A stretch of DNA of 64,000 nucleotides from Hymenobacter gelipurpurascens. GTDB lineage: Bacteria > Bacteroidota > Bacteroidia > Cytophagales > Hymenobacteraceae. The notes beneath the pieces were generated by a model that saw only the letters and a list, made by a program, of their open reading frames with translations, made no database searches and was not told the DNA's origin. This document shows positions 1 through 64,000 of this stretch, piece after piece. Each line of letters begins with the position of its first letter. Position 1 is the stretch's first letter. The translations under genes were made by a program, and so were the position numbers. The stretch spans positions 310,001 to 374,000 of the forward strand of contig NZ_FYEW01000003.1 of NCBI RefSeq assembly GCF_900187375.1. The letters run 5' to 3'.

Positions 1-210
1 TTGTGCGTATTTGCTGTATTCCGTCGAGTCCGAAGCAGTGCGCAGCGTGGCGGTGTGCGGCTCCTCTGTGCCTAGTAGGCCACTAAGGAAGGACGCTTCC
101 TGCGCTACAAGGGCGCCCTGTGCTGTCGGGTGAGTTGCGGGAGTTCTTTCAAAGAAAAAAGAGAGGACCATCGAGGCCGCGGCGAGGCAATACAGGATGC
201 TGTTTTTCAT
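1..210 (-). CDS. Secreted protein of unknown function, 3' end cut by window edge
   Basis: Reading leftward from the ATG whose first base is 210, the frame stays open for 70 codons to the first base of the window, so only the N-terminus is present. It begins MKNSILYCLAAASMVLSFFF, a short positive start followed by a hydrophobic stretch, which fits a Sec signal peptide. After that comes a Thr/Ser/Ala-rich linker with no motif I recognise. No Shine-Dalgarno sequence is visible, which is normal in this phylum. The codon Gly-Leu-Leu-Gly near 78 contains one of the TAGGCC hexamers. It might be a periplasmic or cell-wall enzyme, but the catalytic part lies outside the window, so I assign no function. 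Confidence 0.6.
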   Translation of the reverse strand, partial: MKNSILYCLAAASMVLSFFFERTPATHPTAQGALVAQEASFLSGLLGTEEPHTATLRTASDSTEYSKYAQ

Positions 211-494
211 TGTCCGTCGGGAAGTGGCAAAAGAAGGTAACCGAGGCTGTCGGCTAACCTGAGTGGGTGCTGTTTTTTCGAGAGGAAAGAGACCTGAAAA
301 CGAAAAAATAAGAGGGTAAAAGAGCGTTTTAAGCTGGCTTGTTGAGCCGGATAGTTCTCCGAGCCAGTTGTTAAAGCTAACCCCAAAAATCCGGGATGAC
401 CAAGCTTCGTACCCCAAATAGGTTAAAGTTCTTCTTAAAGCCCAACTATATCATTAAAAAATTAAGGCCAATATGCCAACTGCTTGGCTAAAAG

Positions 495-905
495 GTGCGT
501 ATACTCGGCCCGATTTATTCGTTTGTTATGGAGTTGCCCCGCATCATTGAAAACTCGCCCTTCGCTCGGGCCGCGCGCCTCAAGCTAGGCGCCCGTAGCG
601 TGGCCTTGGTACTGGGCCAGAACATCCATCTGAGCGGAGCTACCCGGGAGGAGTTTCTGCGCGACCCGCATTGGGTAGCCCACGAGATGGAACACATCCG
701 ACAGTTTCAGGAGCACGGCCACTTTGGTTTCCTGTGGCGCTATCTGGTCGGGTGGGTTCGATACGGTTATTACAATATTCCTTTTGAGGTAGCCGCCCGC
801 GAAGCCGGGGAGCGAGATGCCCTGCTGTATGCGCAAGGCCAAGCACTTCCTTCTCCCGAGCAGCGGCATGCCTCGCCGAAAGGCCCAAGAAACTTACCAA
901 GCTAG
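495..905 (+). CDS. HEMEH-motif small metalloprotease-like protein
   Basis: 136 residues from a GTG start; an ATG at 528 (MELPRIIENSPF) is an equally good start and would give 125 residues. The centre carries WVAHEMEHIRQF, an HExxH zinc-peptidase signature in which His, Glu and the second His are all present. It is followed by an aromatic stretch (FLWRYLVGWVRYGYYNIPFEVAAREAGERDA) whose Glu residues could give the third ligand. This layout, a short protein with HEMEH followed by 'PFE.EA..A', resembles the DUF4157-like peptidase group. There is no signal peptide or clear membrane anchor. The C-terminus is a Pro/Arg-rich tail. Substrate unknown. It stands alone, with about 280 bp on each side free of genes. 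Confidence 0.72.
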   Translation: MRILGPIYSFVMELPRIIENSPFARAARLKLGARSVALVLGQNIHLSGATREEFLRDPHWVAHEMEHIRQFQEHGHFGFLWRYLVGWVRYGYYNIPFEVAAREAGERDALLYAQGQALPSPEQRHASPKGPRNLPS

Positions 906-1170
906 TTCTACTGAGGCTTATAGGTGAGATTCTAGGCCATCTAGAAATCAAGATTCGTCTTCTAGGCCTCTTAGCACATTTGGTATAGCGTCTTGGTAAG
1001 GGGAAAGCTGGCCTAGGCCACTGATAGGTGCTGTAGAAGTATATAGCGTGGTTGCTATAACCAGTTGGCACTCAACTCAACCACAACTTTTCTGCAGGTT
1101 TTCACGAATACAAGGGGGCAACTGCCCGCCGGCAGCTTGAGTTAGTTTTATCACGCAACCCCTCACTACC
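906..1170. other. Intergenic stretch rich in TAGGCC motifs
   Basis: 265 bp without a believable gene. It holds four TAGGCC/GGCCTA hexamers within about 90 bp (near 932, 962 and a palindromic GGCCTAGGCC at 1010-1019) and several CTAG tetramers. I see no promoter with both boxes and no terminator hairpin with a T-run. Confidence 0.4.
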
Positions 1171-1890
1171 ATGGAAAACAAGCAAAACCAGCCTAATAGC
1201 GGCTCTAATCAGAATTCTAATTCCAACAAAAATATTTCTTCTGCTCCTACCTCAGCTGGTGCTGCAGGCACTCCAGCACCGGGCAATTCCGCCTCGGCCA
1301 TGGATTCAGAAACGAACAAGTCGCAGGCTACTAGCAAGTCCGCTGCTTCGGGTAGTGCTTCCAGCTCAGACCAGAGCGCAAGCGGCAGCAACCGTAGCAA
1401 CACCTCCAATTCCGATCAGAGCTCGTCCCGCTCCGGCGGCAACGACAGCCGTTCTTCGTCCTCATCCGCAGACCAGAACTCAGGTCAGAGAAGCCAGCAA
1501 AACAGCGGCAGCCAGCAGAAATCATGGCTGGATCAGCAGCAATGGCTGAAAAACATTGATGTAAACCAGCTTCCCCAGCAACTGAAGGATTTCGGCAGCA
1601 AAGCGGCTGAGCAGGTAAACAAGCTCACGCCCACGCAAAAAGTAGTAGGCGGTGCTCTTCTGGTAAGCGGTCTGAGCTGGTTGGCTTTGCGCTCCAAGAG
1701 CAATGCTTCGAAGGGAGAGGCCTACCGCTCGTACCGCGGCTCTTCCGACACCGATTCAAAATCGAAGTGGGGCAACGACTCATCGAAGTGGAACAAGGAT
1801 TCCGACTCGAAGTGGAATAGCAGCAGCGACTCCGTATACCGCGGCAGCACTTCGCGTAGCTACGATGACGACTACTCCAGCGACCTGTAA
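1171..1890 (+). CDS. Ser/Asn/Gln-rich low-complexity protein with one membrane helix
   Basis: 239 residues. Residues 1-125 are almost only Ser, Asn, Gln, Ala, Thr and Gly, which implies a disordered region. Residues about 128-155 (WLDQQQWLKNIDVNQLPQQL and on) look like an amphipathic segment. One hydrophobic helix follows at about 160-175 (VVGGALLVSGLSWLALR). The C-terminus is a repeat of SKW units spaced by Asp/Asn/Ser (KSKWGND, SSKWNKD, DSKWNSS) ending in a Tyr/Asp-rich tail. I do not recognise a family. There is no N-terminal signal, so the helix would be the only anchor. The gene is alone and ends in a strong bidirectional terminator. Low-complexity genes evolve quickly, so homologs may share only the helix. 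Confidence 0.75.
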   Translation: MENKQNQPNSGSNQNSNSNKNISSAPTSAGAAGTPAPGNSASAMDSETNKSQATSKSAASGSASSSDQSASGSNRSNTSNSDQSSSRSGGNDSRSSSSSADQNSGQRSQQNSGSQQKSWLDQQQWLKNIDVNQLPQQLKDFGSKAAEQVNKLTPTQKVVGGALLVSGLSWLALRSKSNASKGEAYRSYRGSSDTDSKSKWGNDSSKWNKDSDSKWNSSSDSVYRGSTSRSYDDDYSSDL

Positions 1891-1917
1891 GATCAGCTGA
1901 TGTCTGATGACAATGAA

Positions 1918-1958
1918 AAAAGGCCCCGTGTACATACCAGATGTACACGGGGCCTTTT
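1918..1958. terminator. Bidirectional rho-independent terminator
   Basis: Perfect 18-bp stem: left arm 1918-1935 (AAAGGCCCCGTGTACAT core), right arm 1941-1958, 5-nt loop ACCAG. There is an A-run before and a T-run after, so it can stop the Ser/Asn-rich gene from the left and tRNA-Thr transcription from the right. Confidence 0.9.
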
Positions 1959-1966
1959 CTTGTATG

Positions 1967-2039
1967 AGCCTCTTATTGGACTCGAACCAACGACCTGCTC
2001 ATTACGAATGAGCTGCTCTACCAACTGAGCTAAAGAGGC
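1967..2039 (-). tRNA. tRNA-Thr (anticodon CGT)
   Basis: 73 nt on the minus strand. The acceptor arms GCCTCTT (2039-2033) and AAGAGGC (1974-1968) pair fully. The D-loop has AGCTCAGTTGGTAGAGC, the anticodon stem GCTCA/TGAGC encloses the loop TTCGTAA (anticodon CGT, reading ACG = Thr), and the T-arm has GTTCGAGTCC. CCA is not encoded. It is a single tRNA gene that shares the terminator at 1918-1958. Confidence 0.96.
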
Positions 2040-2199
2040 ATTTCCGAGGCGGCATATCCGTCAGGGGCAGCAAAGATAGGCAGCTCCGGAATCAATACGC
2101 AAATGACGAAGCGGCTTTTTTGCAAAGTAATTCCGGTTGACAGGCGTGGAATGCGTATAAAATGGCCTCTGTGTGGTTCTTCTAACCAACTACAAAACA

Positions 2200-2658
2200 A
2201 TGAAACAATCCTCTCGGCTAACCCAGGCGCTTGGCAGTGGCCTAGGCGGCGCTTTGGTACTCAACATTCTACACGAAACCGTTCGGCACTTGCGCCCCGA
2301 AGATGCGCCCCGCATGGATGTGCTGGGCAAACGTGGCCTACGCAAGCTGATCAGCAAAGCCGATGCTCCGCAGCCCGATGACGACACCGCGTACGGCCTC
2401 ACTATGCTGGGCGACTTGGTGAGCAATGGCGTGTACTATAGCTTCGTCGGGACGGGGAAAGTCGTATGGTGGCGGGGTGCCGCGCTAGGCCTGGCGGCTG
2501 GCATCGGTGGCGTAGTGCTACCTGGCCCGATGGGACTTGGGGAGGCACCCAGCAACCGAACTACCCAAACGAAAGTCATGACGGTAGCGTGGTACCTGAT
2601 AGGTGGCCTAGCAGCGGCCGGCATTTCCAGCGCCTGGAGCAAGAGCCGCAAGAGGTAG
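2200..2658 (+). CDS. Small membrane protein of unknown function
   Basis: 152 residues from ATG 2200 (MKQSSRLTQALGSGLGG). Two or three hydrophobic helices are visible: about 10-24 (LGSGLGGALVLNILH), about 88-108 (WRGAALGLAAGIGGVVLPGPM) and about 127-143 (VAWYLIGGLAAAGISSAW). A polar stretch between them contains Arg/Asp-rich sequence (RPEDAPRMDVLGKRGLRKLI). The C-terminus is basic (SKSRKR). I do not recognise the family; the layout is that of small inner-membrane proteins with a cytoplasmic loop. An in-frame upstream start at 2173 exists, but the ATG at 2200 gives a cleaner N-terminus. The FkbM gene starts 39 bp downstream but has its own promoter motif. Confidence 0.7.
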   Translation: MKQSSRLTQALGSGLGGALVLNILHETVRHLRPEDAPRMDVLGKRGLRKLISKADAPQPDDDTAYGLTMLGDLVSNGVYYSFVGTGKVVWWRGAALGLAAGIGGVVLPGPMGLGEAPSNRTTQTKVMTVAWYLIGGLAAAGISSAWSKSRKR

Positions 2659-2681
2659 CACGGCAGAGCCAACGGAGCTGC

Positions 2682-2689
2682 TACCTTTG
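2682..2689 (+). promoter_or_regulatory. Bacteroidota -7 element TACCTTTG
   Basis: TACCTTTG matches the TAnnTTTG -7 box of Bacteroidota sigma-A promoters. Only 8 nt separate it from ATG 2698, so the transcript would start at or almost at the start codon. No clear -33 TTTG is seen. Confidence 0.55.
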
Positions 2690-2697
2690 CGGCCATC

Positions 2698-3474
2698 ATG
2701 ATGAAACAACTCCGCAAACTGTTGGTCCGCACGCTCGGTTTCGAGTCGTATATCCGCTTGGTAAGCCGCGTGTATTTGCGGCTAGTGGGCATGGGCTGGG
2801 GACGGCAGAAATATCCGGAGCTCTTCTTCCTGGAGAAAATAGTGCGTCCCGGCTATGTTTGCGTGGATATCGGAGCTAATCTGGGCTACTACTCCGTAGC
2901 ATTGTCGCGGCTGGTGGGTGCGCAGGGAAAGGTGCTGGCCGTGGAGCCCATTCCCGATTTCCAGGCTATCTGGAAGGATAATGTGCTCTTAAGTCACTTC
3001 AACAACCTCACGCTGTTGCCTTATGCCCTGGGCGGCGAGAACACCACCGTGCAGATGGGCACGCCCGAGCGCGACGGCCTGCTGCACCACGGCATGACGA
3101 AAGTAGCCGCCAGCAACACCCAAGAGCAGTACGCCCGCACCTATGAAGTGCCTATGCGCGTACCCGACGAACTGTTTGGCCAGCTAGAGCGCCTTGATTT
3201 TGTAAAATGCGACGTTGAAGGCTTCGAGTACGAGGTATTCCGACATATGCAGGATACGTTGCGCCGCTTTCATCCGCTTATTCAGACGGAACTGAATGGC
3301 CTGGAAAACCGCCGCGGCGTGGCGAAACTCCTGGCGGAACTTGGGTACAAACCATTTGTGCTTTCTGAGCGTTCTGAATTAGTACCGTGTTCTGAGGCGC
3401 AACTAGAAAGCGCCGTCACGGCTGATTTTTACTTTCAACCAGCTTCCTCTGCTCTCAACCAGGCAACCCGTTAA
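2698..3474 (+). CDS. FkbM family SAM-dependent methyltransferase
   Basis: 258 residues from ATG 2698 (a second ATG follows directly at 2701). The family moves a methyl group from S-adenosylmethionine to an oxygen, often on a sugar or polyketide. Visible motifs: SAM motif I VDIGANLGYY (56-65), the acidic loop AVEP (81-84), and FVKCDVEGFEYEV (168-180), the FkbM signature with its acidic pair. N-terminal residues 1-40 are basic and amphipathic, as in other cytosolic FkbM proteins. The acceptor is unknown, and there is no glycan-synthesis cluster next to it to suggest one. Its stop codon overlaps the next start (TAATG at 3472-3476), so the two genes are probably translated together. Confidence 0.88.
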   Translation: MMKQLRKLLVRTLGFESYIRLVSRVYLRLVGMGWGRQKYPELFFLEKIVRPGYVCVDIGANLGYYSVALSRLVGAQGKVLAVEPIPDFQAIWKDNVLLSHFNNLTLLPYALGGENTTVQMGTPERDGLLHHGMTKVAASNTQEQYARTYEVPMRVPDELFGQLERLDFVKCDVEGFEYEVFRHMQDTLRRFHPLIQTELNGLENRRGVAKLLAELGYKPFVLSERSELVPCSEAQLESAVTADFYFQPASSALNQATR

Positions 3475-3761
3475 TGGCCACATTCCTGCTCATCCTTCTC
3501 GTCCTCTTTTTTGTTGCACGCTTCATTCTGCCCATCGTGTTGCGCATGGTCGTCGGCAACTTCGTGAAGAAGCAGGCGCGCCGCTACGGACAGGCGGCTG
3601 GTGGCAATTCGTTTGGGGCACCGTTTGAGCCCGCCCGGCCCCAGAGCACCGCTGCCTCTTCCGGAGAGGTGCATGTTGATTACGTGCCACCCCGCGAGAA
3701 GCCGCAAAAGCCCAAAGAGTTTAAGGGAGGCGACTACGTCGACTTCGAGGAGGTGAAATAG
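3474..3761 (+). CDS. DUF4834 family membrane-anchored small protein
   Basis: 95 residues. Residues 1-27 form one N-terminal hydrophobic helix (ATFLLILLVLFFVARFILPI) and the rest is a polar, Pro-rich tail. The end, GGDYVDFEEVK, is the conserved C-terminal signature I associate with the DUF4834 family, which is limited to Bacteroidota and has no known role. The start ATG shares one base with the stop of the FkbM gene (TAATG), which points to coupled translation. An FkbM link is suggested only by this overlap. Confidence 0.8.
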   Translation: MATFLLILLVLFFVARFILPIVLRMVVGNFVKKQARRYGQAAGGNSFGAPFEPARPQSTAASSGEVHVDYVPPREKPQKPKEFKGGDYVDFEEVK

Positions 3762-3780
3762 GCTGATATAAATTATACAA

Positions 3781-3970
3781 TGGCCTAGAGGTTGTCATGG
3801 CGAGGAGGCACGACGACGCCATCCTTCCTCGACACTGCACTAACCGTTGAACTATCAAAAAGCCCTTACTTCCACACAGGACGTAAGGGCTTTTCAGTTT
3901 TTAGGTGTTCGTACTACGACTAGGAAGGATTGGGTCGTTGTGCCTCCTCGTAATGACGACCTCTAGGCCA
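3781..3970. repeat. Intergenic inverted repeat, family A (GCGAGGAGGCACGACGA type)
   Basis: Two 49-nt arms, 3781-3829 and 3922-3970, are inverted copies of each other at about 43 of 49 positions. The core is GTCATGGCGAGGAGGCACGA, and the outer ends are TGGCCTAGAGG and CCTCTAGGCCA. The arms enclose a separate terminator hairpin. This resembles the repetitive extragenic palindromes with a 'GTCATTGCGAGGAGGC' core found many times in Bacteroidota genomes. Confidence 0.8.
3857..3894. terminator. Bidirectional rho-independent terminator inside repeat A
   Basis: Stem AAAAGCCCTTAC / GTAAGGGCTTTT with a 13-nt loop, and A/T runs on both sides. It lies between the convergent DUF4834 and DUF5686 genes and can serve both. 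Confidence 0.85.
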
Positions 3971-3983
3971 CTTGAACATAAAC

Positions 3984-4015
3984 TCACCACTTCACTAGTT
4001 CACAAGTTCACCTTT
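3984..4015. repeat. Single arm of intergenic repeat, family C (TTCACCTTTCA type)
   Basis: The minus strand reads GAAAGGTGAACTTGTGAACT, which agrees at 19 of 20 positions with the left arm of the repeat behind era (60474-60495). Only one arm is present here, directly behind repeat A. Confidence 0.55.
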
Positions 4016-4017
4016 CA

Positions 4018-6648
4018 TTAAAACCCAATGCCTACGCGTAGGCCAGTCCCTACTCGTTTGCCAGATTGTAGGCCAGTATAGAAGTCAACTCGGAGCAGTT
4101 TGAAGACGTGCTCAACGCCTACACCCAACTCCAGGTAGTGGTTGGCGGTGGGCGTGGTCAGGTAGTTGAGCGAGGCCACTTCCTGCCACTTCAGACGACG
4201 CAGCAGCGGTATTTTGTTCAGCAGGAACCCATTGAAGTGGTGATTGTAGTGGGCTTCCAGGTACCTGTCCTGAGTGCTGAACCGATAATAGTCGAGCAAC
4301 TGGAACTGGCTGAAGTCGCCGGTCAGGTAGGTGCGGTTGCCACTGAAATGACGGAAATCCATGAACTCCAGTTTCGGCGAGCCAGGGAAGAAACCAGCCG
4401 ACACGCGGTAGTTGCTGGTACCCAACAGGCCTAGATTAACAGAATGGCGCAGGCCGGCTTCCAGCAGCGTATAGCGCACATCGGAGCCTAGCACGCCGCC
4501 CACGCCTTGTCGCCACCGCAGCAGAAAGGTAGGATACTTAGAGCCTAGATTGACCTTACCATTGGGGCGGGTGATGAAGCGCTGTCCCGGCCGGAAAGAG
4601 GCCGTGATGTCTGTGGTAAGCGCTTGGCTGCGCCCAAAGCTGGTGCCCAACGGAAGCTCTTCGTTGATGGGTGTATTCGGCGTAAATCCCACGCTGGGCT
4701 TATCAATGAGCAACTTGCCTGTGGTATTATACAGCTCGCGCCTAGTAAAGTAGCTGGTGGTTGCCTGCACCGTGAGGCCATTCAAGGGTTCCCACTGGTA
4801 GCCCAGCTCCAGGCCATCGCGGCGGTAGAGCTTGGCGTAGTTGCGGTTTTCCAGCAGCGTGTAGTAGGAGTTGATGAAGGGCGTAAGCTGGCTGTTGGGG
4901 TCAAAGTTCTCGATAGTGCGCCCGGCGCTCAGGCTTAGGCGGCCTAGCTTCACGGGGTCATATTGCCAGGAGGCCGACACGCTGGGGCTCAGAAGCTTAT
5001 TGCTGAATCCGTAGCGCAAAGAGGGCGTCACGGACCACACGCGCCGGTCGTCGGTGCGCTGGGTAAAGGTGACCTGCGGATTGACCACCAGCCCTTCCAC
5101 CGTATTAAAGTTCACGATATTAAAGACCGGTGCCACGTACCACTGGCGCTTGTAATAGGTCTGGTTATAGAAGTAGCCCGCGAGCAGCAGCTTGCCAATT
5201 TCCACCTCGTTGCGCTTGCGGTCCAGAGAGTCCTGGTAGGTGCGCGACGTGCGGATAACCTCTGTGCTGTCCTTCACCTGATAGTCCTTTTCTTCTTCCG
5301 AAGTGAGCGGAATAGGCCTCACCGATGCCCAATAGCTGGTGTCGCGTTCATTCACGCCTTTCTCCACTAGCATTACTTCGCCGCGCTTCAGCTTGCCCAT
5401 GCCTAGGCCACTCGTGTCGCGCTCGGCCTGTTTGGCCTGGCGGCGCACAGCGGCGCGCAGGCCCTGTAGCTTGGGCTTTTGCTTCTTCACATCAGCCACG
5501 GTCTCTCGCGTTACGGGAGCATCAGCCGCTTCTTTGCTGGTGGGCGTGGGCGCTGCCACGGTGGGAGCCGGGCGGTTGGGGTAGGTAGGAACCACTTTGT
5601 AGTTCGATAGTATGGCCGTGATGTAGCCATTGCCCTTGAAGCCCAGGGCCGTAAAGCCCACCGTTACCTTCTGCGACTGCATCACCCACACATCGGAAGG
5701 CCCCGGAGCGGGCGCAAAAATCTGCTCGATGTGCAGGTTGTCGACGTAGTCGAGCTGGGCATCTTTGTTCAGGTTGAGCGATACTGAATGCAGGCGCCAG
5801 GTGCCATCCACAATGTAGATGTGGCCCGAGAAAACGGGGTCGGAGCGGCGGCGGGGCGTTACCTTTATTTTATGGATCAGTAGGCCACCCTGCTGGGTGC
5901 TGCCTTCTAGCTCGTAGCGGTAAAACAGCGGCCCGTTTGCCGCAATCGGCGACACAAACCCGCGCTCCGAAAAGCCGCTTTTTAGCACACTCTGGTAGAA
6001 ATTGAGGCCCCGGCCGGCGCTGGCCCGGTTGAAGCTGATGCCTTTGGTGTCGCCGCTTACGCGGGAGGAAATCATGCGCTCCTGCACCACATTGGGCTGG
6101 CGGAAGCTCATTTCTGAAACTGTTTCGGAGAGGTAGAATATACCTGGCTTGAAATCGGGCCCCACTTTCACGAGGCCCATAATCTTGCCCGGCACATCGG
6201 TAAAACGAGCGAGGGTTTTGATATAGGTGCGCGCCTTGAAAGCGGCCACTTCGCGCTGGTGGTAGTTGCGCCACTGAATGGCTTGCTGCACAATAGTGTA
6301 AGCCGGGTCCTTGTCGGAAGAGCGTACCACCACCTCCCGCAGCTGGTAGCTTTCCGGTGCCAGTGTCACGTTGAGCACGGTGGCCGTGTCGCCGCCCGCC
6401 ACGCGCACGGTTTCCAGGTGCGGCTTGTAGCCTACATACTGAAATACCAGCTCATAGGTGCCGGCTGGCAGGCGCAGCTGGTAGTTGCCCTGCTCGTTGG
6501 TAGCCGTATTGGTGGGGGTGCCGCGCACCGCTACATTAGCAAAAGCCAGCCCCTGGCCTTTAGCATCAGAAACGAGCCCCCGGACGGTACCAGCCTGCGC
6601 AAACGGGAGATATAAGAAGAAGCAAACCAGCAGGAAAACAGAACGCAT
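4018..6648 (-). CDS. DUF5686 outer-membrane protein with carboxypeptidase-like regulatory domain
   Basis: 876 residues from the ATG at 6648; the signal peptide MRSVFLLVCFFLYLPFAQAG starts exactly there, so the longer TTG reading frame is not used. Residues about 20-105 are a carboxypeptidase-D regulatory-like beta domain (GTVRGLVSDAKGQGLAFANV, then GYKPHLETV). The rest matches DUF5686: YTIVQQAIQWRNYHQREVAA near 140, a charged linker with Lys/Arg repeats around 420-450, and a C-terminal half of alternating beta-strand pattern ending in aromatic/hydrophobic 'VGTGLRVGIGF', typical of an outer-membrane barrel. Role unknown; the family often accompanies TonB-dependent uptake. It stands alone between two terminators. 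Confidence 0.85.
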   Translation of the reverse strand: MRSVFLLVCFFLYLPFAQAGTVRGLVSDAKGQGLAFANVAVRGTPTNTATNEQGNYQLRLPAGTYELVFQYVGYKPHLETVRVAGGDTATVLNVTLAPESYQLREVVVRSSDKDPAYTIVQQAIQWRNYHQREVAAFKARTYIKTLARFTDVPGKIMGLVKVGPDFKPGIFYLSETVSEMSFRQPNVVQERMISSRVSGDTKGISFNRASAGRGLNFYQSVLKSGFSERGFVSPIAANGPLFYRYELEGSTQQGGLLIHKIKVTPRRRSDPVFSGHIYIVDGTWRLHSVSLNLNKDAQLDYVDNLHIEQIFAPAPGPSDVWVMQSQKVTVGFTALGFKGNGYITAILSNYKVVPTYPNRPAPTVAAPTPTSKEAADAPVTRETVADVKKQKPKLQGLRAAVRRQAKQAERDTSGLGMGKLKRGEVMLVEKGVNERDTSYWASVRPIPLTSEEEKDYQVKDSTEVIRTSRTYQDSLDRKRNEVEIGKLLLAGYFYNQTYYKRQWYVAPVFNIVNFNTVEGLVVNPQVTFTQRTDDRRVWSVTPSLRYGFSNKLLSPSVSASWQYDPVKLGRLSLSAGRTIENFDPNSQLTPFINSYYTLLENRNYAKLYRRDGLELGYQWEPLNGLTVQATTSYFTRRELYNTTGKLLIDKPSVGFTPNTPINEELPLGTSFGRSQALTTDITASFRPGQRFITRPNGKVNLGSKYPTFLLRWRQGVGGVLGSDVRYTLLEAGLRHSVNLGLLGTSNYRVSAGFFPGSPKLEFMDFRHFSGNRTYLTGDFSQFQLLDYYRFSTQDRYLEAHYNHHFNGFLLNKIPLLRRLKWQEVASLNYLTTPTANHYLELGVGVEHVFKLLRVDFYTGLQSGKRVGTGLRVGIGF

Positions 6649-6718
6649 AAGAATAGAAGTCACAAGCACGTCAAGATAGATATAATCCGGCCCTGCATGG
6701 TTGCCTGTGCCCTGGAGC

Positions 6719-6752
6719 AAAAAAAAAGGGCAGCCCTGGGGCTGTCCTTTTT
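6719..6752 (-). terminator. Rho-independent terminator of the ferritin-like operon
   Basis: On the minus strand a GGACAGCCCC/GGGGCTGCCC-type stem is followed by nine T residues (plus-strand A-run 6719-6727). It sits 24 bp behind the 6776-7756 gene. Confidence 0.85.
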
Positions 6753-6775
6753 GAAGCTAAGTTTAAGCGGGGTGC

Positions 6776-7756
6776 TTACACGAACAGGTTAGGAGCTACT
6801 GTAGCATTGACAAAGTTGCGGGCAATAGACTTCACCGTAGCAGCGTCAAGGGGCTCATCAAAAGCTTCCGAAGCGGCCGCGGCGTTTAGGCCAGCAATGG
6901 TAGAAATTTCTACTCCGGCCTGCAGGGTGTTGTTTTCAGCGGGGAAGATGATGGCCGTGGAAGCCCCGGTAGCCGGGTTGCCTGGGCCGTAGGTTGGGGC
7001 CGTAGAGGGGTTTGTTGTTGGTGACGGGCCTCCGTTATCGGTACCCGAAATCCAGCTTTTCGGCCGGGCATTCAGGTTGCTGAGGTCACCGGCAACGGTG
7101 GTAGCGGCCTGCCCACTTTGTGAAGCCGCCAGGCCACGGCGCACGGTGCGCACGTGAGAGGAGTGGCGCGCTTCAACCGAGTGAATGTTGAGGGCGGCTT
7201 CCAAAATATCCTTGTTAGGCATTAGGGTAGGAGCGCCGCCTTTGTAGGCGCGTATTCCCGTATCAACGAATGCCTGCGACGAGCCCAAGTAGAGAGCATA
7301 ATTGTTAATAAGAGCCGCTGCGAAAGGCCCCGTTCCGCTACCGCGGCCACCGCTGTAGTCGAAAGCGGCCCGGGTAGGATCGGGAATAGCCGCCGAGCCC
7401 AGTGCCCCACGAAGCACTTTTATGTGCCCCGACTCATCATTGCGGATTTTCTCAAACGCTGGGCGGTCGGCGGTCGGAATGAGGTTGGGAGCTTTTAAAC
7501 CACTATCGTAGAAATAGTACTCCAGATACTCCAGGCTAAGGGCCAGGTTCAGGACGGCAACTATATCGGCGGGCAGCGCGGTGGTTTGGCCATATGCCCG
7601 CGTGAAAAGCCCGCTTACCAAACCGGGCAGCACCGCGGCAGTCACGGCTTTGCCGGCTAAGCCGAAGTGTTTGAATACCCGGCGGCGCGAATCGAGGCGC
7701 TCATAAATTTCCGGGTCTACTTTTTCTATGTCTGAAATTATTTTGAAGAGGTCCAT
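6776..7756 (-). CDS. Ferritin-like domain protein with Tat-like leader
   Basis: 326 residues. After a 22-residue cytosolic start comes SRRRVFKHFGLAGKAVTAAV, a twin-arginine motif followed by a hydrophobic run ending in AYGQ, so export as a folded protein is likely. Residues about 60-190 carry helices with ferritin-like metal-ligand patterns: LEYLEYYFYDSGL and NDESGHIKVLRGAL, then SVEARHSSHVRTVRRG. This fits the Ferritin_2 family (PF13668-like). The last 100 residues are Gly/Thr/Pro-rich, then a short helix. It lies 40 bp behind a second ferritin-like gene on the same strand, so they are probably co-transcribed. Metal and function are unproven; iron storage or a di-iron oxidase are the two obvious options. 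Confidence 0.82.
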   Translation of the reverse strand: MDLFKIISDIEKVDPEIYERLDSRRRVFKHFGLAGKAVTAAVLPGLVSGLFTRAYGQTTALPADIVAVLNLALSLEYLEYYFYDSGLKAPNLIPTADRPAFEKIRNDESGHIKVLRGALGSAAIPDPTRAAFDYSGGRGSGTGPFAAALINNYALYLGSSQAFVDTGIRAYKGGAPTLMPNKDILEAALNIHSVEARHSSHVRTVRRGLAASQSGQAATTVAGDLSNLNARPKSWISGTDNGGPSPTTNPSTAPTYGPGNPATGASTAIIFPAENNTLQAGVEISTIAGLNAAAASEAFDEPLDAATVKSIARNFVNATVAPNLFV

Positions 7757-7796
7757 GACGAAAGGCGAAGGAGTTAAGGGAAGAAGGAGGCGAGGC

Positions 7797-8558
7797 TTAT
7801 TTCAGGTTGTTGGCGCTCAGGCGAGAACCTTCTTTAAGGAATGTATTAGCCTTCGTCAGGACATCACTCGGTTTCATGGAGCGCTCCAGGCCAGTGCCAT
7901 TGCCCTCGCCGGGGGCCGAGGTGGCGGAGGTAGGAGTAAACAGGTCTACCACATCGGTGTCTACAAAGCTATTGTAGCTGATCAGGTCCCGAATAAGGGC
8001 GGCATGACGAGCCTCCACGGACACAATTTTGCCAGCCACAACCAGGTAAGCGGCCGTCTGGATATAGCGCCCGGCGCCATTGTAAGCGGCTACTCCCAGG
8101 TCTTCAAATGACTTGGCCGCATTCAGCACGCTGGTCCGGTCATTGAAGTTGATGCTGCTGAAGTCGGCCTCCAGCGCTTTAATGGCATTAGCCGCCAGCG
8201 CCGTCTTGAAGAATTCGGCGTGTGCCTTTTCGTGCAGAGCCAGATCGTCAAAAATCTGCTTTTCGGAGGAACTGGCCGCTAGGTCAGTGTAGTACTTTCC
8301 GGTTTTCACCTGGGCATAAAAAGCGGCCTCAAGTTGCTCCAGTGCATACGCATAATTGAGCACACCAAAGTCGCCGGTGCCTACATCAATGAAGTTGCCG
8401 GAATCGATGGTATCCTCGTCATCGTCGCAGCCAGCTAGTAGCAAGCCAGACATGGCTAAGCCAGCGCCGGTGTACCGCAAAAATGAACGACGCTGCAGGG
8501 GCTGCAGAAGGCTATTGTTCGCCTGATCTGACGCGCCCAAATCGTGAATCTTGGACAT
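7797..8558 (-). CDS. Ferritin-like Tat lipoprotein
   Basis: 253 residues from ATG 8558 (MSKIHDLGASDQ); the longer reading frame adds 21 residues with no role. QRRSFLRYTGAGLAMSG is a Tat signal and LLLAGC right after it is a lipobox, so the protein should be exported folded and lipid-anchored. DDDEDTIDSG follows the Cys. The ferritin-like helices are visible in YAYALEQLEAAFYAQ, LALHEKAHAEFFKTAL and IVSVEARHAALIRDL, with Glu/His ligands in each. It is the first gene of a two-gene operon with the neighbouring ferritin-like protein and has a long AT-rich upstream region. Confidence 0.85.
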   Translation of the reverse strand: MSKIHDLGASDQANNSLLQPLQRRSFLRYTGAGLAMSGLLLAGCDDDEDTIDSGNFIDVGTGDFGVLNYAYALEQLEAAFYAQVKTGKYYTDLAASSSEKQIFDDLALHEKAHAEFFKTALAANAIKALEADFSSINFNDRTSVLNAAKSFEDLGVAAYNGAGRYIQTAAYLVVAGKIVSVEARHAALIRDLISYNSFVDTDVVDLFTPTSATSAPGEGNGTGLERSMKPSDVLTKANTFLKEGSRLSANNLK

Positions 8559-8985
8559 ATAAAAACAGCTTATAAAGAGTGAAAGATTACTGAGACCTCT
8601 TACGCTTACTGTCCGGAACACTAAGGGATAACCTAGGTCAATTACGTAGTTGTACTCTGAAAATAAGTATTAACACTTATGATATAAGTTATTGATTGCC
8701 AATATATAAGGCAAAATTATATAATCGAATTTCGAAAACATTTTGGCCAGTTAACTGATTCGTGCCTTGGCATAGCAAGCAAACTGAGCTAGGTATTTAC
8801 TATTAAGCCACTTGGCAAGGCCACAATTTCTGACTTGCATAAGCTCACAGGAACTAGGGCCCAATAGATTATCCTGCTGGTGCGAAGTCACTTGCAATTA
8901 GAGGCCAGGAACACTCGCTTACATTCCGAACGATTCAGTAAAATCACACGTCGTATGGTGCGTAGGCCACTTATCGTTTTGCTTT
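8559..8985. promoter_or_regulatory. AT-rich divergent control region with ATAAGT repeats
   Basis: 427 bp between the ferritin-like operon (minus) and recX (plus). Around 8640-8750 base composition drops to strongly AT-rich, unlike the rest of the window. Inside are ATAAGT (8663-8668) and its inverted copy ACTTAT (8675-8680) with a 6-nt spacer, and a third ATAAGT at 8684-8689. This pattern could be an operator; the regulator is unknown. The recX side (8900-8985) shows a TAGGCC at 8963 and no clear promoter. Confidence 0.4.
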
Positions 8986-9486
8986 ATGATGCAGCCCAAA
9001 AAGAAGTTTTATACCCCCGCCGAAGCCTTGCAGAAAATAGCTGCTTTTTGCGCCTACCAGGAGCGCAACCAGAAGGAGGTGGAGGCAAAATTGCGGGAGT
9101 ACGGGCTGGACGAGGACGAAGCCGGCGAAATTATCATCCGGCTGAGCCGGGAAAAGTTGCTGGATGAGGAGCGCTTCGCCAAAGCCTATGTACGCGGCCA
9201 TTATCGCAACAAAAGGTGGGGCCGCCGCCGCATTTTGCAGGAGCTGAAGCAAAAGGGTATCTCCGATTACTGCATCAAATCGGGCATGAAAGAAATTGAT
9301 GGCGACGAGTATTACCAGAACCTGGTAGACTTGCTCGAGAAAAAGGACCGCCAGGAAAAGGAGAAAAACCCCCGGGTCCGCCGACAGAAAATACAGGTGT
9401 ACCTCACCGGCAAAGGCTATGAATCGGACCTCATCAAGATGGCCCTAGATGATTTGGGTAAAGCCCCTGAGGAAGACGAGGATTAG
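8986..9486 (+). CDS. recX: RecX family regulator of RecA
   Basis: 166 residues, starting ATGATG (8986 or 8989). RecX binds RecA filaments and limits their growth. The three-helix tandem layout of RecX is visible: AEALQKIAAFCAYQERNQKE (12-31), SREKLLDEERFAKAYVRGHY (54-73) with the typical 'L.DE.FA..YV' signature, and NKRWGRRRILQELKQKGIS (75-93). A charged C-terminal module follows (RRQKIQVYLTGKGYESDLIK). Its length is usual. It is not next to recA here. The protein ends with an acidic DDLGKAPEEDED tail. Confidence 0.92.
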   Translation: MMQPKKKFYTPAEALQKIAAFCAYQERNQKEVEAKLREYGLDEDEAGEIIIRLSREKLLDEERFAKAYVRGHYRNKRWGRRRILQELKQKGISDYCIKSGMKEIDGDEYYQNLVDLLEKKDRQEKEKNPRVRRQKIQVYLTGKGYESDLIKMALDDLGKAPEEDED

Positions 9487-9498
9487 GCAAGAAGTGGC

Positions 9499-10128
9499 CT
9501 AGCGCTTGGCGGGAGGCTGTGGATTTTGCATCTGCTGCGTAAGAATCACGCGCCGCCCGGTGAGGGTTTCGAGCATAGGGCGCAGAATTTTCTCGGCATT
9601 CAGCTGCGTTTGGGCCAGAATGCCCGATTGCAGCGCGGCCGTACGCACATTAGCTTCGGCGTATTTATAGCCAGCGTCCACGAGTTCGGCATCCTGAAAA
9701 AAGCCGTTTTCTACACTGTATACCTTGCTTTTGGAGTGGTCTATCTGCCAGGTGCAGAGTTCTGGGGCGGGCAAGGCCACGCGCACTATAGAGTCGCCCT
9801 CCATCACTACATCTTGAGAGCGAAGCTTGCGCAGGTCGAGGCAGCCCACGGCGTCGCCGGCCACAATGAGGGCTACTTTGGCATCGGGCAGGAAGCGGTA
9901 GGTACTCTTTTTGTACTCTACCACATCTTTAAAATGGTACTGCACTAGCTCCAGGCGGCCGAGGTCTTCTACTTTCTCCAGCACCGTGTTGTGCGTCACG
10001 GTGATACGCGGCTCGGGGTTCAGCGGGTTTTCCAGCAGCGTAGGGCTGACTTTGGTCCAGAGAAACCAGCCTAAACCAACTAAAAAAGCAAGTGGCAGCA
10101 GGCGGCGGAGCATACGGGCAAGAGGCAT
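9499..10128 (-). CDS. DUF4230 domain membrane-anchored protein
   Basis: 209 residues. One N-terminal helix (LLPLAFLVGLGWFLWTKV, about 10-27) anchors the protein with its bulk probably outside the cytoplasm. Residues about 45-190 match DUF4230: LGRLELVQYHFKDVVEYKK, ALIVAGDAVGCLDLRKL, VRVALPAPELCTWQIDHSKS, and a helical end (NVRTAALQSGILAQTQLNAE). The domain is found in many bacteria and its role is unknown. It converges on recX with only 12 bp between the stop codons, so neither gene has room for a separate terminator there. Confidence 0.85.
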   Translation of the reverse strand: MPLARMLRRLLPLAFLVGLGWFLWTKVSPTLLENPLNPEPRITVTHNTVLEKVEDLGRLELVQYHFKDVVEYKKSTYRFLPDAKVALIVAGDAVGCLDLRKLRSQDVVMEGDSIVRVALPAPELCTWQIDHSKSKVYSVENGFFQDAELVDAGYKYAEANVRTAALQSGILAQTQLNAEKILRPMLETLTGRRVILTQQMQNPQPPAKR

Positions 10129-10263
10129 AGAACAGGGAAACGCGACAGTAGACTTCTGATAGCGTACGAGCCAGAACGAATTGAGGTGCGGTTACGCCAG
10201 CTTCGGGGGCAGGAGAACGGCTGTTTATAGAACTCCTAGGCCACCTGCAAAGCCCAAGCAATG

Positions 10264-11169
10264 CTAAAGCCCAAGCTCATGGCGCTCCTGAAAGCCACCC
10301 CAGGCCTGTAGGCCACCCGTATGCACCGCCACCACGGTGCTGCCGCGCCGGAAGTAGCCCTGCGCCAGCAAATCCAGCACGCCTACCAGCATTTTGCTGG
10401 TATAAATGGGGTCAAGCAGCACGCCATGACGCTCCCGGAATTCCCGGATAAACTGCATCAGCTCCGCAGACAGCTTGGCATACCCGCCGCCGTGGTAGCC
10501 GGTCTGTAGGGTCCAGTTAGTATAGGTATGGCCGGTGGCCTGCTGCGTAAGTTGGTTGATGTCGTGACGTAGAAAGTCGGCGCCTTTCAGCGCGGCAAAT
10601 CCTGCTGCTTCGTGGTGGCCCGCTAGGCCAGTCAGGAAGCCCGCGAGGGTGCCACCGGTGCCGCATGCTACGCACAGGTAATCGAACTCAGTGAGGGCTT
10701 TCAGCTCCGTCACTAGTTCGGCGCAGCCCGGCAGTGCCAGCGTGTTGGAGCCGCCTTCCGGAAGTACATAGGCTGGCCCAAGCGTCTGCAGCAACTGGCC
10801 TAGCACCGCCGGCTCGTGCTTGCGGCGGTAGGTCGCGCGGTCCAGGAAATGCAGCTCCATGCCATCGGCGCGGGCCTGGCCCAGGGTGGGGTTGAAGGGC
10901 AACAGGCCTAGCTCTTCGCCGCGCACTACCCCAATGGTGCGTAGGCCCGTCAGGCGGCCCGCCGCTGCCACGGCCGCCAAATGGTTGGAAAAAGCGCCGC
11001 CAAACGTGAGCAGCGTGTGGTGGCCTAGCCGCTGGGCTTCGGCCAGATTATACTTGAGCTTCCGCCACTTATTGCCCGGCAGCTCGGGGTGTGTCAGATC
11101 ATCACGCAGGAGCAGCAGCCGCACACCGGCGCGGTCGGCGGCTGGCTCAGCAAGTGGCTGCAGAAGCAT
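10264..11169 (-). CDS. PLP enzyme of the D-cysteine desulfhydrase / ACC deaminase family
   Basis: 301 residues. Fold-type II pyridoxal-phosphate enzyme. PGNKWRKLKYNL (about 30-41) holds the PLP-binding lysine, GGAFSNHLAAVAAAG (about 57-71) is the phosphate/substrate Ser-Asn-His motif, and CGTGGTLAGFLTG (about 170-182) is the Gly-rich phosphate cup. LPEGGSNTLALPG is also typical. The sequence alone cannot say whether the substrate is D-cysteine or 1-aminocyclopropane-1-carboxylate; most bacterial members of this kind act on D-cysteine. It is slightly short for the family (about 310-340). Alone, with a family B repeat upstream. Confidence 0.85.
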   Translation of the reverse strand: MLLQPLAEPAADRAGVRLLLLRDDLTHPELPGNKWRKLKYNLAEAQRLGHHTLLTFGGAFSNHLAAVAAAGRLTGLRTIGVVRGEELGLLPFNPTLGQARADGMELHFLDRATYRRKHEPAVLGQLLQTLGPAYVLPEGGSNTLALPGCAELVTELKALTEFDYLCVACGTGGTLAGFLTGLAGHHEAAGFAALKGADFLRHDINQLTQQATGHTYTNWTLQTGYHGGGYAKLSAELMQFIREFRERHGVLLDPIYTSKMLVGVLDLLAQGYFRRGSTVVAVHTGGLQAWGGFQERHELGL

Positions 11170-11211
11170 GCGGTGAGGTATTGATGTAATGCAATTAGGG
11201 AGAAACGGAAA

Positions 11212-11333
11212 AGCACGTCATCCTGAGCTTGCGAAGGATCTTATCACGTTTGGACAATCAGTTGAACGACTGGCCTACAACGACTCGTGCCGGGGTGATA
11301 AGATCCTTCCCAAGCTCAGGATGATGTACTTTT
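11212..11333. repeat. Intergenic inverted repeat, family B (GTCATCCTGAGCTTG type)
   Basis: The left arm (11216-11248) reads GTCATCCTGAGCTTGCGAAG then GATCTTATCAC. The right arm (11292-11325) is its inverted copy with about three differences. The 43-nt middle holds GGCCTA. The core resembles the 'GTCATCCTGAGCGAAGCGAAGGATCT' palindromes scattered in Bacteroidota genomes. It lies upstream of the PLP enzyme and behind the yfhO gene. Confidence 0.8.
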
Positions 11334-11369
11334 ATGTGCTGGCTGATAGGCTTTTCTAGTGTTTCACCA

Positions 11370-13982
11370 CTATGCCAGCATCGTGTCCTGAACGGAATGC
11401 GGCTCGGGGCGGTGCTTGATGGCGTAGTACAGCGCCGCCACCATCAGGGCAAACAGCACAATGGAGGAAACCATAGATATGGTGTTTCCTAGAGCGTACT
11501 CCTTGGGCTCAAAGCGGAACTCGATGGTGTGCGTGCCGGCAGGTACCTGCATGGCGCGCAGCACATAGTTAGCGCGTACGTAAGGTACCTGCTTACCGTC
11601 GAGGTAGGCATTCCAGCCATCCTTGTAATAGATTTCAGAAAAGACCGCAAAGGCCTCCTGCGTGGTGTTGGCGCGGTACGTAAGCTTATCGGGCTCGTAA
11701 GCCGTGAGGGCAATGGTAGAGCCGGGCGCCGCAAAGCTGGTCTTATTTAGCGGGAATTTAGAGGCATCGACAACAGCCGTAGTGGCCGGGTTCAACGCGC
11801 TCAACGACTGAATCTCCTGATCGGGGCTCTGAACTTTCTGGACTTCCTGTACAAACCAGGCATTGCCCAGGGCGCCGGGGTTGCGCACCACCTGCTCGGG
11901 CTGCTTAGCCTGTTCATTGGCCGGAATGATGAGGTAACGCATGTTCAGCATATTCAGCACGGGAGCTGCTTCGGGCTTGCTCTGCTTGAAAATCTGCTGC
12001 AGCTGGGGTTCCATCTGCCAGTCGTAGAGTTCCTGGTAGCGGCGCAGCTTGGCGCCGTGGTAGCCGCCAATGCTCTTGTGGAAATAGGAGGTGTTAGCCT
12101 CCCGGAACGGGCTGGTCAGGTTCAGAACGCGGTAGCTCAGGTCTTTGTCCTGCAGAATCTGCTGGTCACTGGGCGAGGGTACGAATTGTTCTACTACCGT
12201 TTCGCGCTGGAAGTTGGCATCGTTGAGGTAGCGCTTATCTACGCCCCACAGATCTACCAGCGTGAGCAGGCCTATGAGGGCTGCGGCCATGCTCACCGAG
12301 AGCTTACGCTGCAGATAAAACCACAGCACACCACCCGCCAGCGCAATAAATACCAGGGAACGGAACACATCAGCCCGCAATAGAGAAGCACGGTCAGCGC
12401 GCAGAGCATCTAAAGGGAAGCCTTGCTGCTGCAGCTGCGCATCAACAGGCGCCGCGAAGTCAGAGACCAGGCTCGCCAGGAATGCCAGCGCGCAAATGCC
12501 GGCCGTGATACCCAGCGCCAGCAACACTTTGCGCTTCGTGTGCGTCGTGTCGGCGTCATCGGCGGGCTTGCCAGCCAGGGCGGCCAGGCTCGGGTGCATG
12601 CTGCTGCCGGCAACAGGTGCTGCCATACTACGTGTGCGCAATACGCGGGCCAGGGCCAGCACGGCTAGCAGGGGCATAGCCAACTGGGCAATAACCAGGG
12701 ACATGCTCACGGACCGGAACTTGTTGTAGCCAGGGAAGAAATCGAACATGAGGTTATTGAATACCTCGAAATTCTTGCCCCAGGCCAGCATAATGGACAG
12801 GATAGTGCCCGCTAGCAGCCAGATGCGCGTGCGGCGGTCAGCAATCAGTAGGCCTAACACAAACAGGAAGCATACTACCGCGCCCACATACACAGGGCCG
12901 CTGGTGCTGGGCTGGTCGCCCCAGTACAGGGGCATTTGAGCTAAGTAGTCGCTGAGCTGCACGGGTGGCACGCCAGCGGCGGCCAGCGCCTTGCCGGTTT
13001 CGGAGTTGTCGCTGAGCTTGCCCTGCGAGGCACCTCCGTAGAAGTTAGGAACAAGTAGCGTAATGGTTTCGCCCACGCCATAGCTCCAGCCAAAAGCATA
13101 GTCGCGCTCCAGGCCCGAGCCACCTTCTCCGCCCGTTGCTGCGGCCGGCTGACCCGGCGCTGTGGGGGCCGATTTGGTCAGTTCCGATTTGCCGCGGATA
13201 GAGTATTTGCCGTATTCCTCCGTGATGTAGAGTCGGCCGAAGCTTACGCCTACCGCCACCACAGCCCCCAGTGCCAGTAGGCCTGTCCGCCGAAGCATAT
13301 CCGGCAACCGGTTCTCACGAACCGCAAAAATCAGCTCTACTACTCCAAAAATCAGCACCAGCAGGAGCAGGTAATACGTGATTTGCAAGTGGTTGGCCCT
13401 TATGTTCATGGCGAGGCCCAGAGTAAAGAGCGCCGCGCCCAGCCACATATTGCGCCGGAACGTGACGAGCAGCCCCGCCAGCACCAGCGGCGCATAGGCA
13501 AGCGCCAACGACTTGGTGTTGTGGCCCGCCGCCAGAATCACAATGTTGTAGCTCGTGAAGCCCAACGCTATGGCACCCACCACCGCCAGTAACGGCCGCA
13601 AGCCCAGCGCTACAAACAGGGCATAGCCGCACACCAGCGCCAGAAACAGGTTGGCTACTACAGCAGGTAGGCCTAGCGTAAACAGGTTATGCAGGTAAAT
13701 ACTCAGATCGCCGGGAAAGCGGGTGCTGATGAGGTAGGTCGGCATCCCTGAGAACATGGAGTTGGTCCAGAGGGCTTCTTGGCCAGTTTTGGCGCGCCAC
13801 TCGGCTGCCTCGTGGGCGCCACCGGTAAACTGCACGATGTCGTGCTGGGCCAGGGTCTTGCCATCGAAGAGGATGGGAGAGAAGTACACGGCGGCCAGCA
13901 CCAGGAAAAATAGGATGGCCAGTAGGTGCGGCAGCACCCGCTGCCAGAGCGGCGCGGCGGCCGGACGGGAAAGAGTTGTCAT
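11370..13982 (-). CDS. YfhO family polytopic membrane protein
   Basis: 870 residues from ATG 13982 (MTTLSRPAAAPLWQ); an in-frame extension to 14033 lacks conserved sequence. Many hydrophobic helices fill residues about 15-560, with QHDIVQFTGGAHEA early on, the loop region typical of YfhO, a C-terminal glycosyltransferase-like soluble domain, and the conserved end SEIYYKDGWNAYLDGKQVPY / VPAGTHTIEFRFEPKEY followed by a last helix. In Firmicutes YfhO is needed for glycosylation of lipoteichoic acid; in Bacteroidota the substrate is unknown, and a lipid-linked sugar transferase role is the family-based guess. Alone on its strand. Confidence 0.88.
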   Translation of the reverse strand: MTTLSRPAAAPLWQRVLPHLLAILFFLVLAAVYFSPILFDGKTLAQHDIVQFTGGAHEAAEWRAKTGQEALWTNSMFSGMPTYLISTRFPGDLSIYLHNLFTLGLPAVVANLFLALVCGYALFVALGLRPLLAVVGAIALGFTSYNIVILAAGHNTKSLALAYAPLVLAGLLVTFRRNMWLGAALFTLGLAMNIRANHLQITYYLLLLVLIFGVVELIFAVRENRLPDMLRRTGLLALGAVVAVGVSFGRLYITEEYGKYSIRGKSELTKSAPTAPGQPAAATGGEGGSGLERDYAFGWSYGVGETITLLVPNFYGGASQGKLSDNSETGKALAAAGVPPVQLSDYLAQMPLYWGDQPSTSGPVYVGAVVCFLFVLGLLIADRRTRIWLLAGTILSIMLAWGKNFEVFNNLMFDFFPGYNKFRSVSMSLVIAQLAMPLLAVLALARVLRTRSMAAPVAGSSMHPSLAALAGKPADDADTTHTKRKVLLALGITAGICALAFLASLVSDFAAPVDAQLQQQGFPLDALRADRASLLRADVFRSLVFIALAGGVLWFYLQRKLSVSMAAALIGLLTLVDLWGVDKRYLNDANFQRETVVEQFVPSPSDQQILQDKDLSYRVLNLTSPFREANTSYFHKSIGGYHGAKLRRYQELYDWQMEPQLQQIFKQSKPEAAPVLNMLNMRYLIIPANEQAKQPEQVVRNPGALGNAWFVQEVQKVQSPDQEIQSLSALNPATTAVVDASKFPLNKTSFAAPGSTIALTAYEPDKLTYRANTTQEAFAVFSEIYYKDGWNAYLDGKQVPYVRANYVLRAMQVPAGTHTIEFRFEPKEYALGNTISMVSSIVLFALMVAALYYAIKHRPEPHSVQDTMLA

Positions 13983-14190
13983 TCGGCTTAAGGAAAGTCG
14001 GAAAACGATTTGTCGGGCCCCTCGGTCCGGCAAAGCAGGCCGAAGGTAGCCGTTTTCGGGGTTTGTAGCGGCGTTGATTTATGGGCTGTAGGCCAGGTAA
14101 TAACGGCAAGCACCACCCAAAACGCGCCCAAAAGAACTGTGGTATCTAGCAATGCCGTTCAGCCTTCAACCAACCGCCACTTACCTTCAA

Positions 14191-15084
14191 CTAGCTGCGC
14201 TTGCGGCCTAAGGTGCTGTTATACAGAATGACGGAGAAAAAAATCACGCCGTAGGCCGCCCCCTGGAGGGCCGTGGCTTCTTCGCCGAAGTACACAAATG
14301 CCAGCGCGAAGCTCACAATTGGGTTCAGGTACATCATGATGCCCACCGTCCCGGAAGGCAGGGCATTGAGGGCGTATAAATTCAGGAACAGCGGAATAAC
14401 AGTGAAGACCGAGCTCAGGATGAAAACGACCCCTAGCAGGCGCGTATCCTGAAAGCCAGCCCACGGATCGGCGCCCAGCAGCGGGGCCAGGGGCAAAATA
14501 ACCAGGGCCGCCAGCAACAGCTGCACCGTGAGCAGTACCAGCCGGTCGTAGCCCTGCAAACGGCGCTGACTGATAAGATAGGCCGCATAAGTTGTAGCCA
14601 CCACCAGGCTCATGAGCACATTGCGCAGCTCGCCGGCCCCCAGCAGGGCACAGCTCAGGGCGCTGAGCCCAATGGCCAGCCACTGATTGGGCCGCAGCCT
14701 TTCGCGCAGCACCACAAAGCCTAGCAGGGCCGTTAGGATGGGGCAGATGAGGTAGGCAAACGAGCCGGCCTGTACGCTTACCTTATTGATTACATAAATA
14801 AACAACAGCCAGTTAGACGTCAAAAGCAAGCCGCCTACTACCGTGCTGATGCCTACGCTGCGCCGCTCAGCAGCAGGAGCCGCCTGCCACTGTGCCCACA
14901 CCTGCCGAACCGCCGCGCGCCGCGCCAGGCCATGCAACAGCAGCAATATGGAAAGAGAAAGCAGAATCCGGAAAAAGAGAATCTGGCCGCTGGCATAGCC
15001 GGCCAGCCAGCGCAACGGAATCGGGAAGAAGCCCCAAATAAGAAAGGCCGCCAGAGCGGCCAGGTGATGACGCGAAAGTTTCAA
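14191..15084 (-). CDS. rarD: RarD-type EamA transporter
   Basis: 297 residues with about ten hydrophobic helices in two EamA repeats. The start HHLAALAAFLIWGFFPIPLRWL is the typical RarD N-terminus ('G...A..AF..WG..P...K.L'), and FFRILLSLSILLLL plus LTSNWLLFIYVINKVS follow in the expected places. The second repeat ends with PSGTVGIMMYLNPIVSFALA, a strong EamA signature. RarD proteins are inner-membrane permeases of the drug/metabolite superfamily whose substrate is not firmly known. It faces away from murF-alr, with 143 bp between the two starts. Confidence 0.88.
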   Translation of the reverse strand: MKLSRHHLAALAAFLIWGFFPIPLRWLAGYASGQILFFRILLSLSILLLLHGLARRAAVRQVWAQWQAAPAAERRSVGISTVVGGLLLTSNWLLFIYVINKVSVQAGSFAYLICPILTALLGFVVLRERLRPNQWLAIGLSALSCALLGAGELRNVLMSLVVATTYAAYLISQRRLQGYDRLVLLTVQLLLAALVILPLAPLLGADPWAGFQDTRLLGVVFILSSVFTVIPLFLNLYALNALPSGTVGIMMYLNPIVSFALAFVYFGEEATALQGAAYGVIFFSVILYNSTLGRKRS

Positions 15085-15212
15085 GAGGAAAGCCAGGATT
15101 GAAAACCGGCGCGCAAAGGTACGCGGCTAGGCCGCGCGGAGCGTTACCCGGCCCAACAAAACTGGCTACGCGGGCGCAAGCCTCTCCGCTGCTTTACCTA
15201 GGTCACTCGTTG

Positions 15213-15220
15213 TACCTTTG
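15213..15220 (+). promoter_or_regulatory. -7 element TACCTTTG directly before murF-alr
   Basis: TACCTTTG ends 7 nt before ATG 15228. Its position rules out the longer reading frame that begins at 15099 and makes a very short or absent leader likely. Confidence 0.6.
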
Positions 15221-15227
15221 CCGGGCT

Positions 15228-17741
15228 ATGCTTCAGCTCCCTGACTTGCCCGCCTGCACCGGCGGCACCCTGCTCCAAACGCCCGCCAAGGCAACGCCTA
15301 TTCATCAGCTGCTCATCGACAGCCGCCGTGTAGGCCAGCCAGCGGGTGAGTTGTTCTTCGCCCTGCGCGGTCCGCGCCACGATGGGCACCGTTATCTGGC
15401 CGAGCTGTACGGCCGCGGGGTGCGGCTATTTGTAATTGAGCAGGAGGAAGCCGTAACGGGTGGCCTAGGAGCTTTTCCCGAAGCCGGTTTTCTGCTGGTG
15501 CCGGATGCCCTCCGGGCGCTGCAGGCCGTGGCGGCTTGTCATCGGCAGCAGTATCGCCTGCCGGTGTTTGGCATCACGGGGTCCAATGGCAAAACCATTG
15601 TAAAGGAGTGGCTGGCCCAGCTGCTGAGCCCCGATGAGCTGATTTGCAAAAGCCCGCTGAGTTTCAATTCGCAGGTAGGCGTGCCGCTGAGCGTGTGGGA
15701 GCTGAACCCCACGCACACGCTGGGCATCTTCGAGGCCGGCATATCCGAGCCGGGAGAAATGGCGCGTCTGGCCCGCGTTATTCAGCCTACGCTAGGCCTG
15801 TTCACCAACCTGGGCACGGCCCACGATGCCGGCTTCACGTCTGCCCGCCAGAAGACGGAGGAGAAAATGCAGCTCTTCCGCCACGTAGAAACCCTTTTCT
15901 ACTGCGCCGACCATACGCTTATTCACGAGGTGGCCCACGCGCAGTTGGATACTCGCCGAACGGTATTCTGCGCTTGGACGCGCCAACGCGGGTTATTCGA
16001 GGATAAGCAGGCCGATCTGCTCATTACCATGCACGAAGCCTCTGCCGACCGTACCGTCGTGCGCGTGGAGCGCGCTAGGCCACTGCCCCAGGAGCACACG
16101 TTCACGCTGCCTTTCGCCGATGAGCCTTCCGTAGAAAATGCGCTGCATGGGCTTTCGGTGCTGCTCTGGCGCCAGGTGGCACCCGCCGAAATCCAGCGCC
16201 GCCTCGACCGATTGCAGCCCGTGGCCATGCGCCTGGAGATGAAGCAGGCCCTCAACGACTGCTACATCCTCGACGACACTTATAACAATGACTTGGCCGG
16301 TCTTAGCCTGGCCCTCGATGCCCTGGCCCGCCAGCCGCGCCGTGGCCGCCGCACCCTCATTCTGTCTGATGTGCTGGAATCGGGCCTCGCCGGCGCCGAT
16401 TTGTATGCGCGCGTGGCCGCGCAGGCTACTGCTCATGGGGTAGAGCGCCTTATTGGCGTTGGGCCGGAAATCAGTCAGAATAAAAATGCCTTTGCCGGAC
16501 TGGAAACAACCTTCTATGCCGATACAGAAGCCTTCCTGAGCAACTTTCAGCCTGATCGGTTTCGTCACGAAACCATTCTGGTAAAAGGAGCTCGCCGCTA
16601 TGGTTTCGAGCGGATTGTGGCCGTGTTTCAGCAGAAAATACATGGCACGGTGCTGGAGGTAAACCTTGATGCGCTGGTGCACAACCTCAACTTCTACCGC
16701 CGCCGTCTGCAGCCGGATGTCAAGCTGATGGTGATGGTGAAGGCCTTCGCGTATGGCAGCGGGTCCTACGAAGTCGCCAATCTGCTCCAGTTTCATCGGG
16801 CCGATTACCTGGCAGTGGCCTACACCGATGAAGGCGTGGACCTGCGTCAGCATGGTATCAGCCTGCCCATCATGGTCATGAATCCGTCGCCGGATTCTTT
16901 CCAGAAGCTGCGGCAGTATCATCTAGAGCCCGAAATCTACTCCTTCGAGCTGCTCGATGCGTACCTCGCGGCGGCTCAGGAAGGCCCGCTGCCCGCCATG
17001 CACCTCAAGCTTGATACCGGCATGCGCCGCCTGGGCTTTGCTGAGGAAGATGTACCGGCGCTTTGTCAGCTGCTCCAAACCCACGTAGGCCACCTGCGCG
17101 TCGCCAGCGCCCTCACACACCTGGCTGGCGCCGATGAAGAGCAGCACAACGACTTCTCGCGTCAGCAATTAGCGGCCTTCCACCGCATGACGCCCCAACT
17201 GGAAGCCGCTCTAGGCTACTCTATCCTCAAGCATGCTCTCAACTCGGCCGGCATTGTACGCTTCCCAGAGGCCCAACTGGATATGGTGCGCCTCGGCATC
17301 GGGCTATATGGCGTAGAGGCCACTGGCCGCGAGCAGGAAGCCCTGCGCCCCGTGAGCACATTGCGGACTACTATTTCACAAATCAAAACCCTGCCAGCCG
17401 GCCATACTGTGGGCTATGGCCGCCGTGGCCAGGCCCAGCCGCACGAGCGCCGCATTGCTACCCTAGCTATCGGCTACGCCGATGGTTACGACCGGCGCTT
17501 CGGCAACGGGGCCGGGCACGTCTTGGTTAGGGGCAACCGTGCCCCCTTAATCGGCAATGTCTGCATGGATATGTGCATGGCCGATGTCACGGGCATCCCC
17601 GAAGCACAGGCCGGCGACCTGGCGGTAATATTTGGGGAGGGCCTGCCGCTGCCGGAGCTGGCTGCCCAAATCGGCACGATTCCCTATGAGTTGCTTACCA
17701 ATGTAAGTGAGCGGGTAAAACGCGTTTTTGTGGCGGAGTAG
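15228..17741 (+). CDS. murF-alr: Bifunctional MurF / alanine racemase
   Basis: 837 residues. Residues about 1-465 are MurF, the ligase that adds D-Ala-D-Ala to UDP-MurNAc-tripeptide: an N-terminal uridine-binding domain (QLLIDSRRVGQPAGELFFAL), the ATP loop FGITGSNGKT (about 113-122), FEAGISEPGEM, and ILDDTYNNDLAGL. Residues about 470-837 are alanine racemase, which supplies the D-alanine: LEVNLDALVHNLNFYRR, MVKAFAYGSGSYEV with the PLP lysine at about 502, KLDTGMRRLGF, and GYADGYDRRFGNG/GNVCMDMCMADVTG. The fusion is common in Bacteroidota and pairs substrate supply with use. Start 15228 is fixed by the promoter motif just upstream. Confidence 0.95.
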   Translation: MLQLPDLPACTGGTLLQTPAKATPIHQLLIDSRRVGQPAGELFFALRGPRHDGHRYLAELYGRGVRLFVIEQEEAVTGGLGAFPEAGFLLVPDALRALQAVAACHRQQYRLPVFGITGSNGKTIVKEWLAQLLSPDELICKSPLSFNSQVGVPLSVWELNPTHTLGIFEAGISEPGEMARLARVIQPTLGLFTNLGTAHDAGFTSARQKTEEKMQLFRHVETLFYCADHTLIHEVAHAQLDTRRTVFCAWTRQRGLFEDKQADLLITMHEASADRTVVRVERARPLPQEHTFTLPFADEPSVENALHGLSVLLWRQVAPAEIQRRLDRLQPVAMRLEMKQALNDCYILDDTYNNDLAGLSLALDALARQPRRGRRTLILSDVLESGLAGADLYARVAAQATAHGVERLIGVGPEISQNKNAFAGLETTFYADTEAFLSNFQPDRFRHETILVKGARRYGFERIVAVFQQKIHGTVLEVNLDALVHNLNFYRRRLQPDVKLMVMVKAFAYGSGSYEVANLLQFHRADYLAVAYTDEGVDLRQHGISLPIMVMNPSPDSFQKLRQYHLEPEIYSFELLDAYLAAAQEGPLPAMHLKLDTGMRRLGFAEEDVPALCQLLQTHVGHLRVASALTHLAGADEEQHNDFSRQQLAAFHRMTPQLEAALGYSILKHALNSAGIVRFPEAQLDMVRLGIGLYGVEATGREQEALRPVSTLRTTISQIKTLPAGHTVGYGRRGQAQPHERRIATLAIGYADGYDRRFGNGAGHVLVRGNRAPLIGNVCMDMCMADVTGIPEAQAGDLAVIFGEGLPLPELAAQIGTIPYELLTNVSERVKRVFVAE

Positions 17742-18169
17742 CAGCTTGCATAGCTAGCACAACCAAAGAATAGTCTTCTAAAAATACTTATAGCCTAGAT
17801 GCTTATTTATCAGACTATAAGTAATAATTTTGACCCCTCAAATTGAATAGTTGGAATTGCGCAAATGAGCTTTTCTAGTCTGTTTAGCCGCTTTAAGCAT
17901 CGGCAGAATCCTAGAGTAGAATAGTTTCACCTCAGCCAACAGCCAGCATAGTGCACTAGGCAAAGCAACAAATCCTGGTAAGCCAGCTTGCCTTGCTGTT
18001 CTAGGCCACTCAGGTTTGTATTCTCTCACGCTAGGATGACTATTCTGGGACGATGGAGACTGTTCCTTGTCTGAATTTTGACTTATGTAGCGTAGGCTGC
18101 AGTACCCGTAAAGCCACATGCTGTGGTGGCTAAAAGTGAACATACACAGCGTTACTTGTAACGAATCAC
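17742..18169. other. AT-rich gene-free stretch with two small dyads
   Basis: 428 bp with markedly lower GC than the flanking genes. Visible: an 8-bp inverted pair ACTTATAG (17786-17793) / CTATAAGT (17815-17822); a -7-like TAATTTTG at 17825-17832; a CTAGGCCA at about 18001; and a 14-bp palindrome CGTTACTTGTAACG (18150-18163) only 6 nt before the next ATG. A 118-codon minus-strand frame (17838-18194) overlaps the start of the next gene and has no recognisable features; I do not call it. Confidence 0.4.
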
Positions 18170-19588
18170 ATGAATACACTTGTACGCTTGCCATGGTGGC
18201 GGCAGGGCCTGGTTTGGCTCGTGCTTCTGCTCACAATGGCCACGCGCACCTTGGCCGATGATGCGCCGGCTCCTCTTGATGGCTACTGGAAAGGACCTTT
18301 AAAGGTGCCCGGCGGGCAGCTGGAAGTAATTTTCCGGCTAATAAAGCTGACAGACGGCACCTACTTTGCGGCCATGGATGTGCCCTTGCAGAAGGTTAGC
18401 CGCATGCCCGTAGCCGTTTCGGTGCGCGGCGATACAGTTTCTATGTTGGCGGAAGAGGCGGGTAGCCGCTTTTTGGGTCGTATAACCTCCGATGGTAAGA
18501 AGATAGACGGCACCTGGAGTCAGCCGGGCTTTGCAGTTCCGATGACGCTGGAATTTGCACCCGCTACTATTAATACCAACCCTAAGGCACGCCTCACGCC
18601 GCCTTATCGCGAAGAAGAGGTGTTGTTCACGAATATCCCGGTAGACCTGCGGCTGGCAGGCATGCTGACTATTCCGGCGGGCCAAGGGCCGTTCCCGGCG
18701 GTAGTATTGGTGTCGGATGCAGGCGCTCAGGACCGGGACGAAACCATTGGCGACTACCGGGTGCTGGGTTCACTGGGCGATTATCTTACCCGGCGTGGCA
18801 TTGCGGTGCTGCGCTTCGATGACCGCGGCGTAGGCCAGTCGGGTGGCACTATGGGAAAAGCTACGGCCCCCGATGTGGTATCGGATGTGCAGGCTGCGCT
18901 CAACTATCTGCGCACCCGGCCCGAAATTGATCTGGAGCATATGGGCGTAATCGGGCACGGAGAAGGTGGCAATGTGGCCCTCCTGGCAGCCTCCCAGCCG
19001 TTGCCCCCCAGCTTCGTCGTGACGCTGGCTGCTCCTGGCCTACCAGGCAAAGTATTGCTGGCGCAACGCCAGGCCAACACGCTGAAGGCTGCGGGCACCG
19101 CGCCTGCCCAGATAGATGAGGCCCTCAAAAAGCAGATGGCTATGTTCGATGTTATTCTGCAGTCGACCGACGCAGCACAAGCTCAGACCATGGTAGCCAA
19201 TATGCTGCGCCAGAGCAACGCGTTGCTGGATGCCGCTGGAGCTCAGGAAAGTGCCCTCGACATGACTTCGCCGCACTATAAAGCATTCCTGACTTTCGAC
19301 CCGACAGCTAAGCTAGGCGACGTGAAGTGCCCGGTATTGCTGCTCAACGGCACTGCCGACCTGAATGTAGGCGCCGATGCCAATCTGGCTATCCTAACCA
19401 AAAACCTGAAAAACAGCCCGAGCGTTACGCCCCGTAAATTGCCCGGCGTCAATCACCTATTCCAGGCCGACCCGTCGGAGTGGCCTCTCGTAAATGGGCA
19501 GCAAAAGGAGGTTTTCTCCCCCGCTGCACAAGAGGCCATTCGGGAGTGGATTGTACTGCAAACTAAGGCGGTTAAGGTCAAAAAATAG
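18170..19588 (+). CDS. Secreted alpha/beta hydrolase-fold protein lacking the serine nucleophile
   Basis: 472 residues. A signal peptide (GLVWLVLLLTMATRTLADD) leads to a beta-rich N-terminal domain (about 35-135, YWKGPLKVPGGQLEVIFRL), then an alpha/beta-hydrolase domain (about 150-465). The fold landmarks are clear: VVLVSDAGAQDRDE, VLRFDDRGVGQSGG, LNGTADLNVGAD (acid residue) and LPGVNHLFQ (the catalytic His). The nucleophile elbow, however, reads VIGHGEGGNVAL: residue 264 is Gly (codon GGA, 18959-18961) where relatives have GHSEGG. The usual 'GSGPQDRDE' near the oxyanion hole is also changed to SDAGAQDRDE. It is probably not a classical esterase; it may be inactive or a binding protein. Ends in a terminator. 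Confidence 0.85.
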   Translation: MNTLVRLPWWRQGLVWLVLLLTMATRTLADDAPAPLDGYWKGPLKVPGGQLEVIFRLIKLTDGTYFAAMDVPLQKVSRMPVAVSVRGDTVSMLAEEAGSRFLGRITSDGKKIDGTWSQPGFAVPMTLEFAPATINTNPKARLTPPYREEEVLFTNIPVDLRLAGMLTIPAGQGPFPAVVLVSDAGAQDRDETIGDYRVLGSLGDYLTRRGIAVLRFDDRGVGQSGGTMGKATAPDVVSDVQAALNYLRTRPEIDLEHMGVIGHGEGGNVALLAASQPLPPSFVVTLAAPGLPGKVLLAQRQANTLKAAGTAPAQIDEALKKQMAMFDVILQSTDAAQAQTMVANMLRQSNALLDAAGAQESALDMTSPHYKAFLTFDPTAKLGDVKCPVLLLNGTADLNVGADANLAILTKNLKNSPSVTPRKLPGVNHLFQADPSEWPLVNGQQKEVFSPAAQEAIREWIVLQTKAVKVKK

Positions 19589-19611
19589 CTTCAGACTCAG
19601 CTGATAAGCTT

Positions 19612-19650
19612 AAGGCGGGACGAAGGAGCTTTACCTTTCGTCCCGCTTTA
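19612..19650 (+). terminator. Hairpin terminator behind the hydrolase gene
   Basis: AAGGCGGGACGAA pairs with TTTCGTCCCGCTTT around a short loop. The T-run is weak (TTTA), so termination may be partial. Confidence 0.6.
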
Positions 19651-19688
19651 CGTATGCGCAAAATCATCTTTTCCCTCTCTCCCTATAT

Positions 19689-20306
19689 ATGAAAAAGCAA
19701 TTTCTTTCCCTGCTGGCTGCTACAGCCCTCCTGACAGCCTGCGGCGACCTGAAAAACCCCGAAACGAAAGATCAGCCCCAGGAAGCCACTGCCGATACGG
19801 CCGTAGTTTACCGTGATGGCAAAACTGCCGCCGATGCTGCTGGTGATGGTGCTTCCTCCGTGAGCAACTCCTGGGACATGACCAAAGCCGAGCTAGCGAA
19901 TGAGAAGCTGGAAGAAATAGACCTACCCGAGGTATCGGTGCGCAGCAACGATGAGTACAACGTGTATGGCCTAGAGGAAAAAATCCTGTTCGACACGGAC
20001 AAAGCTGAAATTAAGCCTACGGCTACCCGCGCTCTTGCTGAAATCAGCGGCTCTATCGGCCGTCGTTTCCGCGACAAGCAGGTTCGGGTGCTAGGCTTCG
20101 CTGACTCGCGTGGCGACAAAGCCTACAACCGTGAGCTGGCTGCCCAGCGTGCCGAGTCGGTGAAAAACTGGCTGGTGAAGAACGGACAGATGAAGGCAGA
20201 AAACGTTAGCATTGAGTCGTTTGGCGAATCAGCTCCGGCTGCTTCCAATGCCACGGCTGCCGGCCGTCAGGAAAACCGCCGCGTAGAAATTGCCGTGCGT
20301 AAGTAG
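19689..20306 (+). CDS. OmpA-family peptidoglycan-binding lipoprotein
   Basis: 205 residues. The signal peptide MKKQFLSLLAATALLTAC ends in a lipobox, so Cys18 would be lipidated. Residues about 20-95 form a charged, Ala/Asp-rich linker. The OmpA C-terminal domain covers about 98-205: ILFDTDKAEIKPTATRALAE, VRVLGFADSRGDKAYNRELA, AQRAESVKNWLVKNG and ENRRVEIAVRK. The Asp and Arg that bind diaminopimelate (in FADSRGD and NRRVEI) are present. It likely ties the outer membrane to the cell wall, like Pal. It converges on the next gene through a large nested inverted repeat. Confidence 0.92.
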   Translation: MKKQFLSLLAATALLTACGDLKNPETKDQPQEATADTAVVYRDGKTAADAAGDGASSVSNSWDMTKAELANEKLEEIDLPEVSVRSNDEYNVYGLEEKILFDTDKAEIKPTATRALAEISGSIGRRFRDKQVRVLGFADSRGDKAYNRELAAQRAESVKNWLVKNGQMKAENVSIESFGESAPAASNATAAGRQENRRVEIAVRK

Positions 20307-20307
20307 G

Positions 20308-20456
20308 ATCACGGATTCAGTCGGATTCGTCGAATTTCGCGAATTCAGAACCACACAAAAAAGCCGCTTGACGCAAGTCAAGCGGCTTTTTTGTGTGGTT
20401 CTGAATTCGGCTTGGCTAACCTATGATCAGCTTAATCCGACTGAATCTGTGATTAG
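20308..20456. repeat. Nested intergenic inverted repeat, family D (ATTCAGTCGGATT type)
   Basis: Outer arms: left about 20309-20331 (ATCACGGATTCAGTCGGATT) and right about 20431-20455 (inverse, with two or three differences). The inner perfect 32-bp palindrome sits between them. The right outer arm contains the stop codon of the next gene. Such a composite suggests a mobile or recombining extragenic palindrome that landed between convergent genes. Confidence 0.75.
20341..20408. terminator. Perfect 32-bp stem with GCAA tetraloop, bidirectional terminator
   Basis: Arms 20341-20372 and 20377-20408 match at all 32 positions, from GAATTC at the outer ends to GCTTGAC at the loop. The loop is GCAA, a stable GNRA tetraloop. 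A6 and T6 runs inside the stem give terminator geometry for both convergent genes. Confidence 0.9.
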
Positions 20457-21355
20457 TCTTTGAACATGTCTACTTCGGCCCGGATCATGGCGTTGTAGCG
20501 CTGTCCGTTGTTGGCGAGCGTAATAAGGCTCCAGCCGCGGCCAATGGTGTAGTTCCAGGTCCGACTCTCTTTAAATTCAAACGTAGGACGCAGAATCTGG
20601 CCGTAGGGCGTGTAGTTGTCCATGAAGTTGGTGGTGTAGAACTTATCACCGCTCACAATCCACTCCATAGCTACGAAGAAGCCTTCCTTGGGGGCTTCAA
20701 TGTTGTACTGGGTCAGGTCGATGGTGTACCACTCGCCGCCTTTTGGTGCCGAAACCACGATGTTGTCGGTCAGCAAATCGGTGTTAGGCGAGTTGTAGTT
20801 GCCATCTGCCTTGTATAGCCGCACCCGGAACGGCTCACGTGGGAAACCGTTTTCACCGATATAGAACGACACGGAGCGCACGTTGCCGAGGTTTTTACCC
20901 TTATCGTTCTTCACGAAGAAAGCATACTGGCTGCCGGGCATCCCCTGAATCATGCCTTCGCCGGGCGTGGTCGACTTAGAGCCCAGGTCCAGGTTTTTGA
21001 TTTTGACGGAGCTGGTTACTTTCACCTCTTTCAGCGCAATAGCACGCTTAGGTACCTCAATAATCATATCCTGCACCTTAATGCCGGGTTTGATCAGTAC
21101 TGCCTTGCGGAAATAGCCCAGGGCATTAATAATGAGGGAGTCCTGAGGGTTCTTCTCCGGCATAGCCAGCTGGAAGTAGCCGTACTCGTTGGTGAGAGCA
21201 CCAGTCTGTTCCTCGCGTAGGCCTATAGAGGCAAACGGAATAGGCTCTTTGGACTTTTCGTCCACGATACGGCCTGATATTTTGTTTTCCTGTGCAAAAC
21301 CAAGTGCCGGCAGGAGTAAAGCAAAAAAGAGAAGAGAGAGTACGCGTTTGAGCAT
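20453..21355 (-). CDS. Secreted protein with carboxypeptidase-like regulatory domain
   Basis: 300 residues. The signal peptide is MLKRVLSLLFFALLLPALGFAQ. Residues about 24-105 are a CarboxypepD_reg-like beta sandwich (KISGRIVDEKSKEPIPFASI, LTNEYGYFQLAMPE, INALGYFRKAV). The remaining 190 residues are beta-rich with LYKADGNYNSPNTDLLTDN and FFVAMEWIVSGD, a pattern seen in Bacteroidota surface proteins of unknown role. It has no plug or barrel, so it is not a TonB receptor. A minus-strand -7-like box (TAGTTTTG, plus-strand 21379-21386) lies 23 bp upstream. Its stop codon lies within the family D repeat. Confidence 0.85.
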   Translation of the reverse strand: MLKRVLSLLFFALLLPALGFAQENKISGRIVDEKSKEPIPFASIGLREEQTGALTNEYGYFQLAMPEKNPQDSLIINALGYFRKAVLIKPGIKVQDMIIEVPKRAIALKEVKVTSSVKIKNLDLGSKSTTPGEGMIQGMPGSQYAFFVKNDKGKNLGNVRSVSFYIGENGFPREPFRVRLYKADGNYNSPNTDLLTDNIVVSAPKGGEWYTIDLTQYNIEAPKEGFFVAMEWIVSGDKFYTTNFMDNYTPYGQILRPTFEFKESRTWNYTIGRGWSLITLANNGQRYNAMIRAEVDMFKD

Positions 21356-21512
21356 ATGCAGGCAGAATAAGACTATGCCAAAACTACAATGAATTCGGCC
21401 ATCAACTACAATGTCTCATAGAATATTTATAGTTGTGCAATTTGTTGGAAGAATAGTTATAGGCCAGAGTGTGACCATTTTGTCCTCTTCTTAGGCAGGT
21501 AAGAATTGTGGC

Positions 21513-21545
21513 TTTTGGCCGAAACCTAAAAGGGTGGTACCTTTG
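21513..21545 (+). promoter_or_regulatory. Full Bacteroidota promoter of feoAB
   Basis: -33 TTTTG at 21513-21517 and -7 TACCTTTG at 21538-21545 are separated by 20 nt, the canonical spacing. This gives a leader of about 25 nt before the GTG at 21577. I see no Fur-box palindrome. Confidence 0.75.
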
Positions 21546-21576
21546 TTTAAAGTAAGTCTAAATAATCCTCCCGCCC

Positions 21577-21840
21577 GTGTCCACTCGTTCCACTAGTGCC
21601 TTGCCCGCCATTCCCCGTAGCGTGAAAGATTTACGTTTGGGCGAAACCGGCACTATCTGCTGCTTAAAAGACCCCGAAATGGCCCTCAAGCTGTTAGAAA
21701 TGGGCTGCATTCCGGGTACGCAAGTGCGAATGAACAGCCGGGCTCCGTTGGGTTGCCCGATTACGCTGGTAGTAGGTGAGAGCGAAGACTATACCTTATC
21801 GTTGCGGGTAAGTGAAGCCGCAACCATATTCCTGAAATAG
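21577..21840 (+). CDS. feoA: FeoA, ferrous iron transport accessory protein
   Basis: 87 residues from a GTG start; no in-frame ATG lies before the conserved part. FeoA is a small SH3-like protein that works with FeoB in ferrous iron uptake. Visible signature: SVKDLRLGETGTICCLKD, LKLLEMGCIPGTQVRMNSRA, and PLGCPITLVVGESEDYTLSL, the last matching the 'P.GDP...V..Y...LR' block. The codon-final SEAATIFLK is usual. feoB starts 9 bp downstream, so this is an operon behind the promoter at 21513-21545. FeoC is absent, as in most Bacteroidota. Confidence 0.93.
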   Translation: MSTRSTSALPAIPRSVKDLRLGETGTICCLKDPEMALKLLEMGCIPGTQVRMNSRAPLGCPITLVVGESEDYTLSLRVSEAATIFLK

Positions 21841-21849
21841 CACAGTAGA

Positions 21850-24033
21850 ATGGCAGGGGTGGAACTCATTACCGGCCGGGCTGGCGCAGGCGCATCGGCC
21901 GCCGTACTGGAAGCTGCCTCTCCTCGCCACCCTGGCGCCCTCACGCGGATTGCGCTGATTGGCAACCCGAACTCGGGCAAAACTTCGCTCTTTAATCAGC
22001 TGACGGGTCTAAACCAGAAGGTTGGCAATTTCCCTGGGGTAACCGTCGACCGTAAAACGGGCGTCAGTCAGCTTACCTCGCAGCTTCGGGCCGAAATTAT
22101 AGATCTGCCCGGTACCTACTCGCTCTACCCGAAGAGTCTGGATGAGAAGGTTATCACAGACCTGCTCTACGACAGAACCAGTTCTCAGTACCCCGATTTT
22201 GTAGTGGTAACGGCCGACGCTAGCAATTTGCGTCGGAACCTCCTGCTATTTACACAGCTCGCCGACCTAGGCCTGCCGGCGGTACTAGCCCTGAATATGA
22301 TGGATGTGGCGGCACAGCACGGCGTCAACATCGACATTCAAGCCTTGCAGCAGGAGTTGGGTGTACCTATTATCCCGATGAATGCTCGCAAGGGCATTGG
22401 TATTGCGGCCCTCAAGATTGTGATGGCGCAGATGCTGGATGCCCCGGCTACGCATTTCTACGAGTTGCCGGAGGAACTGCTGCCTATGCTACGGCAGATT
22501 CGCTACTATTTTAACCTGCACAACGACTACCTGGCGCTGCACTATGCGCATCAGTTTCGTCAGATCAGCTTCCTGACGCCCGACGACCGGGCTTACATCG
22601 GGGAGCTGGTGCAACAATACAACTTCGAGGCTACGCCGCGCCAGGCCCAGGAAACCATTGACCGGTACGCCCGCATCAATGATATTCTGCTCAACACCGT
22701 GTCGGTGACCCGCACGGTGCGCAACGAGCCGTATAGCAACCGCCTCGATAAAGTGCTGACCCACAAGGTATGGGGCTACCTGATTTTCTTTGGGGTGTTG
22801 TTCCTGATGTTCCAGGCCGTATTTGCCTGGGCCAGCTACCCCATGGAGCTTATCGATCAAGGTGTGGCCTGGATTAATAGCCTGATCCAGACCAACTTCG
22901 ACGGGCCTCTGGTGAACCTGCTTACCGAAGGGGTGCTGGCAGGCCTAGGCGGGGTCCTGATCTTTATTCCGCAGATTGCCTTGCTCTTTGCTTTTATAGC
23001 GGTGCTGGAAGAAACGGGCTACATGGCGCGCGTCACGTTCATGATGGACCGCATCATGCGCAAGTTTGGGCTGAACGGGAAAAGCATCGTGCCCCTGATT
23101 TCCGGGGTGGCCTGCGCGGTGCCGGCCATCATGAGCGCGCGCACCATCGAAAACTGGAAGGACCGGATGATTACCATCTTCGTCACGCCCTTGATGAGCT
23201 GCTCGGCCCGGATTCCGGTGTATACGGTGCTGATAGGCCTAGTGGTGCCCGACGAGCCGGTACTGGGGATTTTCAATTTGCGCGGCTTTGCCTTAATGGG
23301 GCTGTACTTGCTGGGCTTCCTGGCCGCCATCTTATCGGCGTGGGCCATGAAGGCACTGATGAAAACCAAAGAGCGCAGCTACTTCATCATGGAGTTTCCG
23401 GTGTACCGCTGGCCACGCTGGAAAAACGTGGGCATCACCATTGTGGAGAAGGTAAAAGCCTTTGTTTTTCAGGCCGGTAAGGTTATTCTGGCCATTTCCA
23501 TACTGCTCTGGGTGCTGGCTTCCTATGGCCCCTCCGATCAGCTGGAACAGGCCGAAAAACGAGCCAGGACAGAAGGACAGGCCAAAGGCCTAACGGCTAC
23601 TGAAATTGATTCGCACGTGGCATCACAGAAGCTGGAGAGCTCCTACGCTGGCCACTTTGGGCACCTGATTGAGCCGGCCATTCGGCCGCTGGGCTTCGAC
23701 TGGAAGATTGGCATATCCTTGCTTACTTCTTTCGCAGCCCGCGAGGTGTTCGTCGGAACGATGTCGACCATCTACAGTGTAGGCCAGGATGCGGATCAGC
23801 TGACGGTGCAGCAGAAGCTGGCGGCCGAGAAAGATGCCAATGGCCAGCCGTTCTTCACGCCGGCGCGGTCCTTTTCCTTGCTGATATTCTATGTGTTTGC
23901 GATGCAATGCATGAGCACGCTGGCTGCCACGTACCGCGAAACCAAAGGCTGGCAGTGGCCCTTGATGCAATTGCTCTACATGACTGGCCTAGCGTACTTC
24001 TCCTCGCTGCTGGTGTATCAACTCATGAAGTAA
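21850..24033 (+). CDS. feoB: FeoB, ferrous iron transporter
   Basis: 727 residues. An N-terminal 30-residue Ala/Gly-rich extension precedes the G domain: G1 GNPNSGKTS (about 39-47), GNFPGVTVDRKTG, G3 DLPGTYSLYP, and G4 LNMMD. The membrane part has the FeoB gate-type sequences: PQIALLFAFIAVLEETGYMA, GKSIVPLISGVACAVPAIMS (with the conserved Gly-Cys-Ala-Pro motif), and FVTPLMSCSARIPVYTVL. A late charged loop (around 570-600) precedes the final helices. GTP hydrolysis in the cytosolic domain drives or gates Fe2+ entry. It forms an operon with feoA, and a hairpin follows the stop. Confidence 0.96.
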   Translation: MAGVELITGRAGAGASAAVLEAASPRHPGALTRIALIGNPNSGKTSLFNQLTGLNQKVGNFPGVTVDRKTGVSQLTSQLRAEIIDLPGTYSLYPKSLDEKVITDLLYDRTSSQYPDFVVVTADASNLRRNLLLFTQLADLGLPAVLALNMMDVAAQHGVNIDIQALQQELGVPIIPMNARKGIGIAALKIVMAQMLDAPATHFYELPEELLPMLRQIRYYFNLHNDYLALHYAHQFRQISFLTPDDRAYIGELVQQYNFEATPRQAQETIDRYARINDILLNTVSVTRTVRNEPYSNRLDKVLTHKVWGYLIFFGVLFLMFQAVFAWASYPMELIDQGVAWINSLIQTNFDGPLVNLLTEGVLAGLGGVLIFIPQIALLFAFIAVLEETGYMARVTFMMDRIMRKFGLNGKSIVPLISGVACAVPAIMSARTIENWKDRMITIFVTPLMSCSARIPVYTVLIGLVVPDEPVLGIFNLRGFALMGLYLLGFLAAILSAWAMKALMKTKERSYFIMEFPVYRWPRWKNVGITIVEKVKAFVFQAGKVILAISILLWVLASYGPSDQLEQAEKRARTEGQAKGLTATEIDSHVASQKLESSYAGHFGHLIEPAIRPLGFDWKIGISLLTSFAAREVFVGTMSTIYSVGQDADQLTVQQKLAAEKDANGQPFFTPARSFSLLIFYVFAMQCMSTLAATYRETKGWQWPLMQLLYMTGLAYFSSLLVYQLMK

Positions 24034-24053
24034 TACTGGCCTACAAGCCATGT

Positions 24054-24109
24054 AGCAACCGAGCCTCTGCGGTCAGTCCACCAAGACTAACCACAGAGGC
24101 TCAGTTGCT
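24054..24109. terminator. Hairpin between feoB and the convergent rsmI-like gene
   Basis: AGCAACCGAGCCTCTGCGGT (24054-24073) pairs with AACCACAGAGGCTCAGTTGCT (24089-24109) with about three mismatches. No strong T-run follows on either strand, so the hairpin may protect 3' ends rather than terminate. Confidence 0.55.
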
Positions 24110-24124
24110 AAAGCAGTGGCGCGG

Positions 24125-24829
24125 TTACTTACCAATCAGGAAAACGGCGGGCTGCTTATGGATTTCGGGCAGCTTGCCTTTCCAACCGGCCACCGTGTCA
24201 GTCCGGACATACTCGTTCTCGGCGGTGAGGCTGGCCGCGATGCACAGGCGCGTGCCTGGGTGCAGCGTGGTCAGGAGGTCTTCCAGCAGCGGCATGTTGC
24301 GATACGGCGTCTCGATGAAAAGCTGGGTCTGATGCTGGGTCAGGGCCTGTTTTTCCAGCGTTTTGATGGCGGCCATGCGCTGGCTGCGCTCAATGGGCAG
24401 GTAGCCGTGAAAGGCAAAGCTCTGCCCGTTCATGCCGGAAGCCATCAGGGCCAGCAGGAGCGAAGAGGGGCCTACGAGCGGCACCACCCGAATGCCCACT
24501 TGGTGGGCCCGGCGCGCCAGCTCCGCGCCGGGGTCTGCAATGCCGGGGCAGCCGGCTTCTGAAATTACGCCGGCATCTTGGCCATTGAGCACAGGCTCCA
24601 GCGCCGCCTGAATTTGGGCTTCGGTGCTGTCTTTATCAATCACGCTGATGCGCAGGCTCTCGATGACGTGCTGCGGAGCCACACTTTTGATGAAGCGCCG
24701 CGCCGTACGCGCATTTTCTACCAGAAAATACGTCAGGTCTGCGCAGGTACTCCCGATCTGAGGCGGCAGCACCTGCGTAGCTGTATCCTCGGCCAGGATG
24801 GTAGGAATGAGATAAAGCGTGCCTTTCAA
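24125..24829 (-). CDS. RsmI-like tetrapyrrole-methylase-fold methyltransferase
   Basis: 234 residues. Opens GTLYLIPTILAED, the start of the SAM-dependent TP-methylase fold. ENARTARRFIKSV, GVISEAGCPGIADPGAELA and VVPLVGPSSLLLALMASGMN are the binding and core motifs. FETPYRN-type IETPYRNMPLLEDLL and LTAENEYVRTDTVAGW close it. RsmI methylates the ribose of C1402 in 16S rRNA; this branch is shorter than E. coli RsmI (about 285) because it lacks the C-terminal domain, so the same target is likely but not certain. It converges on feoB and ends 91 bp from its stop. Confidence 0.85.
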   Translation of the reverse strand: MKGTLYLIPTILAEDTATQVLPPQIGSTCADLTYFLVENARTARRFIKSVAPQHVIESLRISVIDKDSTEAQIQAALEPVLNGQDAGVISEAGCPGIADPGAELARRAHQVGIRVVPLVGPSSLLLALMASGMNGQSFAFHGYLPIERSQRMAAIKTLEKQALTQHQTQLFIETPYRNMPLLEDLLTTLHPGTRLCIAASLTAENEYVRTDTVAGWKGKLPEIHKQPAVFLIGK

Positions 24830-24904
24830 GGGAGAAATTTAGTAGGAAGGGAAAGCTGAAATGCTGTGAAAAGATGGCCAGAGTGGCCTAGAGGCTAGCT
24901 TGGC

Positions 24905-25687
24905 CTAGCCCTGTGTAGCAAACGCCTGCACCAGCGAAAATACGGCGTCGGGCGCTTCGGCATGTACCCAATGGCCAGCATTCACAACGGTTTCAACCTG
25001 AGAATTGGGGAAAATGGCCGGAATGCCATACAGCTTGTCTTCGGTTGTGATGTAGTCTGATTTGCCGCCCCGGATGAACAGCGCCGGCTTCAGAAACGGT
25101 TTGTCGCTGCTGATTTCGGCGCCCAAATCCTCCATGTGTTCCGTTAGGGCGGCCAGATTTTGCCGCCACGCAAACGTGTTGTCTTCTTGGCGGTACAGGT
25201 TCTTGAGCAGGAACTGCCGGACACCGGGCTGCGGCACATGTTGGGCCAACGCTTCTTCAGCCTGTTGCCGGCTTTCGAGTGTGGCAACCGGAACGGCATT
25301 CAGGCCAGTCAGAATATCATCCTGGTGATGCATGGTGGAAGCACGCGGCGCAATATCTACTACCACCAACCGCGCCAACCGGTCCGGGTAATCCAGCGCA
25401 AAGCGCATGGAGGCTTTGCCGCCCATGCTATGGCCTAGCAACGTAGTGGTGGCGCCATCCAGCTGCAGATGGTCGAACAGGCCTAGGATATCCTGCGACA
25501 TGAGCTCGTAGGAATGCTCGGCCGAGTGGAAGGAGCGGCCGTGGTTGCGCAAATCGGCTACGATAACGCGGTGGCCAGCTTCGGCCCAGCGCCGGGCCAG
25601 CGTCTGCCAGTTATCAGAGAAACCAAATAGACCATGAAGAATAACCAGAGGAGCGCCCTGGCCCATTTCGCGGAAGTGAAGAAGCAT
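24905..25687 (-). CDS. YbfF-like alpha/beta hydrolase
   Basis: 260 residues from ATG 25687 (MLLHFREMGQGAPLV). HGLFGFSDNWQTLA is the oxyanion-region HG motif, LGHSMGGKASMRFAL contains the nucleophile Ser, DIAPR follows in the next strand, and NAGHWVHAEAPDAVF supplies the His. The acid is probably the Asp of RGGKSDYI. This pattern matches the YbfF esterase family, which acts on small acyl esters or acyl-CoA. All triad residues are present, unlike the hydrolase at 18170. 63 bp downstream of the histidine kinase on the same strand; co-transcription is possible. Confidence 0.88.
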   Translation of the reverse strand: MLLHFREMGQGAPLVILHGLFGFSDNWQTLARRWAEAGHRVIVADLRNHGRSFHSAEHSYELMSQDILGLFDHLQLDGATTTLLGHSMGGKASMRFALDYPDRLARLVVVDIAPRASTMHHQDDILTGLNAVPVATLESRQQAEEALAQHVPQPGVRQFLLKNLYRQEDNTFAWRQNLAALTEHMEDLGAEISSDKPFLKPALFIRGGKSDYITTEDKLYGIPAIFPNSQVETVVNAGHWVHAEAPDAVFSLVQAFATQG

Positions 25688-25750
25688 AGCCAGAAATACG
25701 GTAGTGAGGCGGCAAAGGTCGGAAGCCGGCGCCACAAACGTGCGCGTTCC

Positions 25751-27652
25751 TTACTCGTAGCGGGCCGCCGGCAGCGTTACGGAAACAGTAGTGCCCTGGC
25801 CCTCGGTGCTTTCAATGTGCAGCACGCCGCCCTGCCGCTGCGCGAAAGCACGGCACAACAGCAGGCCTAGGCCAGTGCCCGAACGCGGACCGTACTTAGG
25901 CAGAACAGGAGTATTGGTGTCCTGAAGGCCTTTTAGCTGTTCCGGCGTCATGCCGGAGCCTGTGTCCGCCACACTCAACTGAACAACGGCCTCCGCCGAC
26001 GTGCTGGCCAGCAGCTGAATGCTGCCTTCGGGCGGTGTAAACTTCAGCGCATTGCCGATAAGGTTGCGCAGAATAGTGCGCGTCATGTGCGGATCGGCCC
26101 ACACTGCTAGGTTAGGGGCGTAATCAATGCGCAACGAAATCTGCTTGGCCTCGGCAGAAGCGCTATACAGACTCACCATCTCCACCAGCAGCTCCGACAC
26201 GGGCAGGCGCGCCGGTCGGAAGGCCAGTTCACCGGTCTGGCTGACGGCCCAGTTCAGCAGGTTGTCGAGGAGGCTGTTCAGGTTCTGGGCGGCCTGACGT
26301 ACCATATCAGGCAGGCGACGCAGGCCCTGCTCATCACCACGCTGCAAGTAGAAGTCAATCAGCTCCGTAACGCCCGCAAAGGAAGTCACGGGCCCGCGTA
26401 AATCGTGGGCTACAATGGCGTAGAGGCGGTCTTTTGAGGCAGCCAGCTGGCGTAGCTCGTGGGTGGCTTCCTGCAGCGCTTCGTTGTTTTTGGCAAGCGC
26501 CGAGCGGCTTTGGCGCAGCTGGGTATACAGGATAGCCATGCCGCCCAGGCCGAAGAGGAGCAAGGCTACGGCGCCCCAAAGCTCACGGTTATGGCGCTGG
26601 TCGGTCTGGCTGCGTTGAGTTAGTAGCCGGATCTGATATTCTTTCTCAGCCGTCTCGTAGCGTGTTTGTAAGGCGGCCAGCGTCTGGAGTCGGGAGCGGC
26701 TGTTGAGGCTGTCGTTGAGCTGCTGGTAGCGGGTTTGCCATTCGAACGCTTTCCCGAACTGCCGCCAGGTAGCATGAATTTCCGACAGCAGCTTGTAGGC
26801 CTCCAGTACGCCTTCTTTGTAGTCAATTTGCCGCGCTGTTTCCAGCGCCCGGCGCGTGAGCTGTTCTGCTTCCGTAATCTTTCTTTTTTGAATCAGGACG
26901 GAGGCCAGCATTTCCAGGTTGCCCGCCTCGAAGCGGGGGCGGGCCAGGGGCTCAATCAGCGTGATGGACTCCCGAAGAAGGCCTTCGGCCGTATTGAGCT
27001 GGCCCATCTGCTGATAGTAAGAGCCCATATCGGCCAGATACAGGGATTCGCCTGCCAGGTCGCCGGTAGTGCGGGAGAGCTGCAACGCCCGGCGGGTGTA
27101 CAGTAAGCCTTCTTCCTGCTTTTGGAGGCTGAAATACAGGTTGCCGAGGTTGCCAAATAACAGGATCTGCGTGTGAGGCCGCACACCGGGCTGGTAGGCC
27201 AGGTCCAGCGCCCGCCGATAGTTCAGCAGGGCCGCGGTGGTATCGTTGCGCTCGTGATGGACGCCACCCATGCCCGTGTAGCTACGCACCATGCCATCGG
27301 TATTGCGCAAGCGGCGGGCCAGCGACAGGGCTTGCTGCTGGAGCTGCAACGCATGAGGGCCTTCGGAAAGATTGGCGTAGCAGCTACTGAGCACCAGCAA
27401 ACTCCGGAGCAGGCCGGGCTGGTCGTGGAGGCGGCGGGCCAGCGTTACGGCCTGTTCGCCGTAAGTCAGCGCCTGGCTGGGGGCCGAGTCGTGGAGCTCA
27501 TAGCACAGCAACGCCAGCCGTCGTACCCGGCCGGTATCGGCCGGTTGGGTAGCTAGCTGACGTTGGATAGCTTCTACATTTGGCTCCAGGCTGGTTTGTC
27601 CAAATCCTGGAAATACAATGAGCAGCAACCACAAAAGCAAAAAGCGCTGCAT
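25751..27652 (-). CDS. TPR-containing sensor histidine kinase
   Basis: 633 residues from ATG 27652; MQRFLLLWLLLIVFPGFGQ is a signal peptide. Residues about 25-345 are tetratricopeptide repeats (for example LQLQQQALSLARRLRNTDGM, ALLNYRRALDLAYQPG), placed outside the cytoplasm. One membrane helix (LWGAVALLLFGLGGMAILYT) leads to a coiled linker and the kinase: H-box AIVAHDLRGPVTSFAG (His about 415), N-box LRNLIGNALKFTPPEGS, G1 VADTGSGMTPEQ and GTGLGLLLCRAFA. A signal bound by the TPRs would control the kinase. No response regulator lies beside it, so the partner is elsewhere. A TATATTTG box precedes it. Confidence 0.9.
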   Translation of the reverse strand: MQRFLLLWLLLIVFPGFGQTSLEPNVEAIQRQLATQPADTGRVRRLALLCYELHDSAPSQALTYGEQAVTLARRLHDQPGLLRSLLVLSSCYANLSEGPHALQLQQQALSLARRLRNTDGMVRSYTGMGGVHHERNDTTAALLNYRRALDLAYQPGVRPHTQILLFGNLGNLYFSLQKQEEGLLYTRRALQLSRTTGDLAGESLYLADMGSYYQQMGQLNTAEGLLRESITLIEPLARPRFEAGNLEMLASVLIQKRKITEAEQLTRRALETARQIDYKEGVLEAYKLLSEIHATWRQFGKAFEWQTRYQQLNDSLNSRSRLQTLAALQTRYETAEKEYQIRLLTQRSQTDQRHNRELWGAVALLLFGLGGMAILYTQLRQSRSALAKNNEALQEATHELRQLAASKDRLYAIVAHDLRGPVTSFAGVTELIDFYLQRGDEQGLRRLPDMVRQAAQNLNSLLDNLLNWAVSQTGELAFRPARLPVSELLVEMVSLYSASAEAKQISLRIDYAPNLAVWADPHMTRTILRNLIGNALKFTPPEGSIQLLASTSAEAVVQLSVADTGSGMTPEQLKGLQDTNTPVLPKYGPRSGTGLGLLLCRAFAQRQGGVLHIESTEGQGTTVSVTLPAARYE

Positions 27653-27681
27653 CAAATCAAATAAGCACAAAGAGAGGTCTA

Positions 27682-27689
27682 CAAATATA
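27682..27689 (-). promoter_or_regulatory. -7 element TATATTTG before the histidine kinase
   Basis: The minus strand reads TATATTTG (plus-strand CAAATATA), 29 nt before ATG 27652. No -33 TTTG is seen at the usual distance. Confidence 0.45.
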
Positions 27690-27830
27690 TAGAGCTATAC
27701 GCTAGTTATACCGAGTTAAAATCAGGTTTCATCGAATAATATACCGATAGCACGGTAGCCTATCATCTTGAACGCCAAATTCTTTCATCTCGTGTGTAGA
27801 CACACCTTTTAAAGTGCCAGCCTGACTGAC

Positions 27831-28424
27831 CTAGACGATGCAGAACCAGCGCTGCCGGTGTTCCAGTGGTGTATTGCGCAAGAATTCTGCTACCGGTGCA
27901 AGCTTGGTAAGTAAGGACGTAAGTGTGAGCACCTCACCGGTCTGCAAGTGCAGTTTCAGGTACTCATAATTGCTCCAAAACATGCGGCGCGAGGTGCAGG
28001 TTACCCATTCTACCCGCACCAAGTCGCTTTTGGAGAACGGGATGCGCACTCGCTCTTCGTACACTTCCAGTACGTTTTGTTTAGGGTCGAAGACCAGGGT
28101 AGTGTGCAGGTTGCGGGCGTAGTATTGGGCGTGCAGCAGTAGGGCAGGCAGGGAAAATCCCAGCACCACAGAAGCCAGCAGGATAAGCAGCACCAGCTCG
28201 TAGGTGGATATGGTGCCTATGTAGAAGAAGGACATCAGAAACGGCATGCCTACGCCCAAGCATAGGAGCGGCCAGAAAGCCAGGGCAAATTGCCGCAAAA
28301 ATGTAGGCCGGTACACGCGGCTTTTGCTGGCGAAAAAGCTGGTGATAAAGCGCAAGCCTACCGCCATAAGCGTGATGGCGGCCGCTGCTTCCAGCAACGG
28401 CCGCAGAAAAGGAATCAGCTTCAC
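27831..28424 (-). CDS. Two- to three-helix membrane protein of unknown function, end of the selenium operon
   Basis: 197 residues. Hydrophobic helices at about 8-30 (LLEAAAAITLMAVGLRFITS), 45-68 (FALAFWPLLCLGVGMPFLMS) and 74-98 (YELVLLILLASVVLGFSLPA). The cytosolic C-terminal half (about 108-195) looks like a small PH-type beta domain: TTLVFDPKQNVLEVYEE, RVEWVTCTSRRMFWSNYEYL and LHLQTGEVLTLTSLL. No family is recognised. It starts only 12 bp behind selD on the same strand, so it is probably the last gene of the mnmH-VOC-selD transcript, though no sequence feature ties it to selenium. Confidence 0.75.
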   Translation of the reverse strand: MKLIPFLRPLLEAAAAITLMAVGLRFITSFFASKSRVYRPTFLRQFALAFWPLLCLGVGMPFLMSFFYIGTISTYELVLLILLASVVLGFSLPALLLHAQYYARNLHTTLVFDPKQNVLEVYEERVRIPFSKSDLVRVEWVTCTSRRMFWSNYEYLKLHLQTGEVLTLTSLLTKLAPVAEFLRNTPLEHRQRWFCIV

Positions 28425-28436
28425 AAGGGGAGTGGC

Positions 28437-29495
28437 CTAGCGCACCGAAATCCAGGGCTCCCCAGCAACGTGCTCGCGCAACCGGCCAAAGGTCTCCAGC
28501 TGCAAGCCGTACTGCTCGAAAATAGCCTGTACCTCGGCCTCGCCGCCGGGCTCCACGCACACCAGCAAGCCACCGGAAGTCTGCGGGTCGCAGAGCCAGG
28601 CGCGCTGCTCGTCGGTGATTTTGCCAATTTTATGGCCGTACGAATCCCAGTTGCGAACCGTGCCGCCGGGTACGGAGCCCTGGGCACGGTACTCCTCGGC
28701 CTCCGCAATAAGGGGTACTTTGCTGAACTCCACCTCTGCCGTGAGGTTGCTGCCTTCGCACACTTCGGAAAGGTGGCCTAGCAGCCCGAAACCCGTAACG
28801 TCGGTCATGGCGCGCACGGCGGCAACCTGGCCTAGCGCCTGCCCAATCTTATTGAGCTGCATCATGCTGTGCGGGGCCAGTTGCTCGTGCTCGGGGCGCA
28901 ATATGCCGCGCTTCTGAGCCGTGGTGAGCATGCCTACGCCCAAAGGCTTGGTGAGGTAAAGCTCGCAACCGGCCGTAGCGGTGTCATTTTGTTTGAGATT
29001 TTTGATGTCGAGCAGGCCCGTAACCGCCAAGCCAAAAATGGGCTCCGGCGAGTCGATGCTGTGGCCGCCAGCCAGCGGGATGCCGGCTTCGGCGCAGATG
29101 CTGCGGCTGCCTTCAATTACGCGGCGCGCTACTTCCGGCGCCAGCTTATCAATAGGCCACCCCAGCACAGCAATGGCCATGACGGGCCGGCCGCCCATGG
29201 CGTACACGTCGGAAATAGCATTGGCCGAGGCAATGCGGCCGAAATCGTAGGCATCATCCACAATCGGCATGAAAAAGTCGGTGGTGCTGATGATGGCCTG
29301 CCCTCCGCCGATATCGTACACGGCGGCATCGTCGCGGGAGGAGTTGCCTACCAGCAGCTTGCTGTCATGGGGTTGCGGAATGCTGGTGTGCAGAATCTGA
29401 TCCAGCACCTTGGGCGCAATTTTGCAGCCGCAGCCCGCGCCGTGGCTGTACTGGGTCAGGCGGATCTGGTCGGTGGTTTCGGAAGTAGCGGACAT
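28437..29495 (-). CDS. selD: Selenide, water dikinase (selenophosphate synthase)
   Basis: 352 residues. Makes selenophosphate from selenide and ATP. The catalytic loop [15 protein letters not shown] (about 18-32) has Cys at 22 and 24, so the active site is a cysteine version and no selenocysteine is required. [20 protein letters not shown] and [20 protein letters not shown] give the ATP/metal Asp residues. [16 protein letters not shown] and [15 protein letters not shown] are also typical. The C-terminus [14 protein letters not shown] fits. It shares an operon with mnmH, the enzyme that uses selenophosphate on tRNA; I see no selA or selB in the window. Confidence 0.96.
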
Positions 29496-29519
29496 AGGAG
29501 CAGAGGTGTTGCGGATTAG

Positions 29520-29909
29520 TTAGTATTCCCAGTTGGCGTTTTGCAGCACCACCCGGTAGCCATCGGGGTCTTCGAACGTGAGGCCCTGCAGGTCCCAATA
29601 AGGATTGTAGGCCACTACCGGCGCAAAACCGTGCGCCTGCATTCGTTCGATGGCGGCCTGCCATTCCGGGCGGTTCGGCAGGTAAAATACGAGTAAGTGT
29701 TCGGCAGAAGGTGCAAGTGGTGCCGAGTGGTGGTGTTGCACCGTAAACTCTAAGTGGTACGGTGCCTGCGGGTGGCCTAGCATTACGCCATCAAACCCAT
29801 CATGATTGGAAAAAGAGCAGATTTCCGTCAAGCCCAATCCGTCGCGGTAAAAAGTCAGGAGTGGGCCTAGAGCATTGGTTGGCCGTGCTACGCGCAACTT
29901 CGGAATCAT
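29520..29909 (-). CDS. VOC (glyoxalase/bleomycin-resistance) family protein
   Basis: 129 residues, one vicinal-oxygen-chelate domain: LGPLLTFYRDGLGLTEICSF, VMLGHPQAPYHLEFTVQHHH, and YWDLQGLTFEDPDGYRVVLQ with the final 'DP.G....L' signature. Four nearby His residues (QHHHSAPL) plus His/Glu in the first half could bind a metal. The family covers lyases, dioxygenases and binding proteins, so the substrate is open. It lies inside the selenium operon: 11 bp behind mnmH and 24 bp ahead of selD. A role with selenium or with electrophile detoxification is conjecture from position only. Confidence 0.85.
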   Translation of the reverse strand: MIPKLRVARPTNALGPLLTFYRDGLGLTEICSFSNHDGFDGVMLGHPQAPYHLEFTVQHHHSAPLAPSAEHLLVFYLPNRPEWQAAIERMQAHGFAPVVAYNPYWDLQGLTFEDPDGYRVVLQNANWEY

Positions 29910-29920
29910 GCGAAACAGAC

Positions 29921-30946
29921 TTAAGAAGAGAAACCGGATTTACGCATAGCCTGCAGTACTAACTCCGCATTCACGGTTGGGTCGCAGGTGTCGGAGCTGA
30001 CGCGGGTTATGGGCCGGCTTTCCAGCCCGTGGCTGTACGTTTTATCGTAGTAGTCGAGTACGAGGCTCACCATCTTCTCCATGTCTTCTTCGCCGATGGC
30101 CGACAGCGCCTCTTTCGTGGCCAGGCCACCCAGGCGCTTCCGGATTTTGAGAATAGAAGCGGCCAGAGCCGCCGGGTCCTGACGGCCGTATTCTTCGGCC
30201 AGCTTGCGCACGCGCACTTCCCGCGGAATGTCCAGCACCAGCAGCGGAGCCTGCATCATTTGCGCGAATAGAGGAGGCGGCACGTGCACGCCGCCAATGG
30301 TGCGGCTCTCGTCCTCCACCCAAATGGGGCCAGCCTCGGGCAGTGCGCTCAAAACAGCGGCCAGGTTGTTCTCGAACTGCTCCTGCGTGGGCTGCGTGGG
30401 CTGACCAATGCTACCGAAAGCGGAGCCTTTGTGGTGCGCAACGCCTTCGAGGTCGATGATAGGCTGCTGCTGGGTCCGTAGCGCGTGCAGCACGTCGGTT
30501 TTGCCGGAGCCCGTGAGGCCACCCAGCACGAGCAGTGGCCTAGGCCGCTCAAATTCCTGCAGTACCCAGCGGCGGTAGTCTTTGTAGCCTTTTTCCAGCA
30601 ACTGCACCTGAAAGCCGGCCAGCTCCAGCAGCCAGAGCACCGCTCCGCTGCGCATGCCACCGCGCCAGCAGTGCACGCGCACCTGCTTATTGGGGGCCAG
30701 CTTTTTGACCTGCCTCACCATCTCGCTCATCTTCGGCCCGAAGAAATCGAGGCCTAGCAGCACAGCTTTATCCTGGCTGACTTGCTTGTAAGTAGTGCCA
30801 ATGCGCGCGCGCTCCTCATCCGTAAACAACGGGAAGCTCAGGGCACCCGGAATGTGTCCGTGCTGGTACTCGATAGGAGCGCGCACGTCCAGGATGGGAG
30901 CATCAGCGGAGCCTTGCAGAAAATCGGAAAGAGGAGAACGGGGCAT
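29921..30946 (-). CDS. mnmH: tRNA 2-selenouridine synthase
   Basis: 341 residues from ATG 30946. MnmH (SelU/YbbB) converts 2-thiouridine at the wobble position of tRNA Lys, Glu and Gln to 2-selenouridine using selenophosphate. Residues 1-115 are the rhodanese domain (PILDVRAPIEYQHGHIPGAL) with catalytic Cys93 in VHCWRGGMRSG. Residues 140-150 hold the P-loop LGGLTGSGKT. DLEGVAHHKGSAFGSIGQ, WVEDESRTIGGVHVPPPLF and VRVRKLAEEYG complete the family pattern. It leads the operon with the VOC gene and selD, which supplies its substrate. Confidence 0.96.
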   Translation of the reverse strand: MPRSPLSDFLQGSADAPILDVRAPIEYQHGHIPGALSFPLFTDEERARIGTTYKQVSQDKAVLLGLDFFGPKMSEMVRQVKKLAPNKQVRVHCWRGGMRSGAVLWLLELAGFQVQLLEKGYKDYRRWVLQEFERPRPLLVLGGLTGSGKTDVLHALRTQQQPIIDLEGVAHHKGSAFGSIGQPTQPTQEQFENNLAAVLSALPEAGPIWVEDESRTIGGVHVPPPLFAQMMQAPLLVLDIPREVRVRKLAEEYGRQDPAALAASILKIRKRLGGLATKEALSAIGEEDMEKMVSLVLDYYDKTYSHGLESRPITRVSSDTCDPTVNAELVLQAMRKSGFSS

Positions 30947-31040
30947 AGGTGGCCTAGAACGAAAGGCTGCGCCAAGGAGCACAGAAACAGAGGAGACACC
31001 CCTGGGCAGCACAGGGTTTCAAGGTGTCGAAATATGTATG

Positions 31041-31754
31041 CTAGGCCAGCTGTCGGCGGTAGAGCTGAATGGTATTTTCCAGCCCCAGGTACAAAGCGTC
31101 GCAAATCAGGGCGTGGCCGATGCTGACTTCAGCCAGACCTGGCAGATTCTGGTGCAGATAGGCCAAGTTATCAAGGTCGAGGTCGTGGCCGGCATTGAGG
31201 CCCAGGCCTAGTTCCTGCGCCAGCTCAGCCGCCGCCCGGTAGCTGCGGATAGCCGCGGCCGGGTCCTGCGGATACTGGCGGGCGTAGTCTTCGGTATAGA
31301 GCTCAATACGGTCGGTGCCGGTGGTAGCGGCGGCGCGCACCATGTCCAGGTCGGGGTCGAGGAAGATGCTGACGCGGCAGCCTAGCTCCTTCAGCTCCCG
31401 CACAATACCCTGCAGATATTCCTGGTGCTGAATGGTGTCCCAGCCGGCATTGGAGGTAATGGCATCGGGCGCGTCGGGGACCAGGGTCACCTGCTCGGGC
31501 CGCACTTCGCGCACCAGGTCCATAAAGTCGGGCGTGGGGTTGCCCTCAATATTGAATTCCGTGGTTACCACTGCTTTCAGGTCACGCGCATCCTGGTAGC
31601 GGATGTGGCGCTCATCGGGCCGCGGGTGCACCGTAATGCCTTGGGCGCCAAACCGCTCACAGTCGCGGGCGGCCTGCAGCAGATCGGGGCGGTTGTGGCC
31701 ACGGGCGTTCCGCAGGGTGGCAATTTTATTTATGTTTACGCTAAGCTTCGTCAT
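31041..31754 (-). CDS. pdxJ: Pyridoxine 5'-phosphate synthase
   Basis: 237 residues from ATG 31754; the in-frame upstream extension to 31790 begins inside the promoter motif and is not used. PdxJ condenses 1-deoxyxylulose-5-phosphate with 3-amino-2-oxopropyl phosphate to form pyridoxine phosphate. Visible: [54 protein letters not shown] with the catalytic Glu, [30 protein letters not shown], and [18 protein letters not shown] with the His. [19 protein letters not shown] closes the barrel. Single gene, 94 bp upstream of mnmH on the same strand. Confidence 0.96.
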
Positions 31755-31787
31755 ACGTCGGGGTGAGCTGAACGGGTGGTACGTGGT

Positions 31788-31795
31788 CAAAGATA
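31788..31795 (-). promoter_or_regulatory. -7 element TATCTTTG before pdxJ
   Basis: The minus strand reads TATCTTTG (plus-strand CAAAGATA) 33 nt before ATG 31754. No -33 box at the right distance. Confidence 0.5.
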
Positions 31796-31987
31796 CAACC
31801 CCAAACAGCCTAGGCCATTTTCCGGTTACCGCCCTGCTATATCAGCCGCTTTACGCTGGCCCTCGTTGAGGAAACCCACGGGCTTCCAGAAAGAGTTTTG
31901 GGCCCGGTGGCCTGTAGCCAGAACTGGCCTAGCGCGGCCTGTCTCGTGAATAACCCGTAATCTTGCACCTTCCTTACCTCGATACTT

Positions 31988-32452
31988 ATGGCTCTCAAAG
32001 AAACCATCGACGCCGATATCAAAAAGGCCATGCTGGCCAAAGACAAAATGCGCCTCACGGCCCTGCGCAGCATTAAGTCGCAGATTATGCTGGCCGAAAC
32101 GGCCGAAGGCCAGCACGGCGCGGCCCTCACGCCCGACGCCGAAATGAAGCTGCTGACCAAAGCCGCCAAGCAGCGCCGCGAAGCTGCCGAAACCTATCAG
32201 AAGCAATTCCGCTCCGATCTGGAGGAAGTGGAGCTGGCCGAGTTGGCCATTATTGAAGAATACCTGCCGCAGCAGCTTTCTGAGGCCGATTTGGTAGAGA
32301 AACTGGTAGCCATTATTCAGCGCGTTGGCGCTACTGGTCCATCAGACCTGGGCAAGGTAATGGGCGTAGCGGCCCGCGAGCTGGCTGGCCAAGCCGATGG
32401 CCGCGCCATTTCGCAGACTGTCAACAACCTGCTCAATAACACCAACCTCTAA
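31988..32452 (+). CDS. GatB/YqeY domain protein
   Basis: 154 residues, all-helical. LKETIDADIKKAMLAKDKMR, LTALRSIKSQIMLAE, EMKLLTKAAKQRREAAETYQ and PQQLSEADLVEKLVAIIQRV match the YqeY family, whose fold also forms the C-terminal domain of the amidotransferase subunit GatB. Free-standing YqeY proteins are thought to bind tRNA or support aminoacylation-linked steps, but their job is not settled. The end GRAISQTVNNLLNN is typical. A family C inverted repeat follows directly behind the stop. Confidence 0.93.
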   Translation: MALKETIDADIKKAMLAKDKMRLTALRSIKSQIMLAETAEGQHGAALTPDAEMKLLTKAAKQRREAAETYQKQFRSDLEEVELAELAIIEEYLPQQLSEADLVEKLVAIIQRVGATGPSDLGKVMGVAARELAGQADGRAISQTVNNLLNNTNL

Positions 32453-32462
32453 AGATAGAATT

Positions 32463-32548
32463 GTGAAGTAGTGAATTTGCCGTTCTGTTGGCGCATTCTA
32501 GGCCAGTAGAACAGCAAACGCACCACTTCACCATTTCACCACTTCACC
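32463..32548. repeat. Intergenic inverted repeat, family C
   Basis: The left arm GTGAAGTAGTGAATTTG then CGTTCTGTT (32463-32489) pairs imperfectly with AGAACAGCAAACG then CACCACTTCAC (32508-32531). A further TTTCACCACTTCAC follows. The loop holds CTAGGCCA. It has the same plan as the repeat behind era (60467-60563). Confidence 0.65.
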
Positions 32549-32550
32549 TC

Positions 32551-33072
32551 ATGTCTGCCTTCGACCTGCTGTTGCTACTGCCTTTGGGCATTGGAGCTGT
32601 GAAGGGCTACCGTCGAGGCTTGGTCCTAGAAGTGGCCTCGTTGCTGGCCTTCGTATTGGGTGCCATTGGTGGCCTAGCCCTTCTCAACGATGCTATTCCG
32701 CTGGTTCGGCACTACGTAGGCGAGGCTTTCGGGCTATTGCCGTTGGTGTCGTTTCTGCTGGTGTTTGCCGCCATTGTGTGGGGCGTGCATCTGCTGAGCA
32801 GCTTCATTAAAACAGCCGTGCATCTTACGCCGTTGGGCGTGCTTGATAATCTGGGCGGCGCGGCCAGTGGCGTACTGAAATGGGTGCTGGGGCTGAGCTT
32901 GCTGCTGCACGGTATAGGCCTAGCGGGCCTCAACTTAGTGTCGCCGCAATTGGTGGCGCAGTCGCAGGTGCTGCCGTGGGTGCAGCAGGCCACGCCGGTG
33001 GCGCTGCAGGTGGTGAGCTTCGTGATGCCATTTGCGGGCACACTGCTGGAGCGGCTCCGAGGCGTATTCTAA
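32551..33072 (+). CDS. CvpA family membrane protein
   Basis: 173 residues from ATG 32551, directly behind the family C repeat; the extended frame to 32488 runs through the repeat and is not coding. Four hydrophobic helices: SAFDLLLLLPLGIGAVKGYR with the conserved 'G...G..RG' start (KGYRRGLVLEVASLLA), LGAIGGLALLND, FGLLPLVSFLLVFAAIVWGV, and GVLKWVLGLSLLLHGIGL. CvpA is an inner-membrane protein first linked to colicin V export, and more widely to envelope integrity and biofilm. The role here is by family only. Confidence 0.9.
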   Translation: MSAFDLLLLLPLGIGAVKGYRRGLVLEVASLLAFVLGAIGGLALLNDAIPLVRHYVGEAFGLLPLVSFLLVFAAIVWGVHLLSSFIKTAVHLTPLGVLDNLGGAASGVLKWVLGLSLLLHGIGLAGLNLVSPQLVAQSQVLPWVQQATPVALQVVSFVMPFAGTLLERLRGVF

Positions 33073-33145
33073 GCCCAAGAGTGGCCTAGAAGCGCCTGGA
33101 ACCAGGTCCAATATCTGCCCACGAATACTCTGACTATGCTTGCTG

Positions 33146-33763
33146 ATGCGTTTGCTGCTGCTCGATAACTTCGATTCTTTCACTTACAACCTGCTGGATT
33201 ATTTCCGGCAGTTGGAGTGCGAGGTGCTTGTGCGTCGCAATGATGTGTCGCTGGAGTCGTTGGAGGAGCTGAAATTTGAGGGTATAGTGCTTTCGCCAGG
33301 GCCCGGCACGCCACAAGAAGCCGGTATTCTAGGCCAGGTGATTGAGGCCTGGCACCAACGGGTGCCTATGCTGGGCGTTTGTCTGGGCCACCAGGCGCTA
33401 GGCCAGTTCTTCGGGGCGGAGCTTACGCGCGGCGCCCTGCCCATGCACGGCAAAGTGTCAGAAATTGAGTGGATGCAGCCGGATGCGCTCTGGCAAGATC
33501 TGCCGGCCCGAATGCCCGTGACGCGGTATCATTCGCTGATACTACAGCACCTGCCGCCGGCGTTGGAGGTCTTGGCCTGCACCGTCGACCTGCACCAGGA
33601 AATTATGGCATTTCGTCATCAGTCTCTTCCCTTATATGGCGTGCAGTTCCACCCCGAAGCCCTGCTCACGCCCGACGGATTGGCATTGTTAGGCAATTGG
33701 GTCAAGAGTTGTATCATTGCACAGACCGGTTCGGCTCCTGTTTCCGGCAGTAGTCACCCCTGA
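33146..33763 (+). CDS. Anthranilate/aminodeoxychorismate synthase glutamine amidotransferase
   Basis: 205 residues from ATG 33146, two codons into the longer frame. Class I glutamine amidotransferase: LLLLDNFDSFTYNLLDYF start, VLSPGPGTPQEAG, the nucleophile Cys79 in GVCLGHQALGQFFGA, and His169/Glu171 in GVQFHPEALLTPDG. It supplies ammonia to either TrpE (tryptophan) or PabB (folate). The 'DNFDSFTYN' and 'SPGPG.P' motifs fit both, so I leave the symbol open; no trpE or pabB partner lies nearby. Its stop is 4 bp before the next gene, which suggests shared transcription. Confidence 0.92.
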   Translation: MRLLLLDNFDSFTYNLLDYFRQLECEVLVRRNDVSLESLEELKFEGIVLSPGPGTPQEAGILGQVIEAWHQRVPMLGVCLGHQALGQFFGAELTRGALPMHGKVSEIEWMQPDALWQDLPARMPVTRYHSLILQHLPPALEVLACTVDLHQEIMAFRHQSLPLYGVQFHPEALLTPDGLALLGNWVKSCIIAQTGSAPVSGSSHP

Positions 33764-33767
33764 GAAA

Positions 33768-34550
33768 ATGGAATTGCAGATAAAACAGAAAAACGATTTT
33801 CAGTACGTAGAGGAAGGCACCGGCGAAGTGCTCTTGCTGCTGCACGGCCTGTTTGGCGCCCTAAGCAACTGGCAAGATGTAGTGGCGGAGTTCAGCGCCG
33901 ATTACCGGGTAATTATTCCCCTGCTTCCTATCTATGATATGCCACTGACCAAAGCCGGGGTGCCTGGCCTAGTACAGTTCGTAGAAGATTTTCTGGCCGA
34001 AATAGGCCTGACGGAGCCGTGCACGGTGCTGGGCAACTCCCTCGGCGGACATGTGGCCCTGGTATACACGTTGCGCAACCAGGCCCGCGTAAGCCGGCTG
34101 GTACTCACGGGCAGCAGTGGCTTGTTTGAGGATGGCATGGGCGGCTCATTCCCGAAGCGTGGCAACTACACGTACGTGCAGGAGAAAGTGGCCTACACTT
34201 TCTATGATCCTACTGTAGCCACCCGTGAGCTGGTAGATGAGGTGTTCAATGTCACGAACTCTAACTCTAAGTGCCTGCGTATTATTAGTATAGCCCGCTC
34301 CGCACAGCGCCACAATCTCTCCAAAGAGCTGCACAAAATACAGGTGCCTACACTGCTTGTTTGGGGGTTGAATGATACCATTACTCCGCCCGTAGTCGCG
34401 CATGAGTTCAACCGCCTATTGCCCAACTCAGAGCTGCGCTTTCTGGACCATTGCTGCCACGCGCCCATGATGGAGCGCCCGCAGGCGTTCAATCAGCTGC
34501 TGCACCAGTTTCTGGTAAAAAACCAGATCGGGGTAAACTCCGTTGGTTGA
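33768..34550 (+). CDS. Alpha/beta fold hydrolase
   Basis: 260 residues from ATG 33768 (MELQIKQKNDFQYVEEG). Triad landmarks are all present: LLLLHGLFGALSNWQDV (oxyanion HG), VLGNSLGGHVALVYTL with the nucleophile Ser, LLVWGLNDTITPP with the Asp, and LDHCCHAPMMERPQAFNQ with the His. The family covers esterases, C-C hydrolases and haloperoxidases; the substrate is unknown. It starts 4 bp behind the amidotransferase gene. The 'GNSLGG' elbow is the MhpC-like type. Confidence 0.88.
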   Translation: MELQIKQKNDFQYVEEGTGEVLLLLHGLFGALSNWQDVVAEFSADYRVIIPLLPIYDMPLTKAGVPGLVQFVEDFLAEIGLTEPCTVLGNSLGGHVALVYTLRNQARVSRLVLTGSSGLFEDGMGGSFPKRGNYTYVQEKVAYTFYDPTVATRELVDEVFNVTNSNSKCLRIISIARSAQRHNLSKELHKIQVPTLLVWGLNDTITPPVVAHEFNRLLPNSELRFLDHCCHAPMMERPQAFNQLLHQFLVKNQIGVNSVG

Positions 34551-34720
34551 TACAACAGAAAGGAGGAAAAACGAGTTTAACCACTGACTGCAACCATAGG
34601 CCAGTTCATTCGCTCTTTTGCTTGCCTGAGTGTATAGTTATCCGGTAAAAAACTTTTCTTTGAATTGGTAGGCCAGTCGTGCGTGCTGCTTCTTGTTTTC
34701 TGTTCTCTTCCCACCGCCCG

Positions 34721-35398
34721 ATGCATTCAATGATAGCCGAAGACCTGCTGAATCAGATGATTCCGCCACTTAAGCTGACGGATTCGACGGAAAAGGCTGC
34801 TCGGTGGCTCGAGGAATTTCACGTAGGCCAGTTGCCGGTGCTCGAAAACCGGCAGTATCGCGGCCTGATTACAGAAGCAAACCTGATTGATTCGGACAAA
34901 CCCGATCAGCTGCTGGCCGATGTGCCGTTGGGCTATGCGGATGTGCATGTGCAGCACGATCAGCATTTCTATTCCATTATAGAGTTGGCGGTGCAGAACA
35001 ATGTGCAGCTGGTTCCGGTCCTTGATGACCAGCAAGAGTACATGGGCGTAGTCACAGTTAGCGATACGCTGGCTGCTTTTGGTAAGGTGCCCGTAGCTAC
35101 CGGCCAACAGGGTATTCTGGTGCTGGCCATGGAAGAGCGCGACTATTCGCTGAGCCAAATCAGTCGCTATATCGAGGAGAATAACGCCAAGATCATGAGC
35201 GCCCATGTGGCACAGGACGAGCACGACCCGTACAAAATTCGCCTTACGCTCAAGCTCAACACGCCCAACCTGACGCGCATTATTGCCACTCTCGAGCGTT
35301 TCGGCTACTCCATCACGGCCCAGTTCAGCGGCGCAGCCGAGGTGAGCGAGGATGAGCAGGAGCGCTTTGATGCACTCCTGAAGTACCTGAGCCTCTAA
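34721..35398 (+). CDS. CBS-domain protein of the NAD kinase cluster
   Basis: 225 residues from ATG 34721 (MHSMIAEDLLNQMIPPLKL). Two CBS motifs in tandem: AEDLLNQMIPPLKLTDSTEK..LPVLENRQYRGLITE (about 5-55) and QHFYSIIELAVQNNVQLVPV..YMGVVTVSD (about 70-125). A second half with an ACT-like pattern follows (GQQGILVLAMEERDYSLSQI). CBS pairs bind adenosine nucleotides and act as sensors. In Bacteroidota this protein often sits before NAD kinase, so a link to NAD(P) level is possible but unproven. Its stop overlaps the next start (TAATG at 35396-35400). Confidence 0.88.
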   Translation: MHSMIAEDLLNQMIPPLKLTDSTEKAARWLEEFHVGQLPVLENRQYRGLITEANLIDSDKPDQLLADVPLGYADVHVQHDQHFYSIIELAVQNNVQLVPVLDDQQEYMGVVTVSDTLAAFGKVPVATGQQGILVLAMEERDYSLSQISRYIEENNAKIMSAHVAQDEHDPYKIRLTLKLNTPNLTRIIATLERFGYSITAQFSGAAEVSEDEQERFDALLKYLSL

Positions 35399-36888
35399 TG
35401 CCCCCACGAGCGTTCGGTGTCCCTTTCTCCGCTATTCTGAAAGGGCTGATTTGCCTATTGGCGCTGTGGCTGGGTAGTTTTTCGCCAGCAAACGCCTACT
35501 CTGTTGTTCTGCCTGATTCGCTGCGCCAAACGTCTGCGGCCGATAGCTTAGTGCTGGCGCAATGCCCTGGGTATACCGAGTTGCGCGTTGGAAGTGTGCT
35601 GTTTGTCGGCAATAGCGTCACGAAAGAACGGGTATTGCGGGCTGAGCTAGATTTTCGGGAAGGCGATACGCTAACGGCGGCCACTCTATCGCGCCGCCTG
35701 GAAGCTAACCGGCTGCGGCTCTACAATCTGCAACTGTTCCATCAGGTGCTGGTGCAGGCAGTCTGCCGCGACGGAAACCTGACGGTGCTTTTCAGTATGC
35801 AGGAGCGCTGGTACACGTTCCCTATTCCCATCTTCTCCCTCGCCGACCGCAACTTCCGGTCCTGGCTCGACCGCCCCGACCGATGGAACCGCATCGACTA
35901 TGGTGTACACTTGGTTAGGCGCAATTTTCGGGGCCGCAACGAGCAGGTGCTGGCCAATGTGCAGCTTGGCTTCAACCGCAAGTATGAACTATTCTACGAA
36001 GCGCCCGGCTACGGTAAGCGCCGACGTATCGGGTTCGGAGTGGGTGTATCCTATTATCAAAGCCACGCCTTGGACTACATCACTGTTCGCGACCGATTGG
36101 TGAATTTCCGCCAAGAGGAGGGTTTCCCGATTGAGCGGCAATACGTGGTGGCAGGCCTACGCTGGCGCCGCACGGTGCAGCACCGTACGGCCCTGGATAT
36201 TTCTCACCATCGGGAGCAGGTGTCAGACTCACTGTATGCCCGCAACCCTGCATATTTCTTGGGCCGCTCGCGCCGCGAATACCTGGAATTTGCTTTAATA
36301 AGTATTCTGAATCAGCGCAATACCTTTGCCTATCCGCTCACAGGGCAGTACGTTGAAGCCGGTATCAGCTACCGAAAGTTCCTGACTCCTGGAAGCCCCG
36401 ATATTACTACCCTGCGTGGGCGCTATGCCCGTTACGTGGCCTTGGGAGGTGATTGGTTTTATAGTGCAGGCGTACGAGGGCAGGTGCGTTTTGCCCAGCA
36501 CCTGGCCTACGCCGATAGCCGTAGCTTCGGCTACGAGACATTGGTTCGGGGCTATGATGCCTACGTGATAGAGGGCCGACACTATGCATTGCTGCAGCAA
36601 GGGTTAACGTACCGTTTGTTTGATGCTGCAAGGGTAAAGTTGAATGGCATTAATAATGCTAAAATCAATTCCATCCCGCTCGCGCTGTATTTGAATACCT
36701 TTGCCGATGTGGGCTACGTCCGTAATCCGCAGAAACTAGCTACGAACCAATTGCCTAATAAACCCCTGGCAGCCATAGGCCTAGGCCTACACTTGGCTAC
36801 CTACTACGATTGGGTTTTTACCCTAGAGTATTCGCGCAACGTAGAGCGGCAGGGTGGTTTCTTTTTTCGTACCGAATTTCCCATCTAG
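35398..36888 (+). CDS. POTRA/BamA-like outer-membrane protein
   Basis: 496 residues. The signal peptide (LLALWLGSFSPANA) is followed by one POTRA-like domain at about 60-125 (RVGSVLFVGNSVTKERVLRA, EANRLRLYNLQLFHQVLV) and a C-terminal barrel of alternating strands (LGGDWFYSAGVRGQVRFAQH, FADVGYVRNPQ, WVFTLEYSRNVERQGGFFFR) ending in Phe-Pro-Ile. With a single POTRA it is closer to TamA/FpvA-type assembly proteins than to BamA, which is encoded 4 kb downstream. Its partner is unknown. The start overlaps the CBS gene, so the two are translationally coupled. Confidence 0.85.
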   Translation: MPPRAFGVPFSAILKGLICLLALWLGSFSPANAYSVVLPDSLRQTSAADSLVLAQCPGYTELRVGSVLFVGNSVTKERVLRAELDFREGDTLTAATLSRRLEANRLRLYNLQLFHQVLVQAVCRDGNLTVLFSMQERWYTFPIPIFSLADRNFRSWLDRPDRWNRIDYGVHLVRRNFRGRNEQVLANVQLGFNRKYELFYEAPGYGKRRRIGFGVGVSYYQSHALDYITVRDRLVNFRQEEGFPIERQYVVAGLRWRRTVQHRTALDISHHREQVSDSLYARNPAYFLGRSRREYLEFALISILNQRNTFAYPLTGQYVEAGISYRKFLTPGSPDITTLRGRYARYVALGGDWFYSAGVRGQVRFAQHLAYADSRSFGYETLVRGYDAYVIEGRHYALLQQGLTYRLFDAARVKLNGINNAKINSIPLALYLNTFADVGYVRNPQKLATNQLPNKPLAAIGLGLHLATYYDWVFTLEYSRNVERQGGFFFRTEFPI

Positions 36889-36922
36889 CTCGGCTGGCAC
36901 TTCCCAGGGTTAATCTTTGACT

Positions 36923-37816
36923 ATGAAAATTGCGATTCTGGGGAAGCCCTTCGATGAATCCCTGGCCCCATTCCTACAGGCATTGCTAAATGATTTGATT
37001 CAACGGCAGGCCCAGGTAATGATTGTGGAGGCATTTCATACGTACCTCAGCCAGCACATGGAGGTGCCCGCCAGCATTACTACTTTCCGTCGCGGCGATT
37101 CACTGCAGGGGGTACGCTTCGTGCTCAGTATTGGCGGCGATGGTACCCTGCTAGACACTGTTACCTACGTGGGCAGCCTGCAGATTCCCATCCTCGGCAT
37201 CAACACTGGGCGCTTGGGCTTTCTGGCTACCATTACCCCGGATAATATCGCGCCCGCCATCGATTCGCTCTTCAAAGGACATTTCGTGCTGGAAGATCGT
37301 AGCCTGATCAGAGTCGATACCGATCCCGATTCATTTGGTGCTATCAACTTCGGTCTCAACGAGTTCAGTATACTAAAGCGGGATTCTTCGTCCATGATCG
37401 TCGTCCACACGTATATCGACGGCGAATACCTGAATTCCTACTGGGCCGATGGTCTGATTGTCTCAACACCTACCGGTTCAACAGGCTACTCCCTGAGTTG
37501 CGGTGGCCCAGTAATGTTGCCACAAACGAACAATTTTATTATCGCTCCCGTATGCCCTCACAATTTGAACGTACGTCCACTTATCGTATCGGATAGAAGC
37601 GTAATTTCTTTCGAGATAGAAGGTAGGAGCAACAACTTTTTACTGTCTTTGGACTCTCGTTCGGTTACGGTAGAAGCCAACGTGCAAATAGCAGTCCGTC
37701 GCGAAAACTTTAATGCTCGATTAGTAAAACTAAACCACGTCAACTTCCTGAGTACCTTGCGCAGTAAGTTGAACTGGGGTTTAGACCGGAGAAATCCAGC
37801 GGGCATACCTATTTAA
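36923..37816 (+). CDS. nadK: NAD kinase
   Basis: 297 residues from ATG 36923, two codons into the longer TTG frame. NAD kinase phosphorylates NAD to NADP. FVLSIGGDGTLLDTVTYVG carries the GGDG nucleotide motif, ILGINTGRLGFLATITPD follows, FGLNEFSILKRDSSSMIVVH holds the NE motif, and WADGLIVSTPTGSTGYSLSC the Gly-rich TPTGST loop. NVRPLIVSDRSVISFEIEG completes the C-terminal domain. The gene lies between the POTRA protein and the DUF6089 pair, the usual place in this phylum. Confidence 0.96.
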   Translation: MKIAILGKPFDESLAPFLQALLNDLIQRQAQVMIVEAFHTYLSQHMEVPASITTFRRGDSLQGVRFVLSIGGDGTLLDTVTYVGSLQIPILGINTGRLGFLATITPDNIAPAIDSLFKGHFVLEDRSLIRVDTDPDSFGAINFGLNEFSILKRDSSSMIVVHTYIDGEYLNSYWADGLIVSTPTGSTGYSLSCGGPVMLPQTNNFIIAPVCPHNLNVRPLIVSDRSVISFEIEGRSNNFLLSLDSRSVTVEANVQIAVRRENFNARLVKLNHVNFLSTLRSKLNWGLDRRNPAGIPI

Positions 37817-37862
37817 TAATATAGTTTTTCAACTAATTATTTTTTTAGTTCCCCTCAACCTC

Positions 37863-37870
37863 TACTTTTG
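37863..37870 (+). promoter_or_regulatory. -7 element TACTTTTG before the DUF6089 genes
   Basis: TACTTTTG lies 71 nt before ATG 37942, within an AT-rich stretch (37817-37860). No clear -33 TTTG. Confidence 0.45.
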
Positions 37871-37941
37871 TCACTGACTGCGACCGTGTTCAAGCGGATT
37901 TTCGCCTCTCCCTCCTCCGATATTTCTAACTCTCGCTCCAT

Positions 37942-38829
37942 ATGAAGCAATTTTTCACCCACACTCTGGCGTTGTTACTAGTGTTGGCACTAGTAGCTAC
38001 TGACGCAAGTGCGCAGCAATTCACTAAGCGGAAGCAGTATAACTCCGTAGGCGTATCGCTAAATGCAATGAACTACTTCGGCGACATCACGCCTAAGCCT
38101 AGCATTCCTAGCTTCCGTGCCGGTGCAACTCGCCCCAACCTGGGCCTGACATTTACTCACCGCTTTGCCCCACGCATTTCTGGTCGTGCAGCTCTTTCGT
38201 ATGGCCGCATAACCGGTGATGATTCGAAAGCAGCCGACCAGAACGATTCTGACGCCAAGTATCGCTTCAACCGCAACATGAACTTCCGGAATGATATTCT
38301 AGAGTTATCTGCAGTTGGTATTTTCGATCTTATCGAGAACCGGAATAACTATCTTAAGCGCCCTGACTTCGTTCCTTATCTGTTTGGTGGTGTAGGTGTT
38401 ATACATCACAACCCAAAGGGATTGAATGAGGCAGGCAATTATGTTGCACTTCAGCCGTTAAAGACGGAAGGGCAGTCATCTGGCTATAGTCTGACCCAGT
38501 TTGTTATTCCTTTCGGTGCTGGTGCCCGCTACAAACTAAACCGGAACTTTGACCTCGGTTTGGAATTAGGTTTCCGTAAAACCTTCACCGACTACTTGGA
38601 TGATGTTAGCGGCAATTATGCTGATCCGTCAAAGCTTTCTTCAACGGATGCTCTATATTTTGGCAGTACCATCACAAAAGGAACTGCTATTGTGCCCGGC
38701 ACATACGACGAATTTCAGCAGCCAGGCCAAATGCGTGGTAAAAGCAATGAGAAAGACTGGTACACTACTTTGGGTATATCGGTAAACTATATCCTTGCTC
38801 CTAAAGTAAAAAGCCCCAAGTTCCGATAG
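37942..38829 (+). CDS. DUF6089 family outer-membrane barrel protein, copy 1
   Basis: 295 residues. The signal peptide runs to SAQQFTKRKQ (LALLLVLALVATDASAQ). The rest alternates beta-strands with turns: NSVGVSLNAMNYFGDITPKP, ISGRAALSYGRITGDD, LFGGVGVIHHNPKG, PFGAGARYKLNRNFDLGLEL, FRKTFTDYLDDVSGNY and KDWYTTLGISVNYIL. This matches the DUF6089 family, small outer-membrane barrels found only in Bacteroidota. No enzymatic residues are apparent. It shares its strand plan and several blocks with the following gene, so the two come from a duplication. Confidence 0.85.
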   Translation: MKQFFTHTLALLLVLALVATDASAQQFTKRKQYNSVGVSLNAMNYFGDITPKPSIPSFRAGATRPNLGLTFTHRFAPRISGRAALSYGRITGDDSKAADQNDSDAKYRFNRNMNFRNDILELSAVGIFDLIENRNNYLKRPDFVPYLFGGVGVIHHNPKGLNEAGNYVALQPLKTEGQSSGYSLTQFVIPFGAGARYKLNRNFDLGLELGFRKTFTDYLDDVSGNYADPSKLSSTDALYFGSTITKGTAIVPGTYDEFQQPGQMRGKSNEKDWYTTLGISVNYILAPKVKSPKFR

Positions 38830-38871
38830 CCAGCAGATTCTGGCTGTCTTGATTCACCAACAGCCAATCTG

Positions 38872-39636
38872 ATGACCCATTCGTTTCTCTTCAAAGCACT
38901 CCTTGTTTGCCTTGTGCAAGCTGGGAGTGTTTTTTTTGTTCATTCAGTAGCTGCACAAAATACCAGCGAAATAGGCCTAGGCCTAGGCGGTCTTACCTAT
39001 AAGGGAGAATTATCGCCTCATTATCAGTTTCGTAACAACAGCCCGGCTCTTACCGCTTTCTACCGCAAGGATATTTCTGCGCCCATAACTTTGCGAGGGG
39101 CCTTTACGGGAGGAATGCTCAGAGCTGATGATACTACTGTGAAAGGCGTAAACGGAAATACTGCACCGCTTGCCGCTTACCGCAACGCTACCCTGAAAGG
39201 CAGTTTGCTTGAGCTATCAGGTGTAATGGAGTATAACTTCTTCGATTACCACGACCGTAAGGACAAAGTCCGTTTCACGCCTTATGTATTTATAGGCCTA
39301 GGTGGCTTCTATGCACACACCAAAGTACTGGGCAGGGGTATCAGTGACAGTAAATACAATATCCTGATCAACCTATCCATACCGGCAGGTTTAGGGTTTA
39401 AATATGCTCTTTCCGACCATTGGAATCTAGGCCTAGAGGCAGGTGCCCGGAAGACCTTTACCGATGAAATGGACCGATACAATGGGAAGGATCTGCCTAC
39501 AGGAGGATTGGACGCTCAGGTTATGGGAAACACCCATGACAAAGACTGGTATTTCTACAACGGGCTAAGCGTTTCTTACACCTTTTATAAAATCCGCTGT
39601 CCCGATACTGGTCAGGAAAAGGGTAAAAAGAAGTAG
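38872..39636 (+). CDS. DUF6089 family outer-membrane barrel protein, copy 2
   Basis: 254 residues. The signal peptide ends HSVAAQ. Matching blocks with copy 1: GLTYKGELSPHYQF / MNYFGDITPKP, LLELSGVMEYNFFDY / LELSAVGIFDLIEN, FTPYVFIGLGGFYAHT / FVPYLFGGVGVIHH, GLEAGARKTFTDEMD / GLELGFRKTFTDYLD, and KDWYFYNGLSVSYTF / KDWYTTLGISVNYI. Four Gly-Leu steps at residues about 33-38 are coded by back-to-back TAGGCC hexamers. It ends in a basic KGKKK tail. 43 bp behind copy 1. Confidence 0.85.
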   Translation: MTHSFLFKALLVCLVQAGSVFFVHSVAAQNTSEIGLGLGGLTYKGELSPHYQFRNNSPALTAFYRKDISAPITLRGAFTGGMLRADDTTVKGVNGNTAPLAAYRNATLKGSLLELSGVMEYNFFDYHDRKDKVRFTPYVFIGLGGFYAHTKVLGRGISDSKYNILINLSIPAGLGFKYALSDHWNLGLEAGARKTFTDEMDRYNGKDLPTGGLDAQVMGNTHDKDWYFYNGLSVSYTFYKIRCPDTGQEKGKKK

Positions 39637-39648
39637 ACCTTAGATATA

Positions 39649-39708
39649 TTGCCCAAATGCCCCTGGCACGTAGCTGATAAAGCTGAAGTGTCAGGGGCAT
39701 TTGGGCAA
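39649..39708. other. Long hairpin between DUF6089 copy 2 and uppS
   Basis: TTGCCCAAATGCCCCTG then GCAC (39649-39669) pairs with GTGTCAGGGGCATTTGGGCAA (39688-39708), 20 of 21 positions, with an 18-nt loop. No T-run follows on either side, so it is not a textbook terminator. It could be a processing or stability element that separates the outer-membrane genes from uppS. Confidence 0.7.
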
Positions 39709-39796
39709 TGTAGAGAATAGGGATGCGTTGAAAGCTTAGATCGAAGGGAATGCAACCATTTGCGTACCTTGCGGCCTCTTTACGCAAAAAGGTACA

Positions 39797-40543
39797 ATGG
39801 CCGCTCGGTCCGAGATAGATTCCCAGAATATTCCCGCGCACGTAGCCGTCATTATGGACGGTAATGGCCGATGGGCCAAGCAGAAAGGCGGTTTACGCAT
39901 CTTTGGGCACCAGAATGCCATTACGGCCGTTCGGGAAACCGTAGAAGCTGCCGCTGAGGTTGGTGTGCGCTTCCTGACGTTGTATGCTTTCTCTACTGAG
40001 AACTGGGCTCGTCCCGCTCATGAAGTGATGGCCTTGATGCAGTTGCTCGTGCACACCATACGGCAGGAGACGCCTACTCTGCTTAAAAATAAAGTTCGTT
40101 TGCAGGCTATAGGCCAGATTGAGAATCTGCCTGCTTCCTGCCAGCGAGAACTGGCCGAGGCAATTGAGCTGACAAAAGCCGGTGACCGGATGACGTTGGT
40201 GTTGGCCCTAAGCTATAGTGGCCGTTGGGACCTCACACACGCAGCGCAACAGTTGGCCACCGATGTAGCCGCCGGGCGCTTGGAGCCCTCTGCTATTACG
40301 GAGCAAACCCTGGCTGGTTACTTATCTACCAAAGGCATTCCCGACCCAGAGCTGCTCATTCGCACAAGTGGAGAGCAGCGCATCAGTAACTTCTTGCTGT
40401 GGCAACTGGCTTACACCGAACTCTATATCACCGATTTGCTGTGGCCTGATTTCCGGCGTGAGCATTTCTACGACGCCCTGCGGGCTTACCAGCAGCGGGA
40501 GCGGCGTTTCGGCAAAACCAGTGAGCAGCTAACCGTTTCGTAA
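39797..40543 (+). CDS. uppS: Isoprenyl transferase (undecaprenyl pyrophosphate synthase)
   Basis: 248 residues. Makes the C55 lipid carrier for peptidoglycan and other glycans by cis-prenyl addition. Motifs: AVIMDGNGRWAKQKGGLRIF with the catalytic Asp, GHQNAITAVRETVEAAAEVG, LTLYAFSTENWARP, and LALSYSGRWDL. GIPDPELLIRTSGEQRISNF and LLWQLAYTELYITDLLWPDF are the conserved C-terminal blocks. Length is usual. bamA starts 9 bp behind its stop. The start ATG at 39797 fits the family; MAARSEIDSQNIPAHV precedes the first strand. Confidence 0.97.
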   Translation: MAARSEIDSQNIPAHVAVIMDGNGRWAKQKGGLRIFGHQNAITAVRETVEAAAEVGVRFLTLYAFSTENWARPAHEVMALMQLLVHTIRQETPTLLKNKVRLQAIGQIENLPASCQRELAEAIELTKAGDRMTLVLALSYSGRWDLTHAAQQLATDVAAGRLEPSAITEQTLAGYLSTKGIPDPELLIRTSGEQRISNFLLWQLAYTELYITDLLWPDFRREHFYDALRAYQQRERRFGKTSEQLTVS

Positions 40544-40552
40544 TTGCAGAAA

Positions 40553-43072
40553 ATGAGTTCTTCCTATCATAAAGCTTTCCAGGTACTCGCTATAACCTTA
40601 TCGTTGGGGGTAGCTGCCAGCGAAGCTGCCTTGGCTCAAACGGTGCCAGCAGCAACCTCTGGCCAGGAGCCCCAGCGTTATACATTGGGGGGAATTACAA
40701 TTAGTGGTGCCCGATACCTCGATTCCAACACGCTAATCGGACTGACGGGCTTGAAAATCGGCGACCCTATCACAATTCCTGGCGAGGAAGTCGGCAAAGC
40801 TATCCGGAAACTCTGGGACCAAGGAATTCTAGGGGACGTCAGCGTGAGCGTTGATCATTTTGAAGGTTCCAAAGTATTCCTGGACTTCAACCTGAAGGAG
40901 CGCCCGCGCCTGTCGAAGTTTGATTTCACAGGCATTGGCAAGAGCCAAGCCGACGAGCTGAAGAATAAGATCAAGCTTATTCGGGGCAAGGTGGTGACGG
41001 ATGCGTTGCTCAGCAACACCAAGGCGCAGGTGCGGAAGTTCTACACCAACAAGGGCTTCCTGGATACAAAAGTGAACATCGTGCAAGTGCCCGATTCTTC
41101 ACTTTCCAACAGTGTGTCGCTCAACATCAGCGTCGACAAAGGTGATAAAGTTCGCATCCACGATATCGTGTTTGAAGGCAACGAGGCGTTCAAAGACGGT
41201 GCCCTGAAAGGCAAGTTCAAGAAGACGAAGGAGAAGAAATTTCCCAAAATCCTGAACTCCGGCAAATTCCAGCGCACAGAGTTTGAGGAGGATAAGAAGA
41301 AGCTGATTGATTTCTACAACGCGCAGGGCTACCGCGATGCTGTAGTGGTATCAGACTCCCTCTCCAGAGATCAGAAAGGTCTGATCCTGACGGTGCGCGT
41401 GGATGAAGGACCGAAATACTACTTCCGTAACATTACCTGGAACGGCAATTACCTCTATGACGATAAGACACTGGCTTCGGTGCTGGCTATCAAAGAAGGC
41501 AGTGTTTACAGCAAAGAGACGCTGGATAAGCGCCTAAACTACAACCCAACTGGCCAAGACGTAACCTCGCTCTACATGAACGATGGGTATCTGTTCTTCC
41601 AGATTGAGCCGGTAGAGACAAAGGTGGAAGGCGACTCGATTGATATCGAGATGCGCATTACGGAAGGTGTGCAGGCGCGGGTTAAGGAGATTAACATTGC
41701 CGGAAACACCAAGACTTCCGACCATGTAGTGCGTCGGGCATTGTATACGTTGCCCGGCGATAAATTCAGCCGCGAGCAGCTCATTCGTTCCCAGCGCGAA
41801 CTGGCCACACTAGGGTATTTTGACCCCGAGAAAATCGGGATGAACCCTGTGCCCAACCAAGCAGATGGAACTGTTGATATCAACTACACGGTAGAAGAGA
41901 AGCCTTCTGATCAGATTACGCTTTCGGGCGGTTGGGGCGGCTACGCTGGCTTTATCGGTACCGTAGGCCTGGTATTCAACAACTTCTCGCTGCGCAAAGC
42001 CAGCAGCCTCCGCAACTGGACGCCGGTGCCCGCCGGTGATGGGCAGCGCCTCTCGTTGAACGTGCAGGCGAATGGCCTACAGTATCAGGCCTATTCGTTC
42101 TCCTTCACGGAACCGTGGCTGGGTGGCCGCAAGCCAAACTCTTTCTCTTTCAGCCTGAACAAGAGCATCCAGCGTCTGGGCACCAACTTCGACCCCAAAA
42201 CAGGGCAGTCGATCAAGGTAAACAGCGCATCTGTAAGCCTAGGCCGCCGTCTGCGCTGGCCCGATGACTACTTTACGCTCAGTAATTCGCTGTCGTATAG
42301 CCAGTACAAGCTTCAGAACTACAACATCTTCGAGAACTTCACGAACGGCAACGCGAACAACTTCACGTTCAACACCACGTTGTCGCGCAACAGTATCGAC
42401 AACCCGACCTTCACCCGTCGGGGCTCTACCTTGGCGCTGAGTGTAAACCTGACGCCGCCTTATTCCTTGTTCCCGGGCTCGCACCCGAACTTGAATGAGT
42501 GGGTAGAATTCCATAAGTGGATGTTTGATGCTTCGTGGTTCTCGCCGCTGATAGGTAAGCTGGTTCTGAACACGCGGGCACACTTTGGCTTTATCGGTAG
42601 CTACAACAGCAGCCGACAAATTGGCCCATTTGAGCGCTTTAAGTTGGGTGGTTCTGGCCTAGGCCAGGGCGGTTCGGCAAACTTCCTGGTAGGTACGGAA
42701 TATGTAGGCCTACGCGGCTACGCTGACCCCAATGACCCGGAATCTATACCTGCTTCGCAGCAGCGCTCCAATGGTGGCGTAGTGTACAACAAGTATGTAC
42801 TGGAAATGCGCTATCCGGTGAGCTTGAACCCGGCTGCAACGGTTTATGTTCTAGGCTTTGCAGAGGCAGGCAACTCTTTTGAGCGGTATACCGACTATAA
42901 CCCTTACAAGCTGTACCGTTCAGCTGGCCTAGGAGCCCGTATCTTCATGTCGGCATTTGGTTTGCTAGGCTTTGACTACGGATGGGGCTTCGACAAGGTG
43001 CCCGTTGTTTCCCCCGGTCAAAAGCAGACCATGGGACGTTTCCACTTCATCATCGGTCAGCAGATCCGTTAA
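40553..43072 (+). CDS. bamA: BamA, outer membrane protein assembly factor
   Basis: 839 residues from ATG 40553 (MSSSYHKAFQVLAI); the TTG nine bases earlier is unlikely. The signal peptide ends ALAQ. Five POTRA domains lie in about 45-470 (for example ITISGARYLDSNTLIG, IVFEGNEAFKDGALKG, VKEINIAGNTKTSDHVVRRA). The barrel fills the rest, with GGWGGYAGFIGTVGLVFNN, FSFTEPWLGGRKPNSFSFSL (the conserved 'EPW'), GLRGYADPNDPE (the VRGY-type lid motif) and a final strand FHFIIGQQIR. It inserts barrel proteins into the outer membrane. Followed by two ompH genes. Confidence 0.96.
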   Translation: MSSSYHKAFQVLAITLSLGVAASEAALAQTVPAATSGQEPQRYTLGGITISGARYLDSNTLIGLTGLKIGDPITIPGEEVGKAIRKLWDQGILGDVSVSVDHFEGSKVFLDFNLKERPRLSKFDFTGIGKSQADELKNKIKLIRGKVVTDALLSNTKAQVRKFYTNKGFLDTKVNIVQVPDSSLSNSVSLNISVDKGDKVRIHDIVFEGNEAFKDGALKGKFKKTKEKKFPKILNSGKFQRTEFEEDKKKLIDFYNAQGYRDAVVVSDSLSRDQKGLILTVRVDEGPKYYFRNITWNGNYLYDDKTLASVLAIKEGSVYSKETLDKRLNYNPTGQDVTSLYMNDGYLFFQIEPVETKVEGDSIDIEMRITEGVQARVKEINIAGNTKTSDHVVRRALYTLPGDKFSREQLIRSQRELATLGYFDPEKIGMNPVPNQADGTVDINYTVEEKPSDQITLSGGWGGYAGFIGTVGLVFNNFSLRKASSLRNWTPVPAGDGQRLSLNVQANGLQYQAYSFSFTEPWLGGRKPNSFSFSLNKSIQRLGTNFDPKTGQSIKVNSASVSLGRRLRWPDDYFTLSNSLSYSQYKLQNYNIFENFTNGNANNFTFNTTLSRNSIDNPTFTRRGSTLALSVNLTPPYSLFPGSHPNLNEWVEFHKWMFDASWFSPLIGKLVLNTRAHFGFIGSYNSSRQIGPFERFKLGGSGLGQGGSANFLVGTEYVGLRGYADPNDPESIPASQQRSNGGVVYNKYVLEMRYPVSLNPAATVYVLGFAEAGNSFERYTDYNPYKLYRSAGLGARIFMSAFGLLGFDYGWGFDKVPVVSPGQKQTMGRFHFIIGQQIR

Positions 43073-43114
43073 GCCCGACGGTATAGGCGGCCCGCTATCA
43101 ACTCCTCATTTGCT

Positions 43115-43792
43115 ATGAATAAGTTACTGACGTGGATGCTGGCTGCACTACTGCTGTGCGCTGTAGCTCCGGTGGCGCAAGCCCAGAAATTCGGATACGT
43201 AGATTCCGAATTCATTATGGGTAAAATGCCGGCCTATACACAGGCTCAACAGGAGCTGAATACACTCTCAGCAAACTGGCAGAAAGACATTGAGAGTCAG
43301 AAAAAAGACCTTGATAAGCTTTATCGGAATTATCAGGCCGAGGAAGTCGTTCTGACAGAGCCGATGAAGAAAAAACGGCAGGACGAAATCCTGAAGAAGG
43401 AGCAAGACATCAAGGCGTATCAAAACAAGATATTCGGTTTTGAAGGTCAGCTTTTCAAGAAGCGCCAAGAGCTAACCAAACCAGTGCAGGACCAGGTGTT
43501 TGAGGCTATTGAAAAAGTAGCCAAGAAAAAGCAGCTCGGAATTGTGTTTGATAAGTCGGGCGACCTGACCATGCTGTACACCAATCCTGTGCATGATTAC
43601 ACAGAGTTTGTGCTGGAAGAGCTAGGTTTGGCTTCACCGGAGCGCAACCAGCCAGCCCAGAAAGGCGCTGTGAAGTCTGTCTCGACACCACAAACTCCTG
43701 CTGGCAGCACCGATGCTGTAGCGGAGGATGCTCCGGCCCCGACCAAAACACCGACGCGCACGACTACACGGCCGGCAACTCGAAAAAATTAA
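43115..43792 (+). CDS. OmpH/Skp periplasmic chaperone, copy 1
   Basis: 225 residues. The signal peptide is MLAALLLCAVAPVAQAQ. The mature part starts KFGYVDSEFIMGKMPAYTQAQ, the Skp/OmpH beginning. Long coiled-coil helices follow (LSANWQKDIESQKKDLDKLY, KKEQDIKAYQNKIFGFEGQL), the two legs of the trimer. The core ends LGIVFDKSGDLTMLY. The last 50 residues are a disordered Pro/Thr/Arg tail. Skp holds unfolded outer-membrane proteins for BamA, which is encoded just upstream. Confidence 0.9.
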   Translation: MNKLLTWMLAALLLCAVAPVAQAQKFGYVDSEFIMGKMPAYTQAQQELNTLSANWQKDIESQKKDLDKLYRNYQAEEVVLTEPMKKKRQDEILKKEQDIKAYQNKIFGFEGQLFKKRQELTKPVQDQVFEAIEKVAKKKQLGIVFDKSGDLTMLYTNPVHDYTEFVLEELGLASPERNQPAQKGAVKSVSTPQTPAGSTDAVAEDAPAPTKTPTRTTTRPATRKN

Positions 43793-43837
43793 CTTTGTGC
43801 ATCTTAACTCTCTGACTTTCCACTTTTGATGATCACC

Positions 43838-44467
43838 ATGAACAAATTCCGCGTTGCACTGGCTGTTGCCGTTCTTACCTTCACTACGGCTACGGCTTCC
43901 ATGGCTCAGACGGCCGCACCGCTGAAAATTGGCTATACCAGCGTAGAATATGTGCTGAGCCAGATGCCCGAAAGCAAGCAGATTGAGTCGCAGCTGAAAG
44001 ACTATAGCACGCAACTGAAAAATCAGCTGGATGCCAAAGCAGCCGAATTCCGCACCAAAGGAGAGGCCTACCAAAAAGGTGCCGCTACCATGACAGAAGT
44101 AGTTCGCACCGACAAGGAGCGTGAACTACAAGGCATGCAGCAGTCTATCCAGGAGTTTCAGCAGAGTGCAGAAAACTCTCTGCAGCAGAAGCAGCAAGCC
44201 TTGCTGAAGCCTGCTCTGGATAAGCTGCAGAAAACTATTGATGCAGTGGCTGACGAAAACGGCTTCACGTACATCCTGAACTCGGATGGTGCCAGCCCAG
44301 TGCTGCTGCACGGCCCTAAGGACGGTGACGTTTCCGATCTGATTCTGAAGAAAATGGGCATCACGCCAGGTGCTGCTCAGGCAGCAGCCAAGGTAACTAC
44401 GCCTGCTGCGGCTCCAGCTTCTACCCCCGCTGCTCCCAGCAAGACCAAAACTAAAACCAAGAAGTAG
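43838..44467 (+). CDS. OmpH/Skp periplasmic chaperone, copy 2
   Basis: 209 residues from ATG 43838 (MNKFRVALAVAVLTFT); starts further up at 43826/43829 are weaker. The signal peptide ends SMAQ. LKIGYTSVEYVLSQMPESKQ, the coiled coil SQLKDYSTQLKNQLDAKAAE and LQKTIDAVADENGFTYILNS match OmpH. The tail is Ala/Pro/Thr then Lys-rich (SKTKTKTKK). It shares the layout of copy 1 but differs clearly in sequence, so the duplication is old. A short hairpin with a Tg/T-rich tail follows. Confidence 0.9.
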   Translation: MNKFRVALAVAVLTFTTATASMAQTAAPLKIGYTSVEYVLSQMPESKQIESQLKDYSTQLKNQLDAKAAEFRTKGEAYQKGAATMTEVVRTDKERELQGMQQSIQEFQQSAENSLQQKQQALLKPALDKLQKTIDAVADENGFTYILNSDGASPVLLHGPKDGDVSDLILKKMGITPGAAQAAAKVTTPAAAPASTPAAPSKTKTKTKK

Positions 44468-44493
44468 CATCTGCTGACTCTTGCTTTGCACAT

Positions 44494-44521
44494 AACAGCC
44501 GAGGCCTAGGTCTCGGCTGTT
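44494..44521 (+). terminator. Terminator behind ompH copy 2, with GGCCTA in the loop
   Basis: AACAGCCGAG (44494-44503) pairs with CTCGGCTGTT (44512-44521); the loop GCCTAGGT continues the GGCCTA hexamer. A TGTTGTTTTA tail follows. Confidence 0.7.
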
Positions 44522-44560
44522 GTTGTTTTAGTGAGACCCCAGCATTCAAGCCAGCGCCCC

Positions 44561-45631
44561 ATGATGGAGCCCGAAGAACTAGACCAACAACTTCCTCTCT
44601 TGCCCGCCCCTGACTCAGAGGGAGAAGGAGATGGGGAGGACGAACTGTACGAGCATCACCGCATCCGGGCAGACAAAAAGCAAGAGCTGCTGCGCCTAGA
44701 TAAGTTTTTGCTCAACCGCCTAGCTAATACGTCTCGCACGCGCATTCAGAATGCTATTAAAGCCGAGGCAGTTCAGGTAAACGACCGAGTGGTTAAGTCT
44801 AACTACCGCGTCAAACCCCTTGATGTGATTACCATCACGCTGCCGGAGCCGCCGCGTGAGTTCAAGGTAGTGCCGGAGCCCATGGATCTGGACATCCGGT
44901 ACGAGGATAGTGAGTTGCTCTTAGTAAACAAACCAGCGGGCTTGGTCGTACATCCGGCGTTTGGCAACTGGCAGGGTACATTGGTCAACGGACTGGCCTA
45001 CCACCTCAGCAATCTGCCTACGGGCCGCAATGGCGAAATACGCCCTGGCCTAGTACACCGGATTGATAAGGATACGTCGGGTCTGCTGGTGGTAGGGAAA
45101 TCAGAATGGGCGATGACGCACCTGTCTCAGCAGTTTTTTCATCATACAATCGAGCGCACCTACTTAGCTCTTGTATGGGGAGTGCCAAAGGAATCTACAG
45201 GCACCATTCGGGGGCATATCGGGCGCAGCCTGAAGGACCGGAAGGTGCAAGCCGTATATCCTGCTGGTGAACAAGGAAAGCATGCTGTAACGCACTACAA
45301 AGTACTGCGCTCATTCGGGACAGTATCCTTGCTCCAATGCAACCTCGAAACAGGGCGTACGCATCAAATTAGAGCGCACATGAAGCACATAGGCCACCCG
45401 TTGTTTGGCGATGCCACCTACGGAGGAGATAAGATAGTATATGGGCAACGCACTGGTGCCTATAAGGTATTTGCCGAAAAGGCGCTGGAGATAATGCCGC
45501 GCCAAGCGTTACACGCAAAATCACTCGGCTTTATTCATCCAACAACGCACGAGCAGCTACACTTCGAAGTAGAGTTGCCCGCCGACTTTGAGGCCGTTCT
45601 TGCCAAGTGGGAGCAATACGAGCAGCAATAG
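44561..45631 (+). CDS. RluA family pseudouridine synthase (RluD-like)
   Basis: 356 residues from ATG 44561 (MMEPEELDQQ); the GTG at 44531 would add only unstructured sequence. An acidic N-terminal stretch is followed by an S4 RNA-binding domain (LRLDKFLLNRLANTSRTRIQ, about 55-110) and the catalytic domain: VVHPAFGNWQGTLVNGLAYH, then GLVHRIDKDTSGLLVVGKSE with the catalytic Asp, and GRTHQIRAHMKHIGHPLFGD. These match RluA/RluC/RluD; the layout with S4 and length favours the RluD branch, which modifies 23S rRNA, but the target cannot be fixed from the sequence alone. Confidence 0.92.
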   Translation: MMEPEELDQQLPLLPAPDSEGEGDGEDELYEHHRIRADKKQELLRLDKFLLNRLANTSRTRIQNAIKAEAVQVNDRVVKSNYRVKPLDVITITLPEPPREFKVVPEPMDLDIRYEDSELLLVNKPAGLVVHPAFGNWQGTLVNGLAYHLSNLPTGRNGEIRPGLVHRIDKDTSGLLVVGKSEWAMTHLSQQFFHHTIERTYLALVWGVPKESTGTIRGHIGRSLKDRKVQAVYPAGEQGKHAVTHYKVLRSFGTVSLLQCNLETGRTHQIRAHMKHIGHPLFGDATYGGDKIVYGQRTGAYKVFAEKALEIMPRQALHAKSLGFIHPTTHEQLHFEVELPADFEAVLAKWEQYEQQ

Positions 45632-45648
45632 CTTAATGGCATACAAAC

Positions 45649-45686
45649 AAAAAAGCCCCGTTCCATCATTGGAACGGGGCTTTTTT
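45649..45686. terminator. Bidirectional rho-independent terminator
   Basis: AAAAAAGCCCCGTTCCA pairs with TGGAACGGGGCTTTTTT around a 4-nt loop. It serves the convergent rluD-like and TPR genes. Confidence 0.92.
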
Positions 45687-45696
45687 ACTAAGAGAA

Positions 45697-47322
45697 TTAC
45701 TTACGCTTTACAGGAGCTTTAGAAGCTGCTTTCGGCTTGGTAATCTCATCAACAGCTGTTTTAGCTTGGGCATCTGCCGGGTCTAAAGCCAGCACTTGCT
45801 GCCAGTAGGGGAGAGAGGCGGTCTTATCGTTCTTGGTGAAGAGATAATAAGAACCGAGGTACTTGTTTGCCTCAATCAGTCCGCTCTTGTATTTGGCCGC
45901 ATCAGCACCAGATGCTACTTCGATGTATTTCTCGTAGTACGGCTTTGCCAAGCCTTGCTTAGAGTCTTTATCGATGTTGGCATTTGCTCTGGCGCGCATC
46001 TGATAGCCCGGTACGTAGGTTGGGCGCTCCTTTACAACCAGGCCATACAAGCTGTCTGCTTGTGCATACTGCCCGTTCATCTCATAAGCCCGGCCCAAGT
46101 ATACCTTGTCAGTCAGTTCACCACCGTTAGTAGCTGCCATACGCGTTTTGTAAGTGGCAATTGCATTCGGGTAGTCTTTAGCTGCCAGGTAAGCCTGTGC
46201 CAACTCATTCTGCAGCTCTGTGGCTTTCTTGGGGTCAGCGGCAATAGCCTTCTTAATGATAGCAGCGCCTTCGCTGGTTTTGCCACCCTTGATCAGCATC
46301 TTACCGTAGTACACGTTGTCTTCGGTAATCACTTTGTTGCCAGCGCTAGCCAACTGCATGTATTTCTGCATGGCAGCCAAAGCTTCATCGTTCTTACCGG
46401 TTTCGTACAGCGAGTAAGCCCGCAGACGGTTCATGGTCAGGTCATTTGGGTTGCTGACCAACGCCTTGTCAATCTCTACCAGAGCCTCCGGATACTTCTT
46501 CGTCAAATAGAGGAAGGAAGCGTTTTTGATATCCGTAGCCGGAGATTTTTCCGCCAACGAAGAGTACTTCTGGAACTGAGCCAGTGCGTCATCGTAACGG
46601 CCCGCGAAGTAGTACGTCTCAGCCAGGTAGTTGTAGGCCGGCGCATAGTTCGGGTCAAGGCTAATAGCCTTGTCGAAGTTGGTTTTTGCTTCGTTGTACG
46701 AACGTGCCCGAACGTTCAGCTGGCCTTTGCGCACATACGCTTTCACGTTGTTGGGGTCAGCCATTGTAGCACGCTCATAGCTGTTCATGGCTTCGCCGCC
46801 ACCCTGCTCCGTCTTGAGGTAGATATCACCCCGAGCAATCATCAACGCCGGATCATCTTTGCCTTTGTTCAGCTTCTGAGCAGCATCTACATAGGTCAGC
46901 GCTTTCGTAATGTCCGTGATGTTTGATTCGGCGTAGGCCTGTGCAATCATCGTGTACACCTTGGCATCTTTGCCTTTAGATGCTTTCACGGCATTGTCAA
47001 ACTGGATTTGTGCTTCAGCCGTTTTGTTCTGGGCTAAAGCAGCGCGGCCAGCTGCAACCATAGTAACCGGATCCTTCTGATTCAGTGGGATACGATTGAA
47101 ATAGTAAGCTGCTGAGTCGGACATGTCGCGCATCTGATACAGACGGCCTAGTTCGTAATTAGACTCAACAGAGCCACCTTGCTTAAGCAACGTTGACCGG
47201 GCTTCGCTATAACGCTCCAGATCAATGGCTTTTTGAGCGGTTGAGGTATTCTGGGCAAGAGCGGCAGAGCCGGAAACAGACAAGGCAGCGAGGAGCGTTA
47301 GCTTCCAGGGCTTGAAGTTCAT
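45697..47322 (-). CDS. Tetratricopeptide repeat protein of the TonB cluster
   Basis: 541 residues from ATG 47322 (MNFKPWKLTLLAALSV). The signal peptide ends AALAQ. About twelve TPR units follow, for example GRLYQMRDMSDSAAYYFNRI, YNEAKTNFDKAISLDPNYAP, YNYLAETYYFAGRYDDALAQ and YLAAKDYPNAIATYKTRMAA. The C-terminus ends in a basic AASKAPVKRK. Exported TPR proteins bind other proteins; the partner is not visible. It lies behind the PstS-like gene on the same strand, so it is probably part of the exb/ton transcript or a co-regulated unit, a gene order I recall from other Bacteroidota. Confidence 0.85.
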   Translation of the reverse strand: MNFKPWKLTLLAALSVSGSAALAQNTSTAQKAIDLERYSEARSTLLKQGGSVESNYELGRLYQMRDMSDSAAYYFNRIPLNQKDPVTMVAAGRAALAQNKTAEAQIQFDNAVKASKGKDAKVYTMIAQAYAESNITDITKALTYVDAAQKLNKGKDDPALMIARGDIYLKTEQGGGEAMNSYERATMADPNNVKAYVRKGQLNVRARSYNEAKTNFDKAISLDPNYAPAYNYLAETYYFAGRYDDALAQFQKYSSLAEKSPATDIKNASFLYLTKKYPEALVEIDKALVSNPNDLTMNRLRAYSLYETGKNDEALAAMQKYMQLASAGNKVITEDNVYYGKMLIKGGKTSEGAAIIKKAIAADPKKATELQNELAQAYLAAKDYPNAIATYKTRMAATNGGELTDKVYLGRAYEMNGQYAQADSLYGLVVKERPTYVPGYQMRARANANIDKDSKQGLAKPYYEKYIEVASGADAAKYKSGLIEANKYLGSYYLFTKNDKTASLPYWQQVLALDPADAQAKTAVDEITKPKAASKAPVKRK

Positions 47323-47372
47323 GAGCAAGAGGTTTAGTGAAAAAGCTTGTGGAAAGGAGTGGGTAAGCAGGA

Positions 47373-48338
47373 TTACTTAGAATTTACTTCGATGAGCCGG
47401 ACTTGACCGGTTGCAGGCATCAAACCAGATTTCAACATGATAAGCTGTCCTTTGTTACCTGCTACGAAGGATGCAAAACCGGTGCCAAGTCCGGCGCGTG
47501 CCTCGCGGCTGATAACGTATAGCTCCCGACGTAGTGGATATTTTTTCTGCGCCAGGTATGCCTGATACGGCTGAACGTAATCATCTGGCCCGGAGTTAGT
47601 TGCTTTTGCGCTTACTCCTACAACCCGAATTCGCTTCCGGAATTTTTGGACAGCAGCATCGTCTCGGTCACTGATCCAATTGACACCAATGACGCCAATA
47701 GCGTTTGGATGAGTAGCAACGTATTCTATCAGCGCTGGGTTCGATTTTGAGGCAAATGCTCCTTTTGCTAAGGCAACGCCTCGCGTCACGGAGTCCTGTA
47801 CAAAACGAGCGGTGCTGGAATTGTTGTTATCAAAAACAACGGTAATATCTCCCGACTTATTCTTGCTATTGACCTGCGCCCATTGCTTTTGCTGGCCAGT
47901 GAATATCCCACGTAACTGTGGCATAGTCAGCAAAGAATCAGGATTGTTTGGATGAACAATAACGGCCACCCCGTCAACCCCCACCCGGATAGAACGGGGG
48001 GAAAGCTTAAGTCTTTCCAATACACCTCTCTCCTGCGAGGTAAGGTCGCGGGATATAACCGCTAGTCGAACGTTATCAGCCAGAAACGACTGGATTACAT
48101 TCTGTTCAGGCTGATATAAGGCTTGAATCCGGGCACTGGGGTAGAGCTTCTGAAAGGTATCTACCTGAGATTTTAAGATGGGCTCAAAAGTCTCATCTAC
48201 ACCTATACTAATGGTACCACTAGTTGGGGTGTCTGTTGGGGAAGCCGTAGTAGAGCTGTTTCCGCCATTACAGCCCGCCAGCATTCCGCCCAAAGCTAAA
48301 ATGGCGCCGGCTGCTCGGAAATTAGCGTACATCGTCAT
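47373..48338 (-). CDS. PstS-like substrate-binding lipoprotein
   Basis: 321 residues from ATG 48338 (MTMYANFRAAG). FRAAGAILALGGMLAGC is a lipoprotein signal with the Cys at about 24. The periplasmic binding fold is visible: GTISIGVDETFEPILKSQVD, RLAVISRDLTSQERGVL, GVAVIVHPNNPDSLL, LRGIFTGQQKQW and DITVVFDNNNSSTARFVQDS, close to the phosphate-binding PstS family, with Ser/Thr/Asp residues where phosphate oxygens bind. No pstC, pstA or pstB genes accompany it; instead it sits in the ExbB/ExbD/TonB cluster. It overlaps the small gene before it by 17 bp. Confidence 0.85.
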   Translation of the reverse strand: MTMYANFRAAGAILALGGMLAGCNGGNSSTTASPTDTPTSGTISIGVDETFEPILKSQVDTFQKLYPSARIQALYQPEQNVIQSFLADNVRLAVISRDLTSQERGVLERLKLSPRSIRVGVDGVAVIVHPNNPDSLLTMPQLRGIFTGQQKQWAQVNSKNKSGDITVVFDNNNSSTARFVQDSVTRGVALAKGAFASKSNPALIEYVATHPNAIGVIGVNWISDRDDAAVQKFRKRIRVVGVSAKATNSGPDDYVQPYQAYLAQKKYPLRRELYVISREARAGLGTGFASFVAGNKGQLIMLKSGLMPATGQVRLIEVNSK

Positions 48339-48576
48339 GGCGTTTTTTGAAATGTTGCTGATAGGTACGAACAAATCTAATGATTCCGTAAAGCACGAAG
48401 ACGCCTCCTAGGAGTTGACGCTTTCCAGTAGATATGGTCAACACACTGGCCGCTTCAGTCCACAGGAATACGCCTAGGCCCATGTATATGATGGCCATCA
48501 CCAGCATAAAGTAATGGGAAAAGCGCTGTTTGGAACCTGTAGCCAGACGTTCTTCAGTAGGTGTGAGATCAAGCAT
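48322..48576 (-). CDS. Small two-helix membrane protein of the TonB cluster
   Basis: 84 residues from ATG 48576 (MLDLTPTEERLATGSK). Two helices: about 23-43 (FMLVMAIIYMGLGVFLWTEA) and about 50-70 (TGKRQLLGGVFVLYGIIRFV), then a basic end (TYQQHFKKRHDDVR). The frame is open 12 codons further upstream from a TTG, but the TATGTTTG box at 48610-48617 lies over that start, so 48576 is preferred. No family recognised. Its last 17 bp overlap the PstS-like gene, which implies one transcript and coupled translation. Confidence 0.72.
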   Translation of the reverse strand: MLDLTPTEERLATGSKQRFSHYFMLVMAIIYMGLGVFLWTEAASVLTISTGKRQLLGGVFVLYGIIRFVRTYQQHFKKRHDDVR

Positions 48577-48609
48577 AAGCAAAGGCAAGGTAAACAGGAT
48601 GATATTCAA

Positions 48610-48617
48610 CAAACATA
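48610..48617 (-). promoter_or_regulatory. -7 element TATGTTTG before the small membrane protein
   Basis: The minus strand reads TATGTTTG (plus-strand CAAACATA), 33 nt before ATG 48576; it lets the PstS-like unit be transcribed apart from exbB-tonB. No -33 box at 20 nt. Confidence 0.5.
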
Positions 48618-48688
48618 ATAAAGCGTCTTTTTTGTTCGATTACGAGGATTCCCAAACGGAGTTGAGGTACAAATATTGTCATAGAAAT

Positions 48689-48732
48689 AGCACAGGGACG
48701 GCCGATTAGGCTTAATCGGCCGTCCCTGTGCT
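48689..48732. terminator. Perfect 20-bp hairpin behind the second tonB
   Basis: AGCACAGGGACGGCCGATTA (48689-48708) and its exact inverse (48713-48732) with loop GGCT. Only a weak T-run (ATTTCT) follows on the minus strand, so it may be a partial terminator. Confidence 0.75.
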
Positions 48733-48790
48733 TCTGAAAATCAATTAGATTTCGTGAATATTCTTTCTGCAACAATGGTGGCCAGTAGGC

Positions 48791-49618
48791 CTATTCGTAC
48801 CGGAATGTTATAGGAAGAGTGTAGCGGACAGGCACAGCGTGTTTGTTCTGACGGCCAGGTTTCCAAGCAGGCATGGAGCTAATAACTCGCGAAGCTTCTT
48901 CATCGGTACCGTAGCCCAAGCCTTTCAAAATCTCCACATCCATGATGGTGCCGTCGGAATTGACTGTAAAGGCAACGAAGACTTTTCCTGAAACACCCTC
49001 GCGGAGTGCAGATGCCGGATAGCGTAAATGGCGCTGCAGATATTTAGCTAGAGCAGCTTGCCCTCCGATAAAGTCAGGCATCTCTTCCACATGAATAAAC
49101 GGTTTCGTAGTGGCGGGTACCGTGGTATGCGCAGCGGTATCATTGCCAGTACTAACATCGCCAACAGTTCCTACAGTAGGCCCATCAGAGGCAACGGGAC
49201 CTACAACAGAAGGGCCATCAGTAGCTTCCACTGGCTTAAGCGGTTCCACAGTAGGTTTCACCTGTTCATCAGGAACAACCCTTGTCGGGAGGGCAGTAGC
49301 AGGAGGCCGCACTACTACGGCTTGGCGTGCGGCTGGTGGAGGCAACGTTTCCTGCTTAGGAATAACGATATCAGTTAAGTGTACAACGGGTGGCGGAAGC
49401 TCAAAGATATATGCGGCCACAACTGTGCTAGGCCAGATGCGTTGTACCACTATAGGAATTGCAATAAGCAATGCCATGAGCGCAGTTGCCAAGGCAACGG
49501 CCGTATAAAGATTACGTCCATAAATGCGGCGTAATACATAAGCGCCATAAGCTTTGTTGCGGCCCTCGAAGACGATATCATCGAGAGAGAGGAGCGGGGT
49601 GTGCGTGGTCGTGGTCAT
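48791..49618 (-). CDS. TonB energy transducer, copy 2
   Basis: 275 residues. N-terminal block LDDIVFEGRNKAYGAYVLRR (the Bacteroidota TonB start), then one membrane helix (LYTAVALATALMALLIAIPI). A Pro/Val/Gly-rich periplasmic linker follows and the TonB C-terminal domain (about 190-275): VEEMPDFIGGQAALAKYLQR, HLRYPASALREGVSGKVFVA, ILKGLGYGTDEEASRVISSM and PVRYTLPITFRYE. It passes the proton force from ExbBD to outer-membrane receptors. It lies behind its paralog with a terminator between, so it has its own control region. Confidence 0.92.
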   Translation of the reverse strand: MTTTTHTPLLSLDDIVFEGRNKAYGAYVLRRIYGRNLYTAVALATALMALLIAIPIVVQRIWPSTVVAAYIFELPPPVVHLTDIVIPKQETLPPPAARQAVVVRPPATALPTRVVPDEQVKPTVEPLKPVEATDGPSVVGPVASDGPTVGTVGDVSTGNDTAAHTTVPATTKPFIHVEEMPDFIGGQAALAKYLQRHLRYPASALREGVSGKVFVAFTVNSDGTIMDVEILKGLGYGTDEEASRVISSMPAWKPGRQNKHAVPVRYTLPITFRYE

Positions 49619-49733
49619 GGGCTGTATAGAATAAAGGTGAACAATGGCCTATGCAATTCCCCAAGCCAATCTCACACTACTCCACTTCTGGCATCCTTAC
49701 TGGCTTTCTCTTAATCAACGTAAGGAATTAACC

Positions 49734-49757
49734 ATATAGTATGCGCGCCTACTATAT
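49734..49757. promoter_or_regulatory. 8-bp inverted repeat upstream of tonB copy 2, candidate operator
   Basis: ATATAGTA (49734-49741) and its inverse TACTATAT (49750-49757) with the spacer TGCGCGCC, in an AT-rich stretch between the two tonB genes and 116 bp before the ATG. No regulator is identified. Confidence 0.4.
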
Positions 49758-49777
49758 AGTGTCATATATTTTTTTAC

Positions 49778-49820
49778 AAAAAAATCCCTGAACCAAGCTA
49801 TTGCTCGATTCAGGGATTTA
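49778..49820 (-). terminator. Terminator behind tonB copy 1
   Basis: On the minus strand AAATCCCTGAA pairs with TTCAGGGATTT, followed by seven T residues (plus-strand A-run 49778-49784). It separates the exbB-exbD-exbD-tonB operon from the second tonB. Confidence 0.9.
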
Positions 49821-49848
49821 GAACTGTTGACCGAAGTCAACCAGTACA

Positions 49849-50682
49849 TTACTTGATAGCAAACGTCACAGGAACAGTAAAGTATACTGGTACTGCACGA
49901 CCATTTTGCTTACCTGGAGTGAATTTAGGTAGGTTCTTGATTACGCGAAGAGATTCTTCGTCGCAACCAGCCCCAATGCCTTTCTGCACTTCAGCATTCG
50001 TAACAGAGCCATCGGCACCTACTACGAATTTGATAAATACACGGCCTTCAACTTGGTTACGTAGTGCCATGGCCGGATACTTGATGTTCTTACCGATGTA
50101 AGCCAACAAAGCTTCCTGACCACCGGGGAATACCGGCATTTGCTCTACATACGTGTAAGGCTTGCTTTCAACCACCTCTTCAACAGCCTTGGTTCCTTCA
50201 CCAGGTTCTAGGCCAGCCAAGTCGGCAGGGTTGTCAGTATTGCCTTTCACAGTTACGTCAGCCACTGTTTTCTCCTTCAGCTCTTCCTGATCAGGAATTT
50301 CCTCTACTTTTTTCACTTCCTCATCCTTCTTTACGACGGGAGGTGTGAACTTAACAGTGGAAAGCTTTGGTGGCGGCGGCGGCGGCGCGTCTGGTGGCGG
50401 CGGCGGTGGGGGTGGGGGCTTTGTAGCATCCAGCGGAGGTGCTTCCATCAGCTCATTCACCTTCAGCATTGCATCATCCTTCACCACTTCTTCTTTCTTC
50501 AACATGCGCGCCAACAGGGGGAACGCAATCATGAGAGCAAAAAAAGCAACTGCGAGAAGCACTGCACGGGTCACGTGCTTACCATACACCCGCCGGATTA
50601 CGTAGGCTCCATAGGCCTTATTGCGCCCCTCGAAAACGATGTCGTCGAGGGAGGCTTTGGCCAACTGTGTGTTGTCCATCAT
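49849..50682 (-). CDS. TonB energy transducer, copy 1
   Basis: 277 residues from ATG 50682 (a second ATG is at 50679). Start LDDIVFEGRNKAYGAYVIRR is nearly identical to copy 2. One helix (AVLLAVAFFALMIAFPLLAR) follows, then a long proline block (two runs of 6-9 Pro at about 93-110) and a Lys/Glu-rich linker, then the TonB domain: VEQMPVFPGGQEALLAYIGK, VEGRVFIKFVVGADGSVTNA, GCDEESLRVIKNLPKFTPGK and VYFTVPVTFAIK. Its start overlaps the exbD stop by 4 bp (ATGATGA), so translation is coupled. Confidence 0.94.
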   Translation of the reverse strand: MMDNTQLAKASLDDIVFEGRNKAYGAYVIRRVYGKHVTRAVLLAVAFFALMIAFPLLARMLKKEEVVKDDAMLKVNELMEAPPLDATKPPPPPPPPPDAPPPPPPKLSTVKFTPPVVKKDEEVKKVEEIPDQEELKEKTVADVTVKGNTDNPADLAGLEPGEGTKAVEEVVESKPYTYVEQMPVFPGGQEALLAYIGKNIKYPAMALRNQVEGRVFIKFVVGADGSVTNAEVQKGIGAGCDEESLRVIKNLPKFTPGKQNGRAVPVYFTVPVTFAIK

Positions 50683-51203
50683 AACCCAGAAGTTTTAATC
50701 AGGTCCTGATCCGACTTCGAAATGTCTACTAACGCATATTTTTTCTGGTCAGTAATGTTCATTTCGTCGAGGATGTCGACCATGTTTTTGTAGTTCGACT
50801 TATCGTCTGGCTTAATTAGCACTACAGTGCCGGGGTTAGCACGACGACGGTCTAACAGCGTCTTACGAATGCCGTTGGCATCGTAGCTGCTCAACTTTAA
50901 CTCAGGCTTCGTGGTAGCATCCAAGAGGCCTTCGTAATAGTAGATTTTGTTGTTCTCGCCCAGCAAAACTGTAAAAGCGTCAGATGCCTTTAGTACTGTA
51001 GGATCATCTTCCTTCTTTTCCTTCACCGGCATCGTCACCTGCATGACGGTCGGTTTGCTGAACGTAGTGGTAAGCATGAAAAAGGTGAGGAGCAGGAAGG
51101 CCAAGTCCACCATCGGTGTCATGTCGATTTTGGTCGACATTTTCTTGGCCCGCTTCTTTCCGCCTTTTCCGCCACCGGAGGCTTGTTGTTGGATTTCTGC
51201 CAT
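50679..51203 (-). CDS. exbD: ExbD biopolymer transport protein, copy 2
   Basis: 174 residues. MSTKIDMTPMVDLAFLLLTFFM (the conserved ExbD helix with the essential Asp in 'DMTPMVDLAF') at about 22-43; the mature periplasmic part follows (VTMPVKEKKEDDPTVLKASD, FTVLLGENNKIYYYEGLLDA, VVLIKPDDKSNYKNMVDILD). ExbD forms the proton channel with ExbB and drives TonB. It lies 12 bp behind the other exbD. N-terminus basic (GGGKGGKKRAKK). The stop codon overlaps the tonB start. Confidence 0.95.
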   Translation of the reverse strand: MAEIQQQASGGGKGGKKRAKKMSTKIDMTPMVDLAFLLLTFFMLTTTFSKPTVMQVTMPVKEKKEDDPTVLKASDAFTVLLGENNKIYYYEGLLDATTKPELKLSSYDANGIRKTLLDRRRANPGTVVLIKPDDKSNYKNMVDILDEMNITDQKKYALVDISKSDQDLIKTSGL

Positions 51204-51215
51204 GTCTGTGCGGAG

Positions 51216-51842
51216 TTAGTTACCGGCCACCGGTTTGGTTTCGAGGTCGGTAATTAGGTTGAACCGGTTAATGTTCTTTTCCTGCATCAGTTTGATGACT
51301 TTCTTCACCGTCGGTACGTCTGCTTGGCCATCGCCTTTTATGGCGATGTAAGCGGGCTTACTGAACTGCTTACGGCTGAGCGACTGTGCAGTCACCACCC
51401 ATTCGATAAGTTGGTTATTAAGCGAATCGGAAGGTATGCCTTCCTGCTTATAAGCCTTACGCTGTTCGCTGTCCAGATTAAGGAGAGCAGGCAGCTTTTC
51501 GATGGGGGTTCCGAAGCTAGTAGCAACGCCTCGGAAGGCTTGAACCTGAGCGGCAGTGAAACTCACTCCGTATTTGGCTCCAACCTGCTTAAGCAAATCA
51601 GCCTTGATTTCCTCATCATCCATTCCGAAGAATACGCGCTTGTCTTTGTCTACCGCAATCGTGATTACGTGAGACTCCGGCAGGCGAATTTCTGAGGTGG
51701 AGGAGGGGGTATCGACCACTACTGCCTCTTCCGGGGCAAACTTAGTGGTGAGCATGAAGAAGGTCACCAGCAGAAAGGCCAAGTCTACCATCGGAGTCAT
51801 ATCCAACGATGGTGAGGTTCTATGAGGCTTTACTTTGGGCAT
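51216..51842 (-). CDS. exbD: ExbD biopolymer transport protein, copy 1
   Basis: 208 residues. SPSLDMTPMVDLAFLLVTFFM near the start is the ExbD helix with its Asp. A longer periplasmic domain follows (RLPESHVITIAVDKDKRVFF, YIAIKGDGQADVPTVKKVIK, NRFNLITDLETKPVAGN). Two different ExbD proteins in tandem suggests a heteromeric stator or two pairing options with the two TonB proteins; I cannot tell which. 70 bp behind exbB and 12 bp ahead of copy 2, so one operon. Confidence 0.94.
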   Translation of the reverse strand: MPKVKPHRTSPSLDMTPMVDLAFLLVTFFMLTTKFAPEEAVVVDTPSSTSEIRLPESHVITIAVDKDKRVFFGMDDEEIKADLLKQVGAKYGVSFTAAQVQAFRGVATSFGTPIEKLPALLNLDSEQRKAYKQEGIPSDSLNNQLIEWVVTAQSLSRKQFSKPAYIAIKGDGQADVPTVKKVIKLMQEKNINRFNLITDLETKPVAGN

Positions 51843-51912
51843 TGCTGGTGTAATTAGGTGGCTTAATTCAGAAACGAACGAACCTGTGTATTAGTGCAAT
51901 AGCGCACTAAAA

Positions 51913-52800
51913 TTACACCGTGGTGTTGTGGTGTTCTGTTGCGCCGTGCTGAGCCGAGAAGGTCTGGATGATGCTGAAGCCAGCCTCGTCGATGCTGTAG
52001 GTCAACTCGTCAATTTTGCTGGTGAAGTAGTTATAAGCTACGATAGCCAGAGCTGACGTGCTGATACCCAAAGCCGTGTTGATCAGTGCTTCCGAGATAC
52101 CGTTAGCCAGACCTACTGCGTCAGGAGCACCACCTTGTGCCAGAGCCGAGAAAGCCTTGATCATACCGAGTACCGTACCAATCAGACCTACCAGCGTAGC
52201 GATTGAAGCCAGGGTAGAGATGATAACTAGGTTTTTCTCCAGCATAGGCAATTCCAGAGCCGTAGACTCTTCAATTTCCTTCTGGATAGCCAATACTTTC
52301 TGGTCTTTCTCCATGTGACGCTCACGAGCCATCTCCTGGTATTTCACCAGACCAGCTTTCACTACGTTAGCAACTGAACCTTTCTGCTGATCGCAGGTTG
52401 CAATAGCACCCGTGATGTCGTTTACGTTCAGTTTCTGACGGATGGTGCGTACGAACGACTCGATGCTCTTGCTGCCTTTTGCACGGCCCAGAGTCAGAGC
52501 GCGCTCAATAGAGAAGATGATTACGCACAGGAACATGGTGATCAGTACGGGTACTACTGGGCCGCCTTTGTACACTACACCAAAGTAGTCGCCTGGAAGG
52601 GGGTTGTTATCATGATTACCACCTTGGAAGTGGCTACCGTCGCCGAGGACGAAGATGAAAACGATTACGCTTACAATAAAGGCCAAAATGATGGCGAATA
52701 CGGCAAATAGGGACGAACTACCACCCTTAGCTTCGCCTTGCGGCGCAGCAGCAGTGGCGGGCCGAGCCGCGGGCTTGTTTATGGCATTCTTTTGTTCCAT
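51913..52800 (-). CDS. exbB: ExbB/TolQ/MotA-family proton channel protein
   Basis: 295 residues. The N-terminus is Ala/Pro-rich and disordered, then a helix (FAVFAIILAFIVSVIVFIFV), a second (PVVPVLITMFLCVIIFSIER) and the conserved pair LVIISTLASIATLVGLIGTV and LINTALGISTSALAIVAYNY, which match the MotA/TolQ/ExbB domain. The polar stretch between helices 2 and 3 (GRAKGSKSIESFVRTIRQKL) is cytosolic. It forms the pentameric channel with ExbD. First gene of the exbB-exbD-exbD-tonB operon, with a full promoter 183 bp upstream and a hairpin in the leader. Confidence 0.95.
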   Translation of the reverse strand: MEQKNAINKPAARPATAAAPQGEAKGGSSSLFAVFAIILAFIVSVIVFIFVLGDGSHFQGGNHDNNPLPGDYFGVVYKGGPVVPVLITMFLCVIIFSIERALTLGRAKGSKSIESFVRTIRQKLNVNDITGAIATCDQQKGSVANVVKAGLVKYQEMARERHMEKDQKVLAIQKEIEESTALELPMLEKNLVIISTLASIATLVGLIGTVLGMIKAFSALAQGGAPDAVGLANGISEALINTALGISTSALAIVAYNYFTSKIDELTYSIDEAGFSIIQTFSAQHGATEHHNTTV

Positions 52801-52889
52801 TGTTCCGGAGAATTAGTGGGTTGTTGGTGAAAGGTTGAAGTTGACAGTAAAAAGTGAACAATTAGGCTGACTAGGCTATAGACAGAGAA

Positions 52890-52955
52890 GCCCCGCTCAC
52901 CCGCATGGTTGGCCTAAGATAGGCCACAAATCATGGGTCTGCTCGTGTGCGGGGC
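52890..52955. promoter_or_regulatory. Structured leader / hairpin between mazG and exbB
   Basis: The outer stem GCCCCGC (52890-52896) pairs with GCGGGGC (52949-52955), and an inner perfect stem TGGCCTA / TAGGCCA (52910-52916, 52920-52926) has loop AGA. Downstream on the minus strand there is no T-run. The promoter at 52983-53014 lies upstream, so the hairpin would be in the exbB leader. It could be an attenuator, an RNA-stability stem or a mazG 3' end. Confidence 0.5.
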
Positions 52956-52982
52956 CTGTTCCAAAAATAGGTCTAGCCTTGG

Positions 52983-53014
52983 CAAACCTAAGTAAAAACA
53001 TGTGTGCCGCCAAA
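52983..53014 (-). promoter_or_regulatory. Full Bacteroidota promoter of the exbB operon
   Basis: The minus strand has -33 TTTG (53014-53011) and -7 TAGGTTTG (52990-52983) with 20 nt between, the canonical spacing. Predicted leader about 175 nt. Confidence 0.72.
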
Positions 53015-53063
53015 TGAATAATGGCTTTAAACGCTTTAAAACCATTTATGACCCGAAAAAAGG

Positions 53064-53903
53064 CTATTTCGGCTGCGTGTTGTTAGTGGAAGAAATCGAG
53101 AGTCTTTTAGCTTCTTCCCAATAACGGTCCATCTGTTTTAAGGTTAAGTCTTTCAGACTGTGGCCTTCACGTGCGGCTTCTGTTTCAAGATACTGAAAGC
53201 GTTGAATAAACTTCCGATTAGTACGCTCCAACGCTTCTTCGGGGTCAATGCCCGCGTGTCGGGCAAAATTGATAAGCGAGAATAAAAGGTCGCCAAACTC
53301 AGCAGCAGCCCGTTCTTGGTTGATGTCGGCGGGTTCTGCCTGAACGAATTCGGCCGAAAACTCCTCTAGCTCTTCTTGTACTTTCTCCCACACTTGCTCA
53401 GGCTTATCCCAGTCAAAACCTGCACCGCGGGCCTTTTCCTGGATCCGCATTGCCTTCACAAGCGCAGGTAACGAAACGGGTACGCCGCCTAGCACAGATG
53501 TGTTGCCTTTTTCTTGCAGCTTAAGCTGCTCCCAGTTACGCTTAACTTCTTCTTCGGTTTCCGCTTGCACGTCGCCATAGATATGGGGATGACGGAAAAT
53601 AAGCTTCTCACACTGGGCGTTCAAAACATCGGCAATGTCGAATGCGCCTTGTTCGTGGGCTATTTTGGCATAGAAAGTCAGATGAAGCATTACATCACCT
53701 AGCTCCTTTTTAATATCCTGCAGGTCGTCGCGCAGAATAGCGTCGCTGAGTTCATACGTTTCCTCAATTGTGAGATGGCGGAGGCTTTGCAACGTCTGCT
53801 TACGGTCCCAGGGGCATTCTGCCCGAAGGCGGTCTAAAACATCCAGCAAGCGACTAAATGCAGCTAGCTGAGCTGCACGGAGGTCAGGCGAAGTATATTC
53901 CAT
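53064..53903 (-). CDS. mazG: MazG nucleoside triphosphate pyrophosphohydrolase
   Basis: 279 residues from ATG 53903 (MEYTSPDLRAAQLAA). MazG hydrolyses NTPs to NMP and pyrophosphate, clearing faulty nucleotides and lowering ppGpp pools. Two MazG domains: LRAECPWDRKQTLQSLRHLT with EETYELSDAIL and KKELGDVMLHLTFYAKIAHE (the EExxE..D metal motif), then RIQEKARGAGFDWDKPEQVW, QEELEEFSAEF and AAAEFGDLLFSLINFARHAG. Length is normal. TATATTTG lies 5 nt before the ATG, so the transcript may be leaderless. Confidence 0.96.
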   Translation of the reverse strand: MEYTSPDLRAAQLAAFSRLLDVLDRLRAECPWDRKQTLQSLRHLTIEETYELSDAILRDDLQDIKKELGDVMLHLTFYAKIAHEQGAFDIADVLNAQCEKLIFRHPHIYGDVQAETEEEVKRNWEQLKLQEKGNTSVLGGVPVSLPALVKAMRIQEKARGAGFDWDKPEQVWEKVQEELEEFSAEFVQAEPADINQERAAAEFGDLLFSLINFARHAGIDPEEALERTNRKFIQRFQYLETEAAREGHSLKDLTLKQMDRYWEEAKRLSISSTNNTQPK

Positions 53904-53908
53904 TAAGT

Positions 53909-53916
53909 CAAATATA
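53909..53916 (-). promoter_or_regulatory. -7 element TATATTTG directly before mazG
   Basis: The minus strand reads TATATTTG (plus-strand CAAATATA) ending 5 nt before ATG 53903, too close for a normal leader with a ribosome-binding site. Confidence 0.55.
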
Positions 53917-54036
53917 CGATTTATGGTACGTACACCGATTTGCGTAGGCCAGTCGGTAGGCAATTGGTAAAAACAACTTTTAAGTTCTTCAGCTTAGCCC
54001 ACTGCATCTTTCGTAGGGAAAGCAGGGGGCTTTGCC

Positions 54037-54044
54037 TACTTTTG
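54037..54044 (+). promoter_or_regulatory. -7 element TACTTTTG before glmM
   Basis: TACTTTTG with 25 nt to the GTG start at 54070. No clear -33 box. Confidence 0.5.
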
Positions 54045-54069
54045 CAGACTCTTAAAACCGACTAGAACT

Positions 54070-55458
54070 GTGGCATTAATAAAATCAATTTCAGGCATCA
54101 GAGGGACTATTGGAGGTGCTGTTGGCGAAGGCCTGACCCCAATTGATGTGGTAAAATATGCTGCGGCTTTCGGGACGTGGGTCCTCAACAAGACGCAAAA
54201 CAATACCATCGTAATTGGCCGTGATGCACGTTTGTCGGGCGATATGGTGAGCCGGTTGGTGGCTGCTACCCTTCAGGGCTTAGGCATTCATGTAATTGAC
54301 CTAGGTCTCAGCACTACGCCGACTGTGGAAATGGCTGTGCCTGCCAAACAAGCAGGTGGAGGCATAATTCTCACGGCTTCTCATAACCCGAAGCAATGGA
54401 ATGCCTTGAAACTCCTAAATGATAAGGGCGAGTTTATTTCTGACGAAGATGGCAAAACGGTGCTGGCTCTTGGCGACTCAGAAGCCTTCGATTTTGCTCC
54501 GGTAACCAAGCTAGGCCAGTATTCAGTAGATGATACGTTTCTGCAGCAGCATATAGACGCCATCTTGCAGCTACCGTTGGTTGATAAAGAAGCCATTAAA
54601 GCCCGCAATTTCCGGGTGGTGGTGGATGCCGTGAACTCCACAGGTGGTTTTGCCGTGCCCATGCTGCTAGAAGCGCTTGGAGTCGAGACCATTGAGAAGC
54701 TGTACTGTGAGCCAACTGGCGACTTTGCGCACAACCCGGAGCCGTTGCCTGAGAACCTGCGTGATATCGCTCGGATTTTGGAGAAAGGCAGCTTCGACCT
54801 GGGCATTGTGGTAGACCCTGATGTTGACCGCTTAGCCCTAGTGAACGAGGATGGTACCATGTTCGGTGAGGAGTACACACTAGTGGCCGTATCCGACTAT
54901 GTGCTCCAGCAGAATGGCGGTGGCAACACGGTCAGCAACCTGAGCAGCACCCGTGCCTTGCGCGATGTAACGGAGAAGCACGGTGGTAGCTACGCTGCTG
55001 CGGCTGTAGGCGAGGTGAACGTGGTAAACAAGATGAAGGAAACCAATGCTGTGATTGGAGGCGAAGGCAATGGGGGCATCATTTATCCCGAGCTGCACTA
55101 CGGCCGCGATTCGTTGGTAGGTATTGCGTTGTTCTTGAGTCATCTGGCCAAGACTGGCCTGACCATGACGCGCTTGCGGGCTTCGTACCCGAACTACTTT
55201 ATCTCCAAAAACAAGATTGAGCTGACCCCCGAAATCAATACCGATGAGGTGTTGGTGCAGATGCAGCAACGCTATGCCAAGCAGCCCGTCAACACGATAG
55301 ATGGGGTGAAGATTGAGTTTGATAAAGAGTGGGTGCACCTGCGGAAATCAAACACGGAGCCTATTATCCGCATTTATGCAGAGTCGGACTCCAATGCCAC
55401 GGCAGACCATCTGGCCAAAAAAATCATCGAAGACATAAAGGAGATTATCAACCACTAA
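54070..55458 (+). CDS. glmM: Phosphoglucosamine mutase
   Basis: 462 residues from a GTG start. Converts glucosamine-6-phosphate to glucosamine-1-phosphate for UDP-GlcNAc and peptidoglycan. SGIRGTIGGAVGEGLTPIDV start, IVIGRDARLSGDMVSRLV, then ILTASHNPKQWNALKLLND with the phosphoserine at about 103, DPDVDRLALVNEDGTMFGEE with the metal-binding DxDxDR, GGEGNGGIIYPELHYGRDSL for the sugar, and LRKSNTEPIIRIYAESDS for the phosphate. The glucosamine rather than glucose type is supported by the GEGNGG segment. Its partner glmU is not in the window. Confidence 0.93.
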   Translation: MALIKSISGIRGTIGGAVGEGLTPIDVVKYAAAFGTWVLNKTQNNTIVIGRDARLSGDMVSRLVAATLQGLGIHVIDLGLSTTPTVEMAVPAKQAGGGIILTASHNPKQWNALKLLNDKGEFISDEDGKTVLALGDSEAFDFAPVTKLGQYSVDDTFLQQHIDAILQLPLVDKEAIKARNFRVVVDAVNSTGGFAVPMLLEALGVETIEKLYCEPTGDFAHNPEPLPENLRDIARILEKGSFDLGIVVDPDVDRLALVNEDGTMFGEEYTLVAVSDYVLQQNGGGNTVSNLSSTRALRDVTEKHGGSYAAAAVGEVNVVNKMKETNAVIGGEGNGGIIYPELHYGRDSLVGIALFLSHLAKTGLTMTRLRASYPNYFISKNKIELTPEINTDEVLVQMQQRYAKQPVNTIDGVKIEFDKEWVHLRKSNTEPIIRIYAESDSNATADHLAKKIIEDIKEIINH

Positions 55459-55632
55459 AACGGACGTGGAGTAACTCCGGAGTGGGTGAGTTGGAGGTTC
55501 GGTCTGGGCAGTTTATGCCAGTCGGGTCTTCAGCCCACCCATTCCTGTTTAATGATTGCCTCGCACCCCGTTGGAATCCTTTATTTTTGTGAAGTTTTCT
55601 GTCGATTCCTTTCCGCTTTAGCTGCCCTGCTC

Positions 55633-56784
55633 ATGACCGTGTATTTTGATAATGCTGCCACTACACCTCTCGATCCGGAAGTATTAGAGGCTATGCTGCC
55701 GTTCATGCGCGACCATTTCGGTAATCCAAGCAGCATTCATGGCCACGGGCGGCAGGTACGGGCGGCCATCGAAAACGCACGCAAAAGCATTGCACATTTG
55801 ATTAATGCGGCCCCGGCTGAAATTGTGTTTACCTCCTGCGGAACGGAAGCCGACAACTACGCGGCTTTCGGAAGCATCCGGACGCTAGGCCTACGGCACG
55901 CCATCACCTCGAAGCTGGAGCATCATGCGGTGCTGCATACGCTGCAGGCCCTGGAAAAAGCCGGCGACATACAACTCAGCTACCTGCGGCACGATGCCCG
56001 CGGCCAACTTGACCTAGGCCACCTAGATGAGCTGTTGGCCACCCACCCAGGCAGAACGTTTGTCAGCCTGATGCATGCCAACAATGAAATTGGCAACCTC
56101 AACGATATTGAAGCCATCGGGGAGATTTGTCAGCGCCACGAAGCCGTGTTCCATACGGATACGGTGCAGACGATGGGCCATTATAAGCACGATGTGCAGA
56201 AGTTGAAGGTCGATTTTCTGGTGGGCTCGGCACACAAGTTCCATGGGCCGAAGGGCATCGGGTTTTTGTACCGCCGCTCCGGGGTGTTGGTAGATTCCCT
56301 TATTCATGGCGGCTCGCAGGAGCGGAACCAGCGGGCCGGCACAGAAAACGTGTATGGTATCGTCGGACTATCGAAAGCCCTGGAAATCGCCTGTCGGGAT
56401 ATGGCTGAGCATCAACAGCATATTCAGGGACTGAAAGACCGCTTCATCCATAAATTACGGGCCGAGATTGAAGGAGTAGAATTCAATGGTCTTTCTGCTG
56501 AAGCAGAGCATAGCCTCTACACCGTGCTGAATGTAAGCCTGCCGCCTTCCGAGATGAACGAGATGCTGCTTTTTAATCTGGATATCAACCGCGTATCCGT
56601 TTCGGGCGGTTCTGCCTGTACCAGTGGCGCCAATGCAGGCTCGCATGTACTAAGCGCGCTAAACTGCGACCCCAACCGGGGCGCCATCCGCTTCTCAATG
56701 AGCAAGTATAATACGGCCGAAGAAGTAGATTATGCGGTAGAGCAACTAGCAAAGATGTACCGGAAAGAGCCGTTGAAAATTTGA
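55633..56784 (+). CDS. Cysteine desulfurase (IscS/NifS family)
   Basis: 383 residues from ATG 55633 (MTVYFDNAATTPLDPEV); the frame is open 147 bp further up, but that stretch reads as unconserved sequence behind glmM. Takes sulfur from cysteine for Fe-S clusters and thio-tRNA. FDNAATTPLDPEVLEAM, NPSSIHGHGRQVR, EIVFTSCGTEADNYAAFG, the PLP lysine (about 202) in LVGSAHKFHGPKGIGFLYRR, GGSQERNQRAGTENVYGIVG, and the sulfur-carrying Cys329 in SGGSACTSGANAGSHVL. No iscU follows. Ends in a bidirectional terminator. Confidence 0.94.
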   Translation: MTVYFDNAATTPLDPEVLEAMLPFMRDHFGNPSSIHGHGRQVRAAIENARKSIAHLINAAPAEIVFTSCGTEADNYAAFGSIRTLGLRHAITSKLEHHAVLHTLQALEKAGDIQLSYLRHDARGQLDLGHLDELLATHPGRTFVSLMHANNEIGNLNDIEAIGEICQRHEAVFHTDTVQTMGHYKHDVQKLKVDFLVGSAHKFHGPKGIGFLYRRSGVLVDSLIHGGSQERNQRAGTENVYGIVGLSKALEIACRDMAEHQQHIQGLKDRFIHKLRAEIEGVEFNGLSAEAEHSLYTVLNVSLPPSEMNEMLLFNLDINRVSVSGGSACTSGANAGSHVLSALNCDPNRGAIRFSMSKYNTAEEVDYAVEQLAKMYRKEPLKI

Positions 56785-56809
56785 GTGTCAGCGTAGAACT
56801 ATTACGCAC

Positions 56810-56847
56810 ACAAAAGGCCCGCTACCAGATGTTAGCGGGCCTTTTGT
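56810..56847. terminator. Bidirectional rho-independent terminator
   Basis: ACAAAAGGCCCGCTA pairs fully with TAGCGGGCCTTTTGT around CCAGATGT. Confidence 0.9.
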
Positions 56848-57041
56848 CTATACTGCAGGCTGCGTAGCCACCTGAACTTCTTTCATAAGACTGGCCTACA
56901 GCAGTTCAATAGGTTGCCATTTCAGACGGTGGTAACCGGACTCCGCTGAATTTACGCTGTTGCCAATATTGGCGTAGCTTGTCGGCCGTATCGGATTGCC
57001 GCCTGCATCCGTATGATGGTCTACACCCTGTTCCGCATACT

Positions 57042-57692
57042 ATGGCTGACATTAATATTCAACGAAAAAAATCTTCTCCCAGCCCCTGGCTGCTTGTTTT
57101 ACTGGTGCTGATAGGCCTAGTAGCGGTTGGCTACTACATATTCCGGACTGATACTGACCAGCCTGTAGAAACAGCCCGACCCATACCTAGTGTGGAGCCT
57201 GCCCCCGATTCTACCACCGGTGCTGAAACAGCGCCCAGGCCTACCAACGACCCAGCAGTATCGGATATGGCCACGGAGGAGCCAGGTGCCTCGCCCGATG
57301 AGTTGGCCGCATTTGCCGCTTCTGGCACCACTGCGCCTGATTACGGCCGACGTGGCCTAGAAATGCTAAGCGCCACCTTACTGCCCCTCGCTGACCGCGA
57401 CGATCTGCGCGATGCGACTGTAAACGAGAAGCGCGATGACCTCACCAGTGCCACCAGCCGTTTGCAGGAACAAAATAGCAGTCTGCGCCCCGGCTATGTG
57501 GCCGCTGCGGCTCTTCTGAAGGCGTTACAGCAGAAAGGCTACCCCGCGCTGGAGGCAGATGCCGGAGAACTCACAACGCGGGCTGAGGCCCTTAGCGGCC
57601 GCGCCTCTACCCCCCAGGATCAGGAGCAGATACGTGATTTTCTGACCCGTGCTGCCCAGCTTCTGCGTACTATAAGCCAGCCAGCGCGCTGA
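57042..57692 (+). CDS. Membrane-anchored protein with coiled C-terminal domain
   Basis: 216 residues from ATG 57042 (MADINIQRKKSSPSPW); the frame is open to 56979 but without conserved features. One helix (WLLVLLVLIGLVAVGYYIF, about 16-34), a Pro/Thr/Glu-rich linker to about 110, then an amphipathic helical domain (DDLRDATVNEKRDDLTSATS, LRPGYVAAAALLKALQQKGY). Family not recognised. The hydrophobic segment includes an ATA-GGC-CTA run (Ile-Gly-Leu). Followed 27 bp later by the PRC-barrel gene, so the two probably form an operon. Confidence 0.7.
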   Translation: MADINIQRKKSSPSPWLLVLLVLIGLVAVGYYIFRTDTDQPVETARPIPSVEPAPDSTTGAETAPRPTNDPAVSDMATEEPGASPDELAAFAASGTTAPDYGRRGLEMLSATLLPLADRDDLRDATVNEKRDDLTSATSRLQEQNSSLRPGYVAAAALLKALQQKGYPALEADAGELTTRAEALSGRASTPQDQEQIRDFLTRAAQLLRTISQPAR

Positions 57693-57719
57693 TCATTGGC
57701 TTTTACTCCTGCTAACCTC

Positions 57720-58247
57720 ATGGAACCTACCCTCGACTCTATCCCTTCCGGTGAAGGCCTGCACTTGCGGCGTCTGCGCGATTTATCTGAATTTGAAGTG
57801 GCCGACGGCAGCCCCGATGTACGCGGCTGGACCGTGCGGGGCAGTGATGGTAAGCCCTTCGGTGAAGTGTTTGAGCTAATAGTGGAAGTAGATGCCCTGA
57901 AAGTACGCTACATCGATATTGAGCTATCCGCCAGCCTGCACATCAACGAGCGCGACCGGCATATCTTACTGCCCATTGGAGTAGCCGCTATAGATGAAGA
58001 AGGCGACAACGTGTTCGTGCCCTCGCTTACCAGCGAATCGGTGCTGGACTACCCACCCTACAATGAAATCCAGATTACGCGGGAGTATGAGGAAGCTATG
58101 CTGCGAGCTTTAAAAATGCCGTTGCCAGCTGCCAGGCCTCAAAGTTTCTACGACCAGCCCAGCTACGACGAGCAAAGCTTTTACCACGGCCGCCGCAACG
58201 CCTCTTCAGAGTCTTTCCGGCGAAGTGACCGACAACTGGATGCATAA
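57720..58247 (+). CDS. PRC-barrel domain protein
   Basis: 175 residues from ATG 57720 (MEPTLDSIPSGEGLHL). A PRC-barrel-like beta domain at about 12-110 (RLRDLSEFEVADGSPDVRGW, VRGSDGKPFGEVFELIVEVD, LKVRYIDIELSASL, and LLPIGVAAIDEEGDNVF with the typical 'P...A...' end). PRC-barrels bind RNA or membrane surfaces and are often stress-linked; the role here is open. The last 60 residues are Tyr/Ser/Arg-rich, disordered. Pairs with the preceding membrane protein, and a hairpin terminator follows at once. Confidence 0.8.
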   Translation: MEPTLDSIPSGEGLHLRRLRDLSEFEVADGSPDVRGWTVRGSDGKPFGEVFELIVEVDALKVRYIDIELSASLHINERDRHILLPIGVAAIDEEGDNVFVPSLTSESVLDYPPYNEIQITREYEEAMLRALKMPLPAARPQSFYDQPSYDEQSFYHGRRNASSESFRRSDRQLDA

Positions 58248-58284
58248 GAAAAGGGCCGCTGCAGTACTGCAGCAGCCCTTTTTT
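58248..58284. terminator. Terminator hairpin behind the PRC-barrel gene
   Basis: AAAAGGGCCGCTGCAGT pairs with ACTGCAGCAGCCCTTTT with one bulge, then T-rich. Also usable for the convergent hemH. Confidence 0.75.
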
Positions 58285-58294
58285 ATGGTGAGTA

Positions 58295-59341
58295 TTAGTT
58301 ATGCCGAATCATGTCGGCCACGGTTTCCACCCACTGGGGGTGCGAGTTCAGCGAGGGAACCAGTTGCCAATGCTCGCCACCGGCTTCTTCAAAGAGCTCC
58401 TTAAATTCCTCGCCGACCTCAATAGTCGTTTCGAGACAATCGGCCACGAAAGCGGGGGAGAAGGCCAATACACTTTTGATGCCTTTAGCTGGGAATTCCT
58501 TAATAACCTCGTCGGTGTAAGGCTGCAGCCATGGGTCGCGGAGGCGGCTTTGCAGGCGGCTCTGGAAGGTGGTGGTGTACTGCTCAGGCGAGAGGCCTAG
58601 AGCCGCGCCTAGCAGGCGAGACGTCTCAAAGCACTGGGCCCGGTAGCAGTAACGGTTGTTTTTGTTATAGCTGTTGCAGCAATTGGCAAGCTTGCAGTAA
58701 CCGTTTTGGCTGCCTTTCAGCACGTGCCGCTCCGGAATGCCGTGGTAGCTGAACACCACATGGTCGTAGTGATGCTTGGCCATTTCTTCTTTGCCCAGCG
58801 TGGCAAATGTGCCCGTGAACCCCGGAATATCTACAAAGGTGCTGATGAAGCTGATGCTGGGCACCACCCACCACTTGCTCACAATATCCATTACCTTTTC
58901 TTGTACTGAGCCTGTGCTGGCCGCCGCGTACTGCGGAAACAGCGGCAGCACGATAATGCGGTCTACAGCTGCATCGCGCAGTTCTTGTAGGGCGCTTTCA
59001 ATACTGGGTTTCTGGTAGCGCATCCCGAAGGCGACCAGATAGTCCTTGCCAAGCTTTTCCTGTACTAGTTTTTGCAAATCTAGGCCATGAAAAAGCAGTG
59101 GCGAGCCTCGGTCGGTCCAGAGCTGCTGATATATTTTGGCGGATTTGGGGGCTCGTAATGGCACCACAAGTCCTCTGAACAGCGGGTAGCGTACGGCGGC
59201 CGGCATATCAATCACGCGGGCATCCGTCAGGAATTCGTTGAGGTAGCGGCGCACGTCGCCGGTCTGGGGCGAGTCGGGCGTGCCGAGGTTCACGAGCAGG
59301 ACGCCGATGCGGCCTTTAGTAGAAGTGGGAATGGAGGGCAT
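58295..59341 (-). CDS. hemH: Ferrochelatase with cysteine-rich insert
   Basis: 348 residues from ATG 59341 (MPSIPTSTKGRIGVLL). Inserts ferrous iron into porphyrin to make heme. IGVLLVNLGTPDSPQTGDVR start, MPAAVRYPLFRGLVVPLRAP, GSPLLFHGLDLQKLVQEKLG, DRIIVLPLFPQYAAASTGSV, HVVFSYHGIPERHVLKG with the catalytic His, VLAFSPAFVADCLETTIEVG. Around residues 210-235 there are five Cys in C-x4-CC-x9-C-x4-C, a cluster able to hold an iron-sulfur centre, which some bacterial ferrochelatases have. Confidence 0.94.
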   Translation of the reverse strand: MPSIPTSTKGRIGVLLVNLGTPDSPQTGDVRRYLNEFLTDARVIDMPAAVRYPLFRGLVVPLRAPKSAKIYQQLWTDRGSPLLFHGLDLQKLVQEKLGKDYLVAFGMRYQKPSIESALQELRDAAVDRIIVLPLFPQYAAASTGSVQEKVMDIVSKWWVVPSISFISTFVDIPGFTGTFATLGKEEMAKHHYDHVVFSYHGIPERHVLKGSQNGYCKLANCCNSYNKNNRYCYRAQCFETSRLLGAALGLSPEQYTTTFQSRLQSRLRDPWLQPYTDEVIKEFPAKGIKSVLAFSPAFVADCLETTIEVGEEFKELFEEAGGEHWQLVPSLNSHPQWVETVADMIRHN

Positions 59342-59535
59342 AAAAGAAGGTAACGCCAAGAGGTGCCAAGCGAATCAGCGGGGCAAGTGGCCTAGAAACT
59401 GTACTAAGCCAATGCAAAGGTCGCCAACGATTTCTGAACTAAAACCTGACTTATGTCATCTTTCAATTCGTGGTAGAGACAATCTTGCCCGAAGCTATGT
59501 TTTAGAGGGCAGGTGGCCTAGCCGCCGGAAAGTCG

Positions 59536-59543
59536 TACCTTTG
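59536..59543 (+). promoter_or_regulatory. -7 element TACCTTTG before era
   Basis: TACCTTTG with 23 nt to the GTG at 59567; no -33 TTTG at the usual place. Confidence 0.5.
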
Positions 59544-59566
59544 CAGGCCAAAATCCAGATTCTGAA

Positions 59567-60466
59567 GTGAATACCGAACCAACTCCGCACCGCGCTGGCT
59601 TTGTGAGCATTATCGGCAAGCCCAATGTGGGCAAGTCTACGCTTATGAACGCCCTGATGGGCGAGCGGCTCAGCATCGTTACGAGCAAGGCCCAGACCAC
59701 GCGTCACCGCATCTTGGGCATCCTCAACGGCGCTGATTTCCAGCTTGTCTATTCCGATACGCCCGGTATCATCCAGCCCAAATACGAGTTGCACAACGCC
59801 ATGATGTCGTTTGTGTACTCCTCCTTGGAAGATGCGGACGTGATTCTGTTCGTGACCGACATCTACGAAAAGCACGACGAAGAGCCGGTAGTTGAGCGTC
59901 TGCGCAAAATGGTAGACACACCGATCCTGCTGCTCGTTAATAAAATTGACCAAGCCGATCAGGCCGAGGTGGAAGCCAAAGTAGACTACTGGCGTGAGCA
60001 TTTGCCCAATGCCACCCACGTTCTGCCGATTTCGGCGCTGGAGAAGTTCGGGACCGGCGAACTGCTGGATCTGATTCTGGGCTACCTGCCAGTGCACCCA
60101 CCGTACTACCCCAAAGACGAGCTAACCGACAAGCCCGAGCGGTTCTTTGCGGCCGAGATGATTCGGGAAAAAATCTTCAAGCTCTACAAAAAAGAGGTGC
60201 CTTACAGCTGTGAGGTAGAAATTGAGGAGTTCAAAGAAGAAGATGCCATCATCCGGATGCGCTCCATCATCTATGTAGAGCGCGCCAGCCAGAAAGGCAT
60301 CATCATCGGGCAGCAAGGCGCTGCTCTCAAGAAAGTAGGCACCTGGGCCCGCGAGGAAATGGAGAAGTTCTTCCAGAAGAAAGTATTCCTCGAAATCCAC
60401 GTAAAAATCAACGAAAACTGGCGCACTGACCCCAAAGCGCTAAGCCGCTTTGGCTATAACCAATAA
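59567..60466 (+). CDS. era: Era GTPase
   Basis: 299 residues from a GTG start. Era binds 16S rRNA and helps assemble the small ribosomal subunit. GTPase motifs: G1 [12 protein letters not shown] (about 17-28), G2 QTTRHR, G3 YSDTPGII, G4 LLVNKIDQAD, G5 HVLPISALEKFGTGE. The C-terminal KH domain follows: MIREKIFKLYKKEVPYSCEV and IIIGQQGAALKKVGTWARE. The end KINENWRTDPKALSRFGYN is typical. der follows on the same strand behind a family C repeat. Confidence 0.97.
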   Translation: MNTEPTPHRAGFVSIIGKPNVGKSTLMNALMGERLSIVTSKAQTTRHRILGILNGADFQLVYSDTPGIIQPKYELHNAMMSFVYSSLEDADVILFVTDIYEKHDEEPVVERLRKMVDTPILLLVNKIDQADQAEVEAKVDYWREHLPNATHVLPISALEKFGTGELLDLILGYLPVHPPYYPKDELTDKPERFFAAEMIREKIFKLYKKEVPYSCEVEIEEFKEEDAIIRMRSIIYVERASQKGIIIGQQGAALKKVGTWAREEMEKFFQKKVFLEIHVKINENWRTDPKALSRFGYNQ

Positions 60467-60563
60467 GTGAAATTGTGAAAGGTGAAGTTGTGAACTGATG
60501 TTCGACTGGCCTAGGTGACGCAGCCGGAACAGCAATTCGCAATTTCACCTTTCACAATTTTAC
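60467..60563. repeat. Intergenic inverted repeat, family C
   Basis: The left arm GTGAAATTGTGAAAGGTGAA then GTTGTGAACTG (60467-60503) is the inverse of 60527-60563 at about 31 of 37 positions. The loop contains ACTGGCCTAGGT. The same element, less complete, is at 32463-32548, with a single arm at 3984-4015. Confidence 0.8.
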
Positions 60564-60639
60564 CTCTTCCGACCTCACATTCACTTAACTACTCCGGGCA
60601 CTGCCGAAATTGGTCGGGCCGGCGGCTGGAGTCAGACAC

Positions 60640-61962
60640 ATGAAAAATACCATTGCCATTGTAGGCCGCCCCAACGTGGGTAAGTCTACCCTTTTTAACC
60701 GCCTCGTAGGCCAGCGCAAAGCCATCATGGACAACGAGTCCGGCGTGACGCGCGACCGGCACTACGGCTACGGCGAGTGGATCGGAAAGTACTACACCGT
60801 GATTGACACCGGTGGCTACGTGCACAACTCCGACGACATCTTCGAAGGCGAAATTAATAAGCAGGTAAAGCTGGCCATTGATGAGGCTGATGTAGTCCTG
60901 TTCATGGTAGACGTAGACGCGGGCATTCATCACCTGGATGAAGAATTTGCCAACGTACTGCGCCGCTACCAAGGCAAAAAGCCGATTTACATTGTCGCCA
61001 ACAAGGCCGATACCAACTCGCGCATTCATGCTTCCGGTGAGTTCTACACGTTGGGCGTGGGCGATGGTGAGATTTTCCCGATCAGCAGCCAGAGTGGTTC
61101 CGGCACCGGCGACCTGCTGGATGCGGTAGTGAGCCACTTTGAGGAAGAAGGCGTGGAAGAACCCGATGCTGGTGTTCCGAAAATTGCCATCGTAGGCCGC
61201 CCGAACGTGGGAAAATCGTCGTTCGTGAACCTGCTGCTGGGCACCGACCGCAGCATCGTAACGGATATTGCTGGCACCACCCGCGACTCTATTCAGGCGC
61301 GCTACAATGCCTTCGGCAACGAGTTCATTCTGGTAGATACCGCTGGCCTACGCCGCAAAACCAAGGTGCACGAAGACGTAGAGTTCTACTCAGTGCTGCG
61401 CTCGTTGCGTGCCTTGGAAGAATCGGATGTCTGCATCGTGATGCTCGACGCTACGCGCGGCATTGAGGCCCAGGATGTGAACATCATTGGCCTGGCCGAC
61501 AAGAACCGCAAGGGCATCGTGATTCTGGTGAACAAGTGGGACCTGATCGAGAACAAGGAAACCAATACGGCCAAGGATTTCGAGGCAAAAATCCTCGAAA
61601 AGATTGCGCCTATTGCCTATCCGCCTATCATTTTCACCTCGGTGCTCACCAAGCAGCGCGTGCATAAGGCCATTGAAACGGCCGTGCAGGTGTATGAGAA
61701 CAAGCGCAAGAAAGTACCGACTTCCGAGCTGAACGAGGTGATGCTGCGCGAAATCGAGAAATACCCGCCGCCCATTAGCAAGGGCAAACTGGTGCGCATC
61801 AAGTACGTGACGCAGCTGCCCACGCACAACCCTGTGTTTGCGTTCTTCTGCAACCTGCCGCAGTACGTGAAAGAGAGCTACACGCGCTACCTGGAAAACC
61901 GCCTGCGCGAAAACTTTGGCTTCGAAGGCACACCTATCGGTATTGTTTTCCGGAAAAAGTAA
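60640..61962 (+). CDS. der: Der (EngA) double GTPase
   Basis: 440 residues from ATG 60640 ([15 protein letters not shown]); an upstream TTG frame is not conserved. Der is needed for 50S ribosome assembly and has two G domains: G1 [12 protein letters not shown] (about 8-19), DTGGYV, VANKAD, then the second at about 180-190 ([17 protein letters not shown]), [18 protein letters not shown]. The KH-like C-terminus [19 protein letters not shown] with [20 protein letters not shown] completes it. The end [12 protein letters not shown] is standard. Confidence 0.97.
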
Positions 61963-61967
61963 GAGTG

Positions 61968-62013
61968 GAAAGTGGCCTAGCGTATGCGCTAAGATCATTG
62001 CTAGGCCACTTTC
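61968..62013. other. Hairpin of paired GTGGCCTAGC / GCTAGGCCAC
   Basis: AAAGTGGCCTAGC (61968-61981) and GCTAGGCCACTTT (62000-62012) are exact inverse copies with a 17-nt loop, carrying the window-wide hexamer on both arms. No T-run; a second hairpin follows at once. Confidence 0.7.
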
Positions 62014-62015
62014 AT

Positions 62016-62059
62016 AACCCCGTCAGTAAAGAAGAAAAATTTTCTTTGCTGACGGGGTT
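62016..62059 (+). terminator. Rho-independent terminator behind der
   Basis: AACCCCGTCAGTAAAG pairs with CTTTGCTGACGGGGTT with one mismatch; an AAAATTTT loop, then ACCTTTTTC. Confidence 0.85.
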
Positions 62060-62168
62060 ACCTTTTTCAAGGTGAGGTATAAAGGGACGTATTTCACTGA
62101 CGCTCTCTCCTGAAAAGCAGTGAAATCAGCTTTTAAATTGACTTCAAAGTTTTCAAACAACCCCTACC

Positions 62169-62426
62169 ATGAAAAAAGTACTGTTCCTTGCCCTGGCTGC
62201 CGCTTCGTTCTCGTTCACTGCTTGCGACAGCAAGAAAGAAGATGCTACCGAGCAGGCTGCTGACAACGTAGAAAACGCTGGCGAAGCTAAGGCTGACGCT
62301 ATGGAAGAGAAGGCTGATGCCGTTCGCGATTCAGCTGACGCTACTGCCGACAAAATGGAAGATGCAGCTGACGCAACTGATGCTCCTGCTACCACTACCG
62401 CTCCTGCTACGACTCCTGCTCAGTAA
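62169..62426 (+). CDS. Small acidic Ala-rich lipoprotein with repeats
   Basis: 85 residues. MKKVLFLALAAASFSFTACDS is a lipoprotein signal with Cys19. The mature 66 residues are Ala/Asp/Glu-rich with a repeated helix-forming pattern (ATEQAADNVENAGEAKADAM, EEKADAVRDSADATADKMED), 11-residue spaced like LEA-type sequences. It is probably amphipathic or disordered. No known family. Short helical lipoproteins of this type often link the outer membrane to the wall, but nothing here shows it. A terminator follows directly. Confidence 0.78.
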   Translation: MKKVLFLALAAASFSFTACDSKKEDATEQAADNVENAGEAKADAMEEKADAVRDSADATADKMEDAADATDAPATTTAPATTPAQ

Positions 62427-62449
62427 TTTGAGTGAGTCCTTCGGGATAT

Positions 62450-62488
62450 AAAAAAGAGGCCTATCACTTGTGGTAGGCCTCTTTTTTT
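62450..62488. terminator. Terminator with paired AGGCCTA / TAGGCCT arms
   Basis: AAAAAAGAGGCCTA pairs with TAGGCCTCTTTTTTT around TCACTTGTGG. The window-wide hexamer lies in both arms. Confidence 0.9.
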
Positions 62489-62518
62489 GTGCCTATGCTA
62501 CTTTGAATAGGCGAGTTG

Positions 62519-63085
62519 TTAGCCCAGCCGTCGCTGTAGCAGGCTATCTACCACATCAAATAGCTTGCGCGGCGCATACGTGCGCCACGGAAGATCATCC
62601 AGTTGCCCGCCAAAGTTGACGTAGCTGTCGATGTTGTACTGGCGCATTTCGCGGATGACGTGGTCCTGGAAGTTCACGGCCGCAATCCAGCCATCTTCCA
62701 CGTCTTCAAACCACTCCTCGTAGTAGTCGTCTTCGGAGCCGTGGAAGTTGAAGACGTTTTCGCCGATAAGAATGAATTTGCGGATTCCTTCGTGCGTCAT
62801 CAGATCTACGATGTTGCGCTTGAGGTTCATGATGTCGTTTTCAATGGCATCATTCCACTCCCCGATAAACTCAATAATGGCCAGGCCAAGATCGTAATCA
62901 ACGAAAAGAATCTTCAGGAACAGCGTATCCGAGTCGAGACTATCCCACTGCGGGTGGATGTAATAGCCGTAAATGGTATTGACGTAGCTATCGAGGCTGT
63001 TTTCGGCTTCAAAGAGGGGAGAGCGGGGGTCCTCGGTGGCCGAATAATGGTCCAGCCAGGCGTAGTGCGGCTCAATGGTATGCAT
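62519..63085 (-). CDS. Conserved Bacteroidota protein of unknown function
   Basis: 188 residues from ATG 63085 (MHTIEPHYAWLDHYSATEDP); the frame extends to 63184 but the protein family starts at MHTIEP. No signal peptide or helix: a soluble cytosolic protein. Conserved-looking blocks: YVNTIYGYYIHPQWDSLDS, VDYDLGLAIIEFIGEWNDAI, MNLKRNIVDLMTHEGIRKFI, LIGENVFNFHGSEDDYYEEW, and DVEDGWIAAVNFQDHVI, with many Tyr, Trp and acidic residues. I recall a Bacteroidota-wide family with this layout but no function for it. It faces the terminator at 62450-62488. Confidence 0.82.
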   Translation of the reverse strand: MHTIEPHYAWLDHYSATEDPRSPLFEAENSLDSYVNTIYGYYIHPQWDSLDSDTLFLKILFVDYDLGLAIIEFIGEWNDAIENDIMNLKRNIVDLMTHEGIRKFILIGENVFNFHGSEDDYYEEWFEDVEDGWIAAVNFQDHVIREMRQYNIDSYVNFGGQLDDLPWRTYAPRKLFDVVDSLLQRRLG

Positions 63086-63247
63086 AAGCGTAAGCGGGCT
63101 AAGGAGAAAACAAAGCACACGCTCGCGCTTGTGCCCTAGGCCGTGCCAGGTAGCAGTAGCCTCATTGCCCTTAACTCCAACCAAAGCGGCCAGGTTTCCG
63201 CACCCGCCCGAAACCTGCTATACTGGCCTAGCAGCCAATACGCATGC

Positions 63248-64000
63248 TTATTTCCGGGCCACAAGGGCCGCCCGCACCGAGCCATGCTGCCGGAGCAGCT
63301 CGGCAGCTTCTGTCTGCGAAATCTGCAGTTCATCCATAAGCATCTTTTCGCCTCGGTCCACCAGCTTGGCGTTGCTGAGCTGCATATCCACCATCTTATT
63401 GCCTTTCACGCGGCCCAGCCGGATAAAGGTGGCTGTGGTGAGCATGTTGAGCGCCAGTTTCTGGCCGGTGCCCGCTTTCAGGCGTGTGCTACCCGTGACG
63501 AACTCGGGGCCGGTTACCACTTCTACCGGAAATTCGGCGGCAGCCGCTACGGCCGAGCCGGCATTGCACACGATACAGCCTGTAGCCAAGCCATGCTTTC
63601 GGGCCTGCTCTAGGCCACCTATAACGTAGGGTGTGCGCCCAGAGGCGGCAATGCCCACTACAATATCCTGGTCGTTGATGTCGTAGGCCAGTAGATCCTT
63701 CCAAGCTTGCTCAGCGTCATCCTCCGCATTTTCTACCGCTTTCCGGATGGCCGTGTCGCCGCCCGCAATAATCCCGACAACTACACCGTGCGGCACCCCA
63801 AACGTAGGCGGGCACTCCGAGGCATCCAGAATACCCAGCCGGCCACTGGTGCCGGCCCCAATGTAAAACAACCGCCCTCCTTTGCCGAGCCGGGCCACCG
63901 TAGCCTCTACCAGCGCTTCAATCTGAGGCAGGGCCTTCGCTACCGCTTGTGGTACGGTCTGGTCCACAGTGTTCATACCCGCCAGCAGCTCGTGGGTAGA
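63248..64000 (-). CDS. murQ: N-acetylmuramic acid 6-phosphate etherase, N-terminus cut by window edge
   Basis: The minus-strand frame is open past the right edge (residues before MNTVDQTVPQAVAKAL read STHELLAG and stay in frame), so the start lies outside. MurQ cleaves the lactyl ether of MurNAc-6-phosphate, recycling peptidoglycan. The SIS fold is clear: GGRLFYIGAGTSGRLGILDA, then SECPPTFGVPHGVVVGIIAG, DDAEQAWKDLLAYDINDQD, IVVGIAASGRTPYVIGGLEQ and STRLKAGTGQKLALNMLTTA, with the catalytic Glu segment LDASECPPTFG. The C-terminus is complete. Confidence 0.95.
   Translation of the reverse strand, partial: STHELLAGMNTVDQTVPQAVAKALPQIEALVEATVARLGKGGRLFYIGAGTSGRLGILDASECPPTFGVPHGVVVGIIAGGDTAIRKAVENAEDDAEQAWKDLLAYDINDQDIVVGIAASGRTPYVIGGLEQARKHGLATGCIVCNAGSAVAAAAEFPVEVVTGPEFVTGSTRLKAGTGQKLALNMLTTATFIRLGRVKGNKMVDMQLSNAKLVDRGEKMLMDELQISQTEAAELLRQHGSVRAALVARK

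Follow-up and report, generated by a model that had tools for sequence, protein, structure and literature searches.

A short DNA word repeated throughout the genome of Hymenobacter gelipurpurascens and its sister species, possibly a self-recognition tag of the DNA uptake sequence kind

The analysed window, a stretch of 64,000 nucleotides from Hymenobacter gelipurpurascens, had a G+C content of 54.5%, slightly below the 56% given in the original prediction. It contained 88 TAGGCC and 83 GGCCTA hexamers, and the total of 171 agreed with the earlier estimate of about 160. The chance figure of about 38 quoted with that estimate was near the plain base-composition value, but a third-order Markov model gave an expectation of 62.8. 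The top-enriched 8-mer of the window was TGGCCTAG/CTAGGCCA, with 54 copies (32 and 22) against 3.7 expected under the same type of model, confirming that many of the hexamers are extended. CTAG occurred 177 times, of which 82 were within GGCCTAG or CTAGGCC. The copies of the 8-mer are listed in Table 1. Five hairpin pairs were folded, one of which was without special stability; hairpins of this type carry little weight as evidence, since the presence of the word in one stem arm forces its complement in the other.

Table 1. Copies of TGGCCTAG in the 64,000-nucleotide window
Position	Strand	Remark
1009..1016	+	overlaps - copy at 1013 (TGGCCTAGGCCA)
2238..2245	+	identical in H. fodinae
2604..2611	+	
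3781..3788	+	
9495..9502	+	
10796..10803	+	
11021..11028	+	identical in H. fodinae
15461..15468	+	identical in H. fodinae
19967..19974	+	
23985..23992	+	identical in H. fodinae
24884..24891	+	
24901..24908	+	
25431..25438	+	
28433..28440	+	H. fodinae has AGGCCTAG
28774..28781	+	identical in H. fodinae
28828..28835	+	identical in H. fodinae
29773..29780	+	identical in H. fodinae
30536..30543	+	identical in H. fodinae
30950..30957	+	
31925..31932	+	identical in H. fodinae
32670..32677	+	
33082..33089	+	
33965..33972	+	
42655..42662	+	identical in H. fodinae; overlaps - copy at 42659
42925..42932	+	identical in H. fodinae
45046..45053	+	identical in H. fodinae
57353..57360	+	identical in H. fodinae
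59388..59395	+	
59514..59521	+	identical in H. fodinae
60507..60514	+	
61973..61980	+	hairpin left arm, about 10 bases 3' of gene; -27.1 kcal/mol, z -4.7
63224..63231	+	
932..939	-	
1013..1020	-	overlaps + copy at 1009
3963..3970	-	
5403..5410	-	identical in H. fodinae
10236..10243	-	
10623..10630	-	identical in H. fodinae
16075..16082	-	identical in H. fodinae
18001..18008	-	
25867..25874	-	identical in H. fodinae
31041..31048	-	
31810..31817	-	
32498..32505	-	
33329..33336	-	
33398..33405	-	
42659..42666	-	overlaps + copy at 42655
49428..49435	-	identical in H. fodinae
50208..50215	-	
54511..54518	-	identical in H. fodinae
56014..56021	-	
59080..59087	-	identical in H. fodinae
62001..62008	-	hairpin right arm, pairs with 61973; identical in H. 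fodinae
63610..63617	-	identical in H. fodinae

The whole host genome (5,060,948 bp) held 4306 copies of TGGCCTAG (2169 and 2137 in the two orientations), compared to 91 (40 and 51) for the reversed word. The Markov-corrected count that the original prediction had named as a check revealed 625 copies against 38.7 expected, both orientations pooled, in 720 kb outside the window, an enrichment of about 16-fold. Over 38 stretches of contigs C1–C3 (804 kb, including the window) the mean density was 0.85/kb, and that of the window was 0.84/kb. The word excess is genome-wide, at about one copy per kb in either orientation; these counts reject its confinement to the window, and the Markov model and the reversed-word control reject a base-composition artefact.

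The full consensus was A[CG]TGGCCTA[CG] (ASTGGCCTAS), a non-palindromic word with the core GGCCTA, and its information content ended some three bases beyond the 8-mer in both directions. TAGGCCTA was enriched less than TGGCCTAG. Convergent pairs overlapping at offset 4 were common (n = 44), yet no dyad preference could be observed around CTAG, since the right arm was rarer after a left arm (16.1%) than after CTAG without one (26.3%). Among the 1984 CTAG sites, both arms were present at 81, one arm at 422 and 390, and neither at 1091 (odds ratio 0.54). A special palindromic recognition was therefore rejected.

Copies were found in and between genes and on both strands, as originally predicted. 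The density was 0.58/kb in called genes and 2.13/kb between them, and was highest in 3'-3' gaps (5.98/kb); called genes nevertheless held 353 of the 625 copies outside the window. Orientation within genes was unbiased (102 versus 87). Strand polarity was absent (chi2 of 30.1 for WGGCCTAS over the 38 stretches; correlation with GC skew of -0.06). The same stretches, two empty-looking ones included, carried a mean of 17 copies per 20 kb with a variance of 24.5, and spacing was random once close sites were merged (CV 1.07). Against that mean, two stretches held 0 and 4 copies (L252 and L129), and contig C4 only 24 in 100 kb. The word thus appears scarce in DNA whose gene content suggests acquisition, although such scarcity would also be expected of any slowly accumulating word.

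The consensus ASTGGCCTAS occurred 4028 times in the host and 3506 times in its sister species H. fodinae, compared to 17–119 times in the remaining 59 of the 61 Hymenobacter genomes searched; among these 61, only the host and H. fodinae carry the word. Aligned sites were identical in H. fodinae in 23 of 36 cases, against 743 of 3562 (21%) for 8-mers of the same composition, and in four outgroups in 0/30, 0/30, 0/28 and 0/24, where the change was mostly one to three base substitutions. Comparison of these alignments suggests, most simply, a gain on the common stem of the host and H. fodinae. A synonymous-opportunity test revealed that 336 of 972 possible sites in the host were filled (34.6%), compared to 21.4 (2.2%) expected, and 33 of 106 in H. 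fodinae against 2.2 expected; the outgroups gave 1/98, 4/81, 0/103 and 1/94. In the host, the control words TGGCATCG and GATCCGGT gave 52 versus 37.6 and 14 versus 17.7, and a codon-usage artefact was rejected by this test. CTA made up 153 of 232 and 133 of 156 leucine codons in the word context, a partly circular comparison with the overall 2218 of 21942. The word is conserved between the sister species far above background; it arose in this clade and has been kept against mutation.

The mechanism behind this maintenance we infer. The word may be a self-recognition tag of the DNA uptake sequence kind, a reading put forward tentatively. A DNA receptor, or a processing step of natural transformation in the clade, would prefer fragments carrying the word, and uptake with recombination would copy it faster than mutation erases it, as a molecular drive. 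Such copying, if it outpaces mutation as proposed, would be the reason that the word has come to occupy sites between genes and synonymous sites within them, while newly acquired DNA lacks it. Like the uptake sequences of Neisseriaceae (DUS) and Pasteurellaceae (USS), it is a short non-palindromic word present in thousands of copies, about one per kb in both orientations, denser between genes and scarce in acquired DNA; some of its copies overlap or form hairpin pairs, and related lineages carry different words. For Neisseriaceae, the literature describes a core-genome location, a lack of the word in genes of recent acquisition, pairs that act as terminators, dyads that overlap, and dialects. 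Neisserial DUS are, however, mostly intergenic, whereas the Hymenobacter word lies slightly more often in genes.

Uptake-sequence systems in the surveyed literature depend on type IV pili. In contrast, PF00437, the ATPase of type IV pili and type II secretion, was over the cut-off in none of 16 Hymenobacter genomes, including the host and H. fodinae; one other (G040) had a sub-cut-off match, and the controls were matched in 14 of 14, 13 over the cut-off. The host also differs from those of DUS and USS in belonging to Bacteroidota. Because no such ATPase was found, the putative receptor would have to be part of a different uptake pathway, which may resemble the one in Riemerella anatipestifer, a member of Bacteroidota whose transformation needs ComEC, DprA, and outer-membrane and periplasmic proteins unlike known machinery. 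ComEC was present in all six Hymenobacter genomes tested, four of them word-free, and therefore cannot explain the restriction of the word, which differs from DUS and USS in being absent from 59 of 61 genomes of its genus. No receptor candidate for the word was identified. Among the matches listed in a literature search that covered few subscription journals, no natural transformation or uptake sequence was reported for Hymenobacter, and none of the listed titles concerned the TGGCCTAG word.

Other Hymenobacter lineages carry other words, namely CCTAGG and GGGGCCCY, and perhaps GGGGTAGG, and these differences are reminiscent of uptake-sequence dialects. Two more candidates, GACCGGTC (L205) and GCAATTGC (G014), were rejected as words of the same kind: they lay between genes in 8 of 9 and 21 of 25 cases and were therefore taken for intergenic repeats. 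It is conceivable, though rather doubtful, that an uptake-type self tag evolved in Bacteroidota, outside Neisseriaceae and Pasteurellaceae, read by a pilus-independent route, and that Hymenobacter lineages repeatedly evolve dialects of their own. To our knowledge, words kept thousands-fold per genome are known as uptake sequences in two families of proteobacteria and as HIP1 in cyanobacteria. The Hymenobacter word adds a further independent case in Bacteroidota, apparently acquired inside a single genus whose other close members lack it, in which the origin can be followed and the driver tested, whether transformation, methylation with repair, or chromosome structure. If the word is an uptake tag, its DNA receptor would have to recognise a specific sequence and work without type IV pili.

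From sequence alone, an uptake signal and a chromosome-organising site cannot be told apart. In the latter case, a clade-specific DNA-binding protein would use the word as a spread anchor selected about once per kb, with which the fairly even density, random spacing and freedom of orientation are consistent. This is nonetheless unlikely, as more than 4000 structurally selected sites would far exceed the numbers used by known anchor words, polarity is absent, and a candidate protein was not identified.

The original prediction had placed the word among highly iterated words such as uptake signals and HIP1, and its genome-wide, orientation-free, lineage-specific and maintained occurrence agrees with that class; the methylation version was weakened. 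In that version, the word or its core would be the target of a methyltransferase, and methyl-directed repair would step by step convert near-matches to the word, as proposed for HIP1 and the lineage-specific alternate HIPs of cyanobacteria by Elhai 2015 (PMC4390886). That paper gives HIP densities of 500–2500 per Mb and elsewhere 1000–2000 per Mb; the approximately 850 copies of TGGCCTAG per Mb fall inside the first range and slightly below the second. HIPs, as described there, are likewise lineage-specific, GC-rich and genome-wide, and related species can have a different word. In Hymenobacter, one lineage switches its word while its relatives do not, and two of the other words (CCTAGG and GGGGCCCY) have palindromic cores. 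However, HIPs are palindromic, whereas the word under study is not, and no cognate methyltransferase stood out among the five families searched. The host had no PF00145 or PF02086 gene, and no clade-specific methyltransferase was found among PF00145, PF01555, PF02384, PF07669 and PF02086, H. fodinae being searched for the last three. A host fusion of an SNF2 helicase with a PF01555 methylase sits in a word-poor stretch, a methylase gene on a 4.5-kb contig is about 50% identical to genes of two word-free genomes (G068 and G069), and another on the word-poor contig C4 was no match for the PF07669 gene that H. fodinae carries. A weak PF07669 match was present on contig C1. Methylation as the driver is accordingly judged improbable.

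Chi sites are short, asymmetric, GC-rich and frequent, and are strand-biased with respect to replication. A Chi-like word, marking self DNA for recombination or protection from an AddAB/RecBCD-type nuclease, would fit an asymmetric GC-rich 8-mer that is genome-wide and scarce in acquired-looking DNA, but the lack of polarity, the stronger enrichment and the near relatives without the word make this quite improbable. A dispersed repeat (REP or transposon remnant) or a transcription-terminator word is disfavoured to the point of being very improbable: some intergenic copies do lie in strong hairpins near gene ends, a likeness to REP/BIME-type intergenic repeats, but most copies here are in genes, where they fill synonymous positions without orientation bias, and their flanks are unconserved beyond about three bases.

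A weak excess could also be observed in one further Hymenobacter genome (G070), with 119 copies and synonymous-opportunity values of 4 versus 1.2 and 6 versus 2.0, which is perhaps the trace of an older state.

The window contained 88 TAGGCC and 83 GGCCTA hexamers; these 171 copies, compared with 62.8 expected under a third-order Markov model, bore out the hexamer count of the original prediction. The octamer TGGCCTAG (other strand CTAGGCCA), which carries this core, was the top 8-mer of the window with 54 copies on both strands against 3.7 expected. Whole-genome counting in the host Hymenobacter (G000; 5,060,948 bp in 9 contigs, with the window at C3:310001-374000) revealed 2169 and 2137 copies in the two orientations, while the control word read backwards reached only 40 and 51. 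The freedom of place and strand that had been predicted was confirmed. Information around TGGCCTAG stopped approximately three bases out, with a preference for A at −2 (0.61), a summed share of 0.94 for C and G at −1, and scarce T at +8 to +10. The first base can be A and the last base C, as AGGCCTAG and TGGCCTAC were likewise in excess. The full consensus, A[CG]TGGCCTA[CG], is not a palindrome. In 720 kb, 747 one-mismatch variants at the six inner positions were counted where 609 were expected, and none exceeded 2.3-fold, so decay products of the word are few.

Proteins encoded in the window resembled those of Bacteroidota. The MurF-Alr protein of the window had its nearest named relative in Hymenobacter fodinae 92R-1 (89% identity), and a single-protein tree of 43 rows placed the two species in one clade with 100/100 support. 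Copies of TGGCCTAG numbered 4306 in the host and 4554 in G018, taken as H. fodinae, compared with 26–409 in 23 other genomes of the genus and 0–126 in 14 of the order. The consensus ASTGGCCTAS gave 4028 and 3506 copies, respectively, against 17–119 in 59 other genomes of the genus; among 194 genomes of the order, a sample including the host with G018 outside it, none besides the host exceeded 82. Among 80 named loci, mostly of about 22 kb, H. fodinae carried 18 copies and the other 79 carried 0–3, with zero in 63.

The window was syntenic with G018 at 78.6% nucleotide identity and with four Hymenobacter outgroups (G068, G070, G069, and G006) at 75–76%. In G018, 23 of 36 alignable TGGCCTAG sites were identical, compared with 743 of 3562 8-mers of the same composition, while the outgroups gave 0/30, 0/30, 0/28, and 0/24. 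The looser WGGCCTAS was identical at 49 of 101 sites in G018 and at 3/87, 2/82, 3/83, and 4/76 in the outgroups. Eighteen of the 54 window sites had no alignment to any outgroup; for the 36 alignable to at least one, the nearest outgroup differed by 1–3 bases in 31 and by 4–5 in five. Where the amino acids permit the word, 336 of 972 places carried it in the host (21.4 expected from codon use) and 33 of 106 in H. fodinae (2.2 expected), against 1/98, 4/81, 0/103, and 1/94 in the outgroups; control words in the host reached 1.4 and 0.8 times expectation. Conservation in G018, its lack in the outgroups, and the synonymous excess argue that the simplest history is a gain of the word once the lineage had separated from these four outgroups, with selection or drive maintaining it in the two species. 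The word is lineage-specific, maintained, and highly iterated.

With a simple gene caller written for this analysis, 720 kb of the host gave 0.58 copies/kb in genes and 2.13/kb between genes (353 genic, 239 intergenic, 33 at edges), and 80 kb of H. fodinae gave 0.51 and 1.31/kb, respectively. In 384 kb, the density was 5.98/kb in convergent gaps, 2.49 in tandem gaps, and 2.50 in divergent gaps, while copies inside genes ran along the gene in 102 cases and against it in 87. Seventeen opposite-orientation pairs were spaced 8–30 bases apart; folding of five chosen pairs gave z values of −4.7 to −12.9 for four and −0.9 for one.

Across 38 stretches of contigs C1–C3 (804 kb), 683 copies of TGGCCTAG were found (0.85/kb), with a mean of 17 and a variance of 24.5 per 20 kb. 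Spacing was random once close sites were merged (CV 1.07), and strand polarity was absent: WGGCCTAS gave a chi2 of 30.1 over 38 stretches and a correlation of −0.06 with GC skew. The two lowest stretches, L252 and L129, are described in the table. Five 20-kb stretches of contig C4 held 2, 0, 10, 2, and 10 copies. Ten proteins tested from two of these stretches included glycosyltransferases, an integrase, a helicase of the TOTE type, and a Fic protein.

Features located in word-poor stretches of the host genome
Location	Genes	Copies of the word	Reading
L252:35-7271	RND efflux and P-type ATPase	0 across its 20 kb	Probably a metal-efflux island; stretch looks recently acquired
L129:7017-10839	DNA polymerase III beta clamp gene adjoining a fused SNF2-helicase/N6-N4 methylase	4 in the stretch	Resembles a remnant of a phage or plasmid
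L018:12335-14452	Helicase with TOTE conflict-system TBP-like domain; integrase and Fic protein in the same stretch	Word-poor contig C4	

Methyltransferase profile searches gave no match to PF00145 in the host and one to PF01555, within L129 (H. fodinae outside the searched set for both), and none to PF02086 in the host or G018. PF02384 had one weak match in the host, on the 4.5-kb contig C8, and PF07669 had three, on C4, C8, and, weakly, C1. No match was obtained between the C4 gene and the PF07669 gene that G018 carries, and the C8 gene shared approximately 50% identity with genes of G068 and G069, both without the word.

We infer the role of the word: an uptake-type self tag would be the best fit to its asymmetric sequence, its maintenance, where it lies, and how scarce it is in DNA that looks acquired. 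A HIP-like word serving methylation-directed repair (Elhai 2015, PMC4390886) and a word that organises the chromosome would each be a less likely alternative. Extracts from two papers (PMC2397512, PMC3630211) describe Neisseria uptake sequences as enriched in the core genome, absent from recently acquired genes, and mostly intergenic. They also describe dialects, terminators formed by inverted pairs and, for one species, dyads that overlap. The PF00437 profile had no match above the cut-off in 16 chosen genomes, with one sub-threshold match in G040, while 14 of 14 controls were detected, 13 above the cut-off. This lack of a type IV pilus ATPase above the cut-off speaks against an uptake tag of the known form. 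ComEC was present in all six genomes tested. In Riemerella anatipestifer, according to extracts from two papers (PMC8459023, PMC8383284), transformation requires ComEC, DprA, RecA, a putative ComF, and four further proteins unlike well-known machinery, one predicted fimbrial, and is reduced in SusC/RagA and TonB mutants. Among the literature matches listed for the word, and for uptake words in Hymenobacter or Bacteroidota, none reported this word.

Other words were in excess in relatives, while none of comparable strength was seen in 40–80 kb sampled from G003, G005, G002, G046, G053, and G055. CCTAGG, a dispersed word often preceded by A or C and followed by T or G, was in excess within and between genes in G021 (L038-L042) and in the named genomes of Solirubrum puertoriconensis and Hymenobacter sp. 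BT559 (L163, L200), which sit apart in the MurF-Alr tree. GGGGCCCY (GGGGCCCC/GGGGCCCT) was in excess in G012 (L089-L092), G067 (L147-L148), and H. nivis (L194), both genic and intergenic in G012 and H. nivis. An excess of GGGGTAGG/GGGGGTAG or GGGTAGGG, partly tandem, was found in L150, L151, L154, L198, G070 (L117-L120), and G040 (L135-L136), the last with the tandem form GGGTAGGGTA. In the host (L001-L020 and the window), GATC occurred 1306 times against 2551 expected, about half, and GGGCCC at 0.41 of expectation, perhaps through restriction-site avoidance. In G014 (L043-L047) and L205, palindromes around GCAATTGC and GACCGGTC lay mostly between genes and are probably repeats of the REP type. 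G010 (L101-L104) contained many GGGGGCTTTT-type sequences resembling repeated terminators, and its MurF-Alr gene fell into several frames.
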